Assembly (NCBI RefSeq): GCF_000003815.2
Contig: NC_049991.1
Coordinates: 17,976,647-18,040,646, forward strand
Direction: 5' to 3'
Length of the DNA: 64,000 nucleotides
DNA from: Branchiostoma floridae
Lineage: Eukaryota > Chordata > Leptocardii > Amphioxiformes > Branchiostomatidae
How positions within the stretch are numbered: the first letter of the stretch is position 1; the number at the start of each line of letters is the position of its first letter. This document shows, one piece after another, positions 1 through 64,000 of the stretch. Made by a program: the position numbers and the translations under genes. The notes beneath the pieces were generated by a model. The model was not told the origin of the DNA. It saw only the letters and a list, made by a program, of their open reading frames with translations, and did not search any database.

Positions 1-2159
1 AGCAGAAAGTGACGGGGTTCTACGTTTACATCGTCGACACAACAAAAAATGGCTGCTCTATCAGTTGCAGTTCTCCCCTGGGCTCGGACCCTCCCTCCTC
101 TTCACCTGTTTTGCCTCCCGTATTTTTCTCCCGAAGTACCCTTGTCAGTTGAGGCGTCGTCTCATTTGTTCTCCCTCTCTGGTTGCGTTGTCATGGAAAC
201 GCTACGGTCGTCTGCAGCAAAGTCGTCTGTGACAAACTCAGCTGGACACTGTTTTGGGTTTTCCCAACTCACTGACCCTGCTCCACTGAGCTATATCATA
301 GTGTTTTGTGGACACGCCTAGAGTTGTCATTCCGGTTCTGACAGGGATGACTAACAAACTAGCTAGCCTCAGGGAAGACAGACAACCATCCCTCGTATTT
401 AAATTGTGGTAACAACCTTTGGGGTCAGAGGCCAAATTGTCTGAGTTGAATGACTTTTTACTAGTGCTTCAATCTTTCTCTCTCTCTTTCTTTCGCTCTC
501 TCTCTCTCTCAAACACACACACACGCACACGCACACACACAAAAAGTATCCAGGTGTGCCCTCATTCTTTTTAAGAAATCTAACGGAAGCGTCGTCTTCT
601 GAAAAGGTGGAATGGGAGGCTCATTGGCATACCTACAATCACTGGGATACTGCCAGAATCAGTAATGTTCTGACTTGCTAATTGCATGCATAAATGTGTA
701 CGACCGCTAGAGGGCGCTATTTTGCCACAAACCAACCGTCACCGTTTCTCAGTTCCAGTGCTAACAATTAGCACGATAAAGTACTTTAAAACCATCTGTG
801 GTTATCTTTTCTTTTCAAGCAGAGAAAGTAGTCCATCAATTTCTTTGTCAAGTCTTCAATAATACAGGTGTTCTACATCATATACAGAAACGCATTATGA
901 TTGGCTATTACTAGGTTTGTACGGAAAAAGAAAGAAGTATTAATTTGTTAATTTTTTTAGAGTAACCTAAGTCAGCGTCGGGTAATATTGCACTTTTCTG
1001 CCTATCCCGCTAAAAGCTCATCTTCCAAAATAACCTATCCTTACAAAACATGATAGAAATGGGAGAAGGGCCCTTGTTTGAAAACCCAGTACTACAGCCT
1101 AAATAGTACAGTACATACTATTTTCAGTACGTATAACAATGATAAATGTTATCTATTTGTTCATTTCTGTTTTCTTTTGCTATGGTGGGTCTCTCAATGG
1201 CTGCGCACTACTGTTTCAGAGATATGCACTGATCGACTACTTAGTATAGATATACATACAAGCAGTATATACAAGACAACTAGTTGTTTGGTCACGGTTT
1301 AATCAAAAACGATTTCAGTCCACAGAATTTTTTTTGAATATATACATATTGTTAGATATATACATATGTATAACAAATTACTCATTTTGAAATTTGTCAG
1401 GAATATTCCAAGTAAAGGTGAAGGGGTGCTCGATATTTTCACTGAAAGCAAAAATGTAAAAATAAGAAAACGTCAAGTTAACTTTACAAGAGAGGGGGTA
1501 TTTGTATGCATCCTTCTAAAAACTTTCACATGGAATAGCCATCAATATATATATAGAAACGTTATATCATTGTAAATTTACAGCCTCATTCGATACTTTA
1601 CAGACAGTATACAAAAATAGAGGATGAATACCCATGTTAACTACATTATACTAGTAATAGCCAAAAAAAAACTGAGTTTCATTGACCTTTAGTGTAAAAA
1701 AAACACAAGAAATATATAAAAATGTTACGTGCAATATTTGGACCAGGAGTAGAATTTATGTCAATATCCATTACTAGCCAATATGACAAATGATACAATC
1801 ATCACATTTGTACAGATATGACATGTGCATATGAAGGTTTGTATGGCACATTCCCCACGAAATTCCTCATAGATTTTTGGAATGTTCACAAAAAAAATCT
1901 CTCATATCTTTAGCAGTGTGCGAATGTACTCAATAATTTCTGACAGCTTTTGGCAATGTTCTTGGAATGTTTTTGTAAAAAAAAATATTCATATTCTTTT
2001 TATGAGTCGAAGCTAGAGTTATTTTGCTTAAAATGACTATTTACAGCTTCTTGTTGTGGAAATATATATCTTTAGTTCTGTAAATATACAGTTCTCTGTT
2101 GGCATTTTGTAAGAATACTATAGAAATCTCTTCCTAGCTCGTCGGTGGTCTGTGAACTG
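1..2159. other. 3' flank of the constant exon; no gene seen
   Basis: This AT-rich stretch holds no convincing coding exon. The part next to 2160 should contain the minus-strand 3' UTR of the constant exon, but no canonical AATAAA on the minus strand stands out in the first several hundred bases. A 90-codon plus-strand reading frame at 49-321 has no family features or splice signals that I can recognise and was not called. Confidence 0.5.
473..541. repeat. CT-rich then CA-rich microsatellite
   Basis: A pyrimidine run of CT/CTTT units passes directly into a CA/CGCA run. It is a simple repeat with no sign of function. Confidence 0.85.
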
Positions 2160-2382
2160 CTAGAGTTTCTCGTTGACTACTGTGCTGTACGCTGGTGGTG
2201 GCGGCAGATCGCTGGTACCAGCCGAGTACTGCGTGTTGTAGTTGTCCGAGGTGTTGTAGGTAAAGCCGTACTGAGGTGGGGGTGCTGGTCCCGAGGGCGG
2301 TGGTGCCGAGGGCGCAGGACCGAATCCCCCGGCCGCCGCTGGTCCTGGGTAGGGTTGGGATCCAGGGTACGGCTGCCCCGCA
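2160..2382 (-). CDS. Shared 3' terminal coding exon (constant exon): Pro/Tyr-rich cytoplasmic tail with PPPAY motif
   Basis: Terminal coding exon with a good acceptor (TCTCCTCTTACAG, then TGCGGGG) and a TAG stop at 2160-2162. It opens with the last base of a split codon, so it accepts phase-2 donors. It encodes 73 residues: repeats of the type QPYPG, an Ala/Gly/Pro-rich middle, several Tyr, then PPPPAY and the end STVVNEKL. PPxY motifs bind WW domains (NEDD4-type ligases, adaptor proteins), so a trafficking or ubiquitin role is plausible for the joined protein. That is inference from the motif only. The exon has no start of its own. It is the only such tail found downstream of the V exons, all of whose usable donors are phase 2. 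The junction codon becomes AGT (Ser) after AG donors and ACT (Thr) after V8, so no stop is made. The family itself is not recognised. Confidence 0.75.
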
Positions 2383-3712
2383 CTGTAAGAGGAGAATTCA
2401 GTGTCATTATCTTGACGGATAACTTCATTAGAGGAACAAACGCACGATAAAGATAAAGGTAACATCAGTCCCATAGCCATCTTTAAGGCTAAGGTCACAT
2501 TTCCAAACCGGGGCCCGGCCGGACAGCTTTTGGAAGCGAAAGGAATGACATAAAAGACATCAAAATACACAAAATGTGAAAATACGATTCATGGGCATGA
2601 TATGTGCATATTTCTAGATATACATTTTAATTTTTCGTTTCTTAAAACATCCCTGCCGGGCCCCGGTTTTGAAATGTGTCGACCTTAGCCTAAGGCCGTA
2701 AGGGCAGTGGGTTGTTATACATTGTGTCTAGGTATTGGAAGGCTGAACCCAAAGCTCTCCTCCCACCGCTGTTAACATCATCAACCGCGACGTCAGGCAC
2801 CTAATTGCACACCTATAGGGAGAAGAGTCATGCGGGATGTCAAGTGCCTTTCAAGCTTACGTCATAGTGTCATGAGCTTGAATGATAACTTCACTAGACG
2901 ACCAGACGTATTGAACCCTCGGGAATAGTACTGTGAAGATAAAATGAATCGGTTAATGGTCATCTCCATCTGTCCGGTTAAGGGCTGGAACCCTGAAAGG
3001 GTGGGGGGGGGGGGTGGCTTATTGTCAACAACTTTTTCAAATAAGTATTCTAAATGGAAATGGTCTATCTAAGCACGGAGATCACAAATGATAGGCAAGT
3101 ATTGAGAAGTACACACGCACGCACGCATACGTCAACTTCGTCATTATAAAAAAAGTAAGGTGATCTCGCCATGAATACTACACATGACCCCGGCTTAATA
3201 TGTACATATTCTACAAGAGTTTTACGAAATATCCTGTTCCCTGTCCACAATTTCTATAAATACCCCTCCCCCCTCAGTGTACCCAGAGTGCAGCGCGCGA
3301 CAGTTCATCCGTGACCTTGCCGACATTTTGTTCTTCTTTCGCCATTACGTACGTGTACAACTTAACAACTTCCCAAGAAAACTTTCTAACGTTACTAACA
3401 AAGAACTCAAACTTGACACACGTAATGGACATACATAGAAGAACACTTCGCTGAACATTGTAACTGTAAATGTACTGCACTTGGCTTGATGATAATCATT
3501 TCTAATCCGTTAACGTTAGTCAGATAAAAAAAGGTTAAAACCTTCTTGGTCAGACGAAGACATGCTATTTTTCAGTGAACGAAAACTACTTGCTGCTTTG
3601 TTTTCGTATGACAAAAGTGAAACTTTGGAAAGCCCTTAAAATGTAGGTAGCTAATCTTCCTGGACGTACAAACTGCCATTATAGGATTTCATGATATATT
3701 TTGCCGTGATAC
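2383..3712 (-). other. Intron between constant exon and V1
   Basis: This is the last intron of the V-exon locus. Apart from the MITE it holds a poly-G run near 3004 and a block around 3278-3335 that reappears at about 6713-6772 (shared stretch GTGACCTTGCCGACATTTTG). That repeat shows the locus grew by duplication including flanks. No further exon was seen. Confidence 0.55.
2487..2690. mobile_element. MITE with TAA target duplication (PIF/Harbinger-like)
   Basis: A 204-bp element bounded by inverted repeats that begin GGCTAAGGTC and continue through a GGGCCCGG-containing arm. It is flanked on both sides by TAA, as expected of the 3-bp TWA duplications of PIF/Harbinger transposons. It has no coding capacity. 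It lies in the intron just upstream of the constant exon. Half-copies of a similar arm occur near 23460 and 26420. Confidence 0.75.
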
Positions 3713-4215
3713 CTTGGGTAAGAAAAGTCAGCCATCGGCTGTCCCGGTATCGTTCCACCGAATGCCGTAGGATCGGGAGCCGTGGGCTGTGCGCCCTGTG
3801 GGGGCTGGGGAAGGGTCCCTGCTGCTTGCTCAGGCTGGGAAGTAACTGCCTCCTGTCCGGCCGGACTAGTCGCCGCCTCCTTCGCCGCCCTGCGTTTACC
3901 GCGGGCGCACAAGAACACCCCCGCCACAAGCAGTGCTCCTCCAATGCCGAACATCATCAAAGGCATTAAACTGACGTCTGCCAGTAGGACAATCACGGGG
4001 ATTCCTGACAGTATTATGAATACCGCATGAATAAGGAAGCATACGCCCAGGGTAGTGTATGACCGCGCAGCGCCCGGTCCCGAGAAACTGAGCGGAACCC
4101 CGCCGCCACCGCCACCCCTTCGGCGACCACCACGGCGTTGAAAGTGATGATGATGATGTCGGGCGCGGCGGCCTGCTCGGCCTGCCCGGCCTCCCCTTCT
4201 CTCTCCTTTACCCAT
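3713..4215 (-). CDS. Variable first exon V1: basic N-terminus plus two-helix membrane hairpin
   Basis: Exon of 167 codons plus 2 bases, from ATG at 4215 (good context, CAAGATGG) to the donor CCAAG|GTATCA, phase 2. An upstream in-frame ATG at 4227 would add four residues; the MGKGERR start shared by the paralogs was preferred. Residues 1-50 are Arg/Gly-rich with a run of five His. Membrane segments lie at about 57-79 and 84-103, followed by a Cys and a basic patch (CARGKRR). The basic N-terminus predicts N- and C-termini in the cytosol. The tail is Ala/Gln/Pro-rich and ends SYP before the junction. Without splicing the frame runs only ten codons into the intron. V2 and V3 are its closest relatives. 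Function unknown. Confidence 0.78.
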
Positions 4216-5486
4216 CTTGGCATGCACAGAACTTAAGTTAAGACACGGTGACCGACTAATAGCAGCGCCTTACACCTCTTCACAAAGCCGCGTTTCAAAG
4301 TTTGAAACGCAGGTGTACTTCAAAACGCCTCAAGGAAAAAAACAACCTACAGGCCGCCATTATACCTTCGTGACACACACTGCGTTTACCTGGCGACGAG
4401 GATTGCTCATGTGTCCACAGGAACAATAGTGGCAGATCGGGTTACAACTGAGCTAAAAGAAACCTATCCGTTTGCTCCAATCCTTTTGATTACTTAAATC
4501 TACGGCAATTGTGTAAGAAGAAGACGTAAAGTAGCTTAAGGAGTTGACAACAGTCGTCGACAACATTTCTGTGGTCCGTTGTAACTAGAAATGTGTAAAA
4601 TAGCGTGAACCTTTCACTACACGAAAGAAGTCACCTGTAACTGACCACAACATGGCTGTCAGCGTATTCAGCACATGTGACAGGTAAACAAAGGTGCGGT
4701 ATATAAAGACAAGAAGACCACGTGAGAACGGGCGTGTCGTCTGTGAACACTGTCGGCTTACATAGAACGGGGTACCGTTACAAATGTTGAACTATTGACC
4801 GCGATTGACGTCAACTTTCGAGAGGGATACACATAGACGCAAAAAAACATCTGATCATAAATACAACTAACACCAGAGATACATGCCTCCACTACAAGAT
4901 ATAGTCCCTTTCTTATAAGAAGATTATTTTGACAGGTAGAAGATAGCTATAAGGCCTTACTCAAGTTAGTCTAGGAAGGCATTTATGATGTGCATAAAGT
5001 CAACATAGAGGCCATGACTGTACCCAAAGTGCAATGCACTGTCCCCAAGTCGTCATGAAATACATCAGATTCTACAAATATATATATAACTTAAAAGCAG
5101 TGCAAGCTTTCATACTATGAACGAATGACACGAAAAAAAAAATGAAACTCTCCACTTCTATACCATAACCAACTCTCTGGTCAGGGGAAGTGTGCTTATG
5201 ATTACTGAGAGAAGCATACGCAGGACAATTGCTATGTTGCTTTGTATTGCTGCTGCAGTGTTTTAGGGTAAGGTTGAAGCATTCTTTGCATCGTCCTTGT
5301 TTACCTTGGTCAGAAGGTCATGTTTTGGATAGTGTTCGTATGTGTCTGTCTGTGTGTGTTTTAACACGACAACTCGTAAAGGCCTGAACGAAGTGCCTTG
5401 ATATTTGTTATATGAGTAGGTCTTGATGGCACCTAAAAAGTATTAGATTTTAGACCCCCTAGCTACAACACAATACGCTGTAATAC
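4216..5486. other. V1 5' flank / V2 downstream intron
   Basis: Non-coding spacer. A block at about 4651-4708 (CATGGCTGTCA... ending in GTGCGGTATA) recurs upstream of V2 at about 6381-6435, so the 5' flank was duplicated with the exon. The TATA-like string in it reads on the plus strand, the wrong way for these exons. No other gene was seen. Confidence 0.5.
4415..4459 (-). promoter_or_regulatory. Conserved block upstream of V1
   Basis: About 45 bp, roughly 200 bp upstream of the V1 ATG. On the plus strand it runs CCACAGGAACAATAG, then GATCGGGTTACA and CTAAAAG. The same block stands upstream of V2 and V3 amid less conserved sequence. It could be a shared promoter element of each first exon, or simply a recent duplicate. 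Confidence 0.35.
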
Positions 5487-6025
5487 CTCGGATACGAAAG
5501 TCCTGACATAGCCATCGGCTGTCCTGGCATTGCTCCACTGAAGTACATGGGATCGGGAGCCGTCGGCTGTGCGGGTTGGAGAAACACCCCTGCCGTTTGC
5601 GGAGGCCCTGTGGGTCCCACTGTCCCAGTAGTGTCCTGTGTGGTCGGATTTGTAGCCGCCGCCTCCGCCGACTTGCGTTTGGCGCGAGCACACATGAACA
5701 TGGCCGCCACAAACAGTGCACCTCCGATGCCGATCATGATCAGCGGGTAGTAATTTCCTGAGTCAAAGCCCGAGAATATAACAGTCATGGGGATTCCGGA
5801 GAATAGCAGAAATAAGGAGATCATGAACAGGCTGATGCCGGCGGAATAGTATCTCGCTCCAGCGCCCTGCGACCCCGAGAAGTTGAGCGTAATCCCCCGG
5901 CCACCTCCACCACCTCGACGACGGTTCAAGCCACCACCAAGACGGCGGCGCTGTTGAAAGTGATTATGATGATGTCGAGCGCGGCCTGCTCTGGCTCGGC
6001 CACCCCTTCTCTCTCCTTTCCCCAT
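5487..6025 (-). CDS. Variable first exon V2: two-helix membrane hairpin
   Basis: Exon of 179 codons plus 2 bases, from ATG at 6025 (GCCAAGATGG) to the donor CCGAG|GTATTA, phase 2. The N-terminus is MGKGERRGGR followed by His/Asn and Gly/Arg-rich sequence. Membrane segments lie at about 62-85 (ending SGIPMTVIF) and 93-112, followed by MCARAKRK. The Cys next to the basic patch is a possible acylation site. The tail is Thr/Pro-rich and ends LSYP like V1. An unspliced transcript would stop only nine codons after the donor. The product is predicted to be joined to the 73-residue constant tail. Function unknown. Confidence 0.78.
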
Positions 6026-7115
6026 CTTGGCACAGAACTTAAGACACGGTGATCGACTGCTAGCAGTGCCTCACAGCTCCTCACAAAGCTCTGAAACGCA
6101 GCCGGACTTCACAAGGTCCAAGGAAAAACTACAGGCCGCCATTTTACCTACATGTACGTGACTCACACTGCGTTTACCTGGCGACGCGACCACAGGAACA
6201 ATAGTGGCCGATCGGGTTACAGCTGGGATAAAGGGAATCTAGCACGGAATGCTCCAATATGTTTAACTTCTTAGGTTTACAACAATTGTGTAAAGAAGCG
6301 TAAGAAGTTGTATAGTAGTCAACATGATACCTGTAGCTAACAAAATGCGTGAATATTAAAATTGCATGTAACAGACCACAACATGGCTGTCACCGTATTC
6401 ATTACACGTGACAGGTAAACAACTGTGCGGTATAAAAACAACCTGACAAGAAGACCATGTGACAGCTTATAAAGAATGGGGCACCGTTACAACTGTTGAA
6501 CTGTTGACCGTGCTTTCGGCAAGGTTTTGGAGACTTACACGCAAAAGCTTTAATTCGTCACGAGATGATCTGACCATAGATACAACTGTGACACTGGCGA
6601 TATAAGACTCCGTTTAAGAGATGTCCTCCTTGTTGCCATCAGTTAATCTGAAAGCTTTTAGGAGTCATTTGAGATATGTGATTGCTGTGCGTAATGTCTA
6701 CATAGAGGTTATGATTGTACCCAGAGTGCAACGCGCGTCAGTGAATCCGTGACCTTGCCGACATTTTGGACCCAAGTTGCCATTGAGATCATTTACGACT
6801 TTTAAAAGAACTGCCAAGCAAGCGTTATTCTTAAAAAAAATACTTCTAGATCTGCTATAAAGAACCTGGGATACGTGTTGGAAATACATGAAAGAAAACG
6901 CTTTTAAACTCTCATCTCCGCTGTTAGACTGTAACTAATCCTCTGGTTAGGTGAAAGTGAATCTGTGCTATTTATGAGTGAAGCAAACAAGACAATTGCA
7001 TAGAGCTAATCATGACAATTGCTCTGCTGCTTTATAATAGTACTGCATTTTGGGGTATGGCTGAAGAATTTTTTATGGCCATTTTCATTACATGTATCAT
7101 TACATGCTGAAATAC
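6026..7115. other. V2 5' flank / V3 downstream intron
   Basis: Non-coding spacer. It carries a second copy of the flank duplicated at V1 (about 6381-6435) and the block at 6713-6772 that matches 3278-3335. No gene seen. Confidence 0.5.
6190..6235 (-). promoter_or_regulatory. Conserved block upstream of V2
   Basis: Counterpart of the block at 4415-4459, here CCACAGGAACAATAG... GATCGGGTTACAGCTGGG, about 170-210 bp upstream of the V2 ATG. Confidence 0.35.
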
Positions 7116-7618
7116 CTTGGTTGGGAAATGCCGGACGTGTCCATCGACTGCCCCGGCATTGTGTCACCGTGGGGCATAGCATCGGAAGCCGGTGTTTCTG
7201 TAGGTTGGAGAGACGTCCCTGTCGTTTGATGAGTCCCTGAGTCCCGTTCGACTGCGTTAGTGTTGGCTTCCGCCGCGGTCGGGTTAGTCGCCGCCGCCGC
7301 TGCCTTGCGCTTGGCGCTAGCGCACATGAACACCGCCAACGCCATCAACACTCCTCCGGCGGCGACCATTATCAAATGGTAGTACGAGTTGAAGTTCGTG
7401 GAGAAAACGACGGTGAGAGTGATTCCCGCGATCGTCAGGAATGACGCGAACGCGAACAGCCATATGCCGAAGACATAATGTCCCGTTCTAGAGCCCCGCG
7501 CCATGCCGATGGTACGGTGCAGGTAGGACCCTTGGGGACGATGGCGGCGGTGCTGGTGATGGTGCACGCGGCGACCGCCTGCCCTGGCCCGGCCGCCTCG
7601 TCTCTCACCCTTCCCCAT
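7116..7618 (-). CDS. Variable first exon V3: two-helix membrane hairpin
   Basis: Exon of 167 codons plus 2 bases, from ATG at 7618 to the donor CCAAG|GTATTT, phase 2. It begins MGKGERRGGRARAGG, then a His/Arg stretch. Membrane segments lie at about 49-72, with the signature GITLTVVF that recurs across the cluster, and at 81-100, followed by MCASAKRK. The tail is Ala/Thr-rich and ends ISQP at the junction. Codon use is GC-rich against an AT-rich flank, which supports coding. It groups with V1 and V2. Confidence 0.78.
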
Positions 7619-7954
7619 CTCGGCACAGAACGGACACAGTCACCTACGTCTGAATGCTAGCCCAATACTAGTACTCCTCTGTGGTCTGCTGCTGCAATGG
7701 CATGGACACTCTGCAGCTGCAATCAGTCGATCTTCAACTCTCTCCACTGTGTCTTGTTCTTGTTCATCGCGAGCTTCCTTAGCTCCCGTGTTGTAGTATT
7801 CTTTCTGACCGCAACGATCCTGGTCCAATGTCTTTCAGGTCTGCCCCCAGTAGGCTCGGTGTCTCACTATCTCATTGAACAACCGCGTTTACAAGTCTAC
7901 ATTACCTGTATGCATGTGCCATACTCTGTGTTTACCAGTTGAACTTGGTTGCGT

Positions 7955-7999
7955 CCACAAAACCAACAATGCCTGATCGGGTGTCAGCTGGGATAAAAG
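7955..7999 (-). promoter_or_regulatory. Conserved block upstream of V3
   Basis: Third copy of the block (CCACAAAACCAACAATG... TCAGCTGGGATAAAAG), about 340-380 bp upstream of the V3 ATG. It is more diverged than the V1 and V2 copies, yet the core GATCGGGT...CAGCTGGGATAAA is kept. Confidence 0.35.
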
Positions 8000-8047
8000 A
8001 GGCCTTGCAGTACATTGCTTAAAATCTCTTTGCCCCCTTGTTCAAAG

Positions 8048-8171
8048 TACTGTAAATGCAATGGCATCCATTTAAGTTTGCGGGGACTTATTTTCGCGGT
8101 AGCGGGAAAATGGAGTGTTTGCGGTGGTTTTGAGCGAAGCGAACACCGCGAAAGTTTCTGCATTTACAGCA
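8048..8171. mobile_element. Short MITE with TACTGTAAATGC ends
   Basis: 124-bp element with inverted ends (TACTGTAAATGC and its near complement) and internal CGCGGT/ACCGCG inverted motifs. A longer relative lies at 17209-17430. Superfamily not assigned. Confidence 0.55.
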
Positions 8172-9050
8172 CAAAAAATATTGCAAGCTTAAGGCGTCGT
8201 GAATAGTTAGAAACTTCCGTGTCGCATTGTAGCTGAGAAAAAGCACGGACCTTTTACTTTGTAAAAGAAGTGACAGCCGAGTACGACACCGAATACTGCC
8301 GTATCACAAAAACGGGATACCGTTACAACGGTCGAGCTATTGACAGTGCCTTTGGCAACGTTAATTAGACATGGACACAAAGGAAGCACTACGTCACATT
8401 TGTGTGGGGTCAAAGGTTACAGACCTTTGACCCGTCCGACATTCAAAAGGAGAGCAAGATTATAACGACTAAAAACCACAAATAGACTGAAGTAATGGTG
8501 ACAGCACATAAGCCTCCTTGAACTGTTACTTATGAGATATTTGCTGTTGTTGTCCTCAGACCATTTAGGTGATAACTGAAGGTTTAGAAGGACAATACAA
8601 CAAGGTTTGATCACTTAAGTTAGAACATGACGGGGTTGTGTAACAGGTGTCAATATCTCCATATGCAGAGGGTAAATGTTGGCGAAGCTTGCTGCATGTA
8701 GATTAGTCATCCCAAAACAACAGCAGGTAATTCTTTAGTTATTTTAATCGTTTATCACAGATTTTATGACCCTTACGACAATGAATAGTTGTTAAAGTTA
8801 AAATAATTAATGGCTTTGGGCATCACGTCTTTTTGGACAAAATATATCTGTTTACAAAATATAGACATATGTATAATAATAGAGCTGAGTGTTAGCTTGA
8901 CATTCCCTCTGTGACGGTATGATCTATTCTGAAGCAGGACTTAGCTCCGAATTTTAGAAAAATGAAAAGTTTGACCTATCTATTTTCGACTTAACAGTTA
9001 AGTGTGTTTAACACTTAACAGGGGATATCAAAAATGGACATGGTCTGTAC

Positions 9051-9619
9051 CTGAAGTCGGGATATGGAGGGGGTTGCTGGAAGCCTGGGTCCGGAAGCGA
9101 CTGTTGCAGTCCCCCGACAGATAGGGTTTGCATGGCGGTTCCCTCTACCTGCGGAACCCCCTCCTCCACTTGTTGCACCTGTGGCGTGGCGTCGTTGTTT
9201 TGTGCGCCGTTCCCAGCCTTACACCGGAGACCCCACGCCACCAGAATCTGTAGGATCCCGAAAGCCAGCATGGCGTAACCAAAGTAGGGGAGAACGCCAC
9301 CCGATCCTCTGTACATCACCGTCAGGATGATACCAGGAATCAGACAGAAGATTCCAAACGCGACAAGACGTGACTGTATCTGCGACCGTGCCGACTGATT
9401 TCTTGCAAAGACGACGTTGGAAACGCCCGTCGACGCCCCTTCCCCCGTACGGCAACTAGAACTAGAACTAGAACTAGAACTAGAACTAGAACTAGAACTA
9501 GAACGACCCTGGCGGTGTCTCCGTCGGTTGTTGTTGCGGCGGTGGTGCTGGACTCGGATTCTCCTGCGGCGACCCGCGGCCCGGCGACCCGCTCTACCCC
9601 TCGCCTCACCCTTACCCAT
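9051..9619 (-). CDS. Variable first exon V4: membrane hairpin with poly-Ser run
   Basis: Exon of 189 codons plus 2 bases, from ATG at 9619 to a near-perfect donor TTCAG|GTACAG, phase 2. The N-terminus MGKGEARGRAGRR is strongly basic. Residues 40-55 are 16 Ser encoded by eight TTCTAG hexamers. Membrane segments lie at about 85-103 (IPGIILTVMY) and 109-130. The cytoplasmic part contains TPQVQQVEEG-type sequence and a PPPY motif just before the junction (QQPPPYPDF), so this isoform would carry a PY motif in its own tail as well as the constant one. Sequence is intermediate between V1-V3 and the Gln-rich V5-V7. Confidence 0.77.
9456..9504. repeat. In-frame hexanucleotide microsatellite in V4
   Basis: Eight copies of CTAGAA (plus strand) plus one base. 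Read on the minus strand the unit gives Ser-Ser (TCT AGT). Length changes by whole units keep the reading frame. Confidence 0.9.
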
Positions 9620-10534
9620 GCGTGCGTAGACTTTGTCTGTGTATCACAAACTCCACTGTCCAGGGCCCCTGGCCCCTCCCGGTAATGTTGTTCGGGTCGC
9701 TATAAGCACTATGTAAATGTAATCAGGGTTTAACCGTAGCTTTACAAGCCTTTATGGCTGCTAACTTTCAGCAAATCACGAACAGGTAGTCTCAGTGCAC
9801 TTGTTGGAGTACCGATGACACACTGGCATATGCACCGATTGCACAATGTTAAGAACTGTCTATTCATTGATAGGCTGCAAATAGGTGTTTGCTAACCCGT
9901 CGTTCCGGTCCACAGGAGTTGGAATCCAGGGGGAAAACAAACAAGAACCTGCGTCACTGACCAGGACATGCTAGAGGTCAGAGGTCAATAATGGAGTGCC
10001 ATACTGAATAGACGATGATATACGAGTCCACATGACTGGTTTAAATAAATCGTTTTCAGCATTACTGCCTTAGTGAAATCTAATTTTTGCTGATTGTGTA
10101 CAGATTTTAAATTGGTGGTTATTAGCATAACTTATGGCCTAAGTTTAACGCTTGTTGAGCTTACGAATCAATTTCTGTGATTAAGATTTTATGGACAGAA
10201 GGAAGTCGCTTTCTTTACATTACCTCCTTGAAAAATAACATAACACATCCGAGTGTAAAGTGGAGAAGATATAACCCAAGTTACGCGTCCTCAAGACGAC
10301 ATATAAAAACGAAAAAGGCTATTGAAGCAAGAGATGCAACCTCTTAGATCAAGAAAGGACAAGGAAAAATCCACCTGTACCGTAAACATAATATAGACCT
10401 GTTTTTTTCACTCCGTTTGTATCCCGTTGTATGCAGATGTATTTATGTATGTATGTATGTAGAAGACCGTAAGAAAGTAGCGGTACCTTTGTAGTGCCAT
10501 TAAAGATTTTAAAGCATATGGCCATTTGCGTTAC
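9620..10534. other. V4 5' flank / V5 downstream intron
   Basis: Non-coding spacer. From about 10030 it begins a block (TTGTGTACAGATTTT, then GACAGAAGGAAG) that recurs near 11640-12060 and 13190-14215, that is, downstream of V6 and V7. No gene seen. Confidence 0.45.
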
Positions 10535-11202
10535 CTTTGCTGTCCTAGGTTTGACATCATCTCTTGATATTGGGGGCTGGACATTGCTTGTTGAAGCTGA
10601 GGGTTTTGCTGAGCGAGGTTTGCCATCATCTGTTGATACTGAGGATTGGCCATCATCTCTCGCTGTTGCTGTTGAACTTGAGGGTCTTGAATTTGCTGGA
10701 AGAGCGCAGACATCATCTGCTGAAGCTGAGGGTTTTGCTGCTGCTGCTGCAGGCCTACAACAGTCAGACCGTGCATGGTTGTGCCGTCCGACTGCACCGT
10801 CACTCCTCCAACCTGTTGCGCCTGGGTGGTGGGGTTGTTCCGGGCCTCTTCCCTGACCTTATGCGACAGCACGATCGACACCAGAAAGAGTAGACCCGCG
10901 AACCCGAGACAGCTGTACCCGATGATGGCCGGACCCTCCGGATCGCAGCAGAATAACGCTGTCAGGGTGATACCAGGGATGAGGAGTAAACAACTCATCA
11001 AACCGAGTCGTATCTGGATTCTTTGTGTCCGTGTGAGTGGTCCTGCTTCAACACCGAGACCGGGTGACGTCCCTCCCCAGGCGCGGTATCCAGAAAAAGG
11101 GTGGTGCCGTCCTGCTGTCCCACTCATCTCGCCTTTACTATTAACACGTTGAAACGCCTGGCAGCGGCAGTGGCATGGCTTACTGTGGAATCGACTTGCC
11201 AA
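10535..11202 (-). CDS. Variable first exon V5: Gln-rich tail, altered start
   Basis: Open exon up to the donor CAAAG|GTAACG, phase 2. The usual MGKGER start has changed: the matching position reads VNSKGEM. Translation would have to start upstream (ATG 11202) or at the Met in GEM (ATG 11127), giving a shorter, less basic N-terminus. Numbering from 11202, membrane segments lie at about 68-88 (LLIPGITLTALF) and 93-115. The tail holds GVTVQSDGTTMHGLTVVG and then about 85 residues of Gln-rich repeats (NPQLQQMMS, DPQVQQQQREMM). Unspliced reading stops immediately after the donor. V7 is nearly identical downstream of the start. It may be functional with a new start or be early in decay. Confidence 0.65.
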
Positions 11203-12081
11203 TGTCAGTGTCGAAATAATCTTATGCTCAGTTCAACTTGCGCGGAACGCGCCGAATGTACCGACACCTTCGGTACTGCCTTCTATAGAATAGCTTTGCG
11301 TTCTATAGAACAGATACTTATAAAGGCGCGAGGCCACTGTAGGGCCAATGTAAGAAAAACGTCAGTACTAAAAGCAGCAAAGACATTCAGTTTTGAAGCG
11401 TCGATGTCCCAGAGTGCACACAATGACTATGTATATATCGTATATATCCATACTCATAGATGTGACAAACAAATGACAAATTGTCACCAACCGAGCGTTA
11501 TGGCATACAGGCTGCACCGTCAAAGTTAAACAAGACTCGACGTTACGTTAATGACCGTGGTAGGTCTGTATGTACGTAGGTAATTAACAGTAGACGAGTA
11601 GTTCAGAGAAATCAATTTTCAGTATTATTGCCTTGGTGAGATGAAATTTTTGCTGATTATGTACATTTCTTAACTTACTGGTCCTAAGCATATCTATTAT
11701 TCTTACCGCCAAAGTTTAGCGCTTGTTGAGCTTACAAGTCAAGGACTTTCTGGACAGAAGGAAGCCGTTTCCATAGAAAAATTTACATATCCGAGTGTTA
11801 ATTGGACAAGACACGAACCCAAAGATGTCCTCTTACGCGTCCGCAAGACGACATATTAAAACGACAGTGCCTATTGAAGCAGGGGGATGTAAGCTCGGAG
11901 TTAAAGAAAATACAAGAACAAAGAGAGTTGTACCGTAATCGTATATAGACCTGTCTTTCACTCCGTTTGTATCCGCTTGTTTGCATATGTATGTGTGTAT
12001 GTATGTAGAAGACCGTACGAAAGTCGCTGTTCCTTTGTTCTGTCAATAAAGATGATCAAGCATATGGCCATTTGCATTTAT
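11203..12081. other. V5 5' flank / V6 downstream intron
   Basis: Non-coding spacer duplicated almost whole at 12700-13249 plus 13813-14229. Shared marks are GTATATATCGTATATATCC (near 11440 and 12980) and AAACAAGACTCGACGTTACG. No gene seen. Confidence 0.5.
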
Positions 12082-12690
12082 CTTTGCTGTCCTAGGTTTG
12101 ACATCATCTCTTGATACTGGGGACTGGACATCATCTGCTGAAGTTGAGGGTTTTGCTGGGCGAGGTTTGCCATCATCTGTTGATATTGTGGGTTAGACAT
12201 CATCTGCTGAACTTGAGGGTTCGACATCATCTCTCGTTGTTGTTGCTGCATCCTCTGTTGAAATTGAGGGTCTTGCATTTGTTGGCTGAGCGCAGATAGC
12301 ATCCGTTGCTGGCCTACCACAGTCAGACCGTGCATGGTTGTGCCGTCCGACTGCACCGTCGGCCCTCCCACCTGTTGTGCCTGTGTGTGTGGGTTGTTCC
12401 GGGCCTCTTCCCTGACATTATATGACAGTGCGATCGTCACTAAAAAGAGGAAACCAGCGAAGCCGAGACAGCAGTACCCTGCAATGGTCAGACCCCCCGG
12501 TTCGCAGCAGAACATCGCTGTCAGGGGAGGAGTAGCATGAAGGTCAACAAACCGGCCAGTCTCTGGATTCTTTGTGTCCGCGTGAGCGGTCCTGCTTCAA
12601 CACCGAGACCGGGTGACGCCCCTCCCCAGCCGCGGTATCCAGAAAAAGGGTGGTGCCGTCCTGCTGTCACATACATCTCGCCTTTACTGT
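12082..12690 (-). pseudogene. Variable exon V6, decayed
   Basis: Clear copy of V5/V7 with three lesions. The donor is AAAG|AT instead of AAAG|GT. A deletion near 12525 (compared with V7 around 14660) removes codons of the first membrane segment and shifts the frame. The MGKGER start is changed as in V5 and no ATG is in frame. The open part (12078-12515) still reads the second membrane segment and Gln-rich repeats, including DPQFQQRMQQQQREMM. No shared tail can be joined through the normal site. Probably a dead exon. Confidence 0.75.
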
Positions 12691-14229
12691 TCACCCGTTG
12701 ATACGCCTGGCAGCGGTAGTGGCATGGCTTACTGTGGGATCGGCTTGCCCATGTCAGTGTCGAAATAATATTATGCTCAGTTCAAATCACACGAAACGCG
12801 CCGAATGTACCGACACCTTCGGTACCGCCTTTTGTAGAATAGCTTTGCGTTCTATAGAACAGCTAATTATAAAGACGCGAGGCTTTAGGGCTACTGTAAG
12901 AAAATCGTCAGTACTAAAAGCAGGAAAGACATTCATTTTGAAGCGTCGATGTCACAGAGTGTACACAAGAAGGACTATGTATATATCGTATATATCCATA
13001 CTCATAGATGTGACAAACAAATGACAAATTGTCGCCAACCGAGCGTTATGGCATACAGGCTGCACCGTCAAAGTTAAACAAGACTCGACGTTACGTTAAT
13101 GACCGTGGTAGGTCTGTATGTACGTAATAGGTAATTAACAGTAGACGAGTAGTTCAGAGAAATCAATTTTCAGCATTATTGCCCTGGTGAGATGAAATTT
13201 TGCTGATTATGTACATTTCTTAACTTACTGGTCCTAAGCATATCTATTAGGCCCCGTTCATGATGCAAAAATTAATGCGGATGCATCCGCATGTGCGTCC
13301 ATCCGATCATGATCCGCATGCAAACGGTTTACAGTTTGTGTCCACGATGCCAACGGGCAATCCGTTTCAGATCCGCGTCAGGGAATTAGAACATTACGCA
13401 ACAACAGAACATTGCGAAAAAGATGGCGGATCCCCAGCTGTTCTTGTTAGTGTTTTTCCTGAAAATGCTGTGTGCCCGCGGAAGGGAACGTACGAGGCGG
13501 CAGCGACGAAAGGTTTTGTGCCTTGACCTGGCTGCCGCCAGATGCGGCCGCTAAAATTTCACAGTTTCCCGCGTCACGGCGCGAACTTTGACCCCACGTT
13601 ACCCGGATGTAATGCGGATTCACGCCTCATTTGCGTTCATGATGACAGTTCGCAAATGCGGATTTAAAAAAATCCGTTTCAAATCCACCTCCCGAGGTGG
13701 TCCCGAAAAATCCACATCAAATCCGTTTCGGAGCATTCATGATGAGAAATTTATCAGCATCGGCCAAAAATGCGGATCCATCCGCATTAATTTTTGCATC
13801 ATGAACGGGGCCTTATTCTTACCGCCAAAGTTTATCGTTTGTTGAGTTTACAAGTCAAGGTCAATAATTACGACTTTCTGGACAGAAGGAAGCCTTTTCC
13901 ATAGAAAAATTAACATATCCGAGTGTTAATTGGACAAGACACGAACCCAAAGTCGTTCTCTTACGCATCCGGAAGACGACACATTAAAACGACAGTGCCT
14001 ATTGAAGCAGGGGGATGTAAGCTCAGAAGAAAATACAAGAACATACAAGAACAAAGAAAATACAAGAACAAAGAGAATTGCACCGTAATCGTATATAGAC
14101 CTGTCTTTCACTCCGTTTGTATCCGCCTGTTTGCATATGTATGTATGTAATATGTAGAAGACATTGCGAAAGTCACTGTACTTTCGTTGTGTCAATAAAG
14201 ATCATTAAGCATATGGCCATTAGCATTAC
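12691..14229. other. V6 5' flank / V7 downstream intron
   Basis: Duplicate of 11203-12081, interrupted by the MITE at 13250-13812. No gene seen; reading frames at 13260-13526 and 13588-13845 lie inside the MITE. Confidence 0.55.
13250..13812. mobile_element. 563-bp MITE, PIF/Harbinger-like, TTA target duplication
   Basis: Inverted ends start GGCCCCGTTCATGATGCAAA and continue for at least 34 bp with internal GCGGATG repeats. TTA flanks both sides. The paralogous spacer near 11690 has the uninterrupted site with a single TTA, so the insertion and its 3-bp duplication can be read directly. No transposase is encoded. Confidence 0.9.
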
Positions 14230-14858
14230 CTTTGTTGCCCTAGGTTTGACATCATCTCTTGATATTGGGGGCTGGACATTGCTTGTTGAAGCTGAGGGTT
14301 TTGCTGAGCGAGGTTTGCCATCATCTGTTGATACTGAGGACTAGCCATCATCTCTCGCTGTTGCTGTTGAACTTGAGGGTCTTGCAATTGTTGAAAGAGC
14401 GCAGACATCATCTGTTGAAGCTGAGGGTTTTGTTGCTGCTGTTGCAGACCAAGAACAGTCAGACCGTGCATGGTTGTACCGTCCGACTGCACCGTCACCC
14501 CTCTCACCTGTTGTGCTTGAGTGGTGGTGGGGTTGTTCCGGGCCTCTTCCCTGACCTTATGCGACAGCACGATCGAGACCAGAAAGAGTAGACCCGAGAA
14601 GCCGAGACAGCAGTACCCGGCAATGGCCGGACCGTCCGGTTCGCAGCAGAACATCGCCGTCAGGGTGATACCAGGGATGAGTAGCATGAAGGTCAACAAA
14701 CCGACCTGTCTCTGGTTTCTCTGTGTCCGTGTTAGCGATCCTGCCCCGGCACGGAACGCGAGTGACGCCCCTCCTCCACCATGGTGCCTCCGATTGTGGT
14801 GGTGTCGTCCGCCAACACGGCGTCTTCCCGCTCTTCCCCGCCTCTCGCCTTTACCCAT
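14230..14858 (-). CDS. Variable first exon V7: membrane hairpin with Gln-rich repeat tail
   Basis: Exon of 209 codons plus 2 bases, from ATG at 14858 to the donor CAAAG|GTAATG, phase 2. It has the standard MGKGERRGRAGRR start, a His/Arg stretch, and membrane segments at about 52-71 (IPGITLTAMF) and 77-99. A linker with GVTVQSDGTTMHGLTVLG follows, then Gln-rich repeats from about residue 137 to the junction. The units read NPQLQQMMS, DPQVQQQQREMM, SPQYQQMMANLAQQ. They look like the Asn-Pro-Gln/Met-rich helices of STI1-type chaperone-binding repeats (as in ubiquilins), a resemblance by eye only. Best intact reference for the V5-V7 subgroup. Confidence 0.78.
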
Positions 14859-15832
14859 TCTTAAGACAAAGCTTTAGAGTCACCTTCAGCAAATCGCCAA
14901 CACTAGAAGCGGATTGAACACTTACGTTTGGAAGCGCCGGTGTCACAGAGTGCTACGAGAGCACACAATGAGGATTATGTATGTAGATGTATCCACGTGA
15001 CATAGAAAACAAACAGGTGTTGGTACGCCAGCCAAGCGTTACGGCCTACAGGACGTACTCAGGTTAAAAATAAACAAGCCCTACGTCACTCTCTGACAGG
15101 ATAGGATTATCTGCAAAGGGATATCACGGTAGTTGAAGGAAGAGGGGGAAGCAATGCTCGTTACAATATCTTGGACGTCAACATGCTGTAGAAAGCCCAC
15201 ACACCAACTTTTACATGTCACATTGTATTAGGGTTGCGACAGGGGCACGGAATTTGCGTGCCATTCCAGGGTGATAAACAGACAACCATCCATTACCAAA
15301 CAAAGCTATGCACGCTATGCTGTGTGTTGGTTAGTGTCATTGCTTAGATCATACTATTTTATGTTGAAGAAATAGTACACATGGGATTAGCTCTAATAAA
15401 CTCGTCAAACTTCTTCGAAGGGCGGGATGTAATAAAGCGTAAATACAAGCCCCGCCCATCCCATTACGTGTTGTCCAGGCCATTTGAAACTGTTTAAATC
15501 TTCACCAGGGTACGCAGAAAATCAAGTAAAAGTAATTTTGATTATGACTGCATTCCCTATTATGTTAATTACTTTTTCATTTTAGTATTTTACAGTGTAA
15601 ATTTTACAACTTATTATTTTCTCTGTATTATCTTAGATATAGTAGTACATTTGTAACTGTGGAAACATACTTTGACTTGATTTGAATTACTCGGCTGTAT
15701 AGAGAGAAATACAGCCAGGGATACCCAGCTAGCCGGAGGCTATTATCAAGGGCTAGCCTGGGTAACAATACAACAAAACAATATCTCTGTGTTTGGGGAG
15801 GTAACAAAGGAAAATACACCAGAGATACATAC
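14859..15832. other. V7 5' flank / V8 downstream intron
   Basis: Non-coding spacer. Its left end still resembles the V5/V6 flanks (AAGCGTCGATGTC-like sequence near 14930). The right end holds the repeat at 15693-15764. No gene seen. Confidence 0.45.
15693..15764. repeat. Short interspersed repeat, copy A
   Basis: About 72 bp containing GGCTGTATAGAGAGAAATAC and GGGCTAGCCTGGGTA. An inverted-orientation copy lies at 36419-36490 in NXPE gene 1, intron 4. Confidence 0.7.
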
Positions 15833-16425
15833 GTCATGTTTGACCAGTCGGTCGCAGCATTCCCGCCAGTTTGGTTAGACATGGCTGTCATCATGTTTGT
15901 CACCATGTCAATGACAGTTTGCCCGTCTTGGTTGACGGTTGTCGTGGTCACGGTCGCCGTCCCCGTGGCGTCGCTGATGACGGTAACCCCCGGCTGTCCC
16001 TGTGCTTGTGCACCGGCGGCGCGATTCTCTTTCCACTGCCGGTTACAGGACCACAAGCCGACCAGGAAAAGCAAAAATCCGACGCCTAGAACACATGCAC
16101 CCACAGCTACCACGCCGCTACCCGTGGAGGCGAATATAGCCGTAAGCATGATGCCGACTCCGATCATGAAAAATCCAAAGAAGCACAGACATATGCCGAG
16201 AACAGTTTTCTGGGGAGTCCCGGGCCCAATATGTATCGTCCCTCCGCCTCCACGTCTCGCCCCTCTACTGCGAAAGATATGTCCTCGGCGGGCTCGTGCG
16301 TGGTGGAGGTGCCCGATGTGATGCCGGTGGCCGGCACGGTGACGGTGGCCGGCAGCTCGGCGGTGCCCCCCGGCCCTTCGCCCGCCGGCCCTTCGCCCGC
16401 CGCCCCGCCTCTCACCTTTCCCCAT
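15833..16425 (-). CDS. Variable first exon V8: long basic N-terminus, membrane hairpin
   Basis: Exon of 197 codons plus 2 bases, from ATG at 16425 to the donor ATGAC|GTATGT, phase 2. Splicing gives Thr at the junction. Residues 1-65 are Arg/Gly/His/Ala-rich with repeated GHRH-type units. Membrane segments lie at about 74-98 (GIMLTAIF) and 104-126 (VAVGACVLGVGFLLFLVGLW), followed by SCNRQWK. The tail is Thr/Gln-rich (VTTTTVNQDGQTV) and lacks the long Gln repeats of V9 and V10. Without splicing the frame stays open for about 67 codons and would add unrelated hydrophobic sequence, so a splice at the donor is more likely. Confidence 0.73.
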
Positions 16426-17711
16426 CGGAAATCACTGATTGTTGTTGATGTTGTCAACGGTTGTAGTAGTCTGTAGTCCGTTGTAGCAACCACCTGTCGT
16501 GGGTGACAGCTCTTTACGACTCTTGAAGTCTTGTTTTAACTGCTCTGCTAAAGAAAGTCTCCAAGTTCCAGCTTTCGACACTCGAGCTCTCTCAACTTTT
16601 CGTTTAGCTGAGCATCACCTACACCAAGAGCCCTGTAATGCGTACTAATGGTTTACAAACGTCAACTCGTCTCTCCCCACCACTTGTTGATGGTTGTCGT
16701 GGGTCAGTGCCCTAATTAAAGGTATTGTCCTGGGATCCGGTGACGCCTCCTTATTAGATCCAAGTCAAACACTCCAACCTACTGCACATACGAGGCACTA
16801 CGAGGCAGAATACAAACTACGCTATATAGCAAATACAGGAAGTTTGGGAAGGTGTGGCCTGACCCAGAAAGGTCACAGAATCCCAGAATGGTATCGCACC
16901 GGAGTTTTGCCTAGCTCCTGTCAGCCACGGTGCCGTCTGTGTAGGATCTATGGTACTAAATGTTGCTTGATGTGTACTTAAAATATGTTTAGTTTCTCAG
17001 CAGACAGAATAATCGCAAATTCAGCCGATAGATGAAAACCGGAATCTAATGAATGAAGACCTTTCTTGCACATTTTTGCCCCACTTGGCTAATAATGAAG
17101 ATGCCATGATGATGACTTCTGCAAAGTAATGGGTCTCAGCGAATGGTTACCAGATATCTTGTGACTGACTGGCCAAGAGTCAATTGTTCAAAGCCGTCAA
17201 CCCAGGAATACTGTAAATGCAGACACTTTTGCGGTGTTTTGATATTCACGGTTTTGGCAGCAGTGGCCGCTTTATCGCGAACTTAAAACCACCGTGAATA
17301 TTTTTCCATGGCAGTAAGAGACTACAGTGTATGGTGCTACCGCGAAATTAAAACCGCCGCGAAAAGTCCTTTTCCCGCTACCGCGAAAAATAAATCCCCG
17401 CGAACTTAAATGCTAAACCCATTTACAGTATGCGTTGCACGGGTATAGTTTTACATACAACTCAGTAAGATGCGTTGTTGATAATACGTATAAGGGCAAT
17501 CATTCGTGGTTGTATACAAGGTATATGACAAGCAAGTGACAATGATAATAGATAAGATCAATAATACACATAAAATGACATACTCTTTCTGTGCTTAGAT
17601 CTATATTCTATCTACCAATTTTCATACGAATACCTGTGACACATACTGTCATACCATTCTGATTTAGTCTGCCCCTCCCTTTATCATCATTAAAATAGGT
17701 ATGATCCATAC
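16426..17711. other. V8 5' flank / V9 downstream intron
   Basis: Non-coding spacer. The part 16500-16960 is repeated upstream of V9 at about 18600-18980 (shared GATCCAAGTCAAACACTC, GTGTGGCCTGACCCAGA). A MITE lies at 17209-17430. No gene seen. Confidence 0.5.
17209..17430. mobile_element. MITE with TACTGTAAATGC ends, longer copy
   Basis: 222-bp relative of the element at 8048-8171. It has inverted ends TACTGTAAATGC and CATTTACAGTA and several CGCGAA/TTCGCG motifs inside. No coding capacity. Confidence 0.55.
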
Positions 17712-18529
17712 CTTTGCTGACCCATGCTTGACATCATCTGTTGAAATTGAGGGTTTTGCTCGGCGAGGTTTGACATCAACTCTTGGTATTGTGGGTTAGA
17801 CATCATCGCTTGTTGTTGTTGTTGCATCATCTGTTGAAATTGCGGGTTGGACATCATCTCTTCCTGTTGTTGGCTTAGCGTCTGTTGGAATTGAGGGTCT
17901 TGCATTTGCTGAGCCTGGCTAGACCACATCTGTTGAAACTGAGGGTCTTGCATCATCTCTCGCTGTTGTTGTTGAACTTGAGGGTCCTGCATTTGCTGGA
18001 AGAGCGCAGACATCATCTGTTGAAGCTGAGGGTTTTGTTGCTGCTGTACGCCGACTACAGTCAGACCGTGCATGGTTGTACCGTCCGGCTGCACCGTCAC
18101 CCCTCCCATCTGTTGTTGCGTGCTGCTGACAGTTTGACCATCTTGGTTGAAGGTTGTCGTGGTCACGGTTGCTGTGTCTGTGGCGTCAAATCCCGGCTGC
18201 TGTCCCTGTGTATTGGCGGCGGAACGATCCTTATTCCGCTGTCGGTAACAGCAGCACAAGCCGGCCAGGAAAAGCAGAAACCCGACGACTAGTAAACAGG
18301 CACCCACAGCTACCACGGCGCCACCCGTGGAGGCAAATATAGCGGTGAGCTTGATGCCGATTATGATCATTACAACTCCAGAGATGGACAGACTAATGGC
18401 AATGCCAGTTTTCTTGGAAGTCCCGCGGCCGGGCCCGATACGGTAGCGGACAGCTCTGCGGTGCCCCCCGGCCCGGGCCCTTCGTCCCCCGGCCCTTCGA
18501 CCGCCGCCCAGCCTCACACCCTTCCTCAT
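17712..18529 (-). CDS. Variable first exon V9: membrane hairpin with longest Gln-rich repeat tail
   Basis: Exon of 272 codons plus 2 bases, from ATG at 18529 (MRKGVRLGGGRR, a variant of MGKGERR) to the donor CAAAG|GTATGG, phase 2. Membrane segments lie at about 42-66 (GIKLTAIF) and 70-93, followed by LCCCYRQR, three adjacent Cys next to a basic patch. A linker combines the V8-type VTTTTFNQDGQTV with the V7-type GVTVQPDGTTMHGLTVVG. The exon therefore looks like a recombinant of the two subgroups. From about residue 140 come some ten Gln/Met repeats (DPQFQQMW, DPQFQQTL, NPQFQQMM, NPQYQELM). Unspliced reading ends seven codons after the donor. Confidence 0.77.
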
Positions 18530-20022
18530 CGTGAACCACCGATCGTTGTTGTTGTAGTCTAGTAGTTGGTTGGAGCAACCACTTGTCGTGGCCGTGGGTG
18601 ACAGTTCTTCACAACTCTTTAACTCTTAAAGCTTGTTTAAACCGCTCTGCTAATCCAAACTGTTTCTTTCCAAACTCCCTATCTGTTCGTTGACCCGAAC
18701 AACACCTTCACTTTAGCCTCGTAATGGTCTACAAACGTCAACTGGCGTCTCCCCGCCAGTTGTTGATAGTTGCCGTGGTTCAAATCCTTAAAGGTACTGT
18801 CCTGGGGTCCAGTGATGCCTCATTATGAGATCCAAGTCAAACACTCAAATCTATACTTCACAGAAAGGACATACGAGGCACTACGACACAGAGTACAAGT
18901 ACGCCGCAGATATAATCAAACAGGAAGCTCGGATAGGTGTGGCCTGACCCAGAGAGGTCATAAAAGCCCAGAGTAGTCACGCAACCAGGGTTTTGTCTCG
19001 CGCCTACTAACTACGATTGTTGCCGTGTCAATTTGATTTTTTTGCTGAATTATTAACGCAAATCTCAGGCGATTGATAAAAACCGGGATTTAACAAAATA
19101 TCTTACATGCGTCAAGGTCATATCATGGAAAACAGTGTAATAGTAGAAGTTCCTCATTATTCATTCCAATTAACTGTCAATTTGCATAAATTGCATCTCA
19201 TTGTCGATGTCTTTGTTTAAGCTACAAGTATACCGATTATTTTTGAAACCCTTTGTTTCTTTATTAGGTTATCCTCCTTGAAAGGATCATTCTAAACAGC
19301 CCTGCAGTTCCAGACCGAGCTGCTAGGAGGCCGAAAACTACATTTTCTTCTTCATTACATCACAAGCTATTTGTCACCTGAAAAGCAGAACCATAGCATG
19401 TCCAGGTCAAAAGATACTGCTGCAGTGCCAAGATCAAACACCAGGGGCCCCCTAAAGTTACCTCGACCTTTGTCTTCCCAACATTTATCTACATACGAAG
19501 TATAATTACAATCCATCCAGAGGTTCTAAAGTTATGCTGACCACAAATATCCGGACACACAACCACACAGACAGACAGACAGTCACACCAAAAACTATTC
19601 CTCTATTTTTCATGGAGGTAATGAAGATGGTGATGACTGTCTCACAGCAAAAGGGTCAGGGAATAGTCCTTTACCTATCATGAGACTGACTGGCCAGAAA
19701 GAGTCATTTCAAAGCCGAATCCATTAGAGATATGCATTCAACGGATATCATTTTATAGCTATTTTGTATGAATTATAATGCTACATTTAAGATGCGTTGT
19801 TGACGCGACATTAAGGCCGATTATTTGCGTCAGCTATGTTTAATATTTACGCAAACCGGTGAACATTGCGTAAATAGTTTACAATATAAAACGACAAGCA
19901 AATGACAAGAATCATTATTATACATGTACACAAAATGACACACTCACCCTGTGCTTAAATATTCTATCAATTTTCATACGAATACCACTGATTTCATGAT
20001 GTACATTATAGTAGGTCCATAC
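18530..20022. other. V9 5' flank / V10 downstream intron
   Basis: Non-coding spacer holding the duplicate of the V8 flank and an interspersed repeat at 19266-19622. No gene seen. Confidence 0.5.
19266..19622. repeat. Interspersed repeat, copy A
   Basis: It contains CCCTGCAGTTC, ATCCATCCAGAGGTTCT and an AGACAGACAGACAG run. A diverged copy in the same order lies at about 38950-39290. Possibly a SINE or MITE; class not assigned. Confidence 0.5.
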
Positions 20023-20639
20023 CTTTGCTGGCAAATGCTTGACATCATCTGCTGAAATTGAGGATTTTGCTGGGCGAGGTTGGATATGGTCTGTTGAAAT
20101 TGAGGGTTAGACATCATCGCTTGTTGTTGTTGCCGTATCATCTGTTGAAATTGTGGGTTGGACATTATCTCTTGTTGTTGCTGGCGTAGCGTCTGTTGGA
20201 ATTGAGGGTCTTGCATTTGCTGTGCCAGTTCGGACCACATTTGTTGAAACTGTGGGTCTTGCATCATCTGTTGTTGCACGCTGGCAGTTTGCCCATCTTG
20301 GTTGATGGTTGTCGTCGCTGTCCCCGTTGTGTCAATCCCCGGTTGTTCGCGTGCCGCATTGGTGGTGGAGCGCTTGGCATTCTGCTGTCGTTTACACAGC
20401 CAAACGCCTGCTCCTAAAAGCGCAGCCCCGACGCCTAGAACACAGGCACCGACAGCTACCACTCCGCTACCCGTGGTGGCAAACATAGCTGTGAGCATGA
20501 TGCCGATTATGATCATTAAAAATCCAAAGAATGGCAGACAAAATCGAGGATCAGTCTTTCTAGGAGCCATTCCTGTGTGTCTCCCGGTCCTTCGTACATG
20601 TACGCCGCCTCCCCACCGAGCACCTCTAGATCTCTCCAT
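20023..20639 (-). CDS. Variable first exon V10: short N-terminus, membrane hairpin, Gln-rich tail
   Basis: Exon of 205 codons plus 2 bases, from ATG at 20639 (MERSRGARWGGG) to the donor CAAAG|GTATGG, phase 2. The basic N-terminus is only about 30 residues. Membrane segments lie at about 32-54 (GIMLTAMF) and 59-82 (VAVGACVLGVGAALLGAGVW), then LCKRQQ. The linker has TTTINQDGQTA. The Gln repeats (DPQFQQMWSELAQQM, NPQFQQMI, NPQFQQTI) match V9 closely. Unspliced reading adds 15 residues before a stop. Confidence 0.76.
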
Positions 20640-21530
20640 CTCTTGAAACGCAAATTGTTGCTGTGACTTTTCTCGCGCTGTACGTTATAAGCCCTTAATT
20701 GTTGCGGAGGCCACACAGCTCTATTGAACTGTCGAAGTGTCGTTTAAAATGCTTTACCGAGAACTATTTCCTGTTCCTTTCCAAACTCTGTCACTGACTA
20801 TGCTCTTCGCTGAGTGGATGAGTCACACCCATAACTTGGCAACCTCAGTGCTTATATACGTCAGCAAGGTTTCCTCACTAGTTCTTGTAATACATGTAAC
20901 TGTCGCCAGGGGTAGACAAAATCTATTATTCACTCCAGGTTGGTGTAATATTTTGGTGTTTATTTAAGCCACGCTATGCAATAGTGGGTCAAATTAAAAA
21001 GGGTGACATTAATGTCACCCAGAGAAGTCATAAAGCCCAGAAAGACACCAAGGTTTCGCTTACTACTTTCAACAACGCTGCTTTTAATAGAAACACATAG
21101 ACAATTGTTTTATTTTATTTTATTTTATACGCAACTCACATGAATCCTACGGTGCGCACAAGTGTTTACAAACGGACCCTAAGATTCGTAAGTCATACAC
21201 TTAGGCTGCTTCACAAGTCTGATAGAACCACATAGGAAATATGTAGACTGCTATGAGGTTTGGGAACTACCCACTACGATACCTAGTACAAGACAGGAAG
21301 TTGGGAGAGTGCGAAATGATGACGTCACCCAGAGCAGTCAAATCCAAGAATGGTCTCGCACCGAGGTTTGACTCGCTCTTGTCAACCAGCGGCACAGTTA
21401 GAAATACTGGGAAGTTTTTAATCAAGATGGTGTCTCTGATAAACAACACTTCGTTTACATTTACAGACGAGAGGGTCAAGATGAAAGAAGATATGCCCTG
21501 GATTTTCTATTTGCTAGACATAATTTCTTC
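20640..21530. other. V10 5' flank / V11 downstream region
   Basis: Non-coding spacer. Short pieces near 21005-21060 and 21320-21400 repeat the V8/V9 flank (CACCCAGAG.AGTCA). No gene seen. Confidence 0.45.
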
Positions 21531-22046
21531 TTATTGTGCGTTATCCTCATTTGTTGATACTGAAGGTCTTGCACTTGTTGATACTGAAGGTCTTGCATTT
21601 TTTGCGCCAGACTGTACCTCGCTTGTTGAAATTGAGGATTTTGCCACAGAAGCTTGCTTTTTCTGCTTTTGTTCCTGCATGGTGGTTACAGTATGTTGAC
21701 GTTTGGATGTTGTGGTCAATGGCGTTGTCACTGTCGCTGTAGCTTCGCTGATGACGTCACCGTATGGCTGTCCCTGGGACTGTTCACCAGCGGCACAGTC
21801 GTCCTTCTGCTGTCGGTTACACGACCACAAACTGCCTCCCAAAAGCAACGCCCCGACACCTAGAACACAGGCGCCCACAGCTACCACTCCGCTACCCGAG
21901 CTCGAAGCAACAAACACAGCGGTGATGCCGGCTCCGATCATGAAAAACGCCACGAAGGCCAGACGTATGCCAGCAATGGTCTTGTAATAGTTCGGCCGTC
22001 CCTCCCATCGGCGGTGAGTCCCACCCCACCTCTTCCCTTTCCCCAT
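21531..22046 (-). pseudogene. Variable exon V11, frameshifted in the Gln-rich tail
   Basis: Starts normally (MGKGKRWGG at 22046) and keeps both membrane segments (GITAVFVAS; VAVGACVLGVGALLLGGSLW) and SCNRQQK. After MQEQKQKKQ the open frame reads Ser/Thr-rich sequence. The neighbouring frame reads the family repeat (QNPQFQQ, MQDLQYQQVQDLQYQQM), so a small indel lies near 21660. The open frame ends in TAA without a phase-2 donor; the only good donor-like site in the tail, GCGAG|GTACAG, is phase 0. Either a dead exon or a truncated, tail-less protein of about 171 residues. Confidence 0.62.
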
Positions 22047-24006
22047 TAGGTACCACTGACTTCTTAAAACGTCGTAACTGTTCGACTTGTCGCGGACCAC
22101 AGCTCTATGCAACCATCGATGTCTTCTTTATGCCCTTCTGCTGTCAGCGACAAACCCTACCTGTCTGTTCCTTGCCAAGCTTAAAATAGTCTCTGCGTCA
22201 CGCAAGTACTAATACTTTACAATGTCAACAACTGGTCTTCTTACCACTCATGGTCGCCAGGGCTGGTTTAAATCCTTAAAGACATTGTTATCGTGCCCTA
22301 GACCACCTCCTGAAACGATCTGGATCGATCACGTAGAACTTTTTGGACACCAAGAGGCCTTATGGAACATTGACATTTTCTGTGCTGCAAGATTAGCACG
22401 CTATTCAGCAAAGTCCCTGTCGTACATTTAGGACCTGCCACCGACCTTACTGCCGAACCTTGACCACCCAATTACTATCCAAGGTCGGTTGTAAGTCGGG
22501 CGCAGTTTGGCAGATTTCAGACCACACCTGTCTTTCGAGACTACTATCTCACAACCAACCTATACCAAACTGAGTCCCGATTACATTCGGACCTACCATG
22601 CTGAGGTATAGCCTCCGATGCAGTCTTCGAACCCGGCGCGAATTTTAACGTAGGTTTGTTTCTTTTATGCCGGAAAAGGGAGTTTGTCGCAACCAGCGCC
22701 CCCCTCCCCCCAAAAATAACGTTGTTGGAAGACAGCAACGGAGGCTAGCTAAAGTCTTGCGGCACAAGTCCGACTCCGTATATGGCTGATTCGCAGCCAT
22801 CTCTCCAACGAATTGGAAAGTACACGACCAGCGTTTCTAATAAAAGAGTTTTACCATTTGTCTTTTGGAATCAGAAAGATTCAAACTTCTCTGACTCTGT
22901 TGTAAACATGGAGAGACCAAATTGGGTGACACCATTAGCTTCAGGCAACCCTAATTATATACTTAGCTTTACGGACTCAATGTAACTTAATTGACAGATC
23001 CGGTTTTCAGGTCGTCGATCTAAAAAAAAATGACACAGTATGTTTCTATTTTAGGCAGAAACCGTCCCACGTTTAGTTCTTTGACAAAAAAGTACAATAT
23101 AAGAACACCTTTATTGACACGTACAACAAACGCACAGAGACTTTCGTACGTTTCGTGAATCGCCAAATCTCTAGTGATCCACAGGTCATCGGTCGTATTT
23201 GGCCAAATATTCTAATTTGGAGCTCGCCGGCACATGGACAGAGCTCAGTTCTTTACTTGTGACGGGGCCTTAATTAGCATCCAGTACAACTGAACGTAAC
23301 TGACGTCAGGTCTACGTCACATTTCCTATACCCGGGACCCAGGCTGATTGCGGAAACGACCAAAAATCAAGACTTGTGCTCGTGAATAAAGACAAGTCAT
23401 GCTATTGAATTAATTTTGGCCCGTTTTGTGTTTTTGTTGTCTTTTATATCATACTTTTCTTTCCCTAAAACTGCCCGCCTGGGCCCTTTGTGGAACGTGA
23501 CGTTAGCCTTAATAGGTATTTTGCTGATTTTGCAATCCACACTAACAAACAAACAACAACGTACTGCGTAAACTACCTGCACCAAGCTTATAACACTATA
23601 AACTATTAATATGTCACCATAGCGTAACATAACTTGAGCTATCCATTTGCACCACACTTACAATACTAGAAACAGATAAGTTAATAGAGTCTCTCAGTGC
23701 AACAGAGGTCAGCCGGTTTGGGCCGTGTGTGGCCGCTAAAAAACAAGTTATAACAACTTTTCAACTATCACGACTTCTGTTATAAAACACTATTCGGGGC
23801 TAAATGAATGTGTTGAATAATCCTATTCTTTCATAGGAACCCGTTGCCCTTATAAAGAAGATTAAGTGACTACATTTGCCTCAAACCTGCTGTTCTTCGT
23901 ACGTGACACCGCTAAAATGCAGAGCTACATCGTCCTTGTCTGTCAAAAGTAAAATCTAAAAAAAAGTACGTATGATCCATTCTGGCTGACCTTTGCTGAC
24001 TCAGGC
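22047..24006. other. V11 5' flank; first copy of a duplicated spacer
   Basis: Non-coding. Blocks here recur in the next two spacers. 22080-22200 (CACTTGTCGCG near 22090, then GACAAACCCT) matches the flanks of V12 and V13. 22790-22930 matches about 25745-25860 and 28265-28340 plus about 29240-29270. 23395-23520 matches 26355-26470. No gene seen. Confidence 0.5.
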
Positions 24007-24456
24007 CTATAGGCGTGACATCATTTGCTTTTGTAGCATCTGTTGAAATTGAGGGGTTTCCATAATCAGCTCCAGGCGCTTTTCTTGCTGCTTGGTGAGG
24101 AAAGTATGTTGAAGGCTGACTTTTGGGGTCAGTGGTGTTGTCGCTGTAGGCTCGACTTCACCGATGATGTCACTCGCCGTGGCGTCGTTGGCGGCACAGT
24201 CGTTATTCCACTGTCGGTTACAAAACCACAAGCCGGCTCCAAGAAGCACAGCCCCGACGCCGAGAACACAGGCACCCACGTGCACAGTTACCGCTCTGCT
24301 ACCCGAGGCGGCAAGCATAGCTGTGAGGATGATGCCGATAACAAATATGAGAAATGCCGCGTAGAGCAGGCGGATGGCAAGAACGGTCCTGTAATAAGAC
24401 GGCCGCTCGGCCCCTCTGCGGCGATTCCTGGCCCCTCTTCTAGCGCACCGCCCCAT
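24007..24456 (-). pseudogene. Variable exon V12, stop just before donor
   Basis: Starts MGRCARRG at 24456 (an in-frame ATG at 24474 would add six residues). Both membrane segments are present (GIILTAMLAAS; VGACVLGVGAVLLGAGLW), with FCNRQWN. The tail is short and ends QFQQMLQKQMMSRL with TAG. A donor-like CAAAG|GTCAGC follows 20 bases later. In intact relatives the frame passes from MMS straight into that donor. As it stands the product is about 149 residues without the constant tail. V13 has the same stop. Confidence 0.6.
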
Positions 24457-26920
24457 CACTCCACCAGGAAGCACGGACTCGGACTATTGTTGAAATTGTT
24501 CCACTTGTCGCGTACCACAGCTCCAGCTTTGCAACCGTCGATTAAATCGTTTGTAAGCCGTCCTGATGACAAATCCTCCCAACCTGCATGCTCCTAGCTT
24601 GCCAAGCTTGAGGCAATCTCTCCGTCGACTCACATCAGGCTGAGGTACTTCAGTTGGAAATTCCAGAAATTGGCCTCCTCACTACTCATGATCGCTAATC
24701 CTGAGTGGTTTGAATCCTTCGGACACTAACACCTCCGTGAACTATCTGGATCAGTCACGTAGTCGAACTTACTTCATGCATGAAGGTGTAATTTGTCACA
24801 CGTGTTGTGCTGTACGACTGCCACGTCATCTGTAAAGTCTCTGTTACAAATTTAAGACGTCCCCCGATCTAGTTTTTGCTGAAAACCCCTCCTTGCTTGT
24901 TGCTAAGCTTGAGACAATTTTGTCGTTGAGTTACATCCACAAACTAGTCTCAGTCCTGGTGCCATCAACATTACCGTACGGGGTATTTAGGCGTGAACTA
25001 AACCCACGAAGCCACTGGCCTCTGACCCTATCCCACATTCTTAAACGATATGGATCAATTAAGTAGAAAGTCCAGTACTGCAGTATGTAATACCACGTCA
25101 CAAGTAAACTTTATGACGGTTGCCTGTCACACAAACAGAACCTTTCCCTCCCTAGCGCCATCGAAGCGTGACCACCCAGTTCCCACCCAAGGCTTGCGGT
25201 AGGTTGGGAGCATTCGACAAATTTTAGACCAAATTTCGAGACTACAACCATTTCAAAACCTGTACATGACTTACTTCAAACCGAATTCTGTATAATTTCG
25301 GACCTAGTACCGACTTCTCCCAACCGTTCCGACAACTTGCCACACAGTGCCGTGTCTGTCCTGACTGATTAGGACCAATTAAGTAGAAAGTCCAGAGCTG
25401 CAGTATGTACTGCCACGTCACCAGTTAACTTAATTACGGTTTTCTGTCACACACTCAGAACCTTTCCCTCGCTAGTACCATCGAACCGTGACCACCAAAT
25501 TCCCAAGCAAGGCTGGCGGTAGGTTTACAAGCAGTTTGGCAAATTTTAGACCGAACCCGTCTTTAAAGCGTACCTGTGTTTCGAGACTACCATATTTACA
25601 TCATCTTCACAACAAGTTCCCAACCTTTACATGGCTTATTTCCAATCGAGTTATGAATGCTTTCGGACATACCACCAATTAGTACTCCCAAAGGACACGC
25701 AATGCTTTGTCTGCCCTGAATAATTCGCAACTGATCGCCATCAGTCTCTCCAAAGATTTGAAAAGTACATGACCAGCGTTTTCAAAAGGATCGATCCCAA
25801 TTTGTTGTTTTTTATCAAAATGATCCAGATTTCTATTTTGTAAACATCGAGAGACCAAATAAGTCCATTTTTAGCTTGAGATCTATCATAAATAGCTCTA
25901 AGGCCTCAATGTAGCTGGATTGGCACCCCATGTTTTGAGTTCGTCGATCGAGCTTAAGAAATGACTCAATGTGTTAGCATGTTTCTATTTTAGGCAGAAA
26001 TCATTGCCATGTTTAGTTCTACGAGACAAAATACAATTATCAGAAGCCCTTTATTGACACAACAAAAGTACGGCGACTTTCGTAAACCCTGCTACAAACA
26101 CATATGTTAACAAACAAGTGTATACAATGAATTACCTGCATGAATGTCTTTGAATAAGTAACATTATATACATATGTTAAGACTATAAGCTATGGCAATT
26201 ATAAGCATTGCTGTTTGTGTATACAATGAATTACCTGCATTAATTTTATGAATAAGTACCATTGTATAGATATGTTAAGACTACAAGCTATGGCATTAGC
26301 ATTGATATTTACAGAAACGAATAACTAAGGCTTATTCCAATTAATATGCACAAGGTATGCTATTGAATTTTTTTTGTCCCGCCTTGTGTTTTGTTGTCTT
26401 TTATATCGTAATTATTCCGCCAACCTGCCCGGTCGGGTCCTTTGCGAAATGTGTCGTTAGCCCTAATAGGCATATTGGTCAAAGTCTGATTTCGCAATAC
26501 ACAAGGTACGCTAACCATATACACCAAGCTTATAATTATACTAAAAACAAATACGTCACAATATCGTCACACAACTTGAGCTATCCACTTACACTTCGCT
26601 TACAAAAGTAGAAACAAAGAAGTTAATTGAGTCTTTAGTGCAGCAGATTCACCTGGTCTTGGTCGAGCGGCAACTGCTTGTCAAGAAACGCTGATGATCG
26701 GGTGGCATCAACAATGTCCGTGTACCCCACAAATAATGCGTCCTTCCTTAACAAGGACTGGGCTACCAAAAAGGTCGTATAAACCCAGGGAACTGAACTA
26801 CCTGCTGTTCTTTGTGTGTGGCACTGCTAAATAAAGTGCCACATTGTCCTTGCCTGTCTAGAATTAAACTTTAAAAAAATCCTGTGGGTATGATCCATAC
26901 GTACGTTTGATCGCCTAGGC
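24457..26920. repeat. V12 5' flank with tandem spacer repeats
   Basis: Non-coding. Two units of about 320-350 bp follow one another (about 25050-25372 and 25373-25730), each opening with AATTAAGTAGAAAGTCCAG. A weaker unit lies near 27905. With V12 this forms a roughly 2.9-kb duplication unit whose next copy begins at V13. No gene seen. Confidence 0.6.
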
Positions 26921-27364
26921 CTATAGTCGTGACTTCATCTGTTGACATTGAGGAGGTTGGATCATTACAATTAAGTGCTCATGTTGCAGCATGGTGACGA
27001 CAGTAGGTTCGTGGCTGGCTGTTGTGGTCAGTGGTGATGTCGCTGTAGGTTCGAACTCGTCGATGATGTCACTCTCCGTGGTGTAGTCGTTGTCGGCATG
27101 GTCGTCTTTCCACTGTCGGTTATAGAACCACAGACGGACTCCTAAAGGCACAGCCCCGACGCCGAGAACACAGGCACCCACAGCTAACCCTACGCTACCC
27201 GAGGCAATAAACATAGCGGTGACCAAGGTGCCGATAACGAACGTGCAAAATGCCGAGAAGAACAGACGGATGGCAAGAATGGTCCTGTGATAAGATGGCC
27301 GCTCGGACCCTCTGCGGCGCTTCCAGGCCCTTCGTCTTGCACGCCGCCCCTGCCCTTTCCCCAT
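26921..27364 (-). pseudogene. Variable exon V13, stop before donor
   Basis: Starts MGKGQGRRARRR at 27364 and keeps two membrane segments (GTLVTAMFIAS; VGACVLGVGAVPLGVRLW), then FYNRQWK. The tail is short and ends CQQMKSRL with the same TAG as V12. The donor region downstream is degraded (no CAAAG|GT), although a GTATGG lies some 25 bases on. The shared stop shows the lesion predates the V12/V13 duplication. Product as it stands: about 147 residues with no constant tail. Confidence 0.6.
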
Positions 27365-28344
27365 CACTGCATCAGAAAGCACTGAATAGAGTTAAAATTG
27401 TTGCACTTGTCGCGGACCTCAGCTCTAGCTTTGCAACAGTCGATGTCGTGATGACAAACCCTCCCTGCTTCTTAAAAGCTTACGGCAATCTCTTCGTCGA
27501 GTCACACTAAGCTCAGTTACTTCAGTTGAGGCTGCCAGAACTTGACCTCATCGCTACTCATGATCGCCAGGAGTGGATCAAATCCCACAGACTTCACCAC
27601 ATTCTCCGCGAACCATCTGGATCAGTCTCGTAGAACTTACTTTACACGAAGGAGCCATTCGGCACACTTGTTGTGCTGCAAGACTGCCACGTCATCCGTA
27701 AAGTCCCTGTCACAATTAAAGACGTTTCCCCGACTTAATTGTGCTTCTTACCAAGCTTAATTAGAACAATTTCGTCGTTGAGTTACACCCATAAACCAGC
27801 AGTCTCAGTCCTGGTCCCCTCAACACCAAATTGTCCATGTTTTTCAGGCATAGGTTAAATCCATAAAGACAGTTGTCCTTTGGTCCTACATTGTATAACA
27901 CCGGTACGGAATGATCTGTATCAATCACATAGAAAGTCCAGTGCCACGTCAGCAGTAAACTGTACGACGATTCGTTGTCACGTCTTTAGGACGGCTTCCC
28001 CGACCTAGTGTCATCGAACCGTGACCACCCGATTCCCATCCAAGGCTCGCGGTAGGTTGCGAGAAGTCAGAATTTTAGACCAAATCCATCTTTCGAGTCT
28101 ACCATATTCTACCACCATTATCTTCACAACAAGTTCCCAACCTTTACATGACTTCATTCCAACCGAGTTCTGAATACTTTCGGACTTACTCCCAACTTCT
28201 CCCTACTATCCCGACACCTTGCTACACAATATATGCCGTGTCCACCCTGACTGATTCGCAACTGATCGCCATCTCTTAAACGAATTGAAAAGTATATGGC
28301 CAGCGCTTTTAATAGTATTTTCCATTTGCCTCTTTAATCAAAAT
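27365..28344. other. V13 5' flank
   Basis: Third copy of the duplicated spacer (CACTTGTCGCGGACC near 27407; ATAGAAAGTCCAG near 27930). It is interrupted at its right end by the LINE fragment. No gene seen. Confidence 0.5.
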
Positions 28345-29220
28345 TTGTTTATTTGTTTATTTGTTTCGCACTTTGAAAACGATATCAGTAAGTACATATA
28401 GTGAATTGTGAAACATAAACAGTGCTAGGGAGGCCGGAAGCAAAAGCTTATTAAAAGGCCTTCCTATACTAACTTATTACATTCATATAAATTTAACCAA
28501 AAAATAAGTATGAACCTAAATAAGTATGGATAATAATTAACGGAAATCATGGAATGAAAAACAAATTACACAAAATAATTAAACGTAACTTAGGAAACAA
28601 TAAATGAATATAACTATAGATTGAAAGTTAACGTTACCAGAACTATACAACGAAGTACATAAAAAAAACCAGTATGGATAATGCATGACGGAATCAATAG
28701 AATGAAAACACATTGCACTGAATAATAAATGGATATAGAGAAATTGAAAGCTACCAGAAGGAAACAAGGAAGTGTAAAACCAACTAACAGAAAGTAGGGT
28801 TATTTATAAATTCAGCTTTAATGTGGCATTTGAATATAGCAAAGGTGGGACTTAACTTTAATGTATTAGTCAAGCTGTTCCAAACTGTGGGACCTCTGAA
28901 CATAAAGGAGAATTGCCGTTGGTTAGTTTTTGCATTAATAGGCCTGCGATTTCTTGTATGATGGCTGTGGATATCTGAGTTTGATAAAAAAATATATTAA
29001 AGTAGATATTAGGAAGGCAGGGACATTTTCATAAATTATCTTATACATCAAAAAACTAGTTTGAATTCTATTTATGTCATATACTGTTAAGATCTTTAAC
29101 TTTGCAAACAGCGGGGCACTGTGGAACGTAAAGGGAACATTTGATGCTATCCTGATGAATCGTTTCTGAAGTAAAAAGAGTGGTCTAAGTGGTGTAGTGT
29201 AGGTACTTGCCCATACAATG
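28345..29220 (-). mobile_element. 5'-truncated non-LTR retrotransposon (CR1/L2-like) 3' end
   Basis: Minus-strand reading frames (with a frame change near 28980) give the C-terminal end of a LINE reverse transcriptase: NIVWASTYTTPLRPLFLLQK, then YDINRIQTSFLMYKIIY, and in another frame FMFRGPTVWNSL. The 3' end carries GTGCGAAACAAATAAACAA, a tail typical of such elements. It splits a duplicated spacer: the sequence left of 28345 and right of about 29220 is contiguous in the copy near 25800. Confidence 0.8.
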
Positions 29221-29637
29221 TTGCAAAATGAACTATACTTCTCGGTTGTAAACATCGAAAGACCAAATTGGGTCTTATCTAGCTTCGAGCCACCTTATTT
29301 ACATATAGCTTTAAGGCCTCAATGTGGCAGAATTCGTACTCTATGTGTTTACACCAGGTGTTTAGATCGTCGATATAAAAACAGAATTCTTAAAACAGCT
29401 TAGTGAAAAGAGAAAAGTATAGTTAGCTTCATGCCACCCATACTTTTAGATATAGACCTCAATGTAACAGCGTTAGTATGCCGGGCATTCAGATCGTCAA
29501 TCAAAAGAATGACAAAAGATCTCATTGTCGCCGCTGGGGCTCCGTGACATGTTTTTACGGGGCGTTGTCTGCAAAACTCTGCATACTTGCGCACGCGTTT
29601 ATTTTTTTCAGCCTGAACTCACTAACGCTGGACCTGT

Positions 29638-30270
29638 GGGAAAAAATGAAGAGCTGTCACCACATGTGAAGTTTCGATCTTCGCAAACGTGGTTTTGTTT
29701 TGTATATATAACCCCAATACATTTTTCAATGAGGTTTTTTTTAGAATTATCTCTCCCCGCCATTTTGTAGTATTAGCAGCGCCTCTTGCGGTTGACCTTA
29801 CACTGCAAGCTGCAGAAAGTCTGACTGGCCCTGGAGGCTCAATTATCTCAGTTTCTGACTGGCAATAATCTATAAGGTCATCGTTCTGTCCCAAAATCAT
29901 CGGGGAGGCTTTGGGGGTTTCAGAGCGTACTATTTGAAATGAATACACATGGCAAACAGCCTTACTCGGGGAAAAAATGAAGATCTGTCACCTCATGCTC
30001 GTGAAGGTCTTCGGAAACGTGGTTCTATTTTGGATATATAACACCAATTGTATGAAAATTAAGATTTTTTTTTCAAATTCAAATTCAGCCCTCTCCACCA
30101 TTTTGTAGTATGAGCAGCTCCTCTTGCGGTTGACCTTAAACTGCAAGCTGCAGAAAGTCTGACTGGCACTGGAGGCTCAATTATCTCATTTTCTGACTGG
30201 CAATAATCTAAAAGGTCATCAGTCTGTCCCAAAGTCATCGAGGAGACTTTGGGGATTTCTGAGCGTCCTG
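29638..30270. repeat. Tandem duplication of about 325 bp
   Basis: Units about 29638-29938 and 29968-30270 share GAGGCTCAATTATCTCA, CTGACTGGCAATAATCTA and CTCTTGCGGTTGACCTTA. They differ at scattered positions, so the duplication is not very recent. Confidence 0.8.
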
Positions 30271-31366
30271 TTTGTTTCGAAAATACGTGGACAACGACGT
30301 TCTATATGACCAAGCAACTTAACCGTCATACATAGTTTCTTCTTTAAAATTATTTCATCGATGTTTTACTAAAATGTTTTTTACAGTCCCTACTTTGAAA
30401 CAAAGGCATGCTCGCTTAACCACATGTATAGCCGCATGCAACTGATAAGTCCACTTTAAATATTCATCCAAGCAAGGCGGCCACTAGTAGAACGTGTGCG
30501 TGTGTGTGCATGCGTGTGTACTCTGGAGATATACTGTCAAGGCCATTTGTGACACTGGAGCTTAAGGTAAAGATGAATCGATAGGTTTGATTTGATTCAT
30601 AACACTGCTTTATTGACGTAAATCTCAGCTCGAGCCTGGTGGACTTTAACGATTAAAGGGCGGCTCACTTGGTCAATTAAAACATGACCCAGGGGCCAGT
30701 TAAGGTTATGGGTTGCGTCACCAGGACTCAGTGGACAATATGTCTTCGTCCTGGGTTAGTAACACCATGCCTGACCATCAAAATGTTACAATCTCTGCTC
30801 GGGAAATTCCCTGCCCCATTTTAGCCGAAATAGTTTTGGTCCACCTACCAAGTGTAAGGACTGCACTCTTTTCTCAGTTAAACGTGCTCGATGTGTGTCT
30901 GTCCTTAAACAAGGGAATGTTACTATATCTTAGTGTATAGAGGAAACTTGCGTCGAACCGAAACACTCTTACCATTGCGCCACATAAACGTACCTTTTGT
31001 AACATGGTTGCTTCGTGATTACTGTGTGTAGGGCCTTTGTGTGCACCCTGGTGCCTGTTGGAGGGAGTGTATCACAGTTATTGTCAATTCGCTGAACATA
31101 TCGGATGTTAATTGAAAAGTTGTGCATGTTGTATCTGTATCTGCATATATAGACATCTCTAGCAGGCATAACCGCCCTTCGGCGTAACACACCGGCATTT
31201 GGTAGACTTGTTGGACGACTGGTGTTGAAACTTAATTTTGCCGTGTTAAATTTCAGTAGGGGGAACTCAAGAAGCACAGGTGAAGAAGGCTCATTATTTT
31301 CTTATCAGTTGACTTCTTTGCTCCTTGTCACATTTCTGTATCGTTGATTTGGAAGGATGATTCCTT

Positions 31367-31610
31367 ATACCCCCTTTTCACTAGGACGGCACTCTCACCG
31401 CGCTCTCTATGCGACCTGAAATTTGACATATCGTTCAACGAATTGTATAAATAAGAAACGAATCTTTTTAAACTTTGTGTGTTTTGTTGTCTTCTCGGTC
31501 GCAATTCTACATTTTGTATGATATACCCAGTGTGAAAGCGAAGGCTACACATATCCTATTTAGGTCGCAGTGAGAACGCAGCGCGATCGCAGTCTAGCGG
31601 AAAGGGGGCC
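31367..31610. mobile_element. MITE family M2, copy A
   Basis: About 244 bp with imperfect inverted ends (ATACCCCCTTTTCACTA and its relative) and inner GGTCGCA...GAACGCAGCGCGATCGC motifs. The second copy, in opposite orientation, is at 55221-55466. It lies just upstream of NXPE gene 1 exon 1. Confidence 0.6.
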
Positions 31611-31670
31611 TTTTGTGTATGAGTTGTTTGAAACAAATGTTTGTAAAGTATGTTGTCTTGTTTTGCAGCC

Positions 31671-34600
31671 ATGATGGCCATGCGATTCCGCCGTCTGACG
31701 GCAGCGTTCGGCACTCTGTCCCTGGTGGTGCTGTTGGCAGTGGTGGGTTATTATAATCACTCCCAGACTCATTCGGAGGTAATACTCCCCTCACATGTAG
31801 CGACAATCGATCGGACGACGAGTCTGCGAGCTCTAAATTACGAGGAGGCATGACCATGATGCCGACGAAGAAAGAAATGGCAGAGTTCCACCCTTCCCGT
31901 TAGGGTCATGCCTCCTCGTAATTTAGAGCTCGCAGACTCGTCGTCCGATTGAGTTTCGCTACTTGTGAGGGGGGTATAAACAATGAATGGTAGAAATTGG
32001 CCAAATTGTATGCATAATTTGCCAGGGCCGGCCAACTCCCCAGGCAAATTCTGTATCTGTGTTTCTATAACCGGTATATCCACTTCTCTGCGCAACACAC
32101 CAACTCAAAAGTACCCACCCTATTTGGTGGCAAATCTCTACTATTCACTTCTATGGCTGGTTTTCCATAAAACGTTAAGTTGGAATATCCAGACAGTGAT
32201 AATCATTGAAATTAGATTTGTTTTTCCGATTGTCGCGCAATAAAGTTCTTCTATAGATCACGAAGAGGTAAATATAACAACAGGCCTCGTGCTTAGCTTG
32301 GAGGCCAGTAGATCTTAGTAGAAATCTTAAAAAGAGAGCTGAACTCTATAGACTGATAGAACCCATGTTCCTCCACTTCATACAGCTAAGTAGCATAGAC
32401 AAATTTATATTCCTTATGTTCAATGTTCAATGTTTTTTTATGAATTTAGACAAACCTTTACTTATAAAGCATATCTGTTTCTATATTTTCAATATCACAA
32501 AGAAACGAGAAGAAGTCAAATTCACGTAGTAGAATACGATTCTTGGGTATTGCAGATTCATTCATTCTACATATTCCATGTATACCTTGTTACGACCTGT
32601 ACTGAACCCATTGGGTATGTATGTACAATAAAGGTGAAGCACGGTGTAACTGCACATTCCAACAAAGGGGGGGGGGGGGGGAGGGGGGGGGGTTGATAGG
32701 CCCACAGTTTCAACCTGACAGCACCAGCTGTTGTCAGAGAATGAACTTCTGACCTCATTGACATTTCTTTGACGTCTGTGAACTTCTGACATTTCTGTGA
32801 CGTCATGTACTGTGTTGGAATTTGCACTGCTCATGGGCGGCAGTGTGTGTTGATAATAACTATGTAGATTGTTTCTTATGAACGTTTTGTGTTTTCAGTT
32901 TGTTATAATGTAAACATGTGCGAACATGTGTGATCACGTCAACCGATGATGATGATGTTATAATTACGAAATACCCTTAATCAATATACCTCAAGAAGTA
33001 TGTATTGCATCATCACCAGACATCATTATCCATAGCCCACTTGGTCGGACTTAGCTTCGCAGACTTGACTCCACGTGGTTCTGTCTGGCTTATCAAAAGT
33101 GTTACATAAATTAAACATGGGGTATGTCACAGATATTATATAATGCATTACCCTTTTAAAAGATAGTCGCAAATGAAAAAAAAATATAAAGCGACCTGCA
33201 GGCCGATTTAAACTTCTAATCGCTAGAATAAGCCTCTATTAGTGTCCACATGTCGCTGAAAAATAGTTAAAATTTAAATACTAGTAGAAATTGGCCAAAC
33301 AGACAGAGAACACACCAGAGGAGTTGGCCGGCCCAAAACTACAGTTTGAAACTTCAAAGGGTATAAATTAAAAGTAATCGCCAACAAAAGAATTACCTGA
33401 GCGCTGAAGGTTATTTAAGAATTAAATCAGTCGTCTAATGTGCTATTGATCCCTTGACAAAGACTGGTGCTGTTTAGTCGAAAATTTTTGTGAGTCCATT
33501 TTTGTGTGTTGGAAATTACAGTTAAATTCCTTCAATAATGACTTCTAGCAACACAGGATGAACTATCTAATTAATGTGCTAACTATTTTAGCTTGTTAAT
33601 GTGCTATCAGTTTATTTGGCCGATTTCTACTACTTTTCCAGCGATATATGGAGCCTGGTAGAGGCTAGACTTTGCCGCTAACGTAGTGGAAGTAAGTGCG
33701 TGCCTGCAGAAGTTGTCTGATGATGCTCTGGCCTTTCGCTGTCCATAATGTGAAACAAATCGGAGCAAAGGTCGTTTGCTTAGACAAAGCTTTCTTTCCA
33801 GGCGGATCGACGACATTACCGTATTGTTTCCAGCACAGTGGGTATCTCCAAGCAGATACCATTCTAAAGCCCGAGGGGTTAAGGGGATAGGCCGATATGT
33901 TTTTTTTTTATTTGGCTCGCGAGGGAGGACATAAAGATATAGCCCACAGGGCTGAAGACTTTATCAATGAAGACATCGTTGATGCATGGCAGATATGAGT
34001 TATAAGATAATATGTCGATAATGGTTAGACTAGGTAATATGATAGATAGGGGCATATTTTTTGGTGTAGGCTTGCTTTTGAATAGAGGGATGTACGTCAC
34101 TGTAAAATTGGTAATTGTATATGAATTTGTGACCTTTTGGAAGTGTAATTTCTTCAGTATACAGTTCTGATTTAAGGACTTGACCCTGTTGAAACAAAGA
34201 ACACCAGTATTGCAATTATGAGGGAGAAACATGAGAAGAATACTCCGAAATACTGTCGAGCTGATATAAACTGGATATTTTTATGACCTTATCATACGTA
34301 TCTTGATGTTTACAAAATGTTTGCAATTTAAGGTCTTAAATGCACAACTTAATTGTCCTTTGAAAGTAAAAATGGAAACTTTCGAATGTTTTAAAAGATA
34401 TAAATAATCTAAAATATGCTGTGCGTTTTTTTCGTCCCGTTTATTCAGAATGGTACATTCTACTATACAAGGATGCAAAATGATACGCACAACTCTCGTC
34501 AACCTTTGAGGCTTCCGGCATTCCGGGAAAACGAGCTTCAGGAAAATGAGCCGATGGAAGAAGAGACGAGCCCCCTGGAGGCCGAGGCCATATATCCAGA

Positions 34601-37238
34601 CATCCCGGCACACGAGAAGCAAAGCCCTACCGAACAAGACACCCGCGAGCAAGTCACGCACCCCCACTTCACCAAGTTCGCTGTGCTGAACACACAGCGG
34701 GGGTACCGCCAAGGAGACGTTCTTACTGCAGTCATACAGGCGAGAGACGCCAGTGGAAGACCGAAGACGTACGGTGGAGACTTTTTCCGCGCGAAGCTTG
34801 TCAGTGTCCGGCCTAGAGAGGCCAGTAGCGCTGGGCACGTGACCGACCATGGGAACGGTACCTACACGGTGCAGTTCCCACTGTACTGGACAGGGGAGGC
34901 CAGGGTGAGTGTTCATCTAATAAGCTCTTTCATAGAGTTCACTACGCATGCGTAGGTGACAGGAATTATGGGTAATATGTCAAAGTTGAAAGCCCCATAC
35001 GTAAACATTCCCCCATTTTGCAGGCGCCATTGCGTTCACGACATTGCCAAGCAAATAAAAAACAATGGTGTTTCTACTGTGCTTGTTGATTACAAATTTC
35101 ACTATACGATAGTTCTTGGAAATAAGAATGGTGTAAAGTCCATAAAGCAGCTCACGATGCTGCAAATATTTAAGCTCAAATGTCTGGAAATACCTTTTGA
35201 TGTTTTTATGCCATTTCCCAGGTATCGGTGCAGCTCGTCCATCCAAGCGAAGCTGTGAAGGTTCTGCGGCGCGTGCGGGATGTTCCCGCCAAGAGATCCT
35301 TCACCTGCATGTTCATCGATGCCAAGAGCGGCGACAGGGAGAAGCGGCCGTGTTTTACCGCCCAACCTCCGGAACTGCCGCCTGAGCGACTCTGCGATTT
35401 CTCCAGACACGAAGCCAACGGGACTTGGTTCTGCGAGAAGCCCGAATCTCTGCCCTGTGATGCCATCGTCGCTTGTCGACGCGAGGTCAGCCTGAAGACC
35501 GACCAGCCGACAATTCTGGTGTCAGAGGATGAATGGAAACTCTTTCTCAGGTAGCAAAGTGCCCTACTTTTTATTTTCACTATCCTAATGAAACTTCATG
35601 ACATTATTGTTAGGCTTTGGGTTATTTCAACTTGATAAGGATCTGAGGACTGATCGAAAGCTTGTTGATAAGGGTTCTATTTTGTGCATGGATACAAGGT
35701 TTGAAATTGTAACATAACTATGGAAACCAAGGTTAATGAAGATTGAAGAATAGAGATGATATAAAAGGCATGGCCAAAGCTGTAGTGTTGATAAAAATTA
35801 GGTGTTAACAATAGTCAATACTGACACAAGTTGGCCATGAAAGTTGTAGAAAGTTCTCTCAAAGCTGATAGATACTGGGACGTCTAAGATTTGTCTTTTA
35901 GAAAACTTTTTTCCTGTCCTTACAGTCCGTATGTAGACACGGAGCTGGAACAAGACGACCCAGTTGTGATAAACGTGAAGGAATCGGAACAGCCCCTGAC
36001 CGACCGTCTTCCCGAATGTTCTGGACAAGCACCCGACGCCATGACCAACGGCTACTGGTCCGGCAACGGCTGGAACTCGACGGTCTGCAATGTGCGACAG
36101 TTTACCAGAACGGACATGCGCCGATGTGTTGCCAATAAGACGCTCTACCTACAAGGCGATTCCACCATCAGGAAATGGTTCCAATGGTTCGCCGGGAAGG
36201 AGCAGAGCAGGCATAAGGGAAGCCTGAAAGGAGGTGGGTCAGTCAGTTAGAAAAATAGACCATATGTGTTGTTTAAAACTGTACGACTGCTAGGCAACCT
36301 TGTAAACAAAGATCTCTGTATTCAAGGTATCCGTATCTTGCGTTGCCTGTATAACCTAGTTCGAAAAGCAAACCTCATATATCGGTAGACATGATGCTGT
36401 TCTTGTATATTGTATTGTTGCCAGGGCTAGCCCCTGATAATAGTCTCCGGCTAGTTGGGTAGCCCTGGCTGTATTTCTGTCTATACAGCCGTATGAATAA
36501 AAGAAAATCAAACAAAACTGTTACCTAACACAAAAATAGTTAGTGGAAAACAATCAAATCGGTCTTTGTCTTGGTTTATGGCCATTTTTATTTGCCCAAA
36601 ATTGTCTTCGATTAAAATTTTGATACATTAGTATAAGTTAAAGTTTATCACATTTCCTAGAGAGAATGATTGTGCGTCAATGAAGTATTTATTAGCTACC
36701 ATTTATGTTTTTCGTTCCAGGCCCAGCAATCTTATCGGACAAAGATAGTAACAGCGTGGTGACCTACCGTGCTCACGGCCTGCCCGTACTGGGGTCGGAG
36801 TGGATGAACATCTCCAAAATCAGGTACATCGCGGACGAGCTGGACTCGATCAAAGGCGGTCCAGATACGCTCATAGTTCTGGGCCTGGGGGCACAGTTCA
36901 CTACCGAGCCTATAGAGATGTTTCGGGCTCGGCTCTACGCCATACAGAACGCCATACGCCGTCTTCTCCAGCGCAGTCCCGGCACGCGGGTGTTCGTGAG
37001 AACTGGAACGACGCGAGACCACAAAAGTCAGCGACTCTACCTTCGCGGAAGCGACTGGCTGGCGTATCAGATCGTGCAAGAAATCAGACAGATCTTCGGG
37101 CCTGACAGGAACGCCGTGGTTCTGGACACGTGGGACATGAGCGTGTGCCAGTGGGAGGTGGAAAATCTTCACAACGGAACCGCTATGATGGATGCTCAGA
37201 TGAACATGTTTCTGTCTCACATATGTCCTAAAGCCTAA
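31671..37238 (+). CDS. NXPE family protein (neurexophilin and PC-esterase domains), gene 1
   Basis: Five coding exons: 31671-31778, 34449-34904, 35222-35550, 35926-36233, 36721-37238 (phases 0,0,2,1), 572 residues. All junctions are GT-AG. An acceptor (TTTTGCAG) two bases before the ATG implies a separate 5' leader exon. Residues 5-28 form a signal anchor, so a type II Golgi or secretory membrane protein is likely. Exon 2 gives an acidic linker and the NXPE domain hallmarks YRQGDVLTAVIQARD, GRPKTYGGDFF and DHGNGTYTVQF. Exon 3 continues with VQLVHPSEAVKVL. Exon 4 has NGYWSGNGW and the nucleophile motif GDS near residues 375-377. The C-terminus has DTWDMSVCQW and ENLH where the paralogs have DxxH. 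Human NXPE1 has been reported to O-acetylate sialic acid; activity here is unknown. AATAAA at 37290-37295. Confidence 0.9.
31783..31976. mobile_element. Foldback MITE on the exon-1 donor of NXPE gene 1
   Basis: 194 bp, nearly a perfect hairpin: two arms of about 72 bp (TACTCCCCTCACATGTAGCG... and complement) around a loop of about 50 bp. TAA flanks both sides (31780-31782 and 31977-31979). The left TAA supplies the T of the GT donor and the next two intron bases. Confidence 0.88.
36419..36490. repeat. Short interspersed repeat, copy B
   Basis: Inverted copy of 15693-15764, inside intron 4 of NXPE gene 1 (AGCCCTGGCTGTATTTCTGT). Confidence 0.7.
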
Positions 37239-37369
37239 CAAAATCTTTTTTCCCTAAACCCTACCCGAATCCTTTTTCTCTAAACCCTAAATAAATGTAT
37301 AAATGTAATTTCTCTCAAAATATTTTCCTGGTAACAAATGGCACCTGCTACAAAAAAATTATGTCAAGA

Positions 37370-37912
37370 AAAAGAAATACAAAACAGCAAAATTGAACGT
37401 TCTGCTGGGCAACAGAACCGCTATGACGAATGTCCAGACGAATATGCTTTTGTCTTACATATGTCCAAAGTAGAAAACGTCCACAACGGAACATATGTCC
37501 TAAACCCTTACCAAAATATTTTTTCCTGCCATCAAATCCCATCTGCTACAAAAAATTGCCACATCATGCCCATAAAAAGAAATACAAAAAGCCATCTGCT
37601 GCACAGCGGAATCGCTAAAGGCCCCCTCTCACTTGACGTGCGGCACGCTTGCGGCATTGCTGCGTTCGCAAGATGCTCAACGAATTTCAGAGATAAAGAA
37701 CGAATTTTCTACTTGTTGTGTATTTTGTGGTCTTCTATGTCACACTTTTACGTATTGCGCAATATCTGAATTATAACAAATCGGAGAAAATAACAAAACA
37801 GTACCGCAGTGAACGAACGCAGCAATGCCGCAAGCGTGCCGCACGTCAAGTGAGAGGGGGCCTTAAGATGCCCATATGAATATGCTTTTGTATCACATTT
37901 GTCCCAAGTAGG
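37370..37912 (+). pseudogene. Two degraded copies of the NXPE terminal-exon 3' end
   Basis: About 37400-37475 repeats the end of gene 1 (ACAGAACCGCTATGA, GAATATGCTTTTGTC, ACATATGTCC). A third copy begins near 37600 (GCGGAATCGCTA), is split by the MITE at 37619-37863 and resumes with GATGCCCATATGAATATG...CATTTGTCCC. None is open or spliced. They are local tandem duplicates of the last 60-80 bp of the gene. Confidence 0.6.
37619..37863. mobile_element. MITE family M1, copy A (TAA target duplication)
   Basis: 245 bp with long inverted ends AGGCCCCCTCTCACTTGACG continuing through GTGCGGCACGCTTGCGGCAT. TAA flanks both sides (37616-37618, 37864-37866). PIF/Harbinger-like. Copy B is at 47764-48009. 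Confidence 0.9.
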
Positions 37913-38078
37913 CTATTATGTCAACCCGTAAGTTTCAACAAAGTTTCAACACGCAATGTTTCAACACCCCAAGAAATATTACAGAACCACTCCGCTATTA
38001 ATGATGTAGGTATATTTGGGAGAAACCAGACTTATGAGTATGGTAGAAGAAAAGCGTATCCTGGAAAAAGAACTTTGC

Positions 38079-38228
38079 GACAGACCTGAGTCAGCTAACT
38101 GATGTACCCTATGTGACGGAGACTGTCATGTTCGTATAGAACTGTTTGCCACAGCCGACGCTGTAGGGCTGATATCAATTAGGATTTTACCATCATGGTC
38201 AATATTGACCGAAGGGGGTCATGTATAA
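38079..38228. repeat. Interspersed repeat R3, copy A
   Basis: Shares GTAGGGCTGATATCAATTAG and the order ACAGAC.TGAGTCAG, GAGACTGTCAT, AATATTGACCGAAGG with 52769-52925. Confidence 0.75.
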
Positions 38229-38949
38229 AAAATCAGGTTCAAATGACCAATTTTATGCAGAATTGCCGGCCGAATTTGCCGGAAGGTTATAACCCACCTT
38301 CTCTACTTGTCTTTAGTTATGTTCGAATTGTTTTTGTAATATGATCTCACAATGATCATCTTAAATCTTTATTGGCAAACTCCCACAAAGGACATTAAAA
38401 GTGGAGGCATAGATAAGATAACGTAAAAGAAAGTTTATCAACGTAAAAAAGATATCTTTCACAGATAGTCTATGGTCAATAATCGGTGTCACAACGATGA
38501 CTAGTTATGTTTATTTTAATCGACTTGTGGCAGAATAAGATAAAAAGATATGACAATCTTAGAAGAATTTTAATCTTAGAAATGGCTCCAAAATTATAGG
38601 AGGATAAATGAAAGTGCTACGTATATATGGGTACTAAGAATGTGTACAAATTTGCTGCTGGTTTGCCTATTGGGTTATGGTTTAATATGGATTGTTCCTG
38701 GTCAGGCAACTAGATTATGATATCATAATTATAGTAAATAATTGGTTATGGTCGACCAGTCGGATTGTGGCTTGATATTGATACATGATTTTTGAAAATT
38801 CTCAATAAAGATTCCTGTTGAGAAATTCATGCCCCGAAGACGAGTTCTGAGACCTTGCAGAAGGTCTTTGATTAGCGTTATTTATTCTCTAGCCAAATGA
38901 AATGTATTTTGCATGCCCCAAATCATAAGAATCTAGTTTTCCCTTGTCA

Positions 38950-39290
38950 AATTATCCTCTTTCAAAGATTTTAGTGAATAGAAATACCCCTGCAGTTCTA
39001 GTATAAAAAAAATCGGATATCAAAACAAAAGCCATCTTTAAAAAAAAAGATCAAGAGAAAAATATGTCCAGGACAAACAATACAAACAAGCATAAATTCT
39101 GTTTCCGTACCAAGGAAAGCCAATCCCAAGACCCACACACATACCAGTCACATTGCAGTCCATCCAGAACTTCTTACTTTATGCAACAAACATGTGAAAA
39201 TTTGAAAACATACACACACAAATACACAGACACATCCACTCACGGGTTTAGTTATACATTCTTTGTCATCGAGGTGATAAACCATTTGAC
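38950..39290. repeat. Interspersed repeat, copy B
   Basis: Diverged copy of 19266-19622 (CCCCTGCAGTTCTAG, GTCCATCCAGAACTTCT). Confidence 0.45.
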
Positions 39291-40476
39291 CTGTCACAAT
39301 ATTCTTCGGGAGATTAAGATGTTAAACTGGTTTTTGCTCCAGGCCAAAAATGCCACCGAGGGTGAAAGGGCAAGGTTTAAAGTAGTCAGAGCGGTCGGTA
39401 ATGAAAGAGTGTTAACTATCTGTATCTGTATAGCCGGTATAACCAACCTTCGGCGTAACACGCAAGTTTCGTAGGTGTGCCACCAGCTGGTTATATTACG
39501 CTGAGCGACGTACGCGTGTCACACCTAACCTTTGCACATTTGACTGCAAATGTGTAAAGCTATATCTAGTGAGGATGCCTCTACTGTACTTGATGGCGAC
39601 GAGTTCCACTGTACGATTGCTTTTGGACAGTAAAAATATCTTATACAACACCTCTGTATGATGGACCTCTGAGGATATATAATGTTAATCTGACAAGTTC
39701 AATTTTCAAACTGAAGGCTCCAGTTTTATATCGGAAATTCCCGTCGTAAGCACGTCATGTCATCACGTCACCACTTTATTTGATACGCACGGCTGCACCA
39801 GTTAATTTGTGCAGCACGTTGCTCCACAGGTTTCTCATGGCCAGGTTAATTACTAGGTGACCTCTGATTATCTGTAAAGGTCGGGAAACAATGGGGCTGC
39901 TTAAGGAGTTAACAGTATGTTTAACCTTACAAAACCTGTTTAAAAACACACAATTTACAATTTCAATTGGAACTCCATGCGTAATATATCATTTCAAATT
40001 ATTGTATGGATGCATGAACTGAATATTATTCATTAGGATCCAGATTTCTCAATGAAGACGTCTTCGATTAACCTCATATTTAGCCTTTTGCAGAAAATAT
40101 ACCTACTTTGAACATTTTATCACAGGACATGTTGTTAGCAACAGAAGCATACACGTGTGTGGACAACGTTTTGTGCCAACTTTCATGACCATTCATGACA
40201 CTAGAGCGTAAGGTATGGATACACTGGTTACCTTTAATCTCTGTTACGTTACCATACTGTAATTTACATGTATCAATACAGCAGTGAGTTGTCACTATTA
40301 TGTGCGTTTTGACTTTATGACTATGTTAAATATGCTGTTCAAAGGTTTCAGAAGGCAAATACGTGTATCTAATTATTCCAAGATGCTAACAGATGGTATG
40401 TATGTATATGTCTGATGTTAACGTAGCAGAACAATTTATATTCTTATGTAACCACGTCTGTTGTTGACAGGTAGAG

Positions 40477-43454
40477 ATGACCTACTCTCGAAGGCTGGGA
40501 GCGTTTGTAGTGCTCATCGCCTTCAACATTGTTGTGTTTCTAGCATTGGTAAGTTATTTCAAACGTTCGTGAGTGAATATGTAAAAATCTGCTGATAGCT
40601 CTTCTTGGTATTAATGATTTTAATAAGCGGACGGGTTTTTTAGTAGTCTGTTTCAAAATATATTTATTCATGATATTAAAAGATCTATAAAACACAAGTT
40701 TGCAATGTAGTCAAAGTATAGTTACAATATATTAAACATTATAAGATAGTCTGTGAATAAAACTGTGAATAAAATGTGTTTTTCCTCCTGTTCATACAGC
40801 ATGTGACCTTCTACTCTTCGAGTCGAGCACATTTTCTGACACAAAAGCGAGGTCACTTAATTGGACGGGTTAATAGCCGCCTGGCCCTGGAGCGAGTTAC
40901 ACACACAAACAGCACCACGTTTGTAGTGCTCGGCAGAGAGCGGGAGTACCGCCAAGGGGACGTTCTTACTGCAGTCATACAGGCGAGAGACGCCGGTGGA
41001 AGACCGAAGACGTACGGAGGAGACTTTTTCCGCGCGAAGCTCGTCAGTGTCCGGCCCAGGGAGGCGAGTAGCGCTGGGCACGTGACCGACCATGGGAACG
41101 GTACCTACACGGTGCAGTTCCCACTGTACTTCGTAGGGGGCGTCAAGGTAAGTGTTAAGCAACCTCATTTCTAACTTCTTGAAACTGACGAATGGTAGTG
41201 ACTATCGTTTGTTGATAACGGAGAGGTCTGTCAGCATATGATAACTAGAAAACGCTATGGTGGATTGTTATGACATTTTATGTTTGGGTAGGACTTCATA
41301 GGTTCTTGAAATGATCGGATTATAAGCCCCATAGCGGCTTGTTATGGTACTGCAGCATAACGTCCGGTTTCATATTTTGTATCTTCCATGAATCTGTCAT
41401 ACTGTTGGGTCGGCTCAAAGGTCATTTTTGCTTGTCACTGATAATCATAAGCTGCTATAAATATTTAAAAAAAACTGTCCTGCACATACTGTGTATGTAT
41501 ACGGTCATACTATTTGAGTCTCGCATCTAATCAGCCGATATGCCCGATGTCAAATGACATCACAATGACGTCACTTGGCTGTATCTATAATAAAAAGAAA
41601 TGTCATTCATCGAAGGTGTCGATCGAACTCGTGCACCCTAGCGAGGCAGTGAAGATACTGCGGTGCATACGAGAGGTCCCTGCAAAGAGAGGGTACGAAT
41701 GTATCTTCATAGACTTCCAGCGGGGCACCCGAGAGGAACGACCATGTTTCACCTCTCAACCTCCGGGACGGCCACCGCACCAACTGTGCGATCTGTCCAG
41801 AAAGGAGGCGAACGGGACTTGGTTCTGCGAGAGACCGGACTCTTTGCCGTGCTCTGCTATCGCAGCATGTCGTCGAAACGTGACCGAGAAGGGAAAGGGG
41901 TCATCGACAAGACTTGATGTAGCGTCAGAAGACGAAATGAAACTCTTTCGAAAGTAAGAAAAACTCTATTCATTCTGATTTCTGCTGCATGCATAAATCA
42001 ACACTAAATATATGATATTGTTATTAGACGTTTTCACTAACGAAATAAAAAAATGACAAGAAACTAGCTGCTAGCCTGGGTAAGATTTTTCGTTGTAACC
42101 GTTGACTCAATCGGTCCGTCGCTGGCAAGCGAAAGGATTGAGCCAGCGGTTACAACGATGGTACCCATGCTAACTAGCTTCAACGCCGTTCAGAATAACA
42201 AAGTCAAATGACAGTTTTATGATTTCACAAAGTTATCTTGATGTAAGAAATAAGTTTATGCCTTTTAATAGACTTTTTTATCTTCTTACAGACCGTATGT
42301 AGAATCAGAGCCTCTGAAACAGGACAGCCCAAGACCCATAGATGTCAAGGAATCAGTATCGCCCATCTTCCACAGTCTTCCCGCATGTTCTGGGAACTCA
42401 CGCGAAGTTTTCGGTCATGGTTACTGGTCCGGCAACGTCTGGAAATCCTCAATCTGTAGAGTTAGACAGTTTACAAGGACGGACGCGCGAAATTGTCTCG
42501 TCAATAGGACAATTTACATACAAGGGGATTCAACCATCAGACAGTGGTTCTTATGGTTGGCGGCGGGACACAGCAAGGGAAGCCTCAAACCAGGTAAAGT
42601 AATATATATAACGTTACATATACACTCCAAAATTAAAAAAGAACATGATCCTAGTTTTCTGCCTTTGTTATGTTCCGGCGCACTAACGCGTGAGTTTTCA
42701 GCACAGTGACACAAAGTCGTTTTAATGTACTCAAAGTCTGTATCCCGCTCCACGTCACAGGAGTTGATAGGCCTTTGTGTAGAAGGTCTCCCCCACCCTT
42801 CGCAACGAAATACTAACTGTAAACTCGGTATGCGGATGTTTTTTTCCTTGTGTCCAACAAATCTTAGCCGACAACATGTTATCTATGATCAAAAATGAGT
42901 TATTGTTTTAGGTCTCGCTCGTATGCTTTGTTGTTCCAGGCCCTGCAATTGCTGTCAACAAAGAACTGAACGTCGCTGTTCACTACCGTTCTCACGGCCT
43001 CCCCGTATTGGGATCGCAGTGGATGAACATCTCCCGAATCAGATACGTTGTAGACGAGGTAGACTCCATCCATGGCGGCCCAAACACGGTCATAGTTCTG
43101 GGTCTATGGGCTCACTTTACGGCTGAACCTCTAGAGATGTTTCGGGCTCGACTCTACGCCATCCAGAACGCCATACGTCGTCTTCTCCAGCGCAGTCCCG
43201 GCACGCGGGTGTTCGTGAGGACTGGAACGACGCGAGAACACAAAGGCATGTCCTTCTACCTGCGCGGAAGCGACTGGCTGGCGTATCAGATCACACAAGA
43301 AATCAGAAAGATCTTCGGGCCTGATAGGAGCGTGGTTGTGTTGGACACGTGGGACATGAGCGTGTGCCAGTGGGAAGCTGATGATGTTCACCCGGGACCT
43401 GCTATGGTAGACAGTCAGATGAACATGCTACTGTCTCATATATGCCCCGAGTAG
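40477..43454 (+). CDS. NXPE family protein, gene 2
   Basis: Five coding exons: 40477-40548, 40800-41147, 41616-41953, 42292-42593, 42940-43454, with the same phases as gene 1 (0,0,2,1), 524 residues. An acceptor (TTGTTGACAG) six bases before the ATG implies a leader exon. The signal anchor spans residues 7-24. The acidic linker of gene 1 is absent. Exon 2 holds REYRQGDVLTAVIQARD and GRPKTYGGDFF; exon 3 holds ELVHPSEAVKIL and conserved Cys; exon 4 holds GYWSGNVW and YIQGDSTIRQW; exon 5 ends with DTWDMSVCQWEADDVHPG and LLSHICPE. The GDS and DxxH (DDVH) of the PC-esterase fold are both present, so this copy could be catalytically competent. The exon-3 acceptor has a weak pyrimidine tract. No clear AATAAA close to the stop. 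Confidence 0.9.
42071..42171. mobile_element. hAT-like foldback MITE in NXPE gene 2 intron 3
   Basis: About 100 bp with inverted halves (TCGTTGTAACCG...CGGTTACAACGA) and ends containing TAGCCTGG. It is flanked by ACTAGCT on both sides, consistent with an imperfectly read 8-bp duplication. Ends are approximate. Confidence 0.6.
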
Positions 43455-45117
43455 GGAAATCTAATATCAAATATATATTAAGCAAGCACAATCAGACACT
43501 ACGTTACCTCTCATAGCAAAGAGTTGATAAGTGATTTAAAAACACGAAGAAGACTCGATGAATGTTCCATGTCCATGGTTTAGCCCTCTTCAGGTTTGGA
43601 TGACCAATCCCTTAGAGCACGTGACCTCGCGTGACGTCAGGAATTGGTGAAGGTGCAGGGATGTTTTACCCACCCGGTACCCCCGTCTCTGTTTGGCAAT
43701 GCCTGTGTTTTTGTTATACTCTGAAAAATCACTGTTTGATGGTGAATCATTACGATATTCTTATTGTTTATGTTGACAGTTTGAGATTAAAGAAAACAGA
43801 CTACTTGCTGCTTGGAAGCAGATGATATTTGTTTGATATATCGTTCAGCTCTACAGAAGATTGTGAGGCCTATGACGTCGCATATAGGGTATGGCTTTTC
43901 GTAATAAGAAGACCGATAGTATGTTTTCCCAATCACCGAAGTCTTTTGACCGGAGCGCCACCGTCAGGGAAATCATACCGCCTAAATCGTTTTTGTTGTT
44001 GTTTTCGCCCACCTTCCATTAGGCTTTAAAATCCCACCTGATCTTCCTGACTATCTCTAAACAAACTCATACACTTACTCCAAATGTTCTTCAAGCAATG
44101 ACTGTTATAAAAGTAAGGTACATACCTACATATTTTCGGCGGCTAACAGTCCATCTTGCTCAGGAGAGTGACCTAGTCTCGATCTCGCGAGAGAGCACGA
44201 GACTAGGTCAGGCTTGCGTAGATATACTATACAAGTATTGTGCACAGCTTTGGTATAGTCACAGTCAAACTCAAACTCATTTATTTATTTAGCCAGGTGA
44301 CGGAGAATAACGGAGAGAGAGATGGAAAATTACGTCACGTATAACAACATACCCATCCATATGCCTTCCAAATCCTGACATACCAGGCAAGTTTTGATTG
44401 CAACAGCTTAACGTTACTCTCCGTACAGTCACGTATCGAAGCCTGTGGCGCTAGGTGGCGAAAGCTAGCTAACGCACACGGTCAACACGTGCCTTCGAGC
44501 CTGAGCCAAACAATATCAACATGCATATGAAGGGGGCACTGAGAACTTCTCTTTTCCTTAATTTATGTGTCTATCGCAGTTTTAATGAGATGTTCATCAG
44601 AGGAGAGGGTTTTGCGTTGAGAATCCCAGTTATTTACGATCATGGCTGCTGATTACATATTCTGCCAAGGGAGGCTACAATAACCTTCTTGATTTCTGGT
44701 TGCCTAATAACCTTGCCCCAGTCACCTGATACGACCCTCCAAAATGGGGGGATCTTTCGCAATCAGATGGCTTTTATTATTACATGTAAAATAGAACATT
44801 TTTTTAGTTCAGAGCTGCAGGTCCCACGTGAATAAAAGAGATGTACAATCATGTGTATTGTTTTACCTGCGTGACATAATCTCCCCCACTGTGACGGAAG
44901 GTAGGTCACCCTGTGTGAACAGCTTCACACTCCCAGTCACCCATGGAGTCAGGTGTTGGGCTGGGGTGTAACCTAATCTGTCTGTTACACACAAGAACGA
45001 CTTGAAACGTCAACAGCTCCCTCCGCGACGTGTGTACTCCATGGACATTTTCACGTTGATTTACCTGTACGCACGTAGAACAAGGCGGTGTAATTCGGGC
45101 TCAGTCATTCGAAAGAC
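43455..45117. other. Spacer between NXPE genes 2 and 3
   Basis: No coding exon seen. It contains a short palindrome at 44166-44208 (TGACCTAGTCTCG and complement) and an A/T-rich ATTTATTTATTT string near 44279 that could be a retroelement tail. Confidence 0.45.
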
Positions 45118-45150
45118 ATGCAGGCGTGGCCGGCTAAGGAAGAAAATGCG
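45118..45150 (+). other. Possible 5' leader exon end of NXPE gene 3
   Basis: A strong donor (AATGCG|GTAAGT) ends at 45150, upstream of the acceptor (TTGTTGACAG) at 45819. Joining them puts ATG 45118 in frame with a TAA two bases before the true ATG. It would then be a leader exon with an 11-codon upstream reading frame. Suggestive only. Confidence 0.3.
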
Positions 45151-45821
45151 GTAAGTCGTCCTTTTTCTGTTTAGAGCAAACCCTAAATGTAGGTACACGA
45201 TTGAAACAGTAAAAGACTAATCATGTACAAATACATCTGTTACAATTGTTTTAAGAGGAGGGAGGCATGTAAACGATAGATTTACTGGTACATAGCAAAT
45301 CTGTAGTTGTTCTGTTGCTCCAATAATTAAATGACAGCACTACAAGTAGTGGTATTCTACGTTTAGTGTCTAACGGCAACGTAATAGTATAAATACTGCA
45401 TTTAGTCCATGTAAGCAAAACATGCATATAAAATTATTGTTGGAAATACTGTATGTTAGTCATGGGGAACACTTGACTCTCTGACTGTTAGAAATTTAAA
45501 AAAAGAATAGCTTTGGTTGGGGTTAGGTTAAACATTGTTATATGTAAGAAAATCCTTCGACAGACAGTGAAGCAAGATCCATTTCTGCGAAGCAATACAG
45601 CGCTCATCATGTTACCAACTTGTTCCCGATCCTTGATGCTAATCAACATAGGTGAACCAAATTTTAAAACAGGCATAATGTTCTTGTTCTCAATAATACT
45701 TTACTGCTTCTCGTATGTTTTAGATTCATTGTTTTGTCCTTGGCCCCTGGCTTTTTCGTGACCCTACATGACCTCTGGTTACCTCTCTGTTATTTGTCCT
45801 TTTATTTTTTTGTTGACAGTA

Positions 45822-48800
45822 ATGCGATCTTCTCGGATGGCGACGGTGTTGGGGACGCTCACTACTGTGATGCTTGTGTCCCTCATGGTAACGTTTTTAT
45901 TGTTTCTATCAATGCTTGTCTAAGTGTTACTAATGTTGTTTCTTGACCAACATGCGAAGAGTCTTTATCCTTGTCGCTTACTTAAAATCGTTGCCGTACT
46001 TCTGAAAGACAGCCCACTACTTAATACCTTCTGTCCTGTTTCTAAACAGAGCTAATAGCAGTCGGAATCTAATCTACGAACTCACATTCAATAGTTCAGG
46101 GTTTTACCATGAGTAAATAATCAGCATAGTCCTTTGTTTTAACCAAGAAGGTTGCAAACCTCCTTGCTTTGACACACATCTCTACGTTACGCCTCGCGTA
46201 TTTATTAACCAAATATTCCGGGTAACCTTCGACAAGTATGTTGAGTTCTTTAATGCTTCCTGTGGTATTTATCAGTAATATTTACTTTATTTCAATTCGT
46301 GCCATGCAGAGTTTGGAACTATTCTACTCTACCGATCAACTGGATCTTCCGCCGTCACACAGGTGGATTCACCTGTTTGAGCAGGTCACGCACCCCAACT
46401 ACACCACGTTTGTGCTGAACAGAGAGCGGGAGTACCGCCAAGGAGACGTTCTTACTGCAGTAATACAGGCGAGAGACGCCAGCGGAAGACCGAAGACGTA
46501 CGGAGGAGACTTTTTCCGCGCGAAGGTCGTCAGTGTCCAGCCCAGAGAGGCGAGTAGCGCTGGGCACGTGACCGACCATGGGAACGGTACCTACACGGTG
46601 CAGTTCCCGCTGTACTGGACAGGGGGCGTGATGGTGAGTGCGCTTTCCATTGACGTCATACTAATAATAATTTGAACCTCCCAATGTCCATATTGGCGGG
46701 TGATTGTTTTAACTTTATCAAAGACATCTTTGTGTGATTTTACCGGCGTACACTGTAATCCAACAAGGCGCAGATGACGTTAAATAAATAGCATGTTTAT
46801 AAGCTAGTTCACGATTTGGATTGCGCATGTGCAGCGTAATGTATTGTGGGTAATAGGTCAAAGGCCATGGCCATTGGCATTCAACTTTGACCTATGACCC
46901 ACAATGTATCACAATGCATGCGCACGTTAAACCATGCTTACTGTCGACTTTGCCGGGTCCTCTACAAAAACAATCTACATAAATTTTGACGGTTTAAGAA
47001 AAACGAATACCAAACATTTTCATTTACGTGTTTATGTGTTTAATTCCAGGTGTCGGTGCAACTTGTCCATCCAAGCGAAGCAGTGATGGTACTACAGCGT
47101 GTGAGAGAGATCCCGAATAAGAGGATCTTCTTCTGCTCATTCGTTGACGTTAAAGCGAACATCGTTGCAGTTCAGCGGTGTTTTAGTTCTAAGCCTACGA
47201 ATCTACCCTCTAACCGACTGTGTGGTGTGACAAAACACGACACGAACTTCCAGTGGTTTTGTAAACGACCTGCCAGACTGCCTTGCTCTAGTATGTTAAA
47301 GTGCTGGTGGAAACAGAATGAGACATACGACCAGGTCACGACTCTCGTGTCTCCAACTGAAAGAAAACTCTTTGAAAGGTATCATTCTCGATTTTCCTCA
47401 TTTGTCCAATGTCTTTTGCTACATCTAGGTATGGGGGTATAACTTTCCATTAACTAGTTACATTCAAAAACTAGTTAACAAAAATGAATTAAACCTTTAG
47501 AATAATAAAGTTCCATCAAAAGGTTTGTCTTTACTCATAACTCATACTTTGTCTCCAAGATATTTCTGTTTTTTTTTTTCAAGATTTCGGTCTTTTCTTT
47601 TCTCAAAGTTTTGTATTTGCTATCTATTCACTGATATATATATGACATGACTACGTGTCTGAATTGTATTCTTGTTCTTGTTTTGTTACTGGTTAACACC
47701 CCTTGTGTTTGTTAGGGCAATCCACCCAGGGCGCGGTACTGCTGTTTTATTGGCCGTTCCTTAAGGCCCCCTCTCACTTGACGTGCGGCACGCTTGCGGC
47801 ATTGCTGCGTTCGGAAGATGCTCAACGAATTTCAGAGATAAAGAACGAATTTTCTTACTTGTTGTATATTTTGTCGTCTTTTATGTTATACTTTTACGTA
47901 TTGCGCAATATCTGAATCATAAAAAATCGAAGAAAATAACAAAACAGTGACGCAGTGAACGAACGCAGCAATGCCGCAAGCGTGCCGCACGTCAAGTGAG
48001 AGGGGGCCTTTAGGTGTTGTAACACCTCTTCCTTGAACTTGACGGGGTCTGTATTCTGACATACCACCTTCCTTCCAACAGTCCTTACTTAGAGGCAGAG
48101 CTGGAAGAAGACACCCCAATTGCAAGACAACCTATTCATGTCATGGTGCCGAGACAGTCTGCTGCTAAACGTCTTCCCGAGTGTTCTAATAAGACCACGC
48201 CTGACGCCCCACACCAAGGGTACTGGTCCGGAAATGTCTGGAAGTCCTCAGTTTGTAGTGTCAGGATATTCAAGAAGCAGGAGATGTCGAGGTGCCTTGC
48301 CAAGAAAACGGTTTACCTTCACGGCGACTCCACCCTCCGACAGTGGTATCTTCGGCTGGTCAGGGTTATACCGACGCGCAGGCGTGGAAACGATCATGCA
48401 GGTCGGACTATGTTTCCTTTTTCTTTTGATTGACTGATCGATCAATTGATTCATTGATTCTTTTTTCATCCAATCAGCAGTCGCATTAATCAATCAGTGG
48501 AATAATAAATCAAATGGCGTTTATTGATTATGAAATGCATCCCTATTGTACGGTTGTTTCGTACGTTAACAAGACATATTATGCAAACGGTTTCGTGATT
48601 TTCGTTCATACAAGCATTATACGACATATCCTCTCAAAATGCGGCTATCGGAAAACAGTTGTGTTGATTCTTAGTTTAAAACTGAATAGACCGTTTTCAC
48701 ACTTCCCATAATACATTGCGACAGGGTTCCGGATATGGATGTTGACTGGGATGTACCACCCTTGCCCAGGGTGCGAAACCAGGGTGAAACCAGCTAAAAC

Positions 48801-50001
48801 CTTCAGTACGAGGGCGGCAAAGCATATAAACTTATGACTTGTCCGGGAAATATAGTAAAACTATTATTAGGGCTGAGAATTTTCCAATTTTTGTGGTCAG
48901 AAGTATAAACTAGCAAGCCGGCACCACTGTGGCTGTTAGTTGGTTTCACCCGATGACCTCATGGGTCACGACTTGCGTTTCGTCTCAGGCCTTTGTTCTT
49001 TGTTGTCAGAAAGTGATTTTTACCATGTCCCGTGCACTGTAACTATATTTGCTAGACAAATCATTAGTTTCATTAGTAATATATGCTTTGCCGCCCTCGT
49101 ACTGAAGGTNNNNNNNNNNNNNNNNNNNNNNNNNNNNNNNNNNNNNNNNNNNNNNNNNNNNNNNNNNNNNNNNNNNNNNNNNNNNNNNNNNNNNNNNNNN
49201 NNNNNNNNNCCCTGGTTTCGCACCCTGGGCTGAGCTACAGAATATCCCAGTCAACATCCATATCCGGAACCCTGTCTCAATGTATTATGGGAAGTGTGAA
49301 AAGGTCTATTGATTTTTTATCTTAATCATAGATTATCAATCTATATTTTACAACATAACACACACGATGGTGGCTATCATCTGGAGGCTGTGATTGAGAC
49401 TATTCTTACTCCCCCTATACATATACTATACATCCCCCTTCCGAGGGGCAAACTAATAACAGAACTCTTTATCGTTACAGGCCCGGCAACAGCTGTGAAC
49501 AACCGCTGGAACATCGCCATCCACTACCGCTTTCACGGATTTCCTATACAGGTCACGACAGTGCTGAATTTTCGGCAAATTCGTTATGTTGTTGACGAGC
49601 TCAACTCCATCCGTGGCGGCCCAAACACAACCATAGTTCTGGGTCTGTGGGCTCACTTTACGGCTGAACCTCTAGAGATGTTCCGGGCTCGAGTCTTCGC
49701 CATACAGAGCGCCATACGTCGTCTTCTCCAGCGCAGTCCCGGCACGCGGGTGTTCGTGAGAACTGGAACGACGCGAGAGCACAAACATTCCAAGTTAGAG
49801 TATTACCTGTTAGCAAGCGACTGGTTGGCATATCAAGTAACCCAGGAAATAAGGGAGATATTCAGGACAGAGAAGAACGTGGTTGTGTTGGACACGTGGG
49901 ACATGAGCGTGTGTCAATGGGGACATGATAATGTTCACCCGGGACCCGCCATGGTAGACAGTCAACTCAACATGCTACTGTCTCATATATGCCCCAAGTA
50001 G
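45822..50001 (+). CDS. NXPE family protein, gene 3
   Basis: Five coding exons: 45822-45887, 46310-46633, 47050-47378, 48082-48401, 49481-50001 (phases 0,0,2,1), 519 residues. Signal anchor in residues 5-22. Exon 2 carries REYRQGDVLTAVIQARD and GRPKTYGGDFFRAK, nearly identical at DNA level to genes 1 and 2. Exon 3 is the most diverged of the three copies (FFCSFVDVKANIVAVQ). Exon 4 has GYWSGNVW and YLHGDSTLRQW and ends in the weaker donor GCAG|GTCGGA. Exon 5 has DTWDMSVCQWGHDNVHPG with DxxH intact. Intron 3 holds a MITE and intron 4 a foldback with the 100-N gap. Coding exons are not touched by the gap. AATAAA at 50212-50217. Confidence 0.88.
46823..46925. repeat. Inverted repeat in NXPE gene 3 intron 2
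   Basis: Arms containing GCGCATG, TACATTGTGGGT-type and TAGGTCAAAG sequence face each other across a short loop. A fragment of similar sequence (ATTATGGGTAATATGTCAAAG) lies in gene 1 intron 2 near 34970. Likely a foldback MITE. Confidence 0.6.
47764..48009. mobile_element. MITE family M1, copy B (TTA target duplication)
   Basis: 246 bp, the same family as 37619-37863, with high identity over the whole length. TTA flanks both sides (47761-47763, 48010-48012). It lies in intron 3 of NXPE gene 3, about 70 bp before exon 4. Confidence 0.9.
48685..49310. mobile_element. Large foldback element in NXPE gene 3 intron 4
   Basis: The left arm (AATAGACCGTTTTCACACTT onward) is the inverse of the right arm (ending AAGTGTGAAAAGGTCTATT). 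Inner matches include GGATATGGATGTTGACTGGG and CTTTGCCGCCCTCGTACTG. The central part is unrelated or diverged. The assembly gap lies in the right arm. Confidence 0.8.
49110..49209. other. Assembly gap (100 N)
   Basis: Exactly 100 N, a conventional filler size. By comparison with the left arm only about 14 bases are missing at this point of the right arm, so the true gap may be very short. Confidence 0.95.
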
Positions 50002-50576
50002 CACAACTGTTTTAGCCACCAAATCAAGCTATCTGAGAGAGAGAGAAAAAACTCAGCATAAAGTTCTAAATTGCAGATTCTTTTAATGACATGGTTGTAA
50101 AATGCAACTTACCATATTAAAGGAGTTTATGTAAAATGCCAATGAAAAGAAATTTATATAAAATGCTAATGATAAATTCAACTAATAGTTCTTTCAAATA
50201 TTTGACTTGTAAATAAAAACATCATGACACTGACAACAAGCTTGCGTTAAATGCGAAACTTACACATATTCGATTAATATCTTCACACATCAGGTAGAGT
50301 GTTTGTGAACCGAGCAGTCCTTCATCTTACTTTATCGTTGTTTCCTAGTGTCCTATGAAAAACTTCCTCAGTCGAGATGAATTAGCCAAGCACCATGTTT
50401 CTTGGAGCTTACAAGAGTTTGTGCAAATCAAAGATTGTCCCTTCTAGAATTCAACCAACTAAGGTCCGTTATGTTTAGTGCAGTATTTTGATTACACCGG
50501 ACTAAGGTTCATTCTACTTTTCCAGGCGTCATTTTCCTTCATGATGTTCTGTTTAATATGTTCTGGTTTATTTTAC
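50002..50576. other. 3' UTR of NXPE gene 3 and spacer
   Basis: AT-rich, with the AATAAA at 50212-50217. No coding exon seen. The genes on both sides point towards this stretch (gene 3 on plus, V14 on minus). Confidence 0.5.
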
Positions 50577-51856
50577 CTGTCTGCACAGTCTAGCCTGGAG
50601 TCCAGTCCTGTTCGCTGAGTAGCGACCTTGGGGAGCGGAACAAAGCGAACAGGACTGGACTCCAGGCTAGCACAGTCTGCTTCGGAAGATGAAGAAGAAC
50701 CGCTTCCTTCTGTTTCGTCAATAAAGCAGATGTCCTCAGCACTCACAGTACTCTCTGTGCTTTGGCTCGACGTGAGCGCCTCAACAATCAATGATCTTTG
50801 TGTCGTGTCGTCTTCTGTACTCGAATCAGAGTCATCATCTGTTGGTACTACTTCAACCTCTACAGGCGGTATGACAATGTTGTCAGTGAATGAATCACAG
50901 TCTTTATCCTCTATTGATGGAATTTCTATGGTAAGGACGTCCTCTTGGAGTTTTTCAGTCAGCAGCTCCTCTATGTTGACGTACGTTGCACCGTCGTCTT
51001 TAGAAGAGGCGCGCTGTTCTTGTATGGTTAAGATGATTTGCCGCGCCGCGCCGACGACAATCATGAGAAAACAGAGGGAGACGAGGACCGGGCCGATGAT
51101 GTTGAGCGGCACCAGGGGATGATCGTACAGCGTGAAGGCCAGGAGGGTCATGAGGATGCTGGGGATGAGGAGGACTGTACCGCAGATCAGCGGCCCCTGG
51201 CGACTGCACTGCAGCTTGCCGGCGTTGCCACACGTTTCAAGTTTCAAAGCGCGCCTCCTACGTTTGCGAAACGGGCTCCCCTCTCCTCCGTCGTCCTCCG
51301 AAGAACAGCCATTTGGGTAAGAGTCTCCGATCAAAACGTTCCGTTCTTCTTCCTCTCCATCTCCTTCTTGCAACCCTCTCACGTCTTCTTCTACAGTGCT
51401 ACAAATTCCCTGTTGACTCTTTACTTCATTGTCCTCAGTAATATCCTCAATGATCTTGCTCCTTTCATCCTGAAGACCCATTTGTGATTTCTCGCCACTT
51501 TTGCAGCCCGGACAGTGGACATGCCTTTCTTCAGAACCCCCGGCACGTCTACGACAACAGCCCTTCTTAACTCTGCTTCTTTCTTGTAATTGTAAGTATT
51601 GCTGTATGTCTTGAGCGTTGTCGTCAAGACCGATTCTAATTCGACCCGTTCCTGTGTTATGTTTACCATGATGCCGACACGAAGGCTTGTGCTTGACGGA
51701 CTTCTGCTGACGCTTGTTTCCCTTGGTCTTGTCTTTGCTGCGGGAACGGGAACGTTTGCGACCGCTGTTCTTCGTCTTCCGCCGTCCGGTGTTCCGTTTC
51801 CGACGAGTCTTCGTCTTTGGTATGGCCTCGCGATGTCTGTAGCCAATCGGAGGCAT
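50577..51856 (-). CDS. V14: large first exon with membrane hairpin and phase-2 donor
   Basis: Open exon of 426 codons plus 2 bases. ATG at 51856 is preceded by an in-frame TGA, and the frame ends at the donor GACAG|GTAAAA, phase 2. The unspliced stop is the TAA of the donor itself, as in V5. Residues 10-70 are Lys/Arg-rich; 130-195 are acidic with a Cys-rich patch before it. Membrane segments lie at about 221-244 (LLIPSILMTLLAF) and 251-272 (IIGPVLVSLCFLMIVVG). The tail is acidic and Ser-rich. LLIPSILMTLL resembles LLIPGITLTAL of V5, and the hairpin layout is the same, so it is probably a distant member of the V family. Its partner exon may be the constant exon 48 kb away or an unseen one. 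A hAT MITE adds 29 in-frame residues near the end. Confidence 0.68.
50591..50669. mobile_element. 79-bp hAT MITE inside the V14 coding sequence
   Basis: Perfect inverted ends TAGCCTGGAGTCCAGTCCTG and complement, flanked by the 8-bp duplication GCACAGTC (50583-50590 and 50670-50677). Element plus duplication is 87 bp, exactly 29 codons. Removing it restores a plausible C-terminus ...SEADCAD before the donor. Confidence 0.92.
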
Positions 51857-52723
51857 CTTCCGACGTAAACTTGCTGATCAATGAAGCTGAAGATTCTTCA
51901 GTTTCCTTCCTCAGACTCAAACAGGACAGATGGCCGCTCGACTGTCTAGTGTAACACTCACAAAACATTCAGTGATAAAAAATAAAGACACCGGCCTTGA
52001 GGTTGACAGCATACACCGAGCGATGAGCGGCTGGGACACAAGACACGGTGCAACGTAAAATGAACTTTTCCCCTGAAATCTTCATCGTAGTTCATGTGAT
52101 TTACAATAAATATCTTGTAAATCTGTTTTAAAGAATTCAGCGACATCGACTCGTTATTCTTTGGTGAGATAGAATACAAAGGTTTGTCCTTGTGTGACTG
52201 CCTTTCGATGATTAAACGCGTTGGATTGGAAACCTTGCTTTGTCGGTTATGTCTGAAGACAGTCCCCCGCTCACAAGCCTACTGTCTATGACATTGTTTC
52301 TAAAGGTCATCTCTGTCCGTTAGTATTCTATAGCAATATATAATCTACCAATCCATCCTTCCATCTTTATCCACAATGCGTTGTTATGCTCGTGGCTGAT
52401 AGGTTTATATGGATAGCTTACCTCAACGATGTGTCAAGTATAGTGAGTCCCATATGATTTTGACCTTTTGCGTGACAATTTATGAGTTATGTATTAATGA
52501 ATAAGGCCACAATAAGTTGATGTTATGGATGACATCCCTTGGTTATTTAAAATTTAACATGCTGCAAGAGAGGAAAAGGGAAGGCAAGCAAAAACATAAT
52601 AATAAATGATGAAAACACACACACACCCCTAATTTCACTAACGCTTGTCAGGTGTCCCTGATATTGTTTCTGAGTACAAATTATCAAGACACTTCTTATG
52701 GTCACTTATTATGTAGATAATTA

Positions 52724-52969
52724 TCAGCATTAAACACAAAGATCAAGAACCTTGTGTATAGTAAGGGCTCTGCAACAGACTTGAGTCAGTCTACAGATGT
52801 GTACAGTCCCATGTGGCAGAGACTGTCATTCTCGTATAGGACTGTTTAGCAACAGTCGACGCTGTAGGGCTGATATCAATTAGTATTTTACCATGGCCAA
52901 TATTGACCGAAGGAGGCCATATATGTATCAGCATTAAACACAAAGACCAAGAATCTTGTGTATAGTGAT
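52724..52969. repeat. Repeat R3 copy B between direct repeats
   Basis: The R3 copy (52769-52925) is flanked by about 45-bp direct repeats (ATCAGCATTAAACACAAAGA, then CTTGTGTATAGT) at about 52724-52768 and 52926-52969. Either a long duplication made at insertion or part of a tandem array. Confidence 0.6.
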
Positions 52970-53884
52970 CACCTGCCCACATAGCCATAGACCAGATTTC
53001 AATAACCTCCTGCATGTGCGGTTTGTCTTTTTGTATAGACCGGGGCGTGGAGTAGTGTATAACACAAAGACTGTCTCCGACTTATTGTTGAATAATGATC
53101 ATATACAATGTATAGCCAATCTATCTATCCATATACATATTATGTACTATATCTATACATAAAACATCAACAGAATGTTTCACACAAAACAAAAAGCAAA
53201 GTTTAATATCATCGTCACATCCCATACTAAGTCATAAGATTCAATATAATACATACAAATATTATGTTTCATATAGTTTCGATGGATATTTCCACACGAA
53301 TAAATACGCAACAAATTAAATCGTCACTATAAGCTTTTAAAAACATAAGATATGCCCTACAGCGTCTCATTGCTAGGGGGCAGTGTTGTCTCTAATTCTA
53401 ACACACAACTTAGGCCTTAAGATATTCATTAGAGCTTCAATCTTAGAATACTGCTCTAGCTACAAGAATTGAACGTTAGTAATCAATTCTTTGAGTTCCT
53501 AAATGACAGTAACGGCCGACAATACTGTAAAATGGCAATGCCATTATGTTATGGCGTAAGAAAGTCAAATAAGAATCCCTCTCACGAACAGTCTTTGATT
53601 AAAAACTCCTATTTATATCAAACATATCGTGGGTACTGCTAGCTACTTCTGAAGAATAATGTAGCTAACCTATGGTAAATGTACATCATAGTTAAAGCCG
53701 TGAATGCGTAGTCTGCTTCCGTGTGTGCGTTTTCACGCTTTTGGCCTCTTACTCGATGGAGAAGGAAGAAAATGCACGACTTAAGCTCTGTTCTAAAGCC
53801 TAACTTAGATTATTTGAACCAATCAGATACTTTGCCGTTGACCAGATATCTGTTTTATTCTGTTCGTCTGGCTGCCTGTCTGAT

Positions 53885-54343
53885 TTTTTTTCGTGAAAAC
53901 ATTTGCCTACCGCTTATGACAGAATTTGACAATAAGAAAATTTCACTTTTTGATGTTGGCCCAGTCTATCGTATCTGTTTGTTTCATCGTCTGTCTCTCT
54001 ATATTTTTTTTCTGTCTGCAATGGTTATCTTTTCTTGAAAATATTCGCCTACCGCATCTAAAGCTTCTGAAGTTCTGACAATAAAAGAAATTACACTGTC
54101 TGAGGTTGGCCCAGTCTTTCCTATCTGTTTGTTTCACTGTCTGTCATGCTTTTCTTCTCTGTCATGTTTTTTCTTTTCTTGTAAATATTCGCCTACCGCA
54201 TATAACACTTCTATAGGAAAATTACACTGTTTACTGTTGGCCCAGTCTTATCCTTGTTTCGCCGTCTGTTTCTCTGTGATGTTTTTCCTCTCATGTTCTT
54301 TTCGTCTGTCATGTTGTTTTTTCTCTTGACAACGTTAGCCTAC
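53885..54343. repeat. Tandem repeats of about 140-150 bp next to the 54-kb exon
   Basis: Three to four diverged units share GCCTACCGC, TTGGCCCAGTCT and CTGTTTGTTTC. The rightmost GCCTACCGC is the exon end plus donor of the gene at 54344 (read on minus, GCG|GTAGGC), so each unit carries a copy of that donor sequence. Confidence 0.75.
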
Positions 54344-56381
54344 CGCGGACGCCAGGACAGTTTCTATTCCCCGCTCGACGCCCTCGAGGTACTCTAGCAT
54401 GGGCCTGTTGGTCTTGTGCTGGTAGTAGCGCGTGCGGAAGTGCTTGTCGTTGATGGTCCTCCGCACGTCGTCCCGCACGCAGTCGGGCAGGTAGTACAGC
54501 ACACGGCCCATGTCGGTCCCTAGCAGGATGCCCGCCTCCGTGTAGGTCCCGTCCTGAACCTCCTTGTACGTCTTCTCCATCTTCTCCGTCAGCAGGCTGT
54601 ACATGAACTCGTACATCGCCACGTAGTCCTTGTGGGCCATCGCACCTGTTTGGGAGGGAGGGGGATAAGTCAGAGGGTGAACGAAAGAGCGAGTAGTACA
54701 AGGAAAAAGTAAGTCGAATTGTTTTCTGTCAATTACTGTACATGAACCAGAATATCACAACGTAGTCTTCCATTTGCTCTAATTATTGATAAGCATTTCG
54801 TTCTTAAGCAACGGATTTCTAAATAATCTTTTGATGAAAGTTGGAAAGAACGCCCACTGTATGACGTCATGTATTGACGTGTACCTTCCTCCTTCTTTGT
54901 GTAATTTTCTTTTCCCATACTTTCGGCGTAATGTTGTTTTTTCCACACATTCCCTTCTTCCTTACATTAAGTTACAATCCATCTTGAATCGCCCCTTGGG
55001 CTTTGCCAGCCTTCGTGCATCCCAAGTAAACACGGCTGTGCCGTTTCCGGCGCCTTTCACTTAAGTTCTGTGTTCTTTATGGCTCACACAAACACCGCGT
55101 AGCTGCCCGGGTAACCTTTACTCTCCTCACATCGTTTCTCACAGGCTGCGGGGCTCGCGTGTCTAAACAGTGCGCCCTGCCATCGTACATCAACCGTGCG
55201 AATTTCTGAAGACATTCGTAATACCCCAGTTCCACTAGACGGCGATCGCGCTGCGTTCTCACTGCGACATATATAGGATATGTGTAACCTTCACTTTCAT
55301 ATTGGGTGTATCACACAAAACGTAAAGGTGTGACTGAGAAGACAAAAAAAAACACGAAGTGTGAAAAGATTCGTTTTTTTTCTATACAATTCGTTGAGCG
55401 ATCTGTCAATTTATAGGTCGCAGAGAGAGCGCAGTGAGAGCGCCGTCGTAGTTGGAAGGGGGTATTAAGCTAGAGAAATATATCCAACCCCGACGTGGAA
55501 AACAAATTACTTTCGGAAGCTAGAGAATTACATTCGTAAGCTATAGAAATATATCCATCCCTGACTTTGAAAACAAATTGCATTCGTAAGCTAGAGAATT
55601 ACATCTAGTAAGCAAGAAAAATATTTCCATCCCTGACTTGGAATACAAATTAAGTTCGGAAGCTAGAGAATTACATTAGTAAGCAAGAGAAATATAGTCA
55701 TCCTTCACTTGGAAAACAACAACGCGAAAGAACGAAAATGGTGGAGTTATTCCCAAAAGTTGTGATTAAAAACATCTGGTGTAAGAGAATTTCTCTTCAA
55801 TATGTATCATAAAGCAGTGAAGAACTAAATTTTCGAAAAGTTATGATTGTTGACGAAAGATAATATAACATACATCCTACACTAGGTTCAAACTTCACAT
55901 CATGATACATAGCATGTCACTTCTGAACAAACAACATGTGGCATGCCTTTCTACATCAACTATGCATTTTCCAGTCATACATAAGGAGAACTAAGCTACA
56001 GTGAATTAAAAAAAAAAAAAATTTTAAGATTTTTTTTTCACATTATACCAAATCACATGTGCACAATGATATAATTTAGCATGATACTTCGCATCAGGCT
56101 CATTAATATAAAGCAACATCATGTTTCTATTGAATTCATATATGCAATTTTTTTTCAACAATTACAAAACACACATATGAAAAACGCACTTATATGCATT
56201 ATATATCAACATAGCACCACATATATTGCTGATTCCATCCACTCTTTTACTTAAGACAATCATATTTCAAAAGCAGTTGACGGAATTATATTGTAACAAC
56301 AAAATAAAAAGAGAAAGAGAAAAATAAAAATAAAAATAAAAGTTGTGTGTGTGTGGCATGCTTACCCAGCGCATAATCCAT
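54344..56381 (-). CDS. Two-exon gene of unknown function
   Basis: Exon 1 CDS 56366-56381 (MDYAL plus one base, donor CTGG|GTAAGC) joins exon 2 at 54645 (acceptor CCAAACAG|GTGCG) in matching phase 1. The result begins MDYALGAMAHKDYVAMYEFM. Exon 2 is GC-rich and encodes a soluble, charged, Tyr-rich segment (LLTEKMEKTYKEV, GTDMGRVLYYLPDCVRDDVR, YYQHKTNRPMLEYLEG). No membrane segment or known motif was recognised. The reading frame either ends two codons later at TAA 54335-54337 (about 108 residues) or is spliced at GCG|GTAGGC, a weak donor, to an unseen exon. The second ATG at 54640 is a possible alternative start. Confidence 0.6.
55221..55466. mobile_element. MITE family M2, copy B
   Basis: Opposite-orientation copy of 31367-31610 (GGCGATCGCGCTGCGTTCTC...GGTCGCAGAGAGAGCGCAGT), ending GGGGGTAT. 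Confidence 0.65.
55468..55722. repeat. Tandem repeats of about 75 bp
   Basis: Three to four units with AAGCTAGAGAATTACAT and ATCCATCCCTGACTT, directly next to the MITE. Confidence 0.85.
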
Positions 56382-57570
56382 TGTAACTGGTTGGTTGGTT
56401 CACACACACTGCAGACAAAGTAATGGTCAGACGTGCACAGCAACTCCACAGCCTAGTGCAAAGCAAGACGGTTAGCCGAGGGGCCGGCACAACACAACAT
56501 GCACAGCTACGTACGGGAGTAGCAACTGCACAAGAAATATATATACGGGGAGGAAATATCTAGTGGGGGAAATAACGTCAAAAGTTATTTTCAACGGTTA
56601 TCTTGAATAAACCTAGGCGTGTGCCCAAACCACCAGACGACCGCAGAAGTATTCCTTATAAGGCATGTGGTGCAAAAACAAGCCTGAAGACACCCCCATA
56701 CATAACTTCACCCTGACTCTTGTGTGTTGCTTGTAAGTGGAATGTTCCATTATATCAAGGGGGAGGAGCAGTAGCATAAGATTTTAATACTGTTACAATA
56801 AGTCGCCAAGAATGTACTACATGTATATTAAAACTGTCATTTTGGGAAGATTAGATTACTAGTACAATGTGAAATGCCAAAGTTTTTTGAATCTTTGTAG
56901 TGCTTGTTTAAAGAAAATATTGGTGTTTATTTTCGTCGGTGGTATTGGACACCCCTCTAGCGGAATGTATTGGGCTGCACTTGTGAACCTAGCACATTCC
57001 AGAGCGCGGTGTCGGACGTTTTCCGCTGTGTGGGTCAGAGCGTACGTCAGCGGCAACCAGAAAATATATCATGATCAACAGCGCGATGCTTAAGGGGATA
57101 GCCTTAACACCGGGTTTCTCGGTGGGCGGCATGGGTACCATCCTTTTTCTATCGGGGCTCCTTACAACCCTAGAAAATTGTTTTTAGGATAGTGAGTATA
57201 AGGAGCCCCGGTAGAATTAGGATGGTACCCAGAACTGCAACTTAAAGTAACGTTACAAAATAATGACTTTTTTGCATATGTAATCTAATTATTTCTAATT
57301 AATCCAATTAATTCCTTATTATTCCTTATTTTAGGCACCAACTGACACATAGTAAAACGAAAAGGAGAATATGTACGTACAAAATTCAAGAAAATATAAC
57401 AAGATAGCAATTTATATACACAGACACCTCCATAGTTTTTTAAGAAGATGTTGCCATAGAGCGAAACATACTTTTTAATCTTTCTGATTTTTTTTATCAA
57501 TTTAATGTTTGTACTGATGATAAGCAATTGATTTTTCCTAATCTTCAAGCAGTCAATAATTGGTACCATT
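56382..57570. other. 5' flank of the 54-kb gene and spacer
   Basis: A minus-strand TATATATAT string at 56536-56545, about 160 bp upstream of the ATG, could be a TATA box. A palindrome lies at 57133-57230. No other gene seen. Confidence 0.4.
57133..57230. repeat. Palindromic element
   Basis: Arms GGGTACCATCCT...GGGGCTCCTTA and complement around a loop of about 40 bp. Probably a small foldback MITE. Confidence 0.75.
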
Positions 57571-57761
57571 GTGTACCTAAAACAACAGCAAGAACAACAA
57601 CATATTCATCAAAATAGCATGAAACACACAGAGAAGTCTGCCGTCGAGGTTATGACAGTAACGTGGGCGCAAGATGTGGCGTGTTTGTCGTCTGCGGTTC
57701 GATCGGACGTGACGTGCGCTATGCCGTGGGAACCTTGGGAAGCGTGCCGAGGGGCAAGTAC

Positions 57762-58790
57762 GAGTCAGGGAGAAACCATTGTCAAAACACAAGTCGTTTC
57801 CTCTGATTGTTTTTGTCAGGATACGTCCCATTACGTCAGTATGAAAACATACGTCGGATAAAACGTCAGAGAATGACTAGGTTTGTGTCGTAATATAGTT
57901 CCTGTGGCTGTGAACCTTCAAGTAAAAAATGTGGCATATAATCTTTTGTTTGCAATGATAGCGGTTCTCAAGACATTTTGTGATCATAGACTACTTTCTG
58001 TTCTCGGATTTTAGGTTTCAGTTTTGTTGTTACTTATGTGTGTCTTTAGTTTGCATGTTTGTCATGATTTTCGCATTGTAACATTATGTTTTTTATCATC
58101 AATAAAAGAATGATAAAAAAACTGTGGGCCAATAGTCAGGGAGAAAACCTTTGCCAACATAAGTCATTTCCTTTGATTAAGAAGATTATCCATGTCAGGA
58201 TACATCACGTTGCGTCAGTATGAAAGCATACGTCGGATACAACGTCAACGAAGGACTAGGTTTGTGTCCTAATATAGTGCCCGTGTCTGTGAACCTTCAA
58301 GACTCAGGGACAAAACCTTTGCCAACACAAACCTTTTCCTCTGATTAAAAACAAAATGATAGCTACCTGACAAGTACCAGCCAAGGACAAACTTTTACCA
58401 ACACATGTGCAGGTCTTTTCCTCTCATTAACAAGACAATTCATGTCTAGGATACGTCATATTACGTCAGTATCAAATATTCCGTGCGTGCATACACACAA
58501 TGGATGATAGGATTTCTGTCGAATACTGTGAAAACCGCGGGAAAGGCTCAGGGACAAAACTTTAGCCAATATATATGTCTTTTTCCATTAAATGCCAAAT
58601 ATAAGTCTTTTTCCACTAATTGATCATTGCAGCGTGAATGCATTGCGCTGTACTTTACAGTTCTTGTACGTATATGTAAGCGTGCCGCAATACGTAAGTA
58701 TGAGTCGGCGAACCTGAAAGTGATAGCCGCGGGATAAGTCAGGGCCAAAACCTGTGCCAGCAGACGTATTTTCCTCTGATTAAGAAGACG
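57762..58790. repeat. Diverged tandem repeats, irregular units
   Basis: About six units, each with CAGGG(A/C)(G/C)A.AACC...TTGCCAACAC, TTTCCTCTGATTAA and, in the longer ones, GGATACGTC...ACGTCAGTATGAAA. The 96-codon frame at 57571-57861 overlaps the first unit and was not called as a gene. Confidence 0.7.
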
Positions 58791-61700
58791 ACTCTTGTCA
58801 GCACAGAGTGCGCGGTTGTTTGTGAACTTCGATATAATAGCTAGGGGCTGAAACCGAGCCGGGGAAAACTGTGCCTGATATCTGATGAGTCCAAGGACAC
58901 AAATACCGGAGTGATGACGTCAAAACGATAACATATGTTTTCCTTATTTTTTTCTTAATCTTCCGGAATTGAATTTGAACTTCAATTAATTGATAAATTT
59001 AGATGGTCAATAGATCAACACATCAATATATCAATAAGTTTATTGCAAAATCTTGGCCGAAGGCTAATTGCAAGTAATAGACGAAAAGACAAACAGACAG
59101 TGAAAGCCATATAACTACTCTAGTTTAGATGCTGAGTCATGTTTCTAAATCCTAGCTTGTCAACATAAACTTTTTTCTGAAATAGTGAAAGATCAAAGAT
59201 CGCACATTTTCTGAGATGTTCAAAGGAAAGTGGTTCTCTTTTTGTAAAAAAAAAACGTAGGATGAATAGACAAGTCATGATTACATTCTCTGGAAGATTC
59301 TGTAGCACGGAAAGCGAACATTTCAATTTCAAGAAACGTAATCTGGGTTTCTGTGAAAAATAAACACAACTTGAGAATGTCAACACGTCAGCCAACTATA
59401 GGTATGACACATTAGCGGCGGGCCAGGAAGTAGGTAGGGGTTTAAATGTGGTAAATGACGTTATCACGAAGTCTATATTGGGTTATCTTGAAATATATAT
59501 CGCTTACGTATAGAAAACAGCAAGGAATGTTTAGATGGAAAATACAGAATTTATCTACTGTCTATGAAGCAATTCTTGGACCGTCACTTGTCTATGGGCT
59601 TCAGGGAGATGTTTTATAAGAGGCACAGAAGAAGAATGGCAAAAGTATTAGCCTGGTTTTCGTGTGCCTAGTAAAGAAATACAACTCTTTGAAGTTACTT
59701 TCTTTGCTCAAGGAAATACGCTGCCTCGATCTATTTTTTGTACCCGTGACGTGAGAGGATGTGCGTCACTGTGACGTCACTTGACATCCTTCATCCACAA
59801 TGATAAGTAACTGGAGAGTCATTCCGGAACCATATCCAGTATATATGCTCCTTGGTGCACTTATTCGTCAAGACATGTTCCCATTAGGACTAACGAATAA
59901 AAGCATGGTGTCACTTGATGTCCTGTGCATCATAATATGCTTCTTTGGGTTGGTCACACGAGCGAAATACTGCTAAATGTTGGTTTGGAAATATCATATC
60001 TACAGTTCACACGTATATTATACAATAAAAATACATTCACGTCTTACATGCTCGGATAGATATTCTTCTTAATATTTTATCATCATTATTAACTTGATAT
60101 TTTATATCGATATGCGTGCAAGCAGGGTTTACGATGACTGCCGTCGAGATGTAGATCATTATATACATGAAGATTTAGCGAGCTAGACCAAAGTAGCTAA
60201 AAGTGATAGATTCAAACACTCATAGTTTAAACGATTTTGTTCCAAAACTCTTTTTACCCATCACTTCAAAATCTAATTCAGAGTAATTATTGAACGTCTC
60301 ATGGGGTATTGCAGGGCTTACACTAAGTTACAGTAACGAAAGTAATTACTAGAAATAATCCCAATGGATTATTTGACATCTTTGTCGATTTCTTTCCTTT
60401 TTTCTAACACACCTCGTGTGTACCCTGACTAAAATGGCGCTCCTAGCGGCAGGCCTTACAGTTGCCACGACCAGGGGGGAGGGGGTCATTAACCCCAGCC
60501 AGCGAGAGATTGTGCAAACACAGGCTAATCTTCTGTGTGCCTTGTCAAAAGGGTACATGAAAAGGTACAAGATGCAATGGTGAAAGCTGCAGCTGCTTGT
60601 ATGAGTATCACTACCATATCTAGGGAAATTAAAACTGACAATGTCGAATACTAATACAATAACAAACATTTATGGCTGTACAGTCCAAAATATACAACAA
60701 GGTCCTTGTATATTGTATTGTACAATTGAAGGAAAATGTAAGGACGCAAACTAGTTGTGGACCGCTATATGTATTAGCTGCAGTTCAGGCATCAAAGACA
60801 TACACTATTTTCAAAATTGCCGACAAGGTCTGATTACTACGGTTATCATAAACGTTATGAAGAAAAATCGTCCTCGTGATTATTATCATTATTTTTTCTC
60901 ATGTTCTCTTTTGTGACATGCCGCTTTGTGATCCGTTCCTCTAAACGTCACGAAGGTCGCATGTTTACAAGAAAAAGAAAAAAAAAACTTCTAATGATCT
61001 TGGCACGATGCTGCATATGTAAAACTACGTTGGTGCATGATGACCAAACTCTGATTTCGATGAGACAGAAGGAAATCATTTCTTCTTCATTAAAATGTTC
61101 CTGACCGCATTACGCTGCAAGGGCTCCGAGTATTGTACGTCAATAAGACGATCAGGTTTGGACTACTCGTGTTAGGAAGGACCCCTTGTCTTTTCGATAC
61201 GTGTCATGGCATCGACGTGTAGCTCTACTCAAACACTGGACATTGGCATATCGTCACAGTTTTCACCTGGGTGAAGTGAGGTAATCCGTGTTAAGTGCCT
61301 TTCCTACAGGACAATCTTCAAAGGGTTGAAGAATAACCTCTTCGCAAACACTCTTAGTCTTACTATTACGTGACGCAATAAAGCTGGATTTTAGGATAGT
61401 GATGTCGCTAATAATGTAACTGCAGCGGATATATACCTACATACCTGGCCATACCTACCTAGTCCCTTGACCTCCAGGTCGTTGGGGGGACACGGTAGTC
61501 ATGAAGATGAGAGTATGTAGAATGACAGGTTATTCTCTACAGGCTCTGTTCTTCTAAAACCTCTGATCTAGATTTCCCTTTTTCACGATGGTCCAAAAGG
61601 GCATGAAAAATCCCCACTTGTGGGACATGAATATTGATGATAATTAGATGCCAGTAACTGTTGTCTCCATTGGAAACTGTCTGTGATTGGTTGAAAATTT

Positions 61701-64000
61701 AAAAGGCGGGCCGTAGTAATGTTTATGTTACGATATCTCCCCTGTGTCAACGTCGCTATTCATATGCGTTACCTGCCGCTGGTTCAATTGTTATTACATT
61801 AGCACGTTTTAACAATACCAATTCGTTGCCTGACACAAAACCAACAAGATTTTCAGTATAGTTTTGTCCATCTTATGATAGAAATACCCAAAGCAAGGAG
61901 CCTTGCCCAAAGCTATTCCATCATCAAAAAAATATCAGCTCGCCGCTGGTGAAGTTAGACGATTTATGCTGTGTTTCGACGGCAAAAGATACAATATGGC
62001 GCTAGTAGTAGTAAACTATTCCGAACTGAACGTATTTGTAATATAAACAGCTTTACCAAGCCACTTTTCAGCGACAAATTATTGACAGGATACGGTTTGA
62101 AAGTTCCTTCCGATAAAATAGAACAAGATAGCGCAACAGTTGGAACGAATTAGTTGCACCGAACGCCAGTGTGCTCAAATAGAAGACACCATTTATTGAA
62201 CTGTCCATGGCCAGTCCCAGTTTGTACGTTTTTCTCTCCAATCATAGCCCAGGTTGTAGACCAACCTTAAAGTTTATTTGTAATCCTGAACTGGCATTTT
62301 AGACCTTTTCAAAATGGTGCTTTGTAAACTGTTACGAATGATAAAAGCTCCTTGGAATTACCGACGCCGTCAGTTTTTGACAACAATCATCCCGCTTGGG
62401 TAACATCATTTGTAGCAGCATGGGTGAGTTGTACATTAAAAAAACACAGGCACCATTTATTTTGAGACCAATTATCTAATCGAGTCACATATTCTTTGAA
62501 ATGTGTCCTGGTCATTTTGAAAAAAAAAAAGTCCTGCAATTAATTAACTTATGTTCTGTTTAGTTTAATGAAGAAAACAATCCGAAACCACACGCAACAT
62601 TTCCCACCACAATACAGTAGACTATCCCATTGACCTGAGATGAACCGGCGGGCGCCATGTTTGATTTCCCAAGTCACGGAAACTCGACCCAAAAACAGAA
62701 TAAAGAAGGAAAAATACACAAAACACACACAACTTAGGGGGATGAAAACTTAAGTCTGATTCACGTCAACGATGTCCAGAATATAGTTGCGTTTAATACA
62801 CAATCAAATCAAATAACGGAACGATAGTGAAAAAAACGTGGTTCGTCCAAAACTAGCTTGAAACAAGCAGCTTTGATCAAAACTCCTTGCTTGTAACTTA
62901 CAGGGCAAAATAAATAATACTGGTTTATTGCATAATACAAGTCAAGAAATGGCAGCCGCGGCTGAATTGATTCCGGACTTTACAACCATTTTAAAAGTAT
63001 AACATTTCAAGGGCACAAAAGGCCTGATACACACACCAAACTATTTCAGAGACTTTGATTTACAGTTGAAAACCCCGCTCCCAGCACAGGCACAAAGAGA
63101 TGATTTGCATGAAAGTGCCCGCGAAGACAAAGGGGCGCTAATAAGGCTCTGTCATCTATGCCAACACCGCCTCATTATAGCTTCAAAACATCTCTTTTTC
63201 GGCGTGGAAACTCTGAATAAAGTGCACATTTCATATTTTGACCGATATCTTCCGATCCTACCGGTAAAATGAAACAAAAACTACTCCACTTGAAAGAGCA
63301 AAAGCCGCCCGCCGTCTTGATTTTCGTATTTATTTTTCTATCGGTGCGTTCAGGAATTATGGGAGAAAAAAGTATCGGTAGATAGGAACATAATTTTAAA
63401 TGTATCAGACATAAAAAAACTACACAGTAGAAATTGATTTTAGAAAGTTTGAGCTTAGATAAGGGTATAAATGTTTGATTCCAACGTAAATGAGAAAAAA
63501 AAGTTGGTGGGGTTCAGAGTTCAGCGACCGAAAGTGACTTTTGCCACGTCCCGTGAAAGCCAGGATTTGAGCACTGTATTGCACTGACACTTTTTGAGTT
63601 TTACGTCGTTTCAATGCTGACATTTTCATTTTTCATGTATGTACTTTTGTTAATTTATATCATAAACTAATCGATCGTAATCTTGGGAAATACTTCTGCT
63701 GCTTTCTGTATATATGCCTTGCGGCACTTCAGATCCGCCTGTGGGTGTGGCCTATTAGCATAGCAACGAGAAGAATAGCCTAGCAACGGACCAGCGTGTT
63801 TCTGCGTCGTTTAGACAACACAATCAAATTCATAAGAATATGCTACTATTTTTTGTTTGATTAGTAATATGAGCACATTTAATATTTCTGTAATATTGTA
63901 TTACAGAAATCTTACTTCAAATTATTTGTAATCCGTTTGTTTTCAGCTTCCCAGCCTTGTTAACGGCTCTTTCCTTCAGTTCTTTTGAAAAAAAAAGAAT
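58791..64000. other. Right end; no gene supported
   Basis: AT-rich DNA with short reading frames only. A minus-strand frame at 59120-59395 next to a TTTATTGCAAAATCTTGGCC string could be an old retroelement end but shows no clear reverse-transcriptase motif. Around 60400-60560 a GC-richer patch holds no open frame of note. Nothing else seen. Confidence 0.45.

Follow-up and report, generated by a model that had tools for sequence, protein, structure and literature searches.

Tandem V Exons and a Candidate Shared Terminal Exon for a Family of Membrane-Hairpin Proteins in Branchiostoma floridae

Results

The V Exon Family

The window analyzed here is a stretch of 64,000 nt from Branchiostoma floridae, and it contains 13 copies of a family termed V, nine of which are same-orientation, tandem candidate first coding exons with a donor in the same phase. 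An earlier note on this DNA had described nine tandem minus-strand exons (V1–V5 and V7–V10), and we find the positions and sequences of their donors to be as reported; in all nine the frame is open from the ATG to a phase-2 GT donor without a terminator in between. The membership of the family was, however, incomplete, and four further copies (V6 and V11–V13) are added here. V5 also needed amendment: it is open into its donor, but the MGKGE start is lost and the first in-frame ATG is at 11127 (MSGTAG...). The donor-bearing copies are as follows, with the slash marking the donor junction and the lower coordinate giving the last exon base.

3713..4215, minus strand: V1, candidate first coding exon, donor CCAAG/GTATCA
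5487..6025, minus strand: V2, candidate first coding exon, donor CCGAG/GTATTA
7116..7618, minus strand: V3, candidate first coding exon, donor CCAAG/GTATTT
9051..9619, minus strand: V4, candidate first coding exon, donor TTCAG/GTACAG
10535..11127, minus strand: V5, candidate first coding exon, donor CAAAG/GTAACG, next in-frame ATG taken as start
14230..14858, minus strand: V7, candidate first coding exon, donor CAAAG/GTAATG
15833..16425, minus strand: V8, candidate first coding exon, donor ATGAC/GTATGT, without the Q-rich repeat tail
17712..18529, minus strand: V9, candidate first coding exon, donor CAAAG/GTATGG
20023..20639, minus strand: V10, candidate first coding exon, donor CAAAG/GTATGG

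The encoded tails consist of helical Q/NP-rich repeats in V5, V7, V9, and V10 and are Pro-rich in V1–V3; V4 has a PPPY motif of its own and a poly-Ser run, and V9 is a mosaic of V8/V10-like, V7-like, and V10-like stretches. The intervals between V exons measure approximately 0.86–1.55 kb, and each also contains the 5' flank of the next exon. Two of the noncoding stretches share a 53-nt block, for which a genome search returned these two places only.

3278..3330, minus strand: 53-nt noncoding block, copy 1, 92% identical to 6716–6768
6716..6768, minus strand: 53-nt noncoding block, copy 2, with a shorter match at 5019–5033

The four remaining copies are without an in-frame donor.

12082..12690 (start approximate), minus strand: V6, broken copy with a 10-nt deletion in the hairpin and the donor GT changed to AT
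21531..22046, minus strand: V11, hairpin ORF terminated by a stop of its own; inspection by eye found no phase-2 donor in frame
24007..24456, minus strand: V12, hairpin ORF with its own stop
26921..27364, minus strand: V13, hairpin ORF with its own stop

V6 retains AGATAA at the donor point, V11–V13 retain open hairpin frames, and V12 has a donor relic, CAGCAAAG/GTCAGC, downstream of its stop (last exon-like base 23991). Omega is 0.29–0.65 in six donor-bearing pairs, 0.65 (0.43–0.97) in V11/V12, which is below 1 and overlaps the donor-bearing pairs, and 0.89 (95% interval 0.54–1.52) in V12/V13. Loss of the in-frame donor accompanies a broken frame in V6 and, in V12/V13, an omega that cannot be told apart from 1.

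A Candidate Constant Exon

Downstream of all nine V exons lies one phase-2 terminal exon, as previously noted, which opens after TTACAG in the phase that matches the donors.

2160..2382, minus strand: C, candidate shared terminal (constant) exon, phase-2 acceptor TCCTCTTACAG/TGCGGGG, stop TAG

The C translation has 74 aa, the first of which is split across the junction, ends in ...LPPPPAYSTVVNEKL-stop, and contains PSAP, PPQY (position 36 of 74), and PPAY (position 63 of 74). A search of the 513-Mb genome with this translation gave a single match at E≤0.001, namely C itself (seven candidates scored). No C paralog was found in the window by tblastn, where the next best match (E 0.007) is of low complexity, and the approximately 12 kb beyond C yielded no PPxY-bearing in-phase 3' exon candidate. 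The acceptor of C scores 3.5. Because in 30 of 200 shuffles an acceptor that scores no lower precedes a phase-2 ORF of 74 aa or more, we dropped ORF length as evidence for coding, and the coding status of C rests on composition and motifs.

Donor Sites and the Sequence beyond Them

Column −2 (A) and columns +1 to +3 (GTA) are invariant in nine of nine donors, compared with 2 of 89 third codon positions; exon columns −19 and −7 near the donor are invariant as well. The chance of one phase in nine donors is 1/3^8 if phases are independent, but because the V copies are paralogs, invariance of the donor columns is a better test than shared phase. As splice sites many of the donors are poor: +5 G is present only in V8, V9, and V10 (six of nine are without it), V8 has C at −1, and log-odds are low in V1 (−0.2), V2 (−1.1), V4 (0.3), and V8 (0.3), with 8 to 15% of the GTs in the window scoring as high as these four. 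Strong homology is absent at the donor point of V4 and V8, and the GT assigned to each was therefore partly chosen by the analyst.

An in-frame stop follows the donor in all nine V frames, immediately so in V5 and V7 (AGGTAA), and splicing therefore cannot be concluded from an open run into the donor alone; unspliced V products would also be proteins. These stops are what one would expect if the V exons, or all of them but V1, were separate intronless genes that end past the supposed donor, with C belonging to V1 alone, an arrangement that would resemble the Pcdh-beta cluster of single-exon genes (PMC7811963). The AGATAA of V6 alongside the AGGTAA of V5 and V7, the RY and aromatic or His residue that V1–V3 share just past the donor, the weakness of most donors, and the own stops of V11–V13 all fit such genes. 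We nevertheless consider them unlikely, given that GTA after the exon is invariant in nine of nine copies whereas similarity fades soon afterward and the stop lies at differing distances, and that donor loss accompanies the broken frame of V6 and the V12/V13 omega described above. An AATAAA or ATTAAA signal was also not found within 1,500 nt after the exon end in five of nine copies (V2, V5, V7, V8, and V9), but poly(A) signals were set aside as too weak a line of evidence, C itself having only one, 857 nt on.

Divergence past the donor can be seen in most of the paralog pairs compared. Identities in the final 90 nt of the exon are 0.66–0.83 for V1/V2, V2/V3, V1/V3, and V9/V10, and those in intron nt 11–100 are 0.61–0.62, with a shuffled 95th percentile of 0.62–0.64; the intron stretch is at shuffle level in four of five pairs. 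For V5/V7 the values are 0.98 in the last 90 exon nt versus 0.77 in intron nt 11–100. Patches of downstream homology exist (19991–19893 with 17639–17527 and 7074–7011 with 5287–5221), and the 450 nt past the V9 and V10 donors are more alike than the 5' flanks of this pair (0.65 vs. 0.62).

Were each V exon instead the first of two exons, with a private and diverged 3' exon lying between it and the next, the intervals should hold suitable exons, and 25 in-phase candidates (at least 20 aa, acceptor score at least 1) do occur across the ten intervals, C included, 24 of which also appear with narrower interval edges. Shuffles yield 17.4 (sd 4.3), however, so that the excess is 1.8 sd, and the one candidate that resembles C, at 2526, is an upstream extension of the C frame itself. 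Certain candidates occur in more than one unit (13998/11870, 12913/11367, and 6330/4447), but the recurring stretches fall in the recently duplicated V5–V7 units or in the 5' flank shared by V1 and V2. Three of four comparisons show no synonymous excess (pS 0.03–0.09, pN 0.09–0.13), and the fourth (20 codons, pS 0.43, pN 0.17) crosses a stop in both copies. We regard such tandem two-exon genes as very improbable.

Upstream Regions

The 450 nt upstream of the ATG are clearly conserved in two of the four pairs compared, with identities of 0.72 in V1/V2 and 0.75 in V8/V9 against a shuffled 95th percentile of 0.62, and barely exceed shuffles in V2/V3 and V9/V10 (0.62 vs. 0.61). Short conserved blocks are present upstream of V1–V3, V8–V10, and V6/V7. 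A TATA-like match is absent upstream of 7 of 13 copies (V3, V4, V7, V9, V11, V12, and V13), and 10-mers shared upstream of V exons with one mismatch allowed, counted without a control, reach at most 6 of 13 regions and reflect only subgroup homology. That each V exon may have a promoter of its own thus has only indirect support, from the 5' flanks conserved in some pairs and from the lack of a consistent acceptor upstream of the V ATGs.

Conserved flanks of 450 nt in V1/V2 and V8/V9 are what promoters would predict, and they speak against a single distal promoter with an upstream noncoding exon followed by V exons that serve, in the manner of Dscam1, as mutually exclusive second exons. Acceptor-like sites within 250 nt of the ATG do equal that of C in some copies (3.8 in V2 and 3.6 in V5), but in V9 and V10 no site exceeds −1.6, and the top-scoring sites across the nine copies fall in the background range (mean 2.1 per 250 nt, sd 2.3). 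We consider this arrangement extremely unlikely.

Searches for Related Proteins and Loci

In Pfam searches with 12 V exons and C, every match stayed below the cut-off of its model. At E≤0.1 the cadherin family was absent from the matches of the 12 V exons and the UDP-glycosyltransferase domain from those of the 12 V exons and C, and there was no arrestin match. An STI1/ubiquilin-type repeat was considered for the Q/NP-rich tails and rejected, the best STI1-HOP_DP score being 22.4 bits (V10 tail, E 1.2e-4) with a cut-off of 29.1; identity with TMEM100 was likewise rejected, V9 (20.9 bits) and V10 (15.2 bits) both falling below the Pfam cut-off of 34. A Foldseek search with a V9 model (mean pLDDT 68, 12-row alignment) gave no match at E≤0.001 (best E 0.28), and STI1 was absent among the 50 of 193 matches listed. 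A PDB sequence search returned weak matches only (best E 0.029 and 0.071).

Genome searches at E≤1 gave ten matches with part of V7, all in the V cluster, and eight with V1, five of them in the cluster; the other three (E 0.065–0.16) contain one stop in one case and two in each of the others. Because V1, V8, and V11–V13 were themselves not recovered with the V7 query, distant relatives outside the cluster may have escaped detection. An ORF at 50573–51877 has a membrane hairpin and ends in CAGACAG/GTAAAA in phase 2, but it was rejected as a fourteenth V exon, since beyond the hairpin and the phase-2 donor nothing aligned clearly and since the matches to its final part are weak by E-value and dispersed.

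Discussion

The reading that best fits the sequence and survived the sequence tests run is that of the earlier note, alternative first exons sharing one 3' exon, with weak donors, the in-frame stops past them, and C-length ORFs in shuffles weighing against it. We consider it likely that the locus is one gene with nine or more alternative first coding exons spliced to C, a judgment that applies to this V-to-C architecture and leaves the role of the products outside it. Each V exon would have its own upstream regulatory region, would start translation, and would encode a membrane hairpin of two helices between a basic N-terminus and a variable tail. In each primary transcript, phase-2 splicing would join the cap-nearest V exon to the single C and skip the intervening V exons, and C would supply one constant tail with PSAP and two PPxY motifs. 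Judging from the motifs, the most likely role of the products is as membrane adaptors whose membrane and repeat parts can be exchanged and whose constant end would bind ligases of the WW-domain (Nedd4) type and, perhaps, TSG101. PY motifs are ligands of WW domains, and the PSAP motif of ARRDC1 recruits TSG101 (PMC9105457). C has a PSAP and two PPxY motifs, as might a protein resembling ARRDC1 and the Nedd4/Rsp5 PY-motif membrane adaptors, and its binding is predicted from these motifs; homology between these proteins and V/C was not detected, nor was an arrestin match found in Pfam.

The statement that no locus of this kind had been described was too strong for the mechanism, although for the protein family, as for this locus or an amphioxus variable-first-exon cluster, no description appeared among the titles and abstract openings listed by searches of the open-access literature. 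Multiple variable first exons are in use at the vertebrate UGT1, GCNT2, and PCDH loci and at chelicerate sDscam loci (PMC1885805, PMC4835542, PMC7811963). In the clustered protocadherins alpha and gamma, as would be the case for V and C, large tandem variable first exons that bear a membrane span are joined to one downstream constant set encoding a shared cytoplasmic tail, and each variable exon has its own promoter, whereas Pcdh-beta comprises single-exon members without constant exons, as V11–V13 may be (PMC7811963). The V locus differs in having one constant exon rather than three and in encoding two-pass hairpin proteins without a cadherin match. It is also smaller, at approximately 18 kb versus nearly 1 Mb for the three Pcdh clusters (PMC7811963). 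The UGT1 and GCNT2 clusters resemble the V locus in the birth-and-death of variable exons, and the Ugt1, Gcnt2, and Ugt2a organizations have been called vertebrate-specific (PMC1885805). Chelicerate sDscam offers an invertebrate parallel, with tandem 5' cassettes that have alternative promoters and are spliced to a constant exon, and downstream cassettes can be joined too (PMC4835542). Unlike the V family, UGT1 and GCNT2 products are enzymes, and sDscam has multi-exon Ig cassettes and encodes an unrelated protein. The constant part of UGT1 encodes the C-terminal domain.

The V locus is probably a new member of a known locus type, in a protein family for which no Pfam match exceeded its cut-off. 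Going further, it is possible, if rather doubtful, that a protocadherin-like promoter-choice locus arose in an invertebrate chordate independently of vertebrates, encoding interchangeable two-pass membrane proteins that share a ligase- and ESCRT-recruiting tail, so that cells would choose the cargo-side parts while the degradation or budding output stays constant.

If confirmed, the V-to-C architecture would extend variable-first-exon loci to a cephalochordate and to small membrane proteins, and would provide a compact (~18 kb) natural system for promoter choice among tandem promoters. The locus would also lend itself to asking how a donor bypasses the copies downstream of it and how members are added to and lost from such arrays, with V6 and V11–V13 as examples of members without an in-frame donor and V9 as an example of module exchange between members.

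Organization of the Locus

The window lies on contig C13, and the genome searched comprises 513 Mb in 431 contigs. Between 2160 and 27364, the minus strand carries 13 hairpin-coding exon copies (V1–V13, numbered outward from the terminal exon) and one terminal exon, C:

2160–2382, minus strand: C, the proposed shared terminal exon, 74 aa

Nine copies (V1–V5 and V7–V10) run from ATG to a phase-2 GT without interruption, and the reading frames thus confirm the claim of an earlier note that nine minus-strand exons open into phase-2 donors. The single terminal exon of matching phase that it placed downstream of these nine was also recovered: C begins after the acceptor TTACAG in the phase of the V donors, ends with a TAG stop, and is the only match at E ≤ 0.001 in the genome. 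The predicted V–C junction codon is AG+T (Ser), with AC+T (Thr) in V8 alone. An in-frame donor is absent from 4 of the 13 copies: V6 has a 10-nt deletion within its hairpin and reads AT in place of the donor GT; V11–V13 are terminated by their own stop codons, V12 retaining a donor-like relic 3′ of its stop. This anatomy is well supported by the sequence, and we consider it likely that the V copies are alternative first exons spliced to C as a common 3′ exon. In V4, a TCTAGT repeat run (about 9454–9504) encodes poly-serine.

The Terminal Exon and Private Alternatives

No second copy of C was found in the window by tblastn, the next match being of low complexity (E 0.007). In 30 of 200 shuffles, an acceptor no worse than that of C was followed by an ORF of 74 aa or more, so the ORF length of C proves little, and its credibility rests on the PSAP, PPQY, and PPAY motifs and its single downstream position. 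PY motifs are described as ligands of Nedd4/Rsp5 WW domains, and the PSAP of ARRDC1 as binding TSG101 (PMC9105457); from such motif knowledge we propose that C may act as an adaptor tail. Just 5′ of the C acceptor, 2400–2442 is repeated with 81% similarity some 470 nt farther upstream (2866–2908); this copy is followed by an acceptor-like site at 2812 (score 5.0) that could open a 28-aa alternative end. Beyond C, just outside the window start, lies a two-helix membrane-like stretch (GRSWVILIFFILLGGMMLLLG...CPKCLTACTC; L026, near 9631, minus strand).

Ten inter-exon intervals contained 24 candidate private 3′ exons, defined by an in-phase AG scoring at least 1 as an acceptor and followed by an ORF of 20 aa or more; with wider interval edges there were 25, against 17.4 (sd 4.3) in shuffled sequence, an excess of 1.8 sd. 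The candidate at 2526 is C's own frame extended upstream, and apart from C and this extension no interval candidate resembles C. Candidates recur in the recently duplicated V5–V7 units (13998/11870 and 12913/11367) and, at 6330/4447, within the 5′ flank common to V2 and V1. Codon-by-codon comparison of four recurring stretches, one of them a further V1/V2 5′-flank stretch, showed no excess of synonymous change in three; the fourth (20 codons) has pS 0.43 and pN 0.17, with a stop crossed in both copies. On the minus strand, no in-phase PPxY candidate with an acceptor score of at least 1 was found within 12 kb beyond C.

Conservation around the Donors

Across all nine donor-bearing exons, A at −2 and GTA at +1 to +3 are invariant, and −1 is G in eight, a test that is strongest for seven of them, the GT of V4 and V8 having been partly chosen by eye. 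The only other invariant columns in the ungapped −30 to +40 region are −19 and −7, both exonic. Of 89 aligned codon columns, 2 have an invariant third position. In four paralog pairs (V1/V2, V2/V3, V1/V3, and V9/V10), identity is 0.66–0.83 over the last 90 exon nt, 7–9 of 10 over the first ten intron nt, and 0.61–0.62 over intron nt 11–100, where shuffles gave means of 0.58–0.60 and 95th percentiles of 0.62–0.64; the recent pair V5/V7 is 0.98 identical at the exon end and 0.77 over intron nt 11–100. The edge of strong constraint therefore falls at the donor or no more than 10 bases from it. Downstream homology patches nonetheless exist (19991–19893 with 17639–17527; 7074–7011 with 5287–5221), and the 53-nt block of the next paragraph is another. 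The main rival reading, in which the V exons would be intronless genes and C would be used by V1 alone, strikes us as unlikely, and we continue with V-to-C splicing as the preferred reading.

A 53-nt noncoding block at 6716–6768 (between V3 and V2) has a 92% copy at 3278–3330 (between V1 and C), and a genome search with a 106-nt query around it returned these two places only. The proteins of V1 and V3, which adjoin the copies, are only 40% alike.

Upstream Flanks

Over the 450 nt 5′ of the ATG, V1/V2 share 0.72 identity and V8/V9 0.75, against a 95th percentile of 0.62 in 40 shuffles; V2/V3 and V9/V10 share 0.62, barely over the shuffled 0.61. Identity 3′ of the donor is 0.59 for V1/V2 and V8/V9, 0.60 for V2/V3, and 0.65 for V9/V10; the last pair shows no upstream-over-downstream asymmetry because its downstream identity exceeds that of shuffles (0.62). 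Short conserved blocks were found by blastn 5′ of V1–V3 and V8–V10, including:

6510–6465 with 4801–4756: conserved upstream block, E 4e-9
21388–21273 with 16927–16816: conserved upstream block, E 1.5e-8

TATA-like strings stand 5′ of 6 of the 13 copies, and a search 5′ of the V ATGs found no consistent acceptor. This upstream evidence fits an arrangement in which each V exon would have a separate promoter.

Coding Constraint and Array Evolution

Pairwise omega of V exons (NG86, 95% bootstrap range)
V5/V7, donor-bearing: 0.29 (0.19–0.44)
V9/V10, donor-bearing: 0.41 (0.29–0.60)
V1/V2, donor-bearing: 0.44 (0.29–0.65)
V2/V3, donor-bearing: 0.45 (0.29–0.67)
V8/V10, donor-bearing: 0.53 (0.34–0.78)
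V8/V9, donor-bearing: 0.65 (0.43–0.97)
V11/V12, donorless: 0.65 (0.43–0.97)
V11/V13, donorless: 0.77 (0.48–1.25)
V12/V13, donorless: 0.89 (0.54–1.52)

Since these ranges overlap, relaxed constraint in the donorless copies is at most suggested. The subgroups V1–V3, V5–V7, and V8–V13 are consistent with repeated local duplication. V9 (17712–18529) is a mosaic with a mostly V8-like 5′ part: V8 is closest in six of its first seven 90-nt windows and V10 in one, exon nt 421–570 are 89–94% identical to V7 in two windows, and windows from 601 on are 86–88% identical to V10, suggesting exchange among array members.

Other features observed in the window are as follows:

13250–13810, between V7 and V6: insertion with inverted ends (GGCCCCGTTCATGATGCAAAAATTAATGCGGAT..., by eye), probably a DNA transposon remnant
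34413–50001, plus strand: repeated ORFs, which we take to resemble a tandem NXPE-type (neurexophilin/PC-esterase) family
49110–49209: 100 unknown bases
50573–51877, minus strand: 434-aa ORF with a membrane hairpin, terminating at a donor-like phase-2 site (CAGACAG/GTAAAATAA); its last part is similar to other contigs at weak E values

Protein Features and Relation to Known Systems

A hydropathy scan found one to three segments above 1.4 in each donor-bearing exon. The model of V9 (mean pLDDT 68) has helices at 39–65 and 72–108 and seven helices over 167–271, and the putative two-helix hairpin form rests on this model and the V alignment. No Pfam model reached its cut-off for 12 V exons and C; the Q/NP-rich tails came near STI1-HOP_DP, the best score being 22.4 bits versus the required 29.1. 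Foldseek returned no match to the V9 model at E ≤ 0.001.

The organization of the V–C locus matches that of multiple-variable-first-exon clusters as described in PMC1885805 and PMC7811963, and likewise that of chelicerate sDscam as presented in PMC4835542. Li and Wu termed the Ugt1, Gcnt2, and Ugt2a organizations vertebrate-specific (PMC1885805). V11–V13 may be a parallel to Pcdh-beta, which has exons without a constant region; by domain, the locus differs from both protocadherin and UGT. The earlier note knew of no described locus of this kind for this protein family; the organization itself is already known, and the family is unplaced, with no Pfam match at cut-off among 12 V exons and C. 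On the sequence evidence, the V–C locus would be a known kind of organization and is probably a new case of it in an unplaced protein family.
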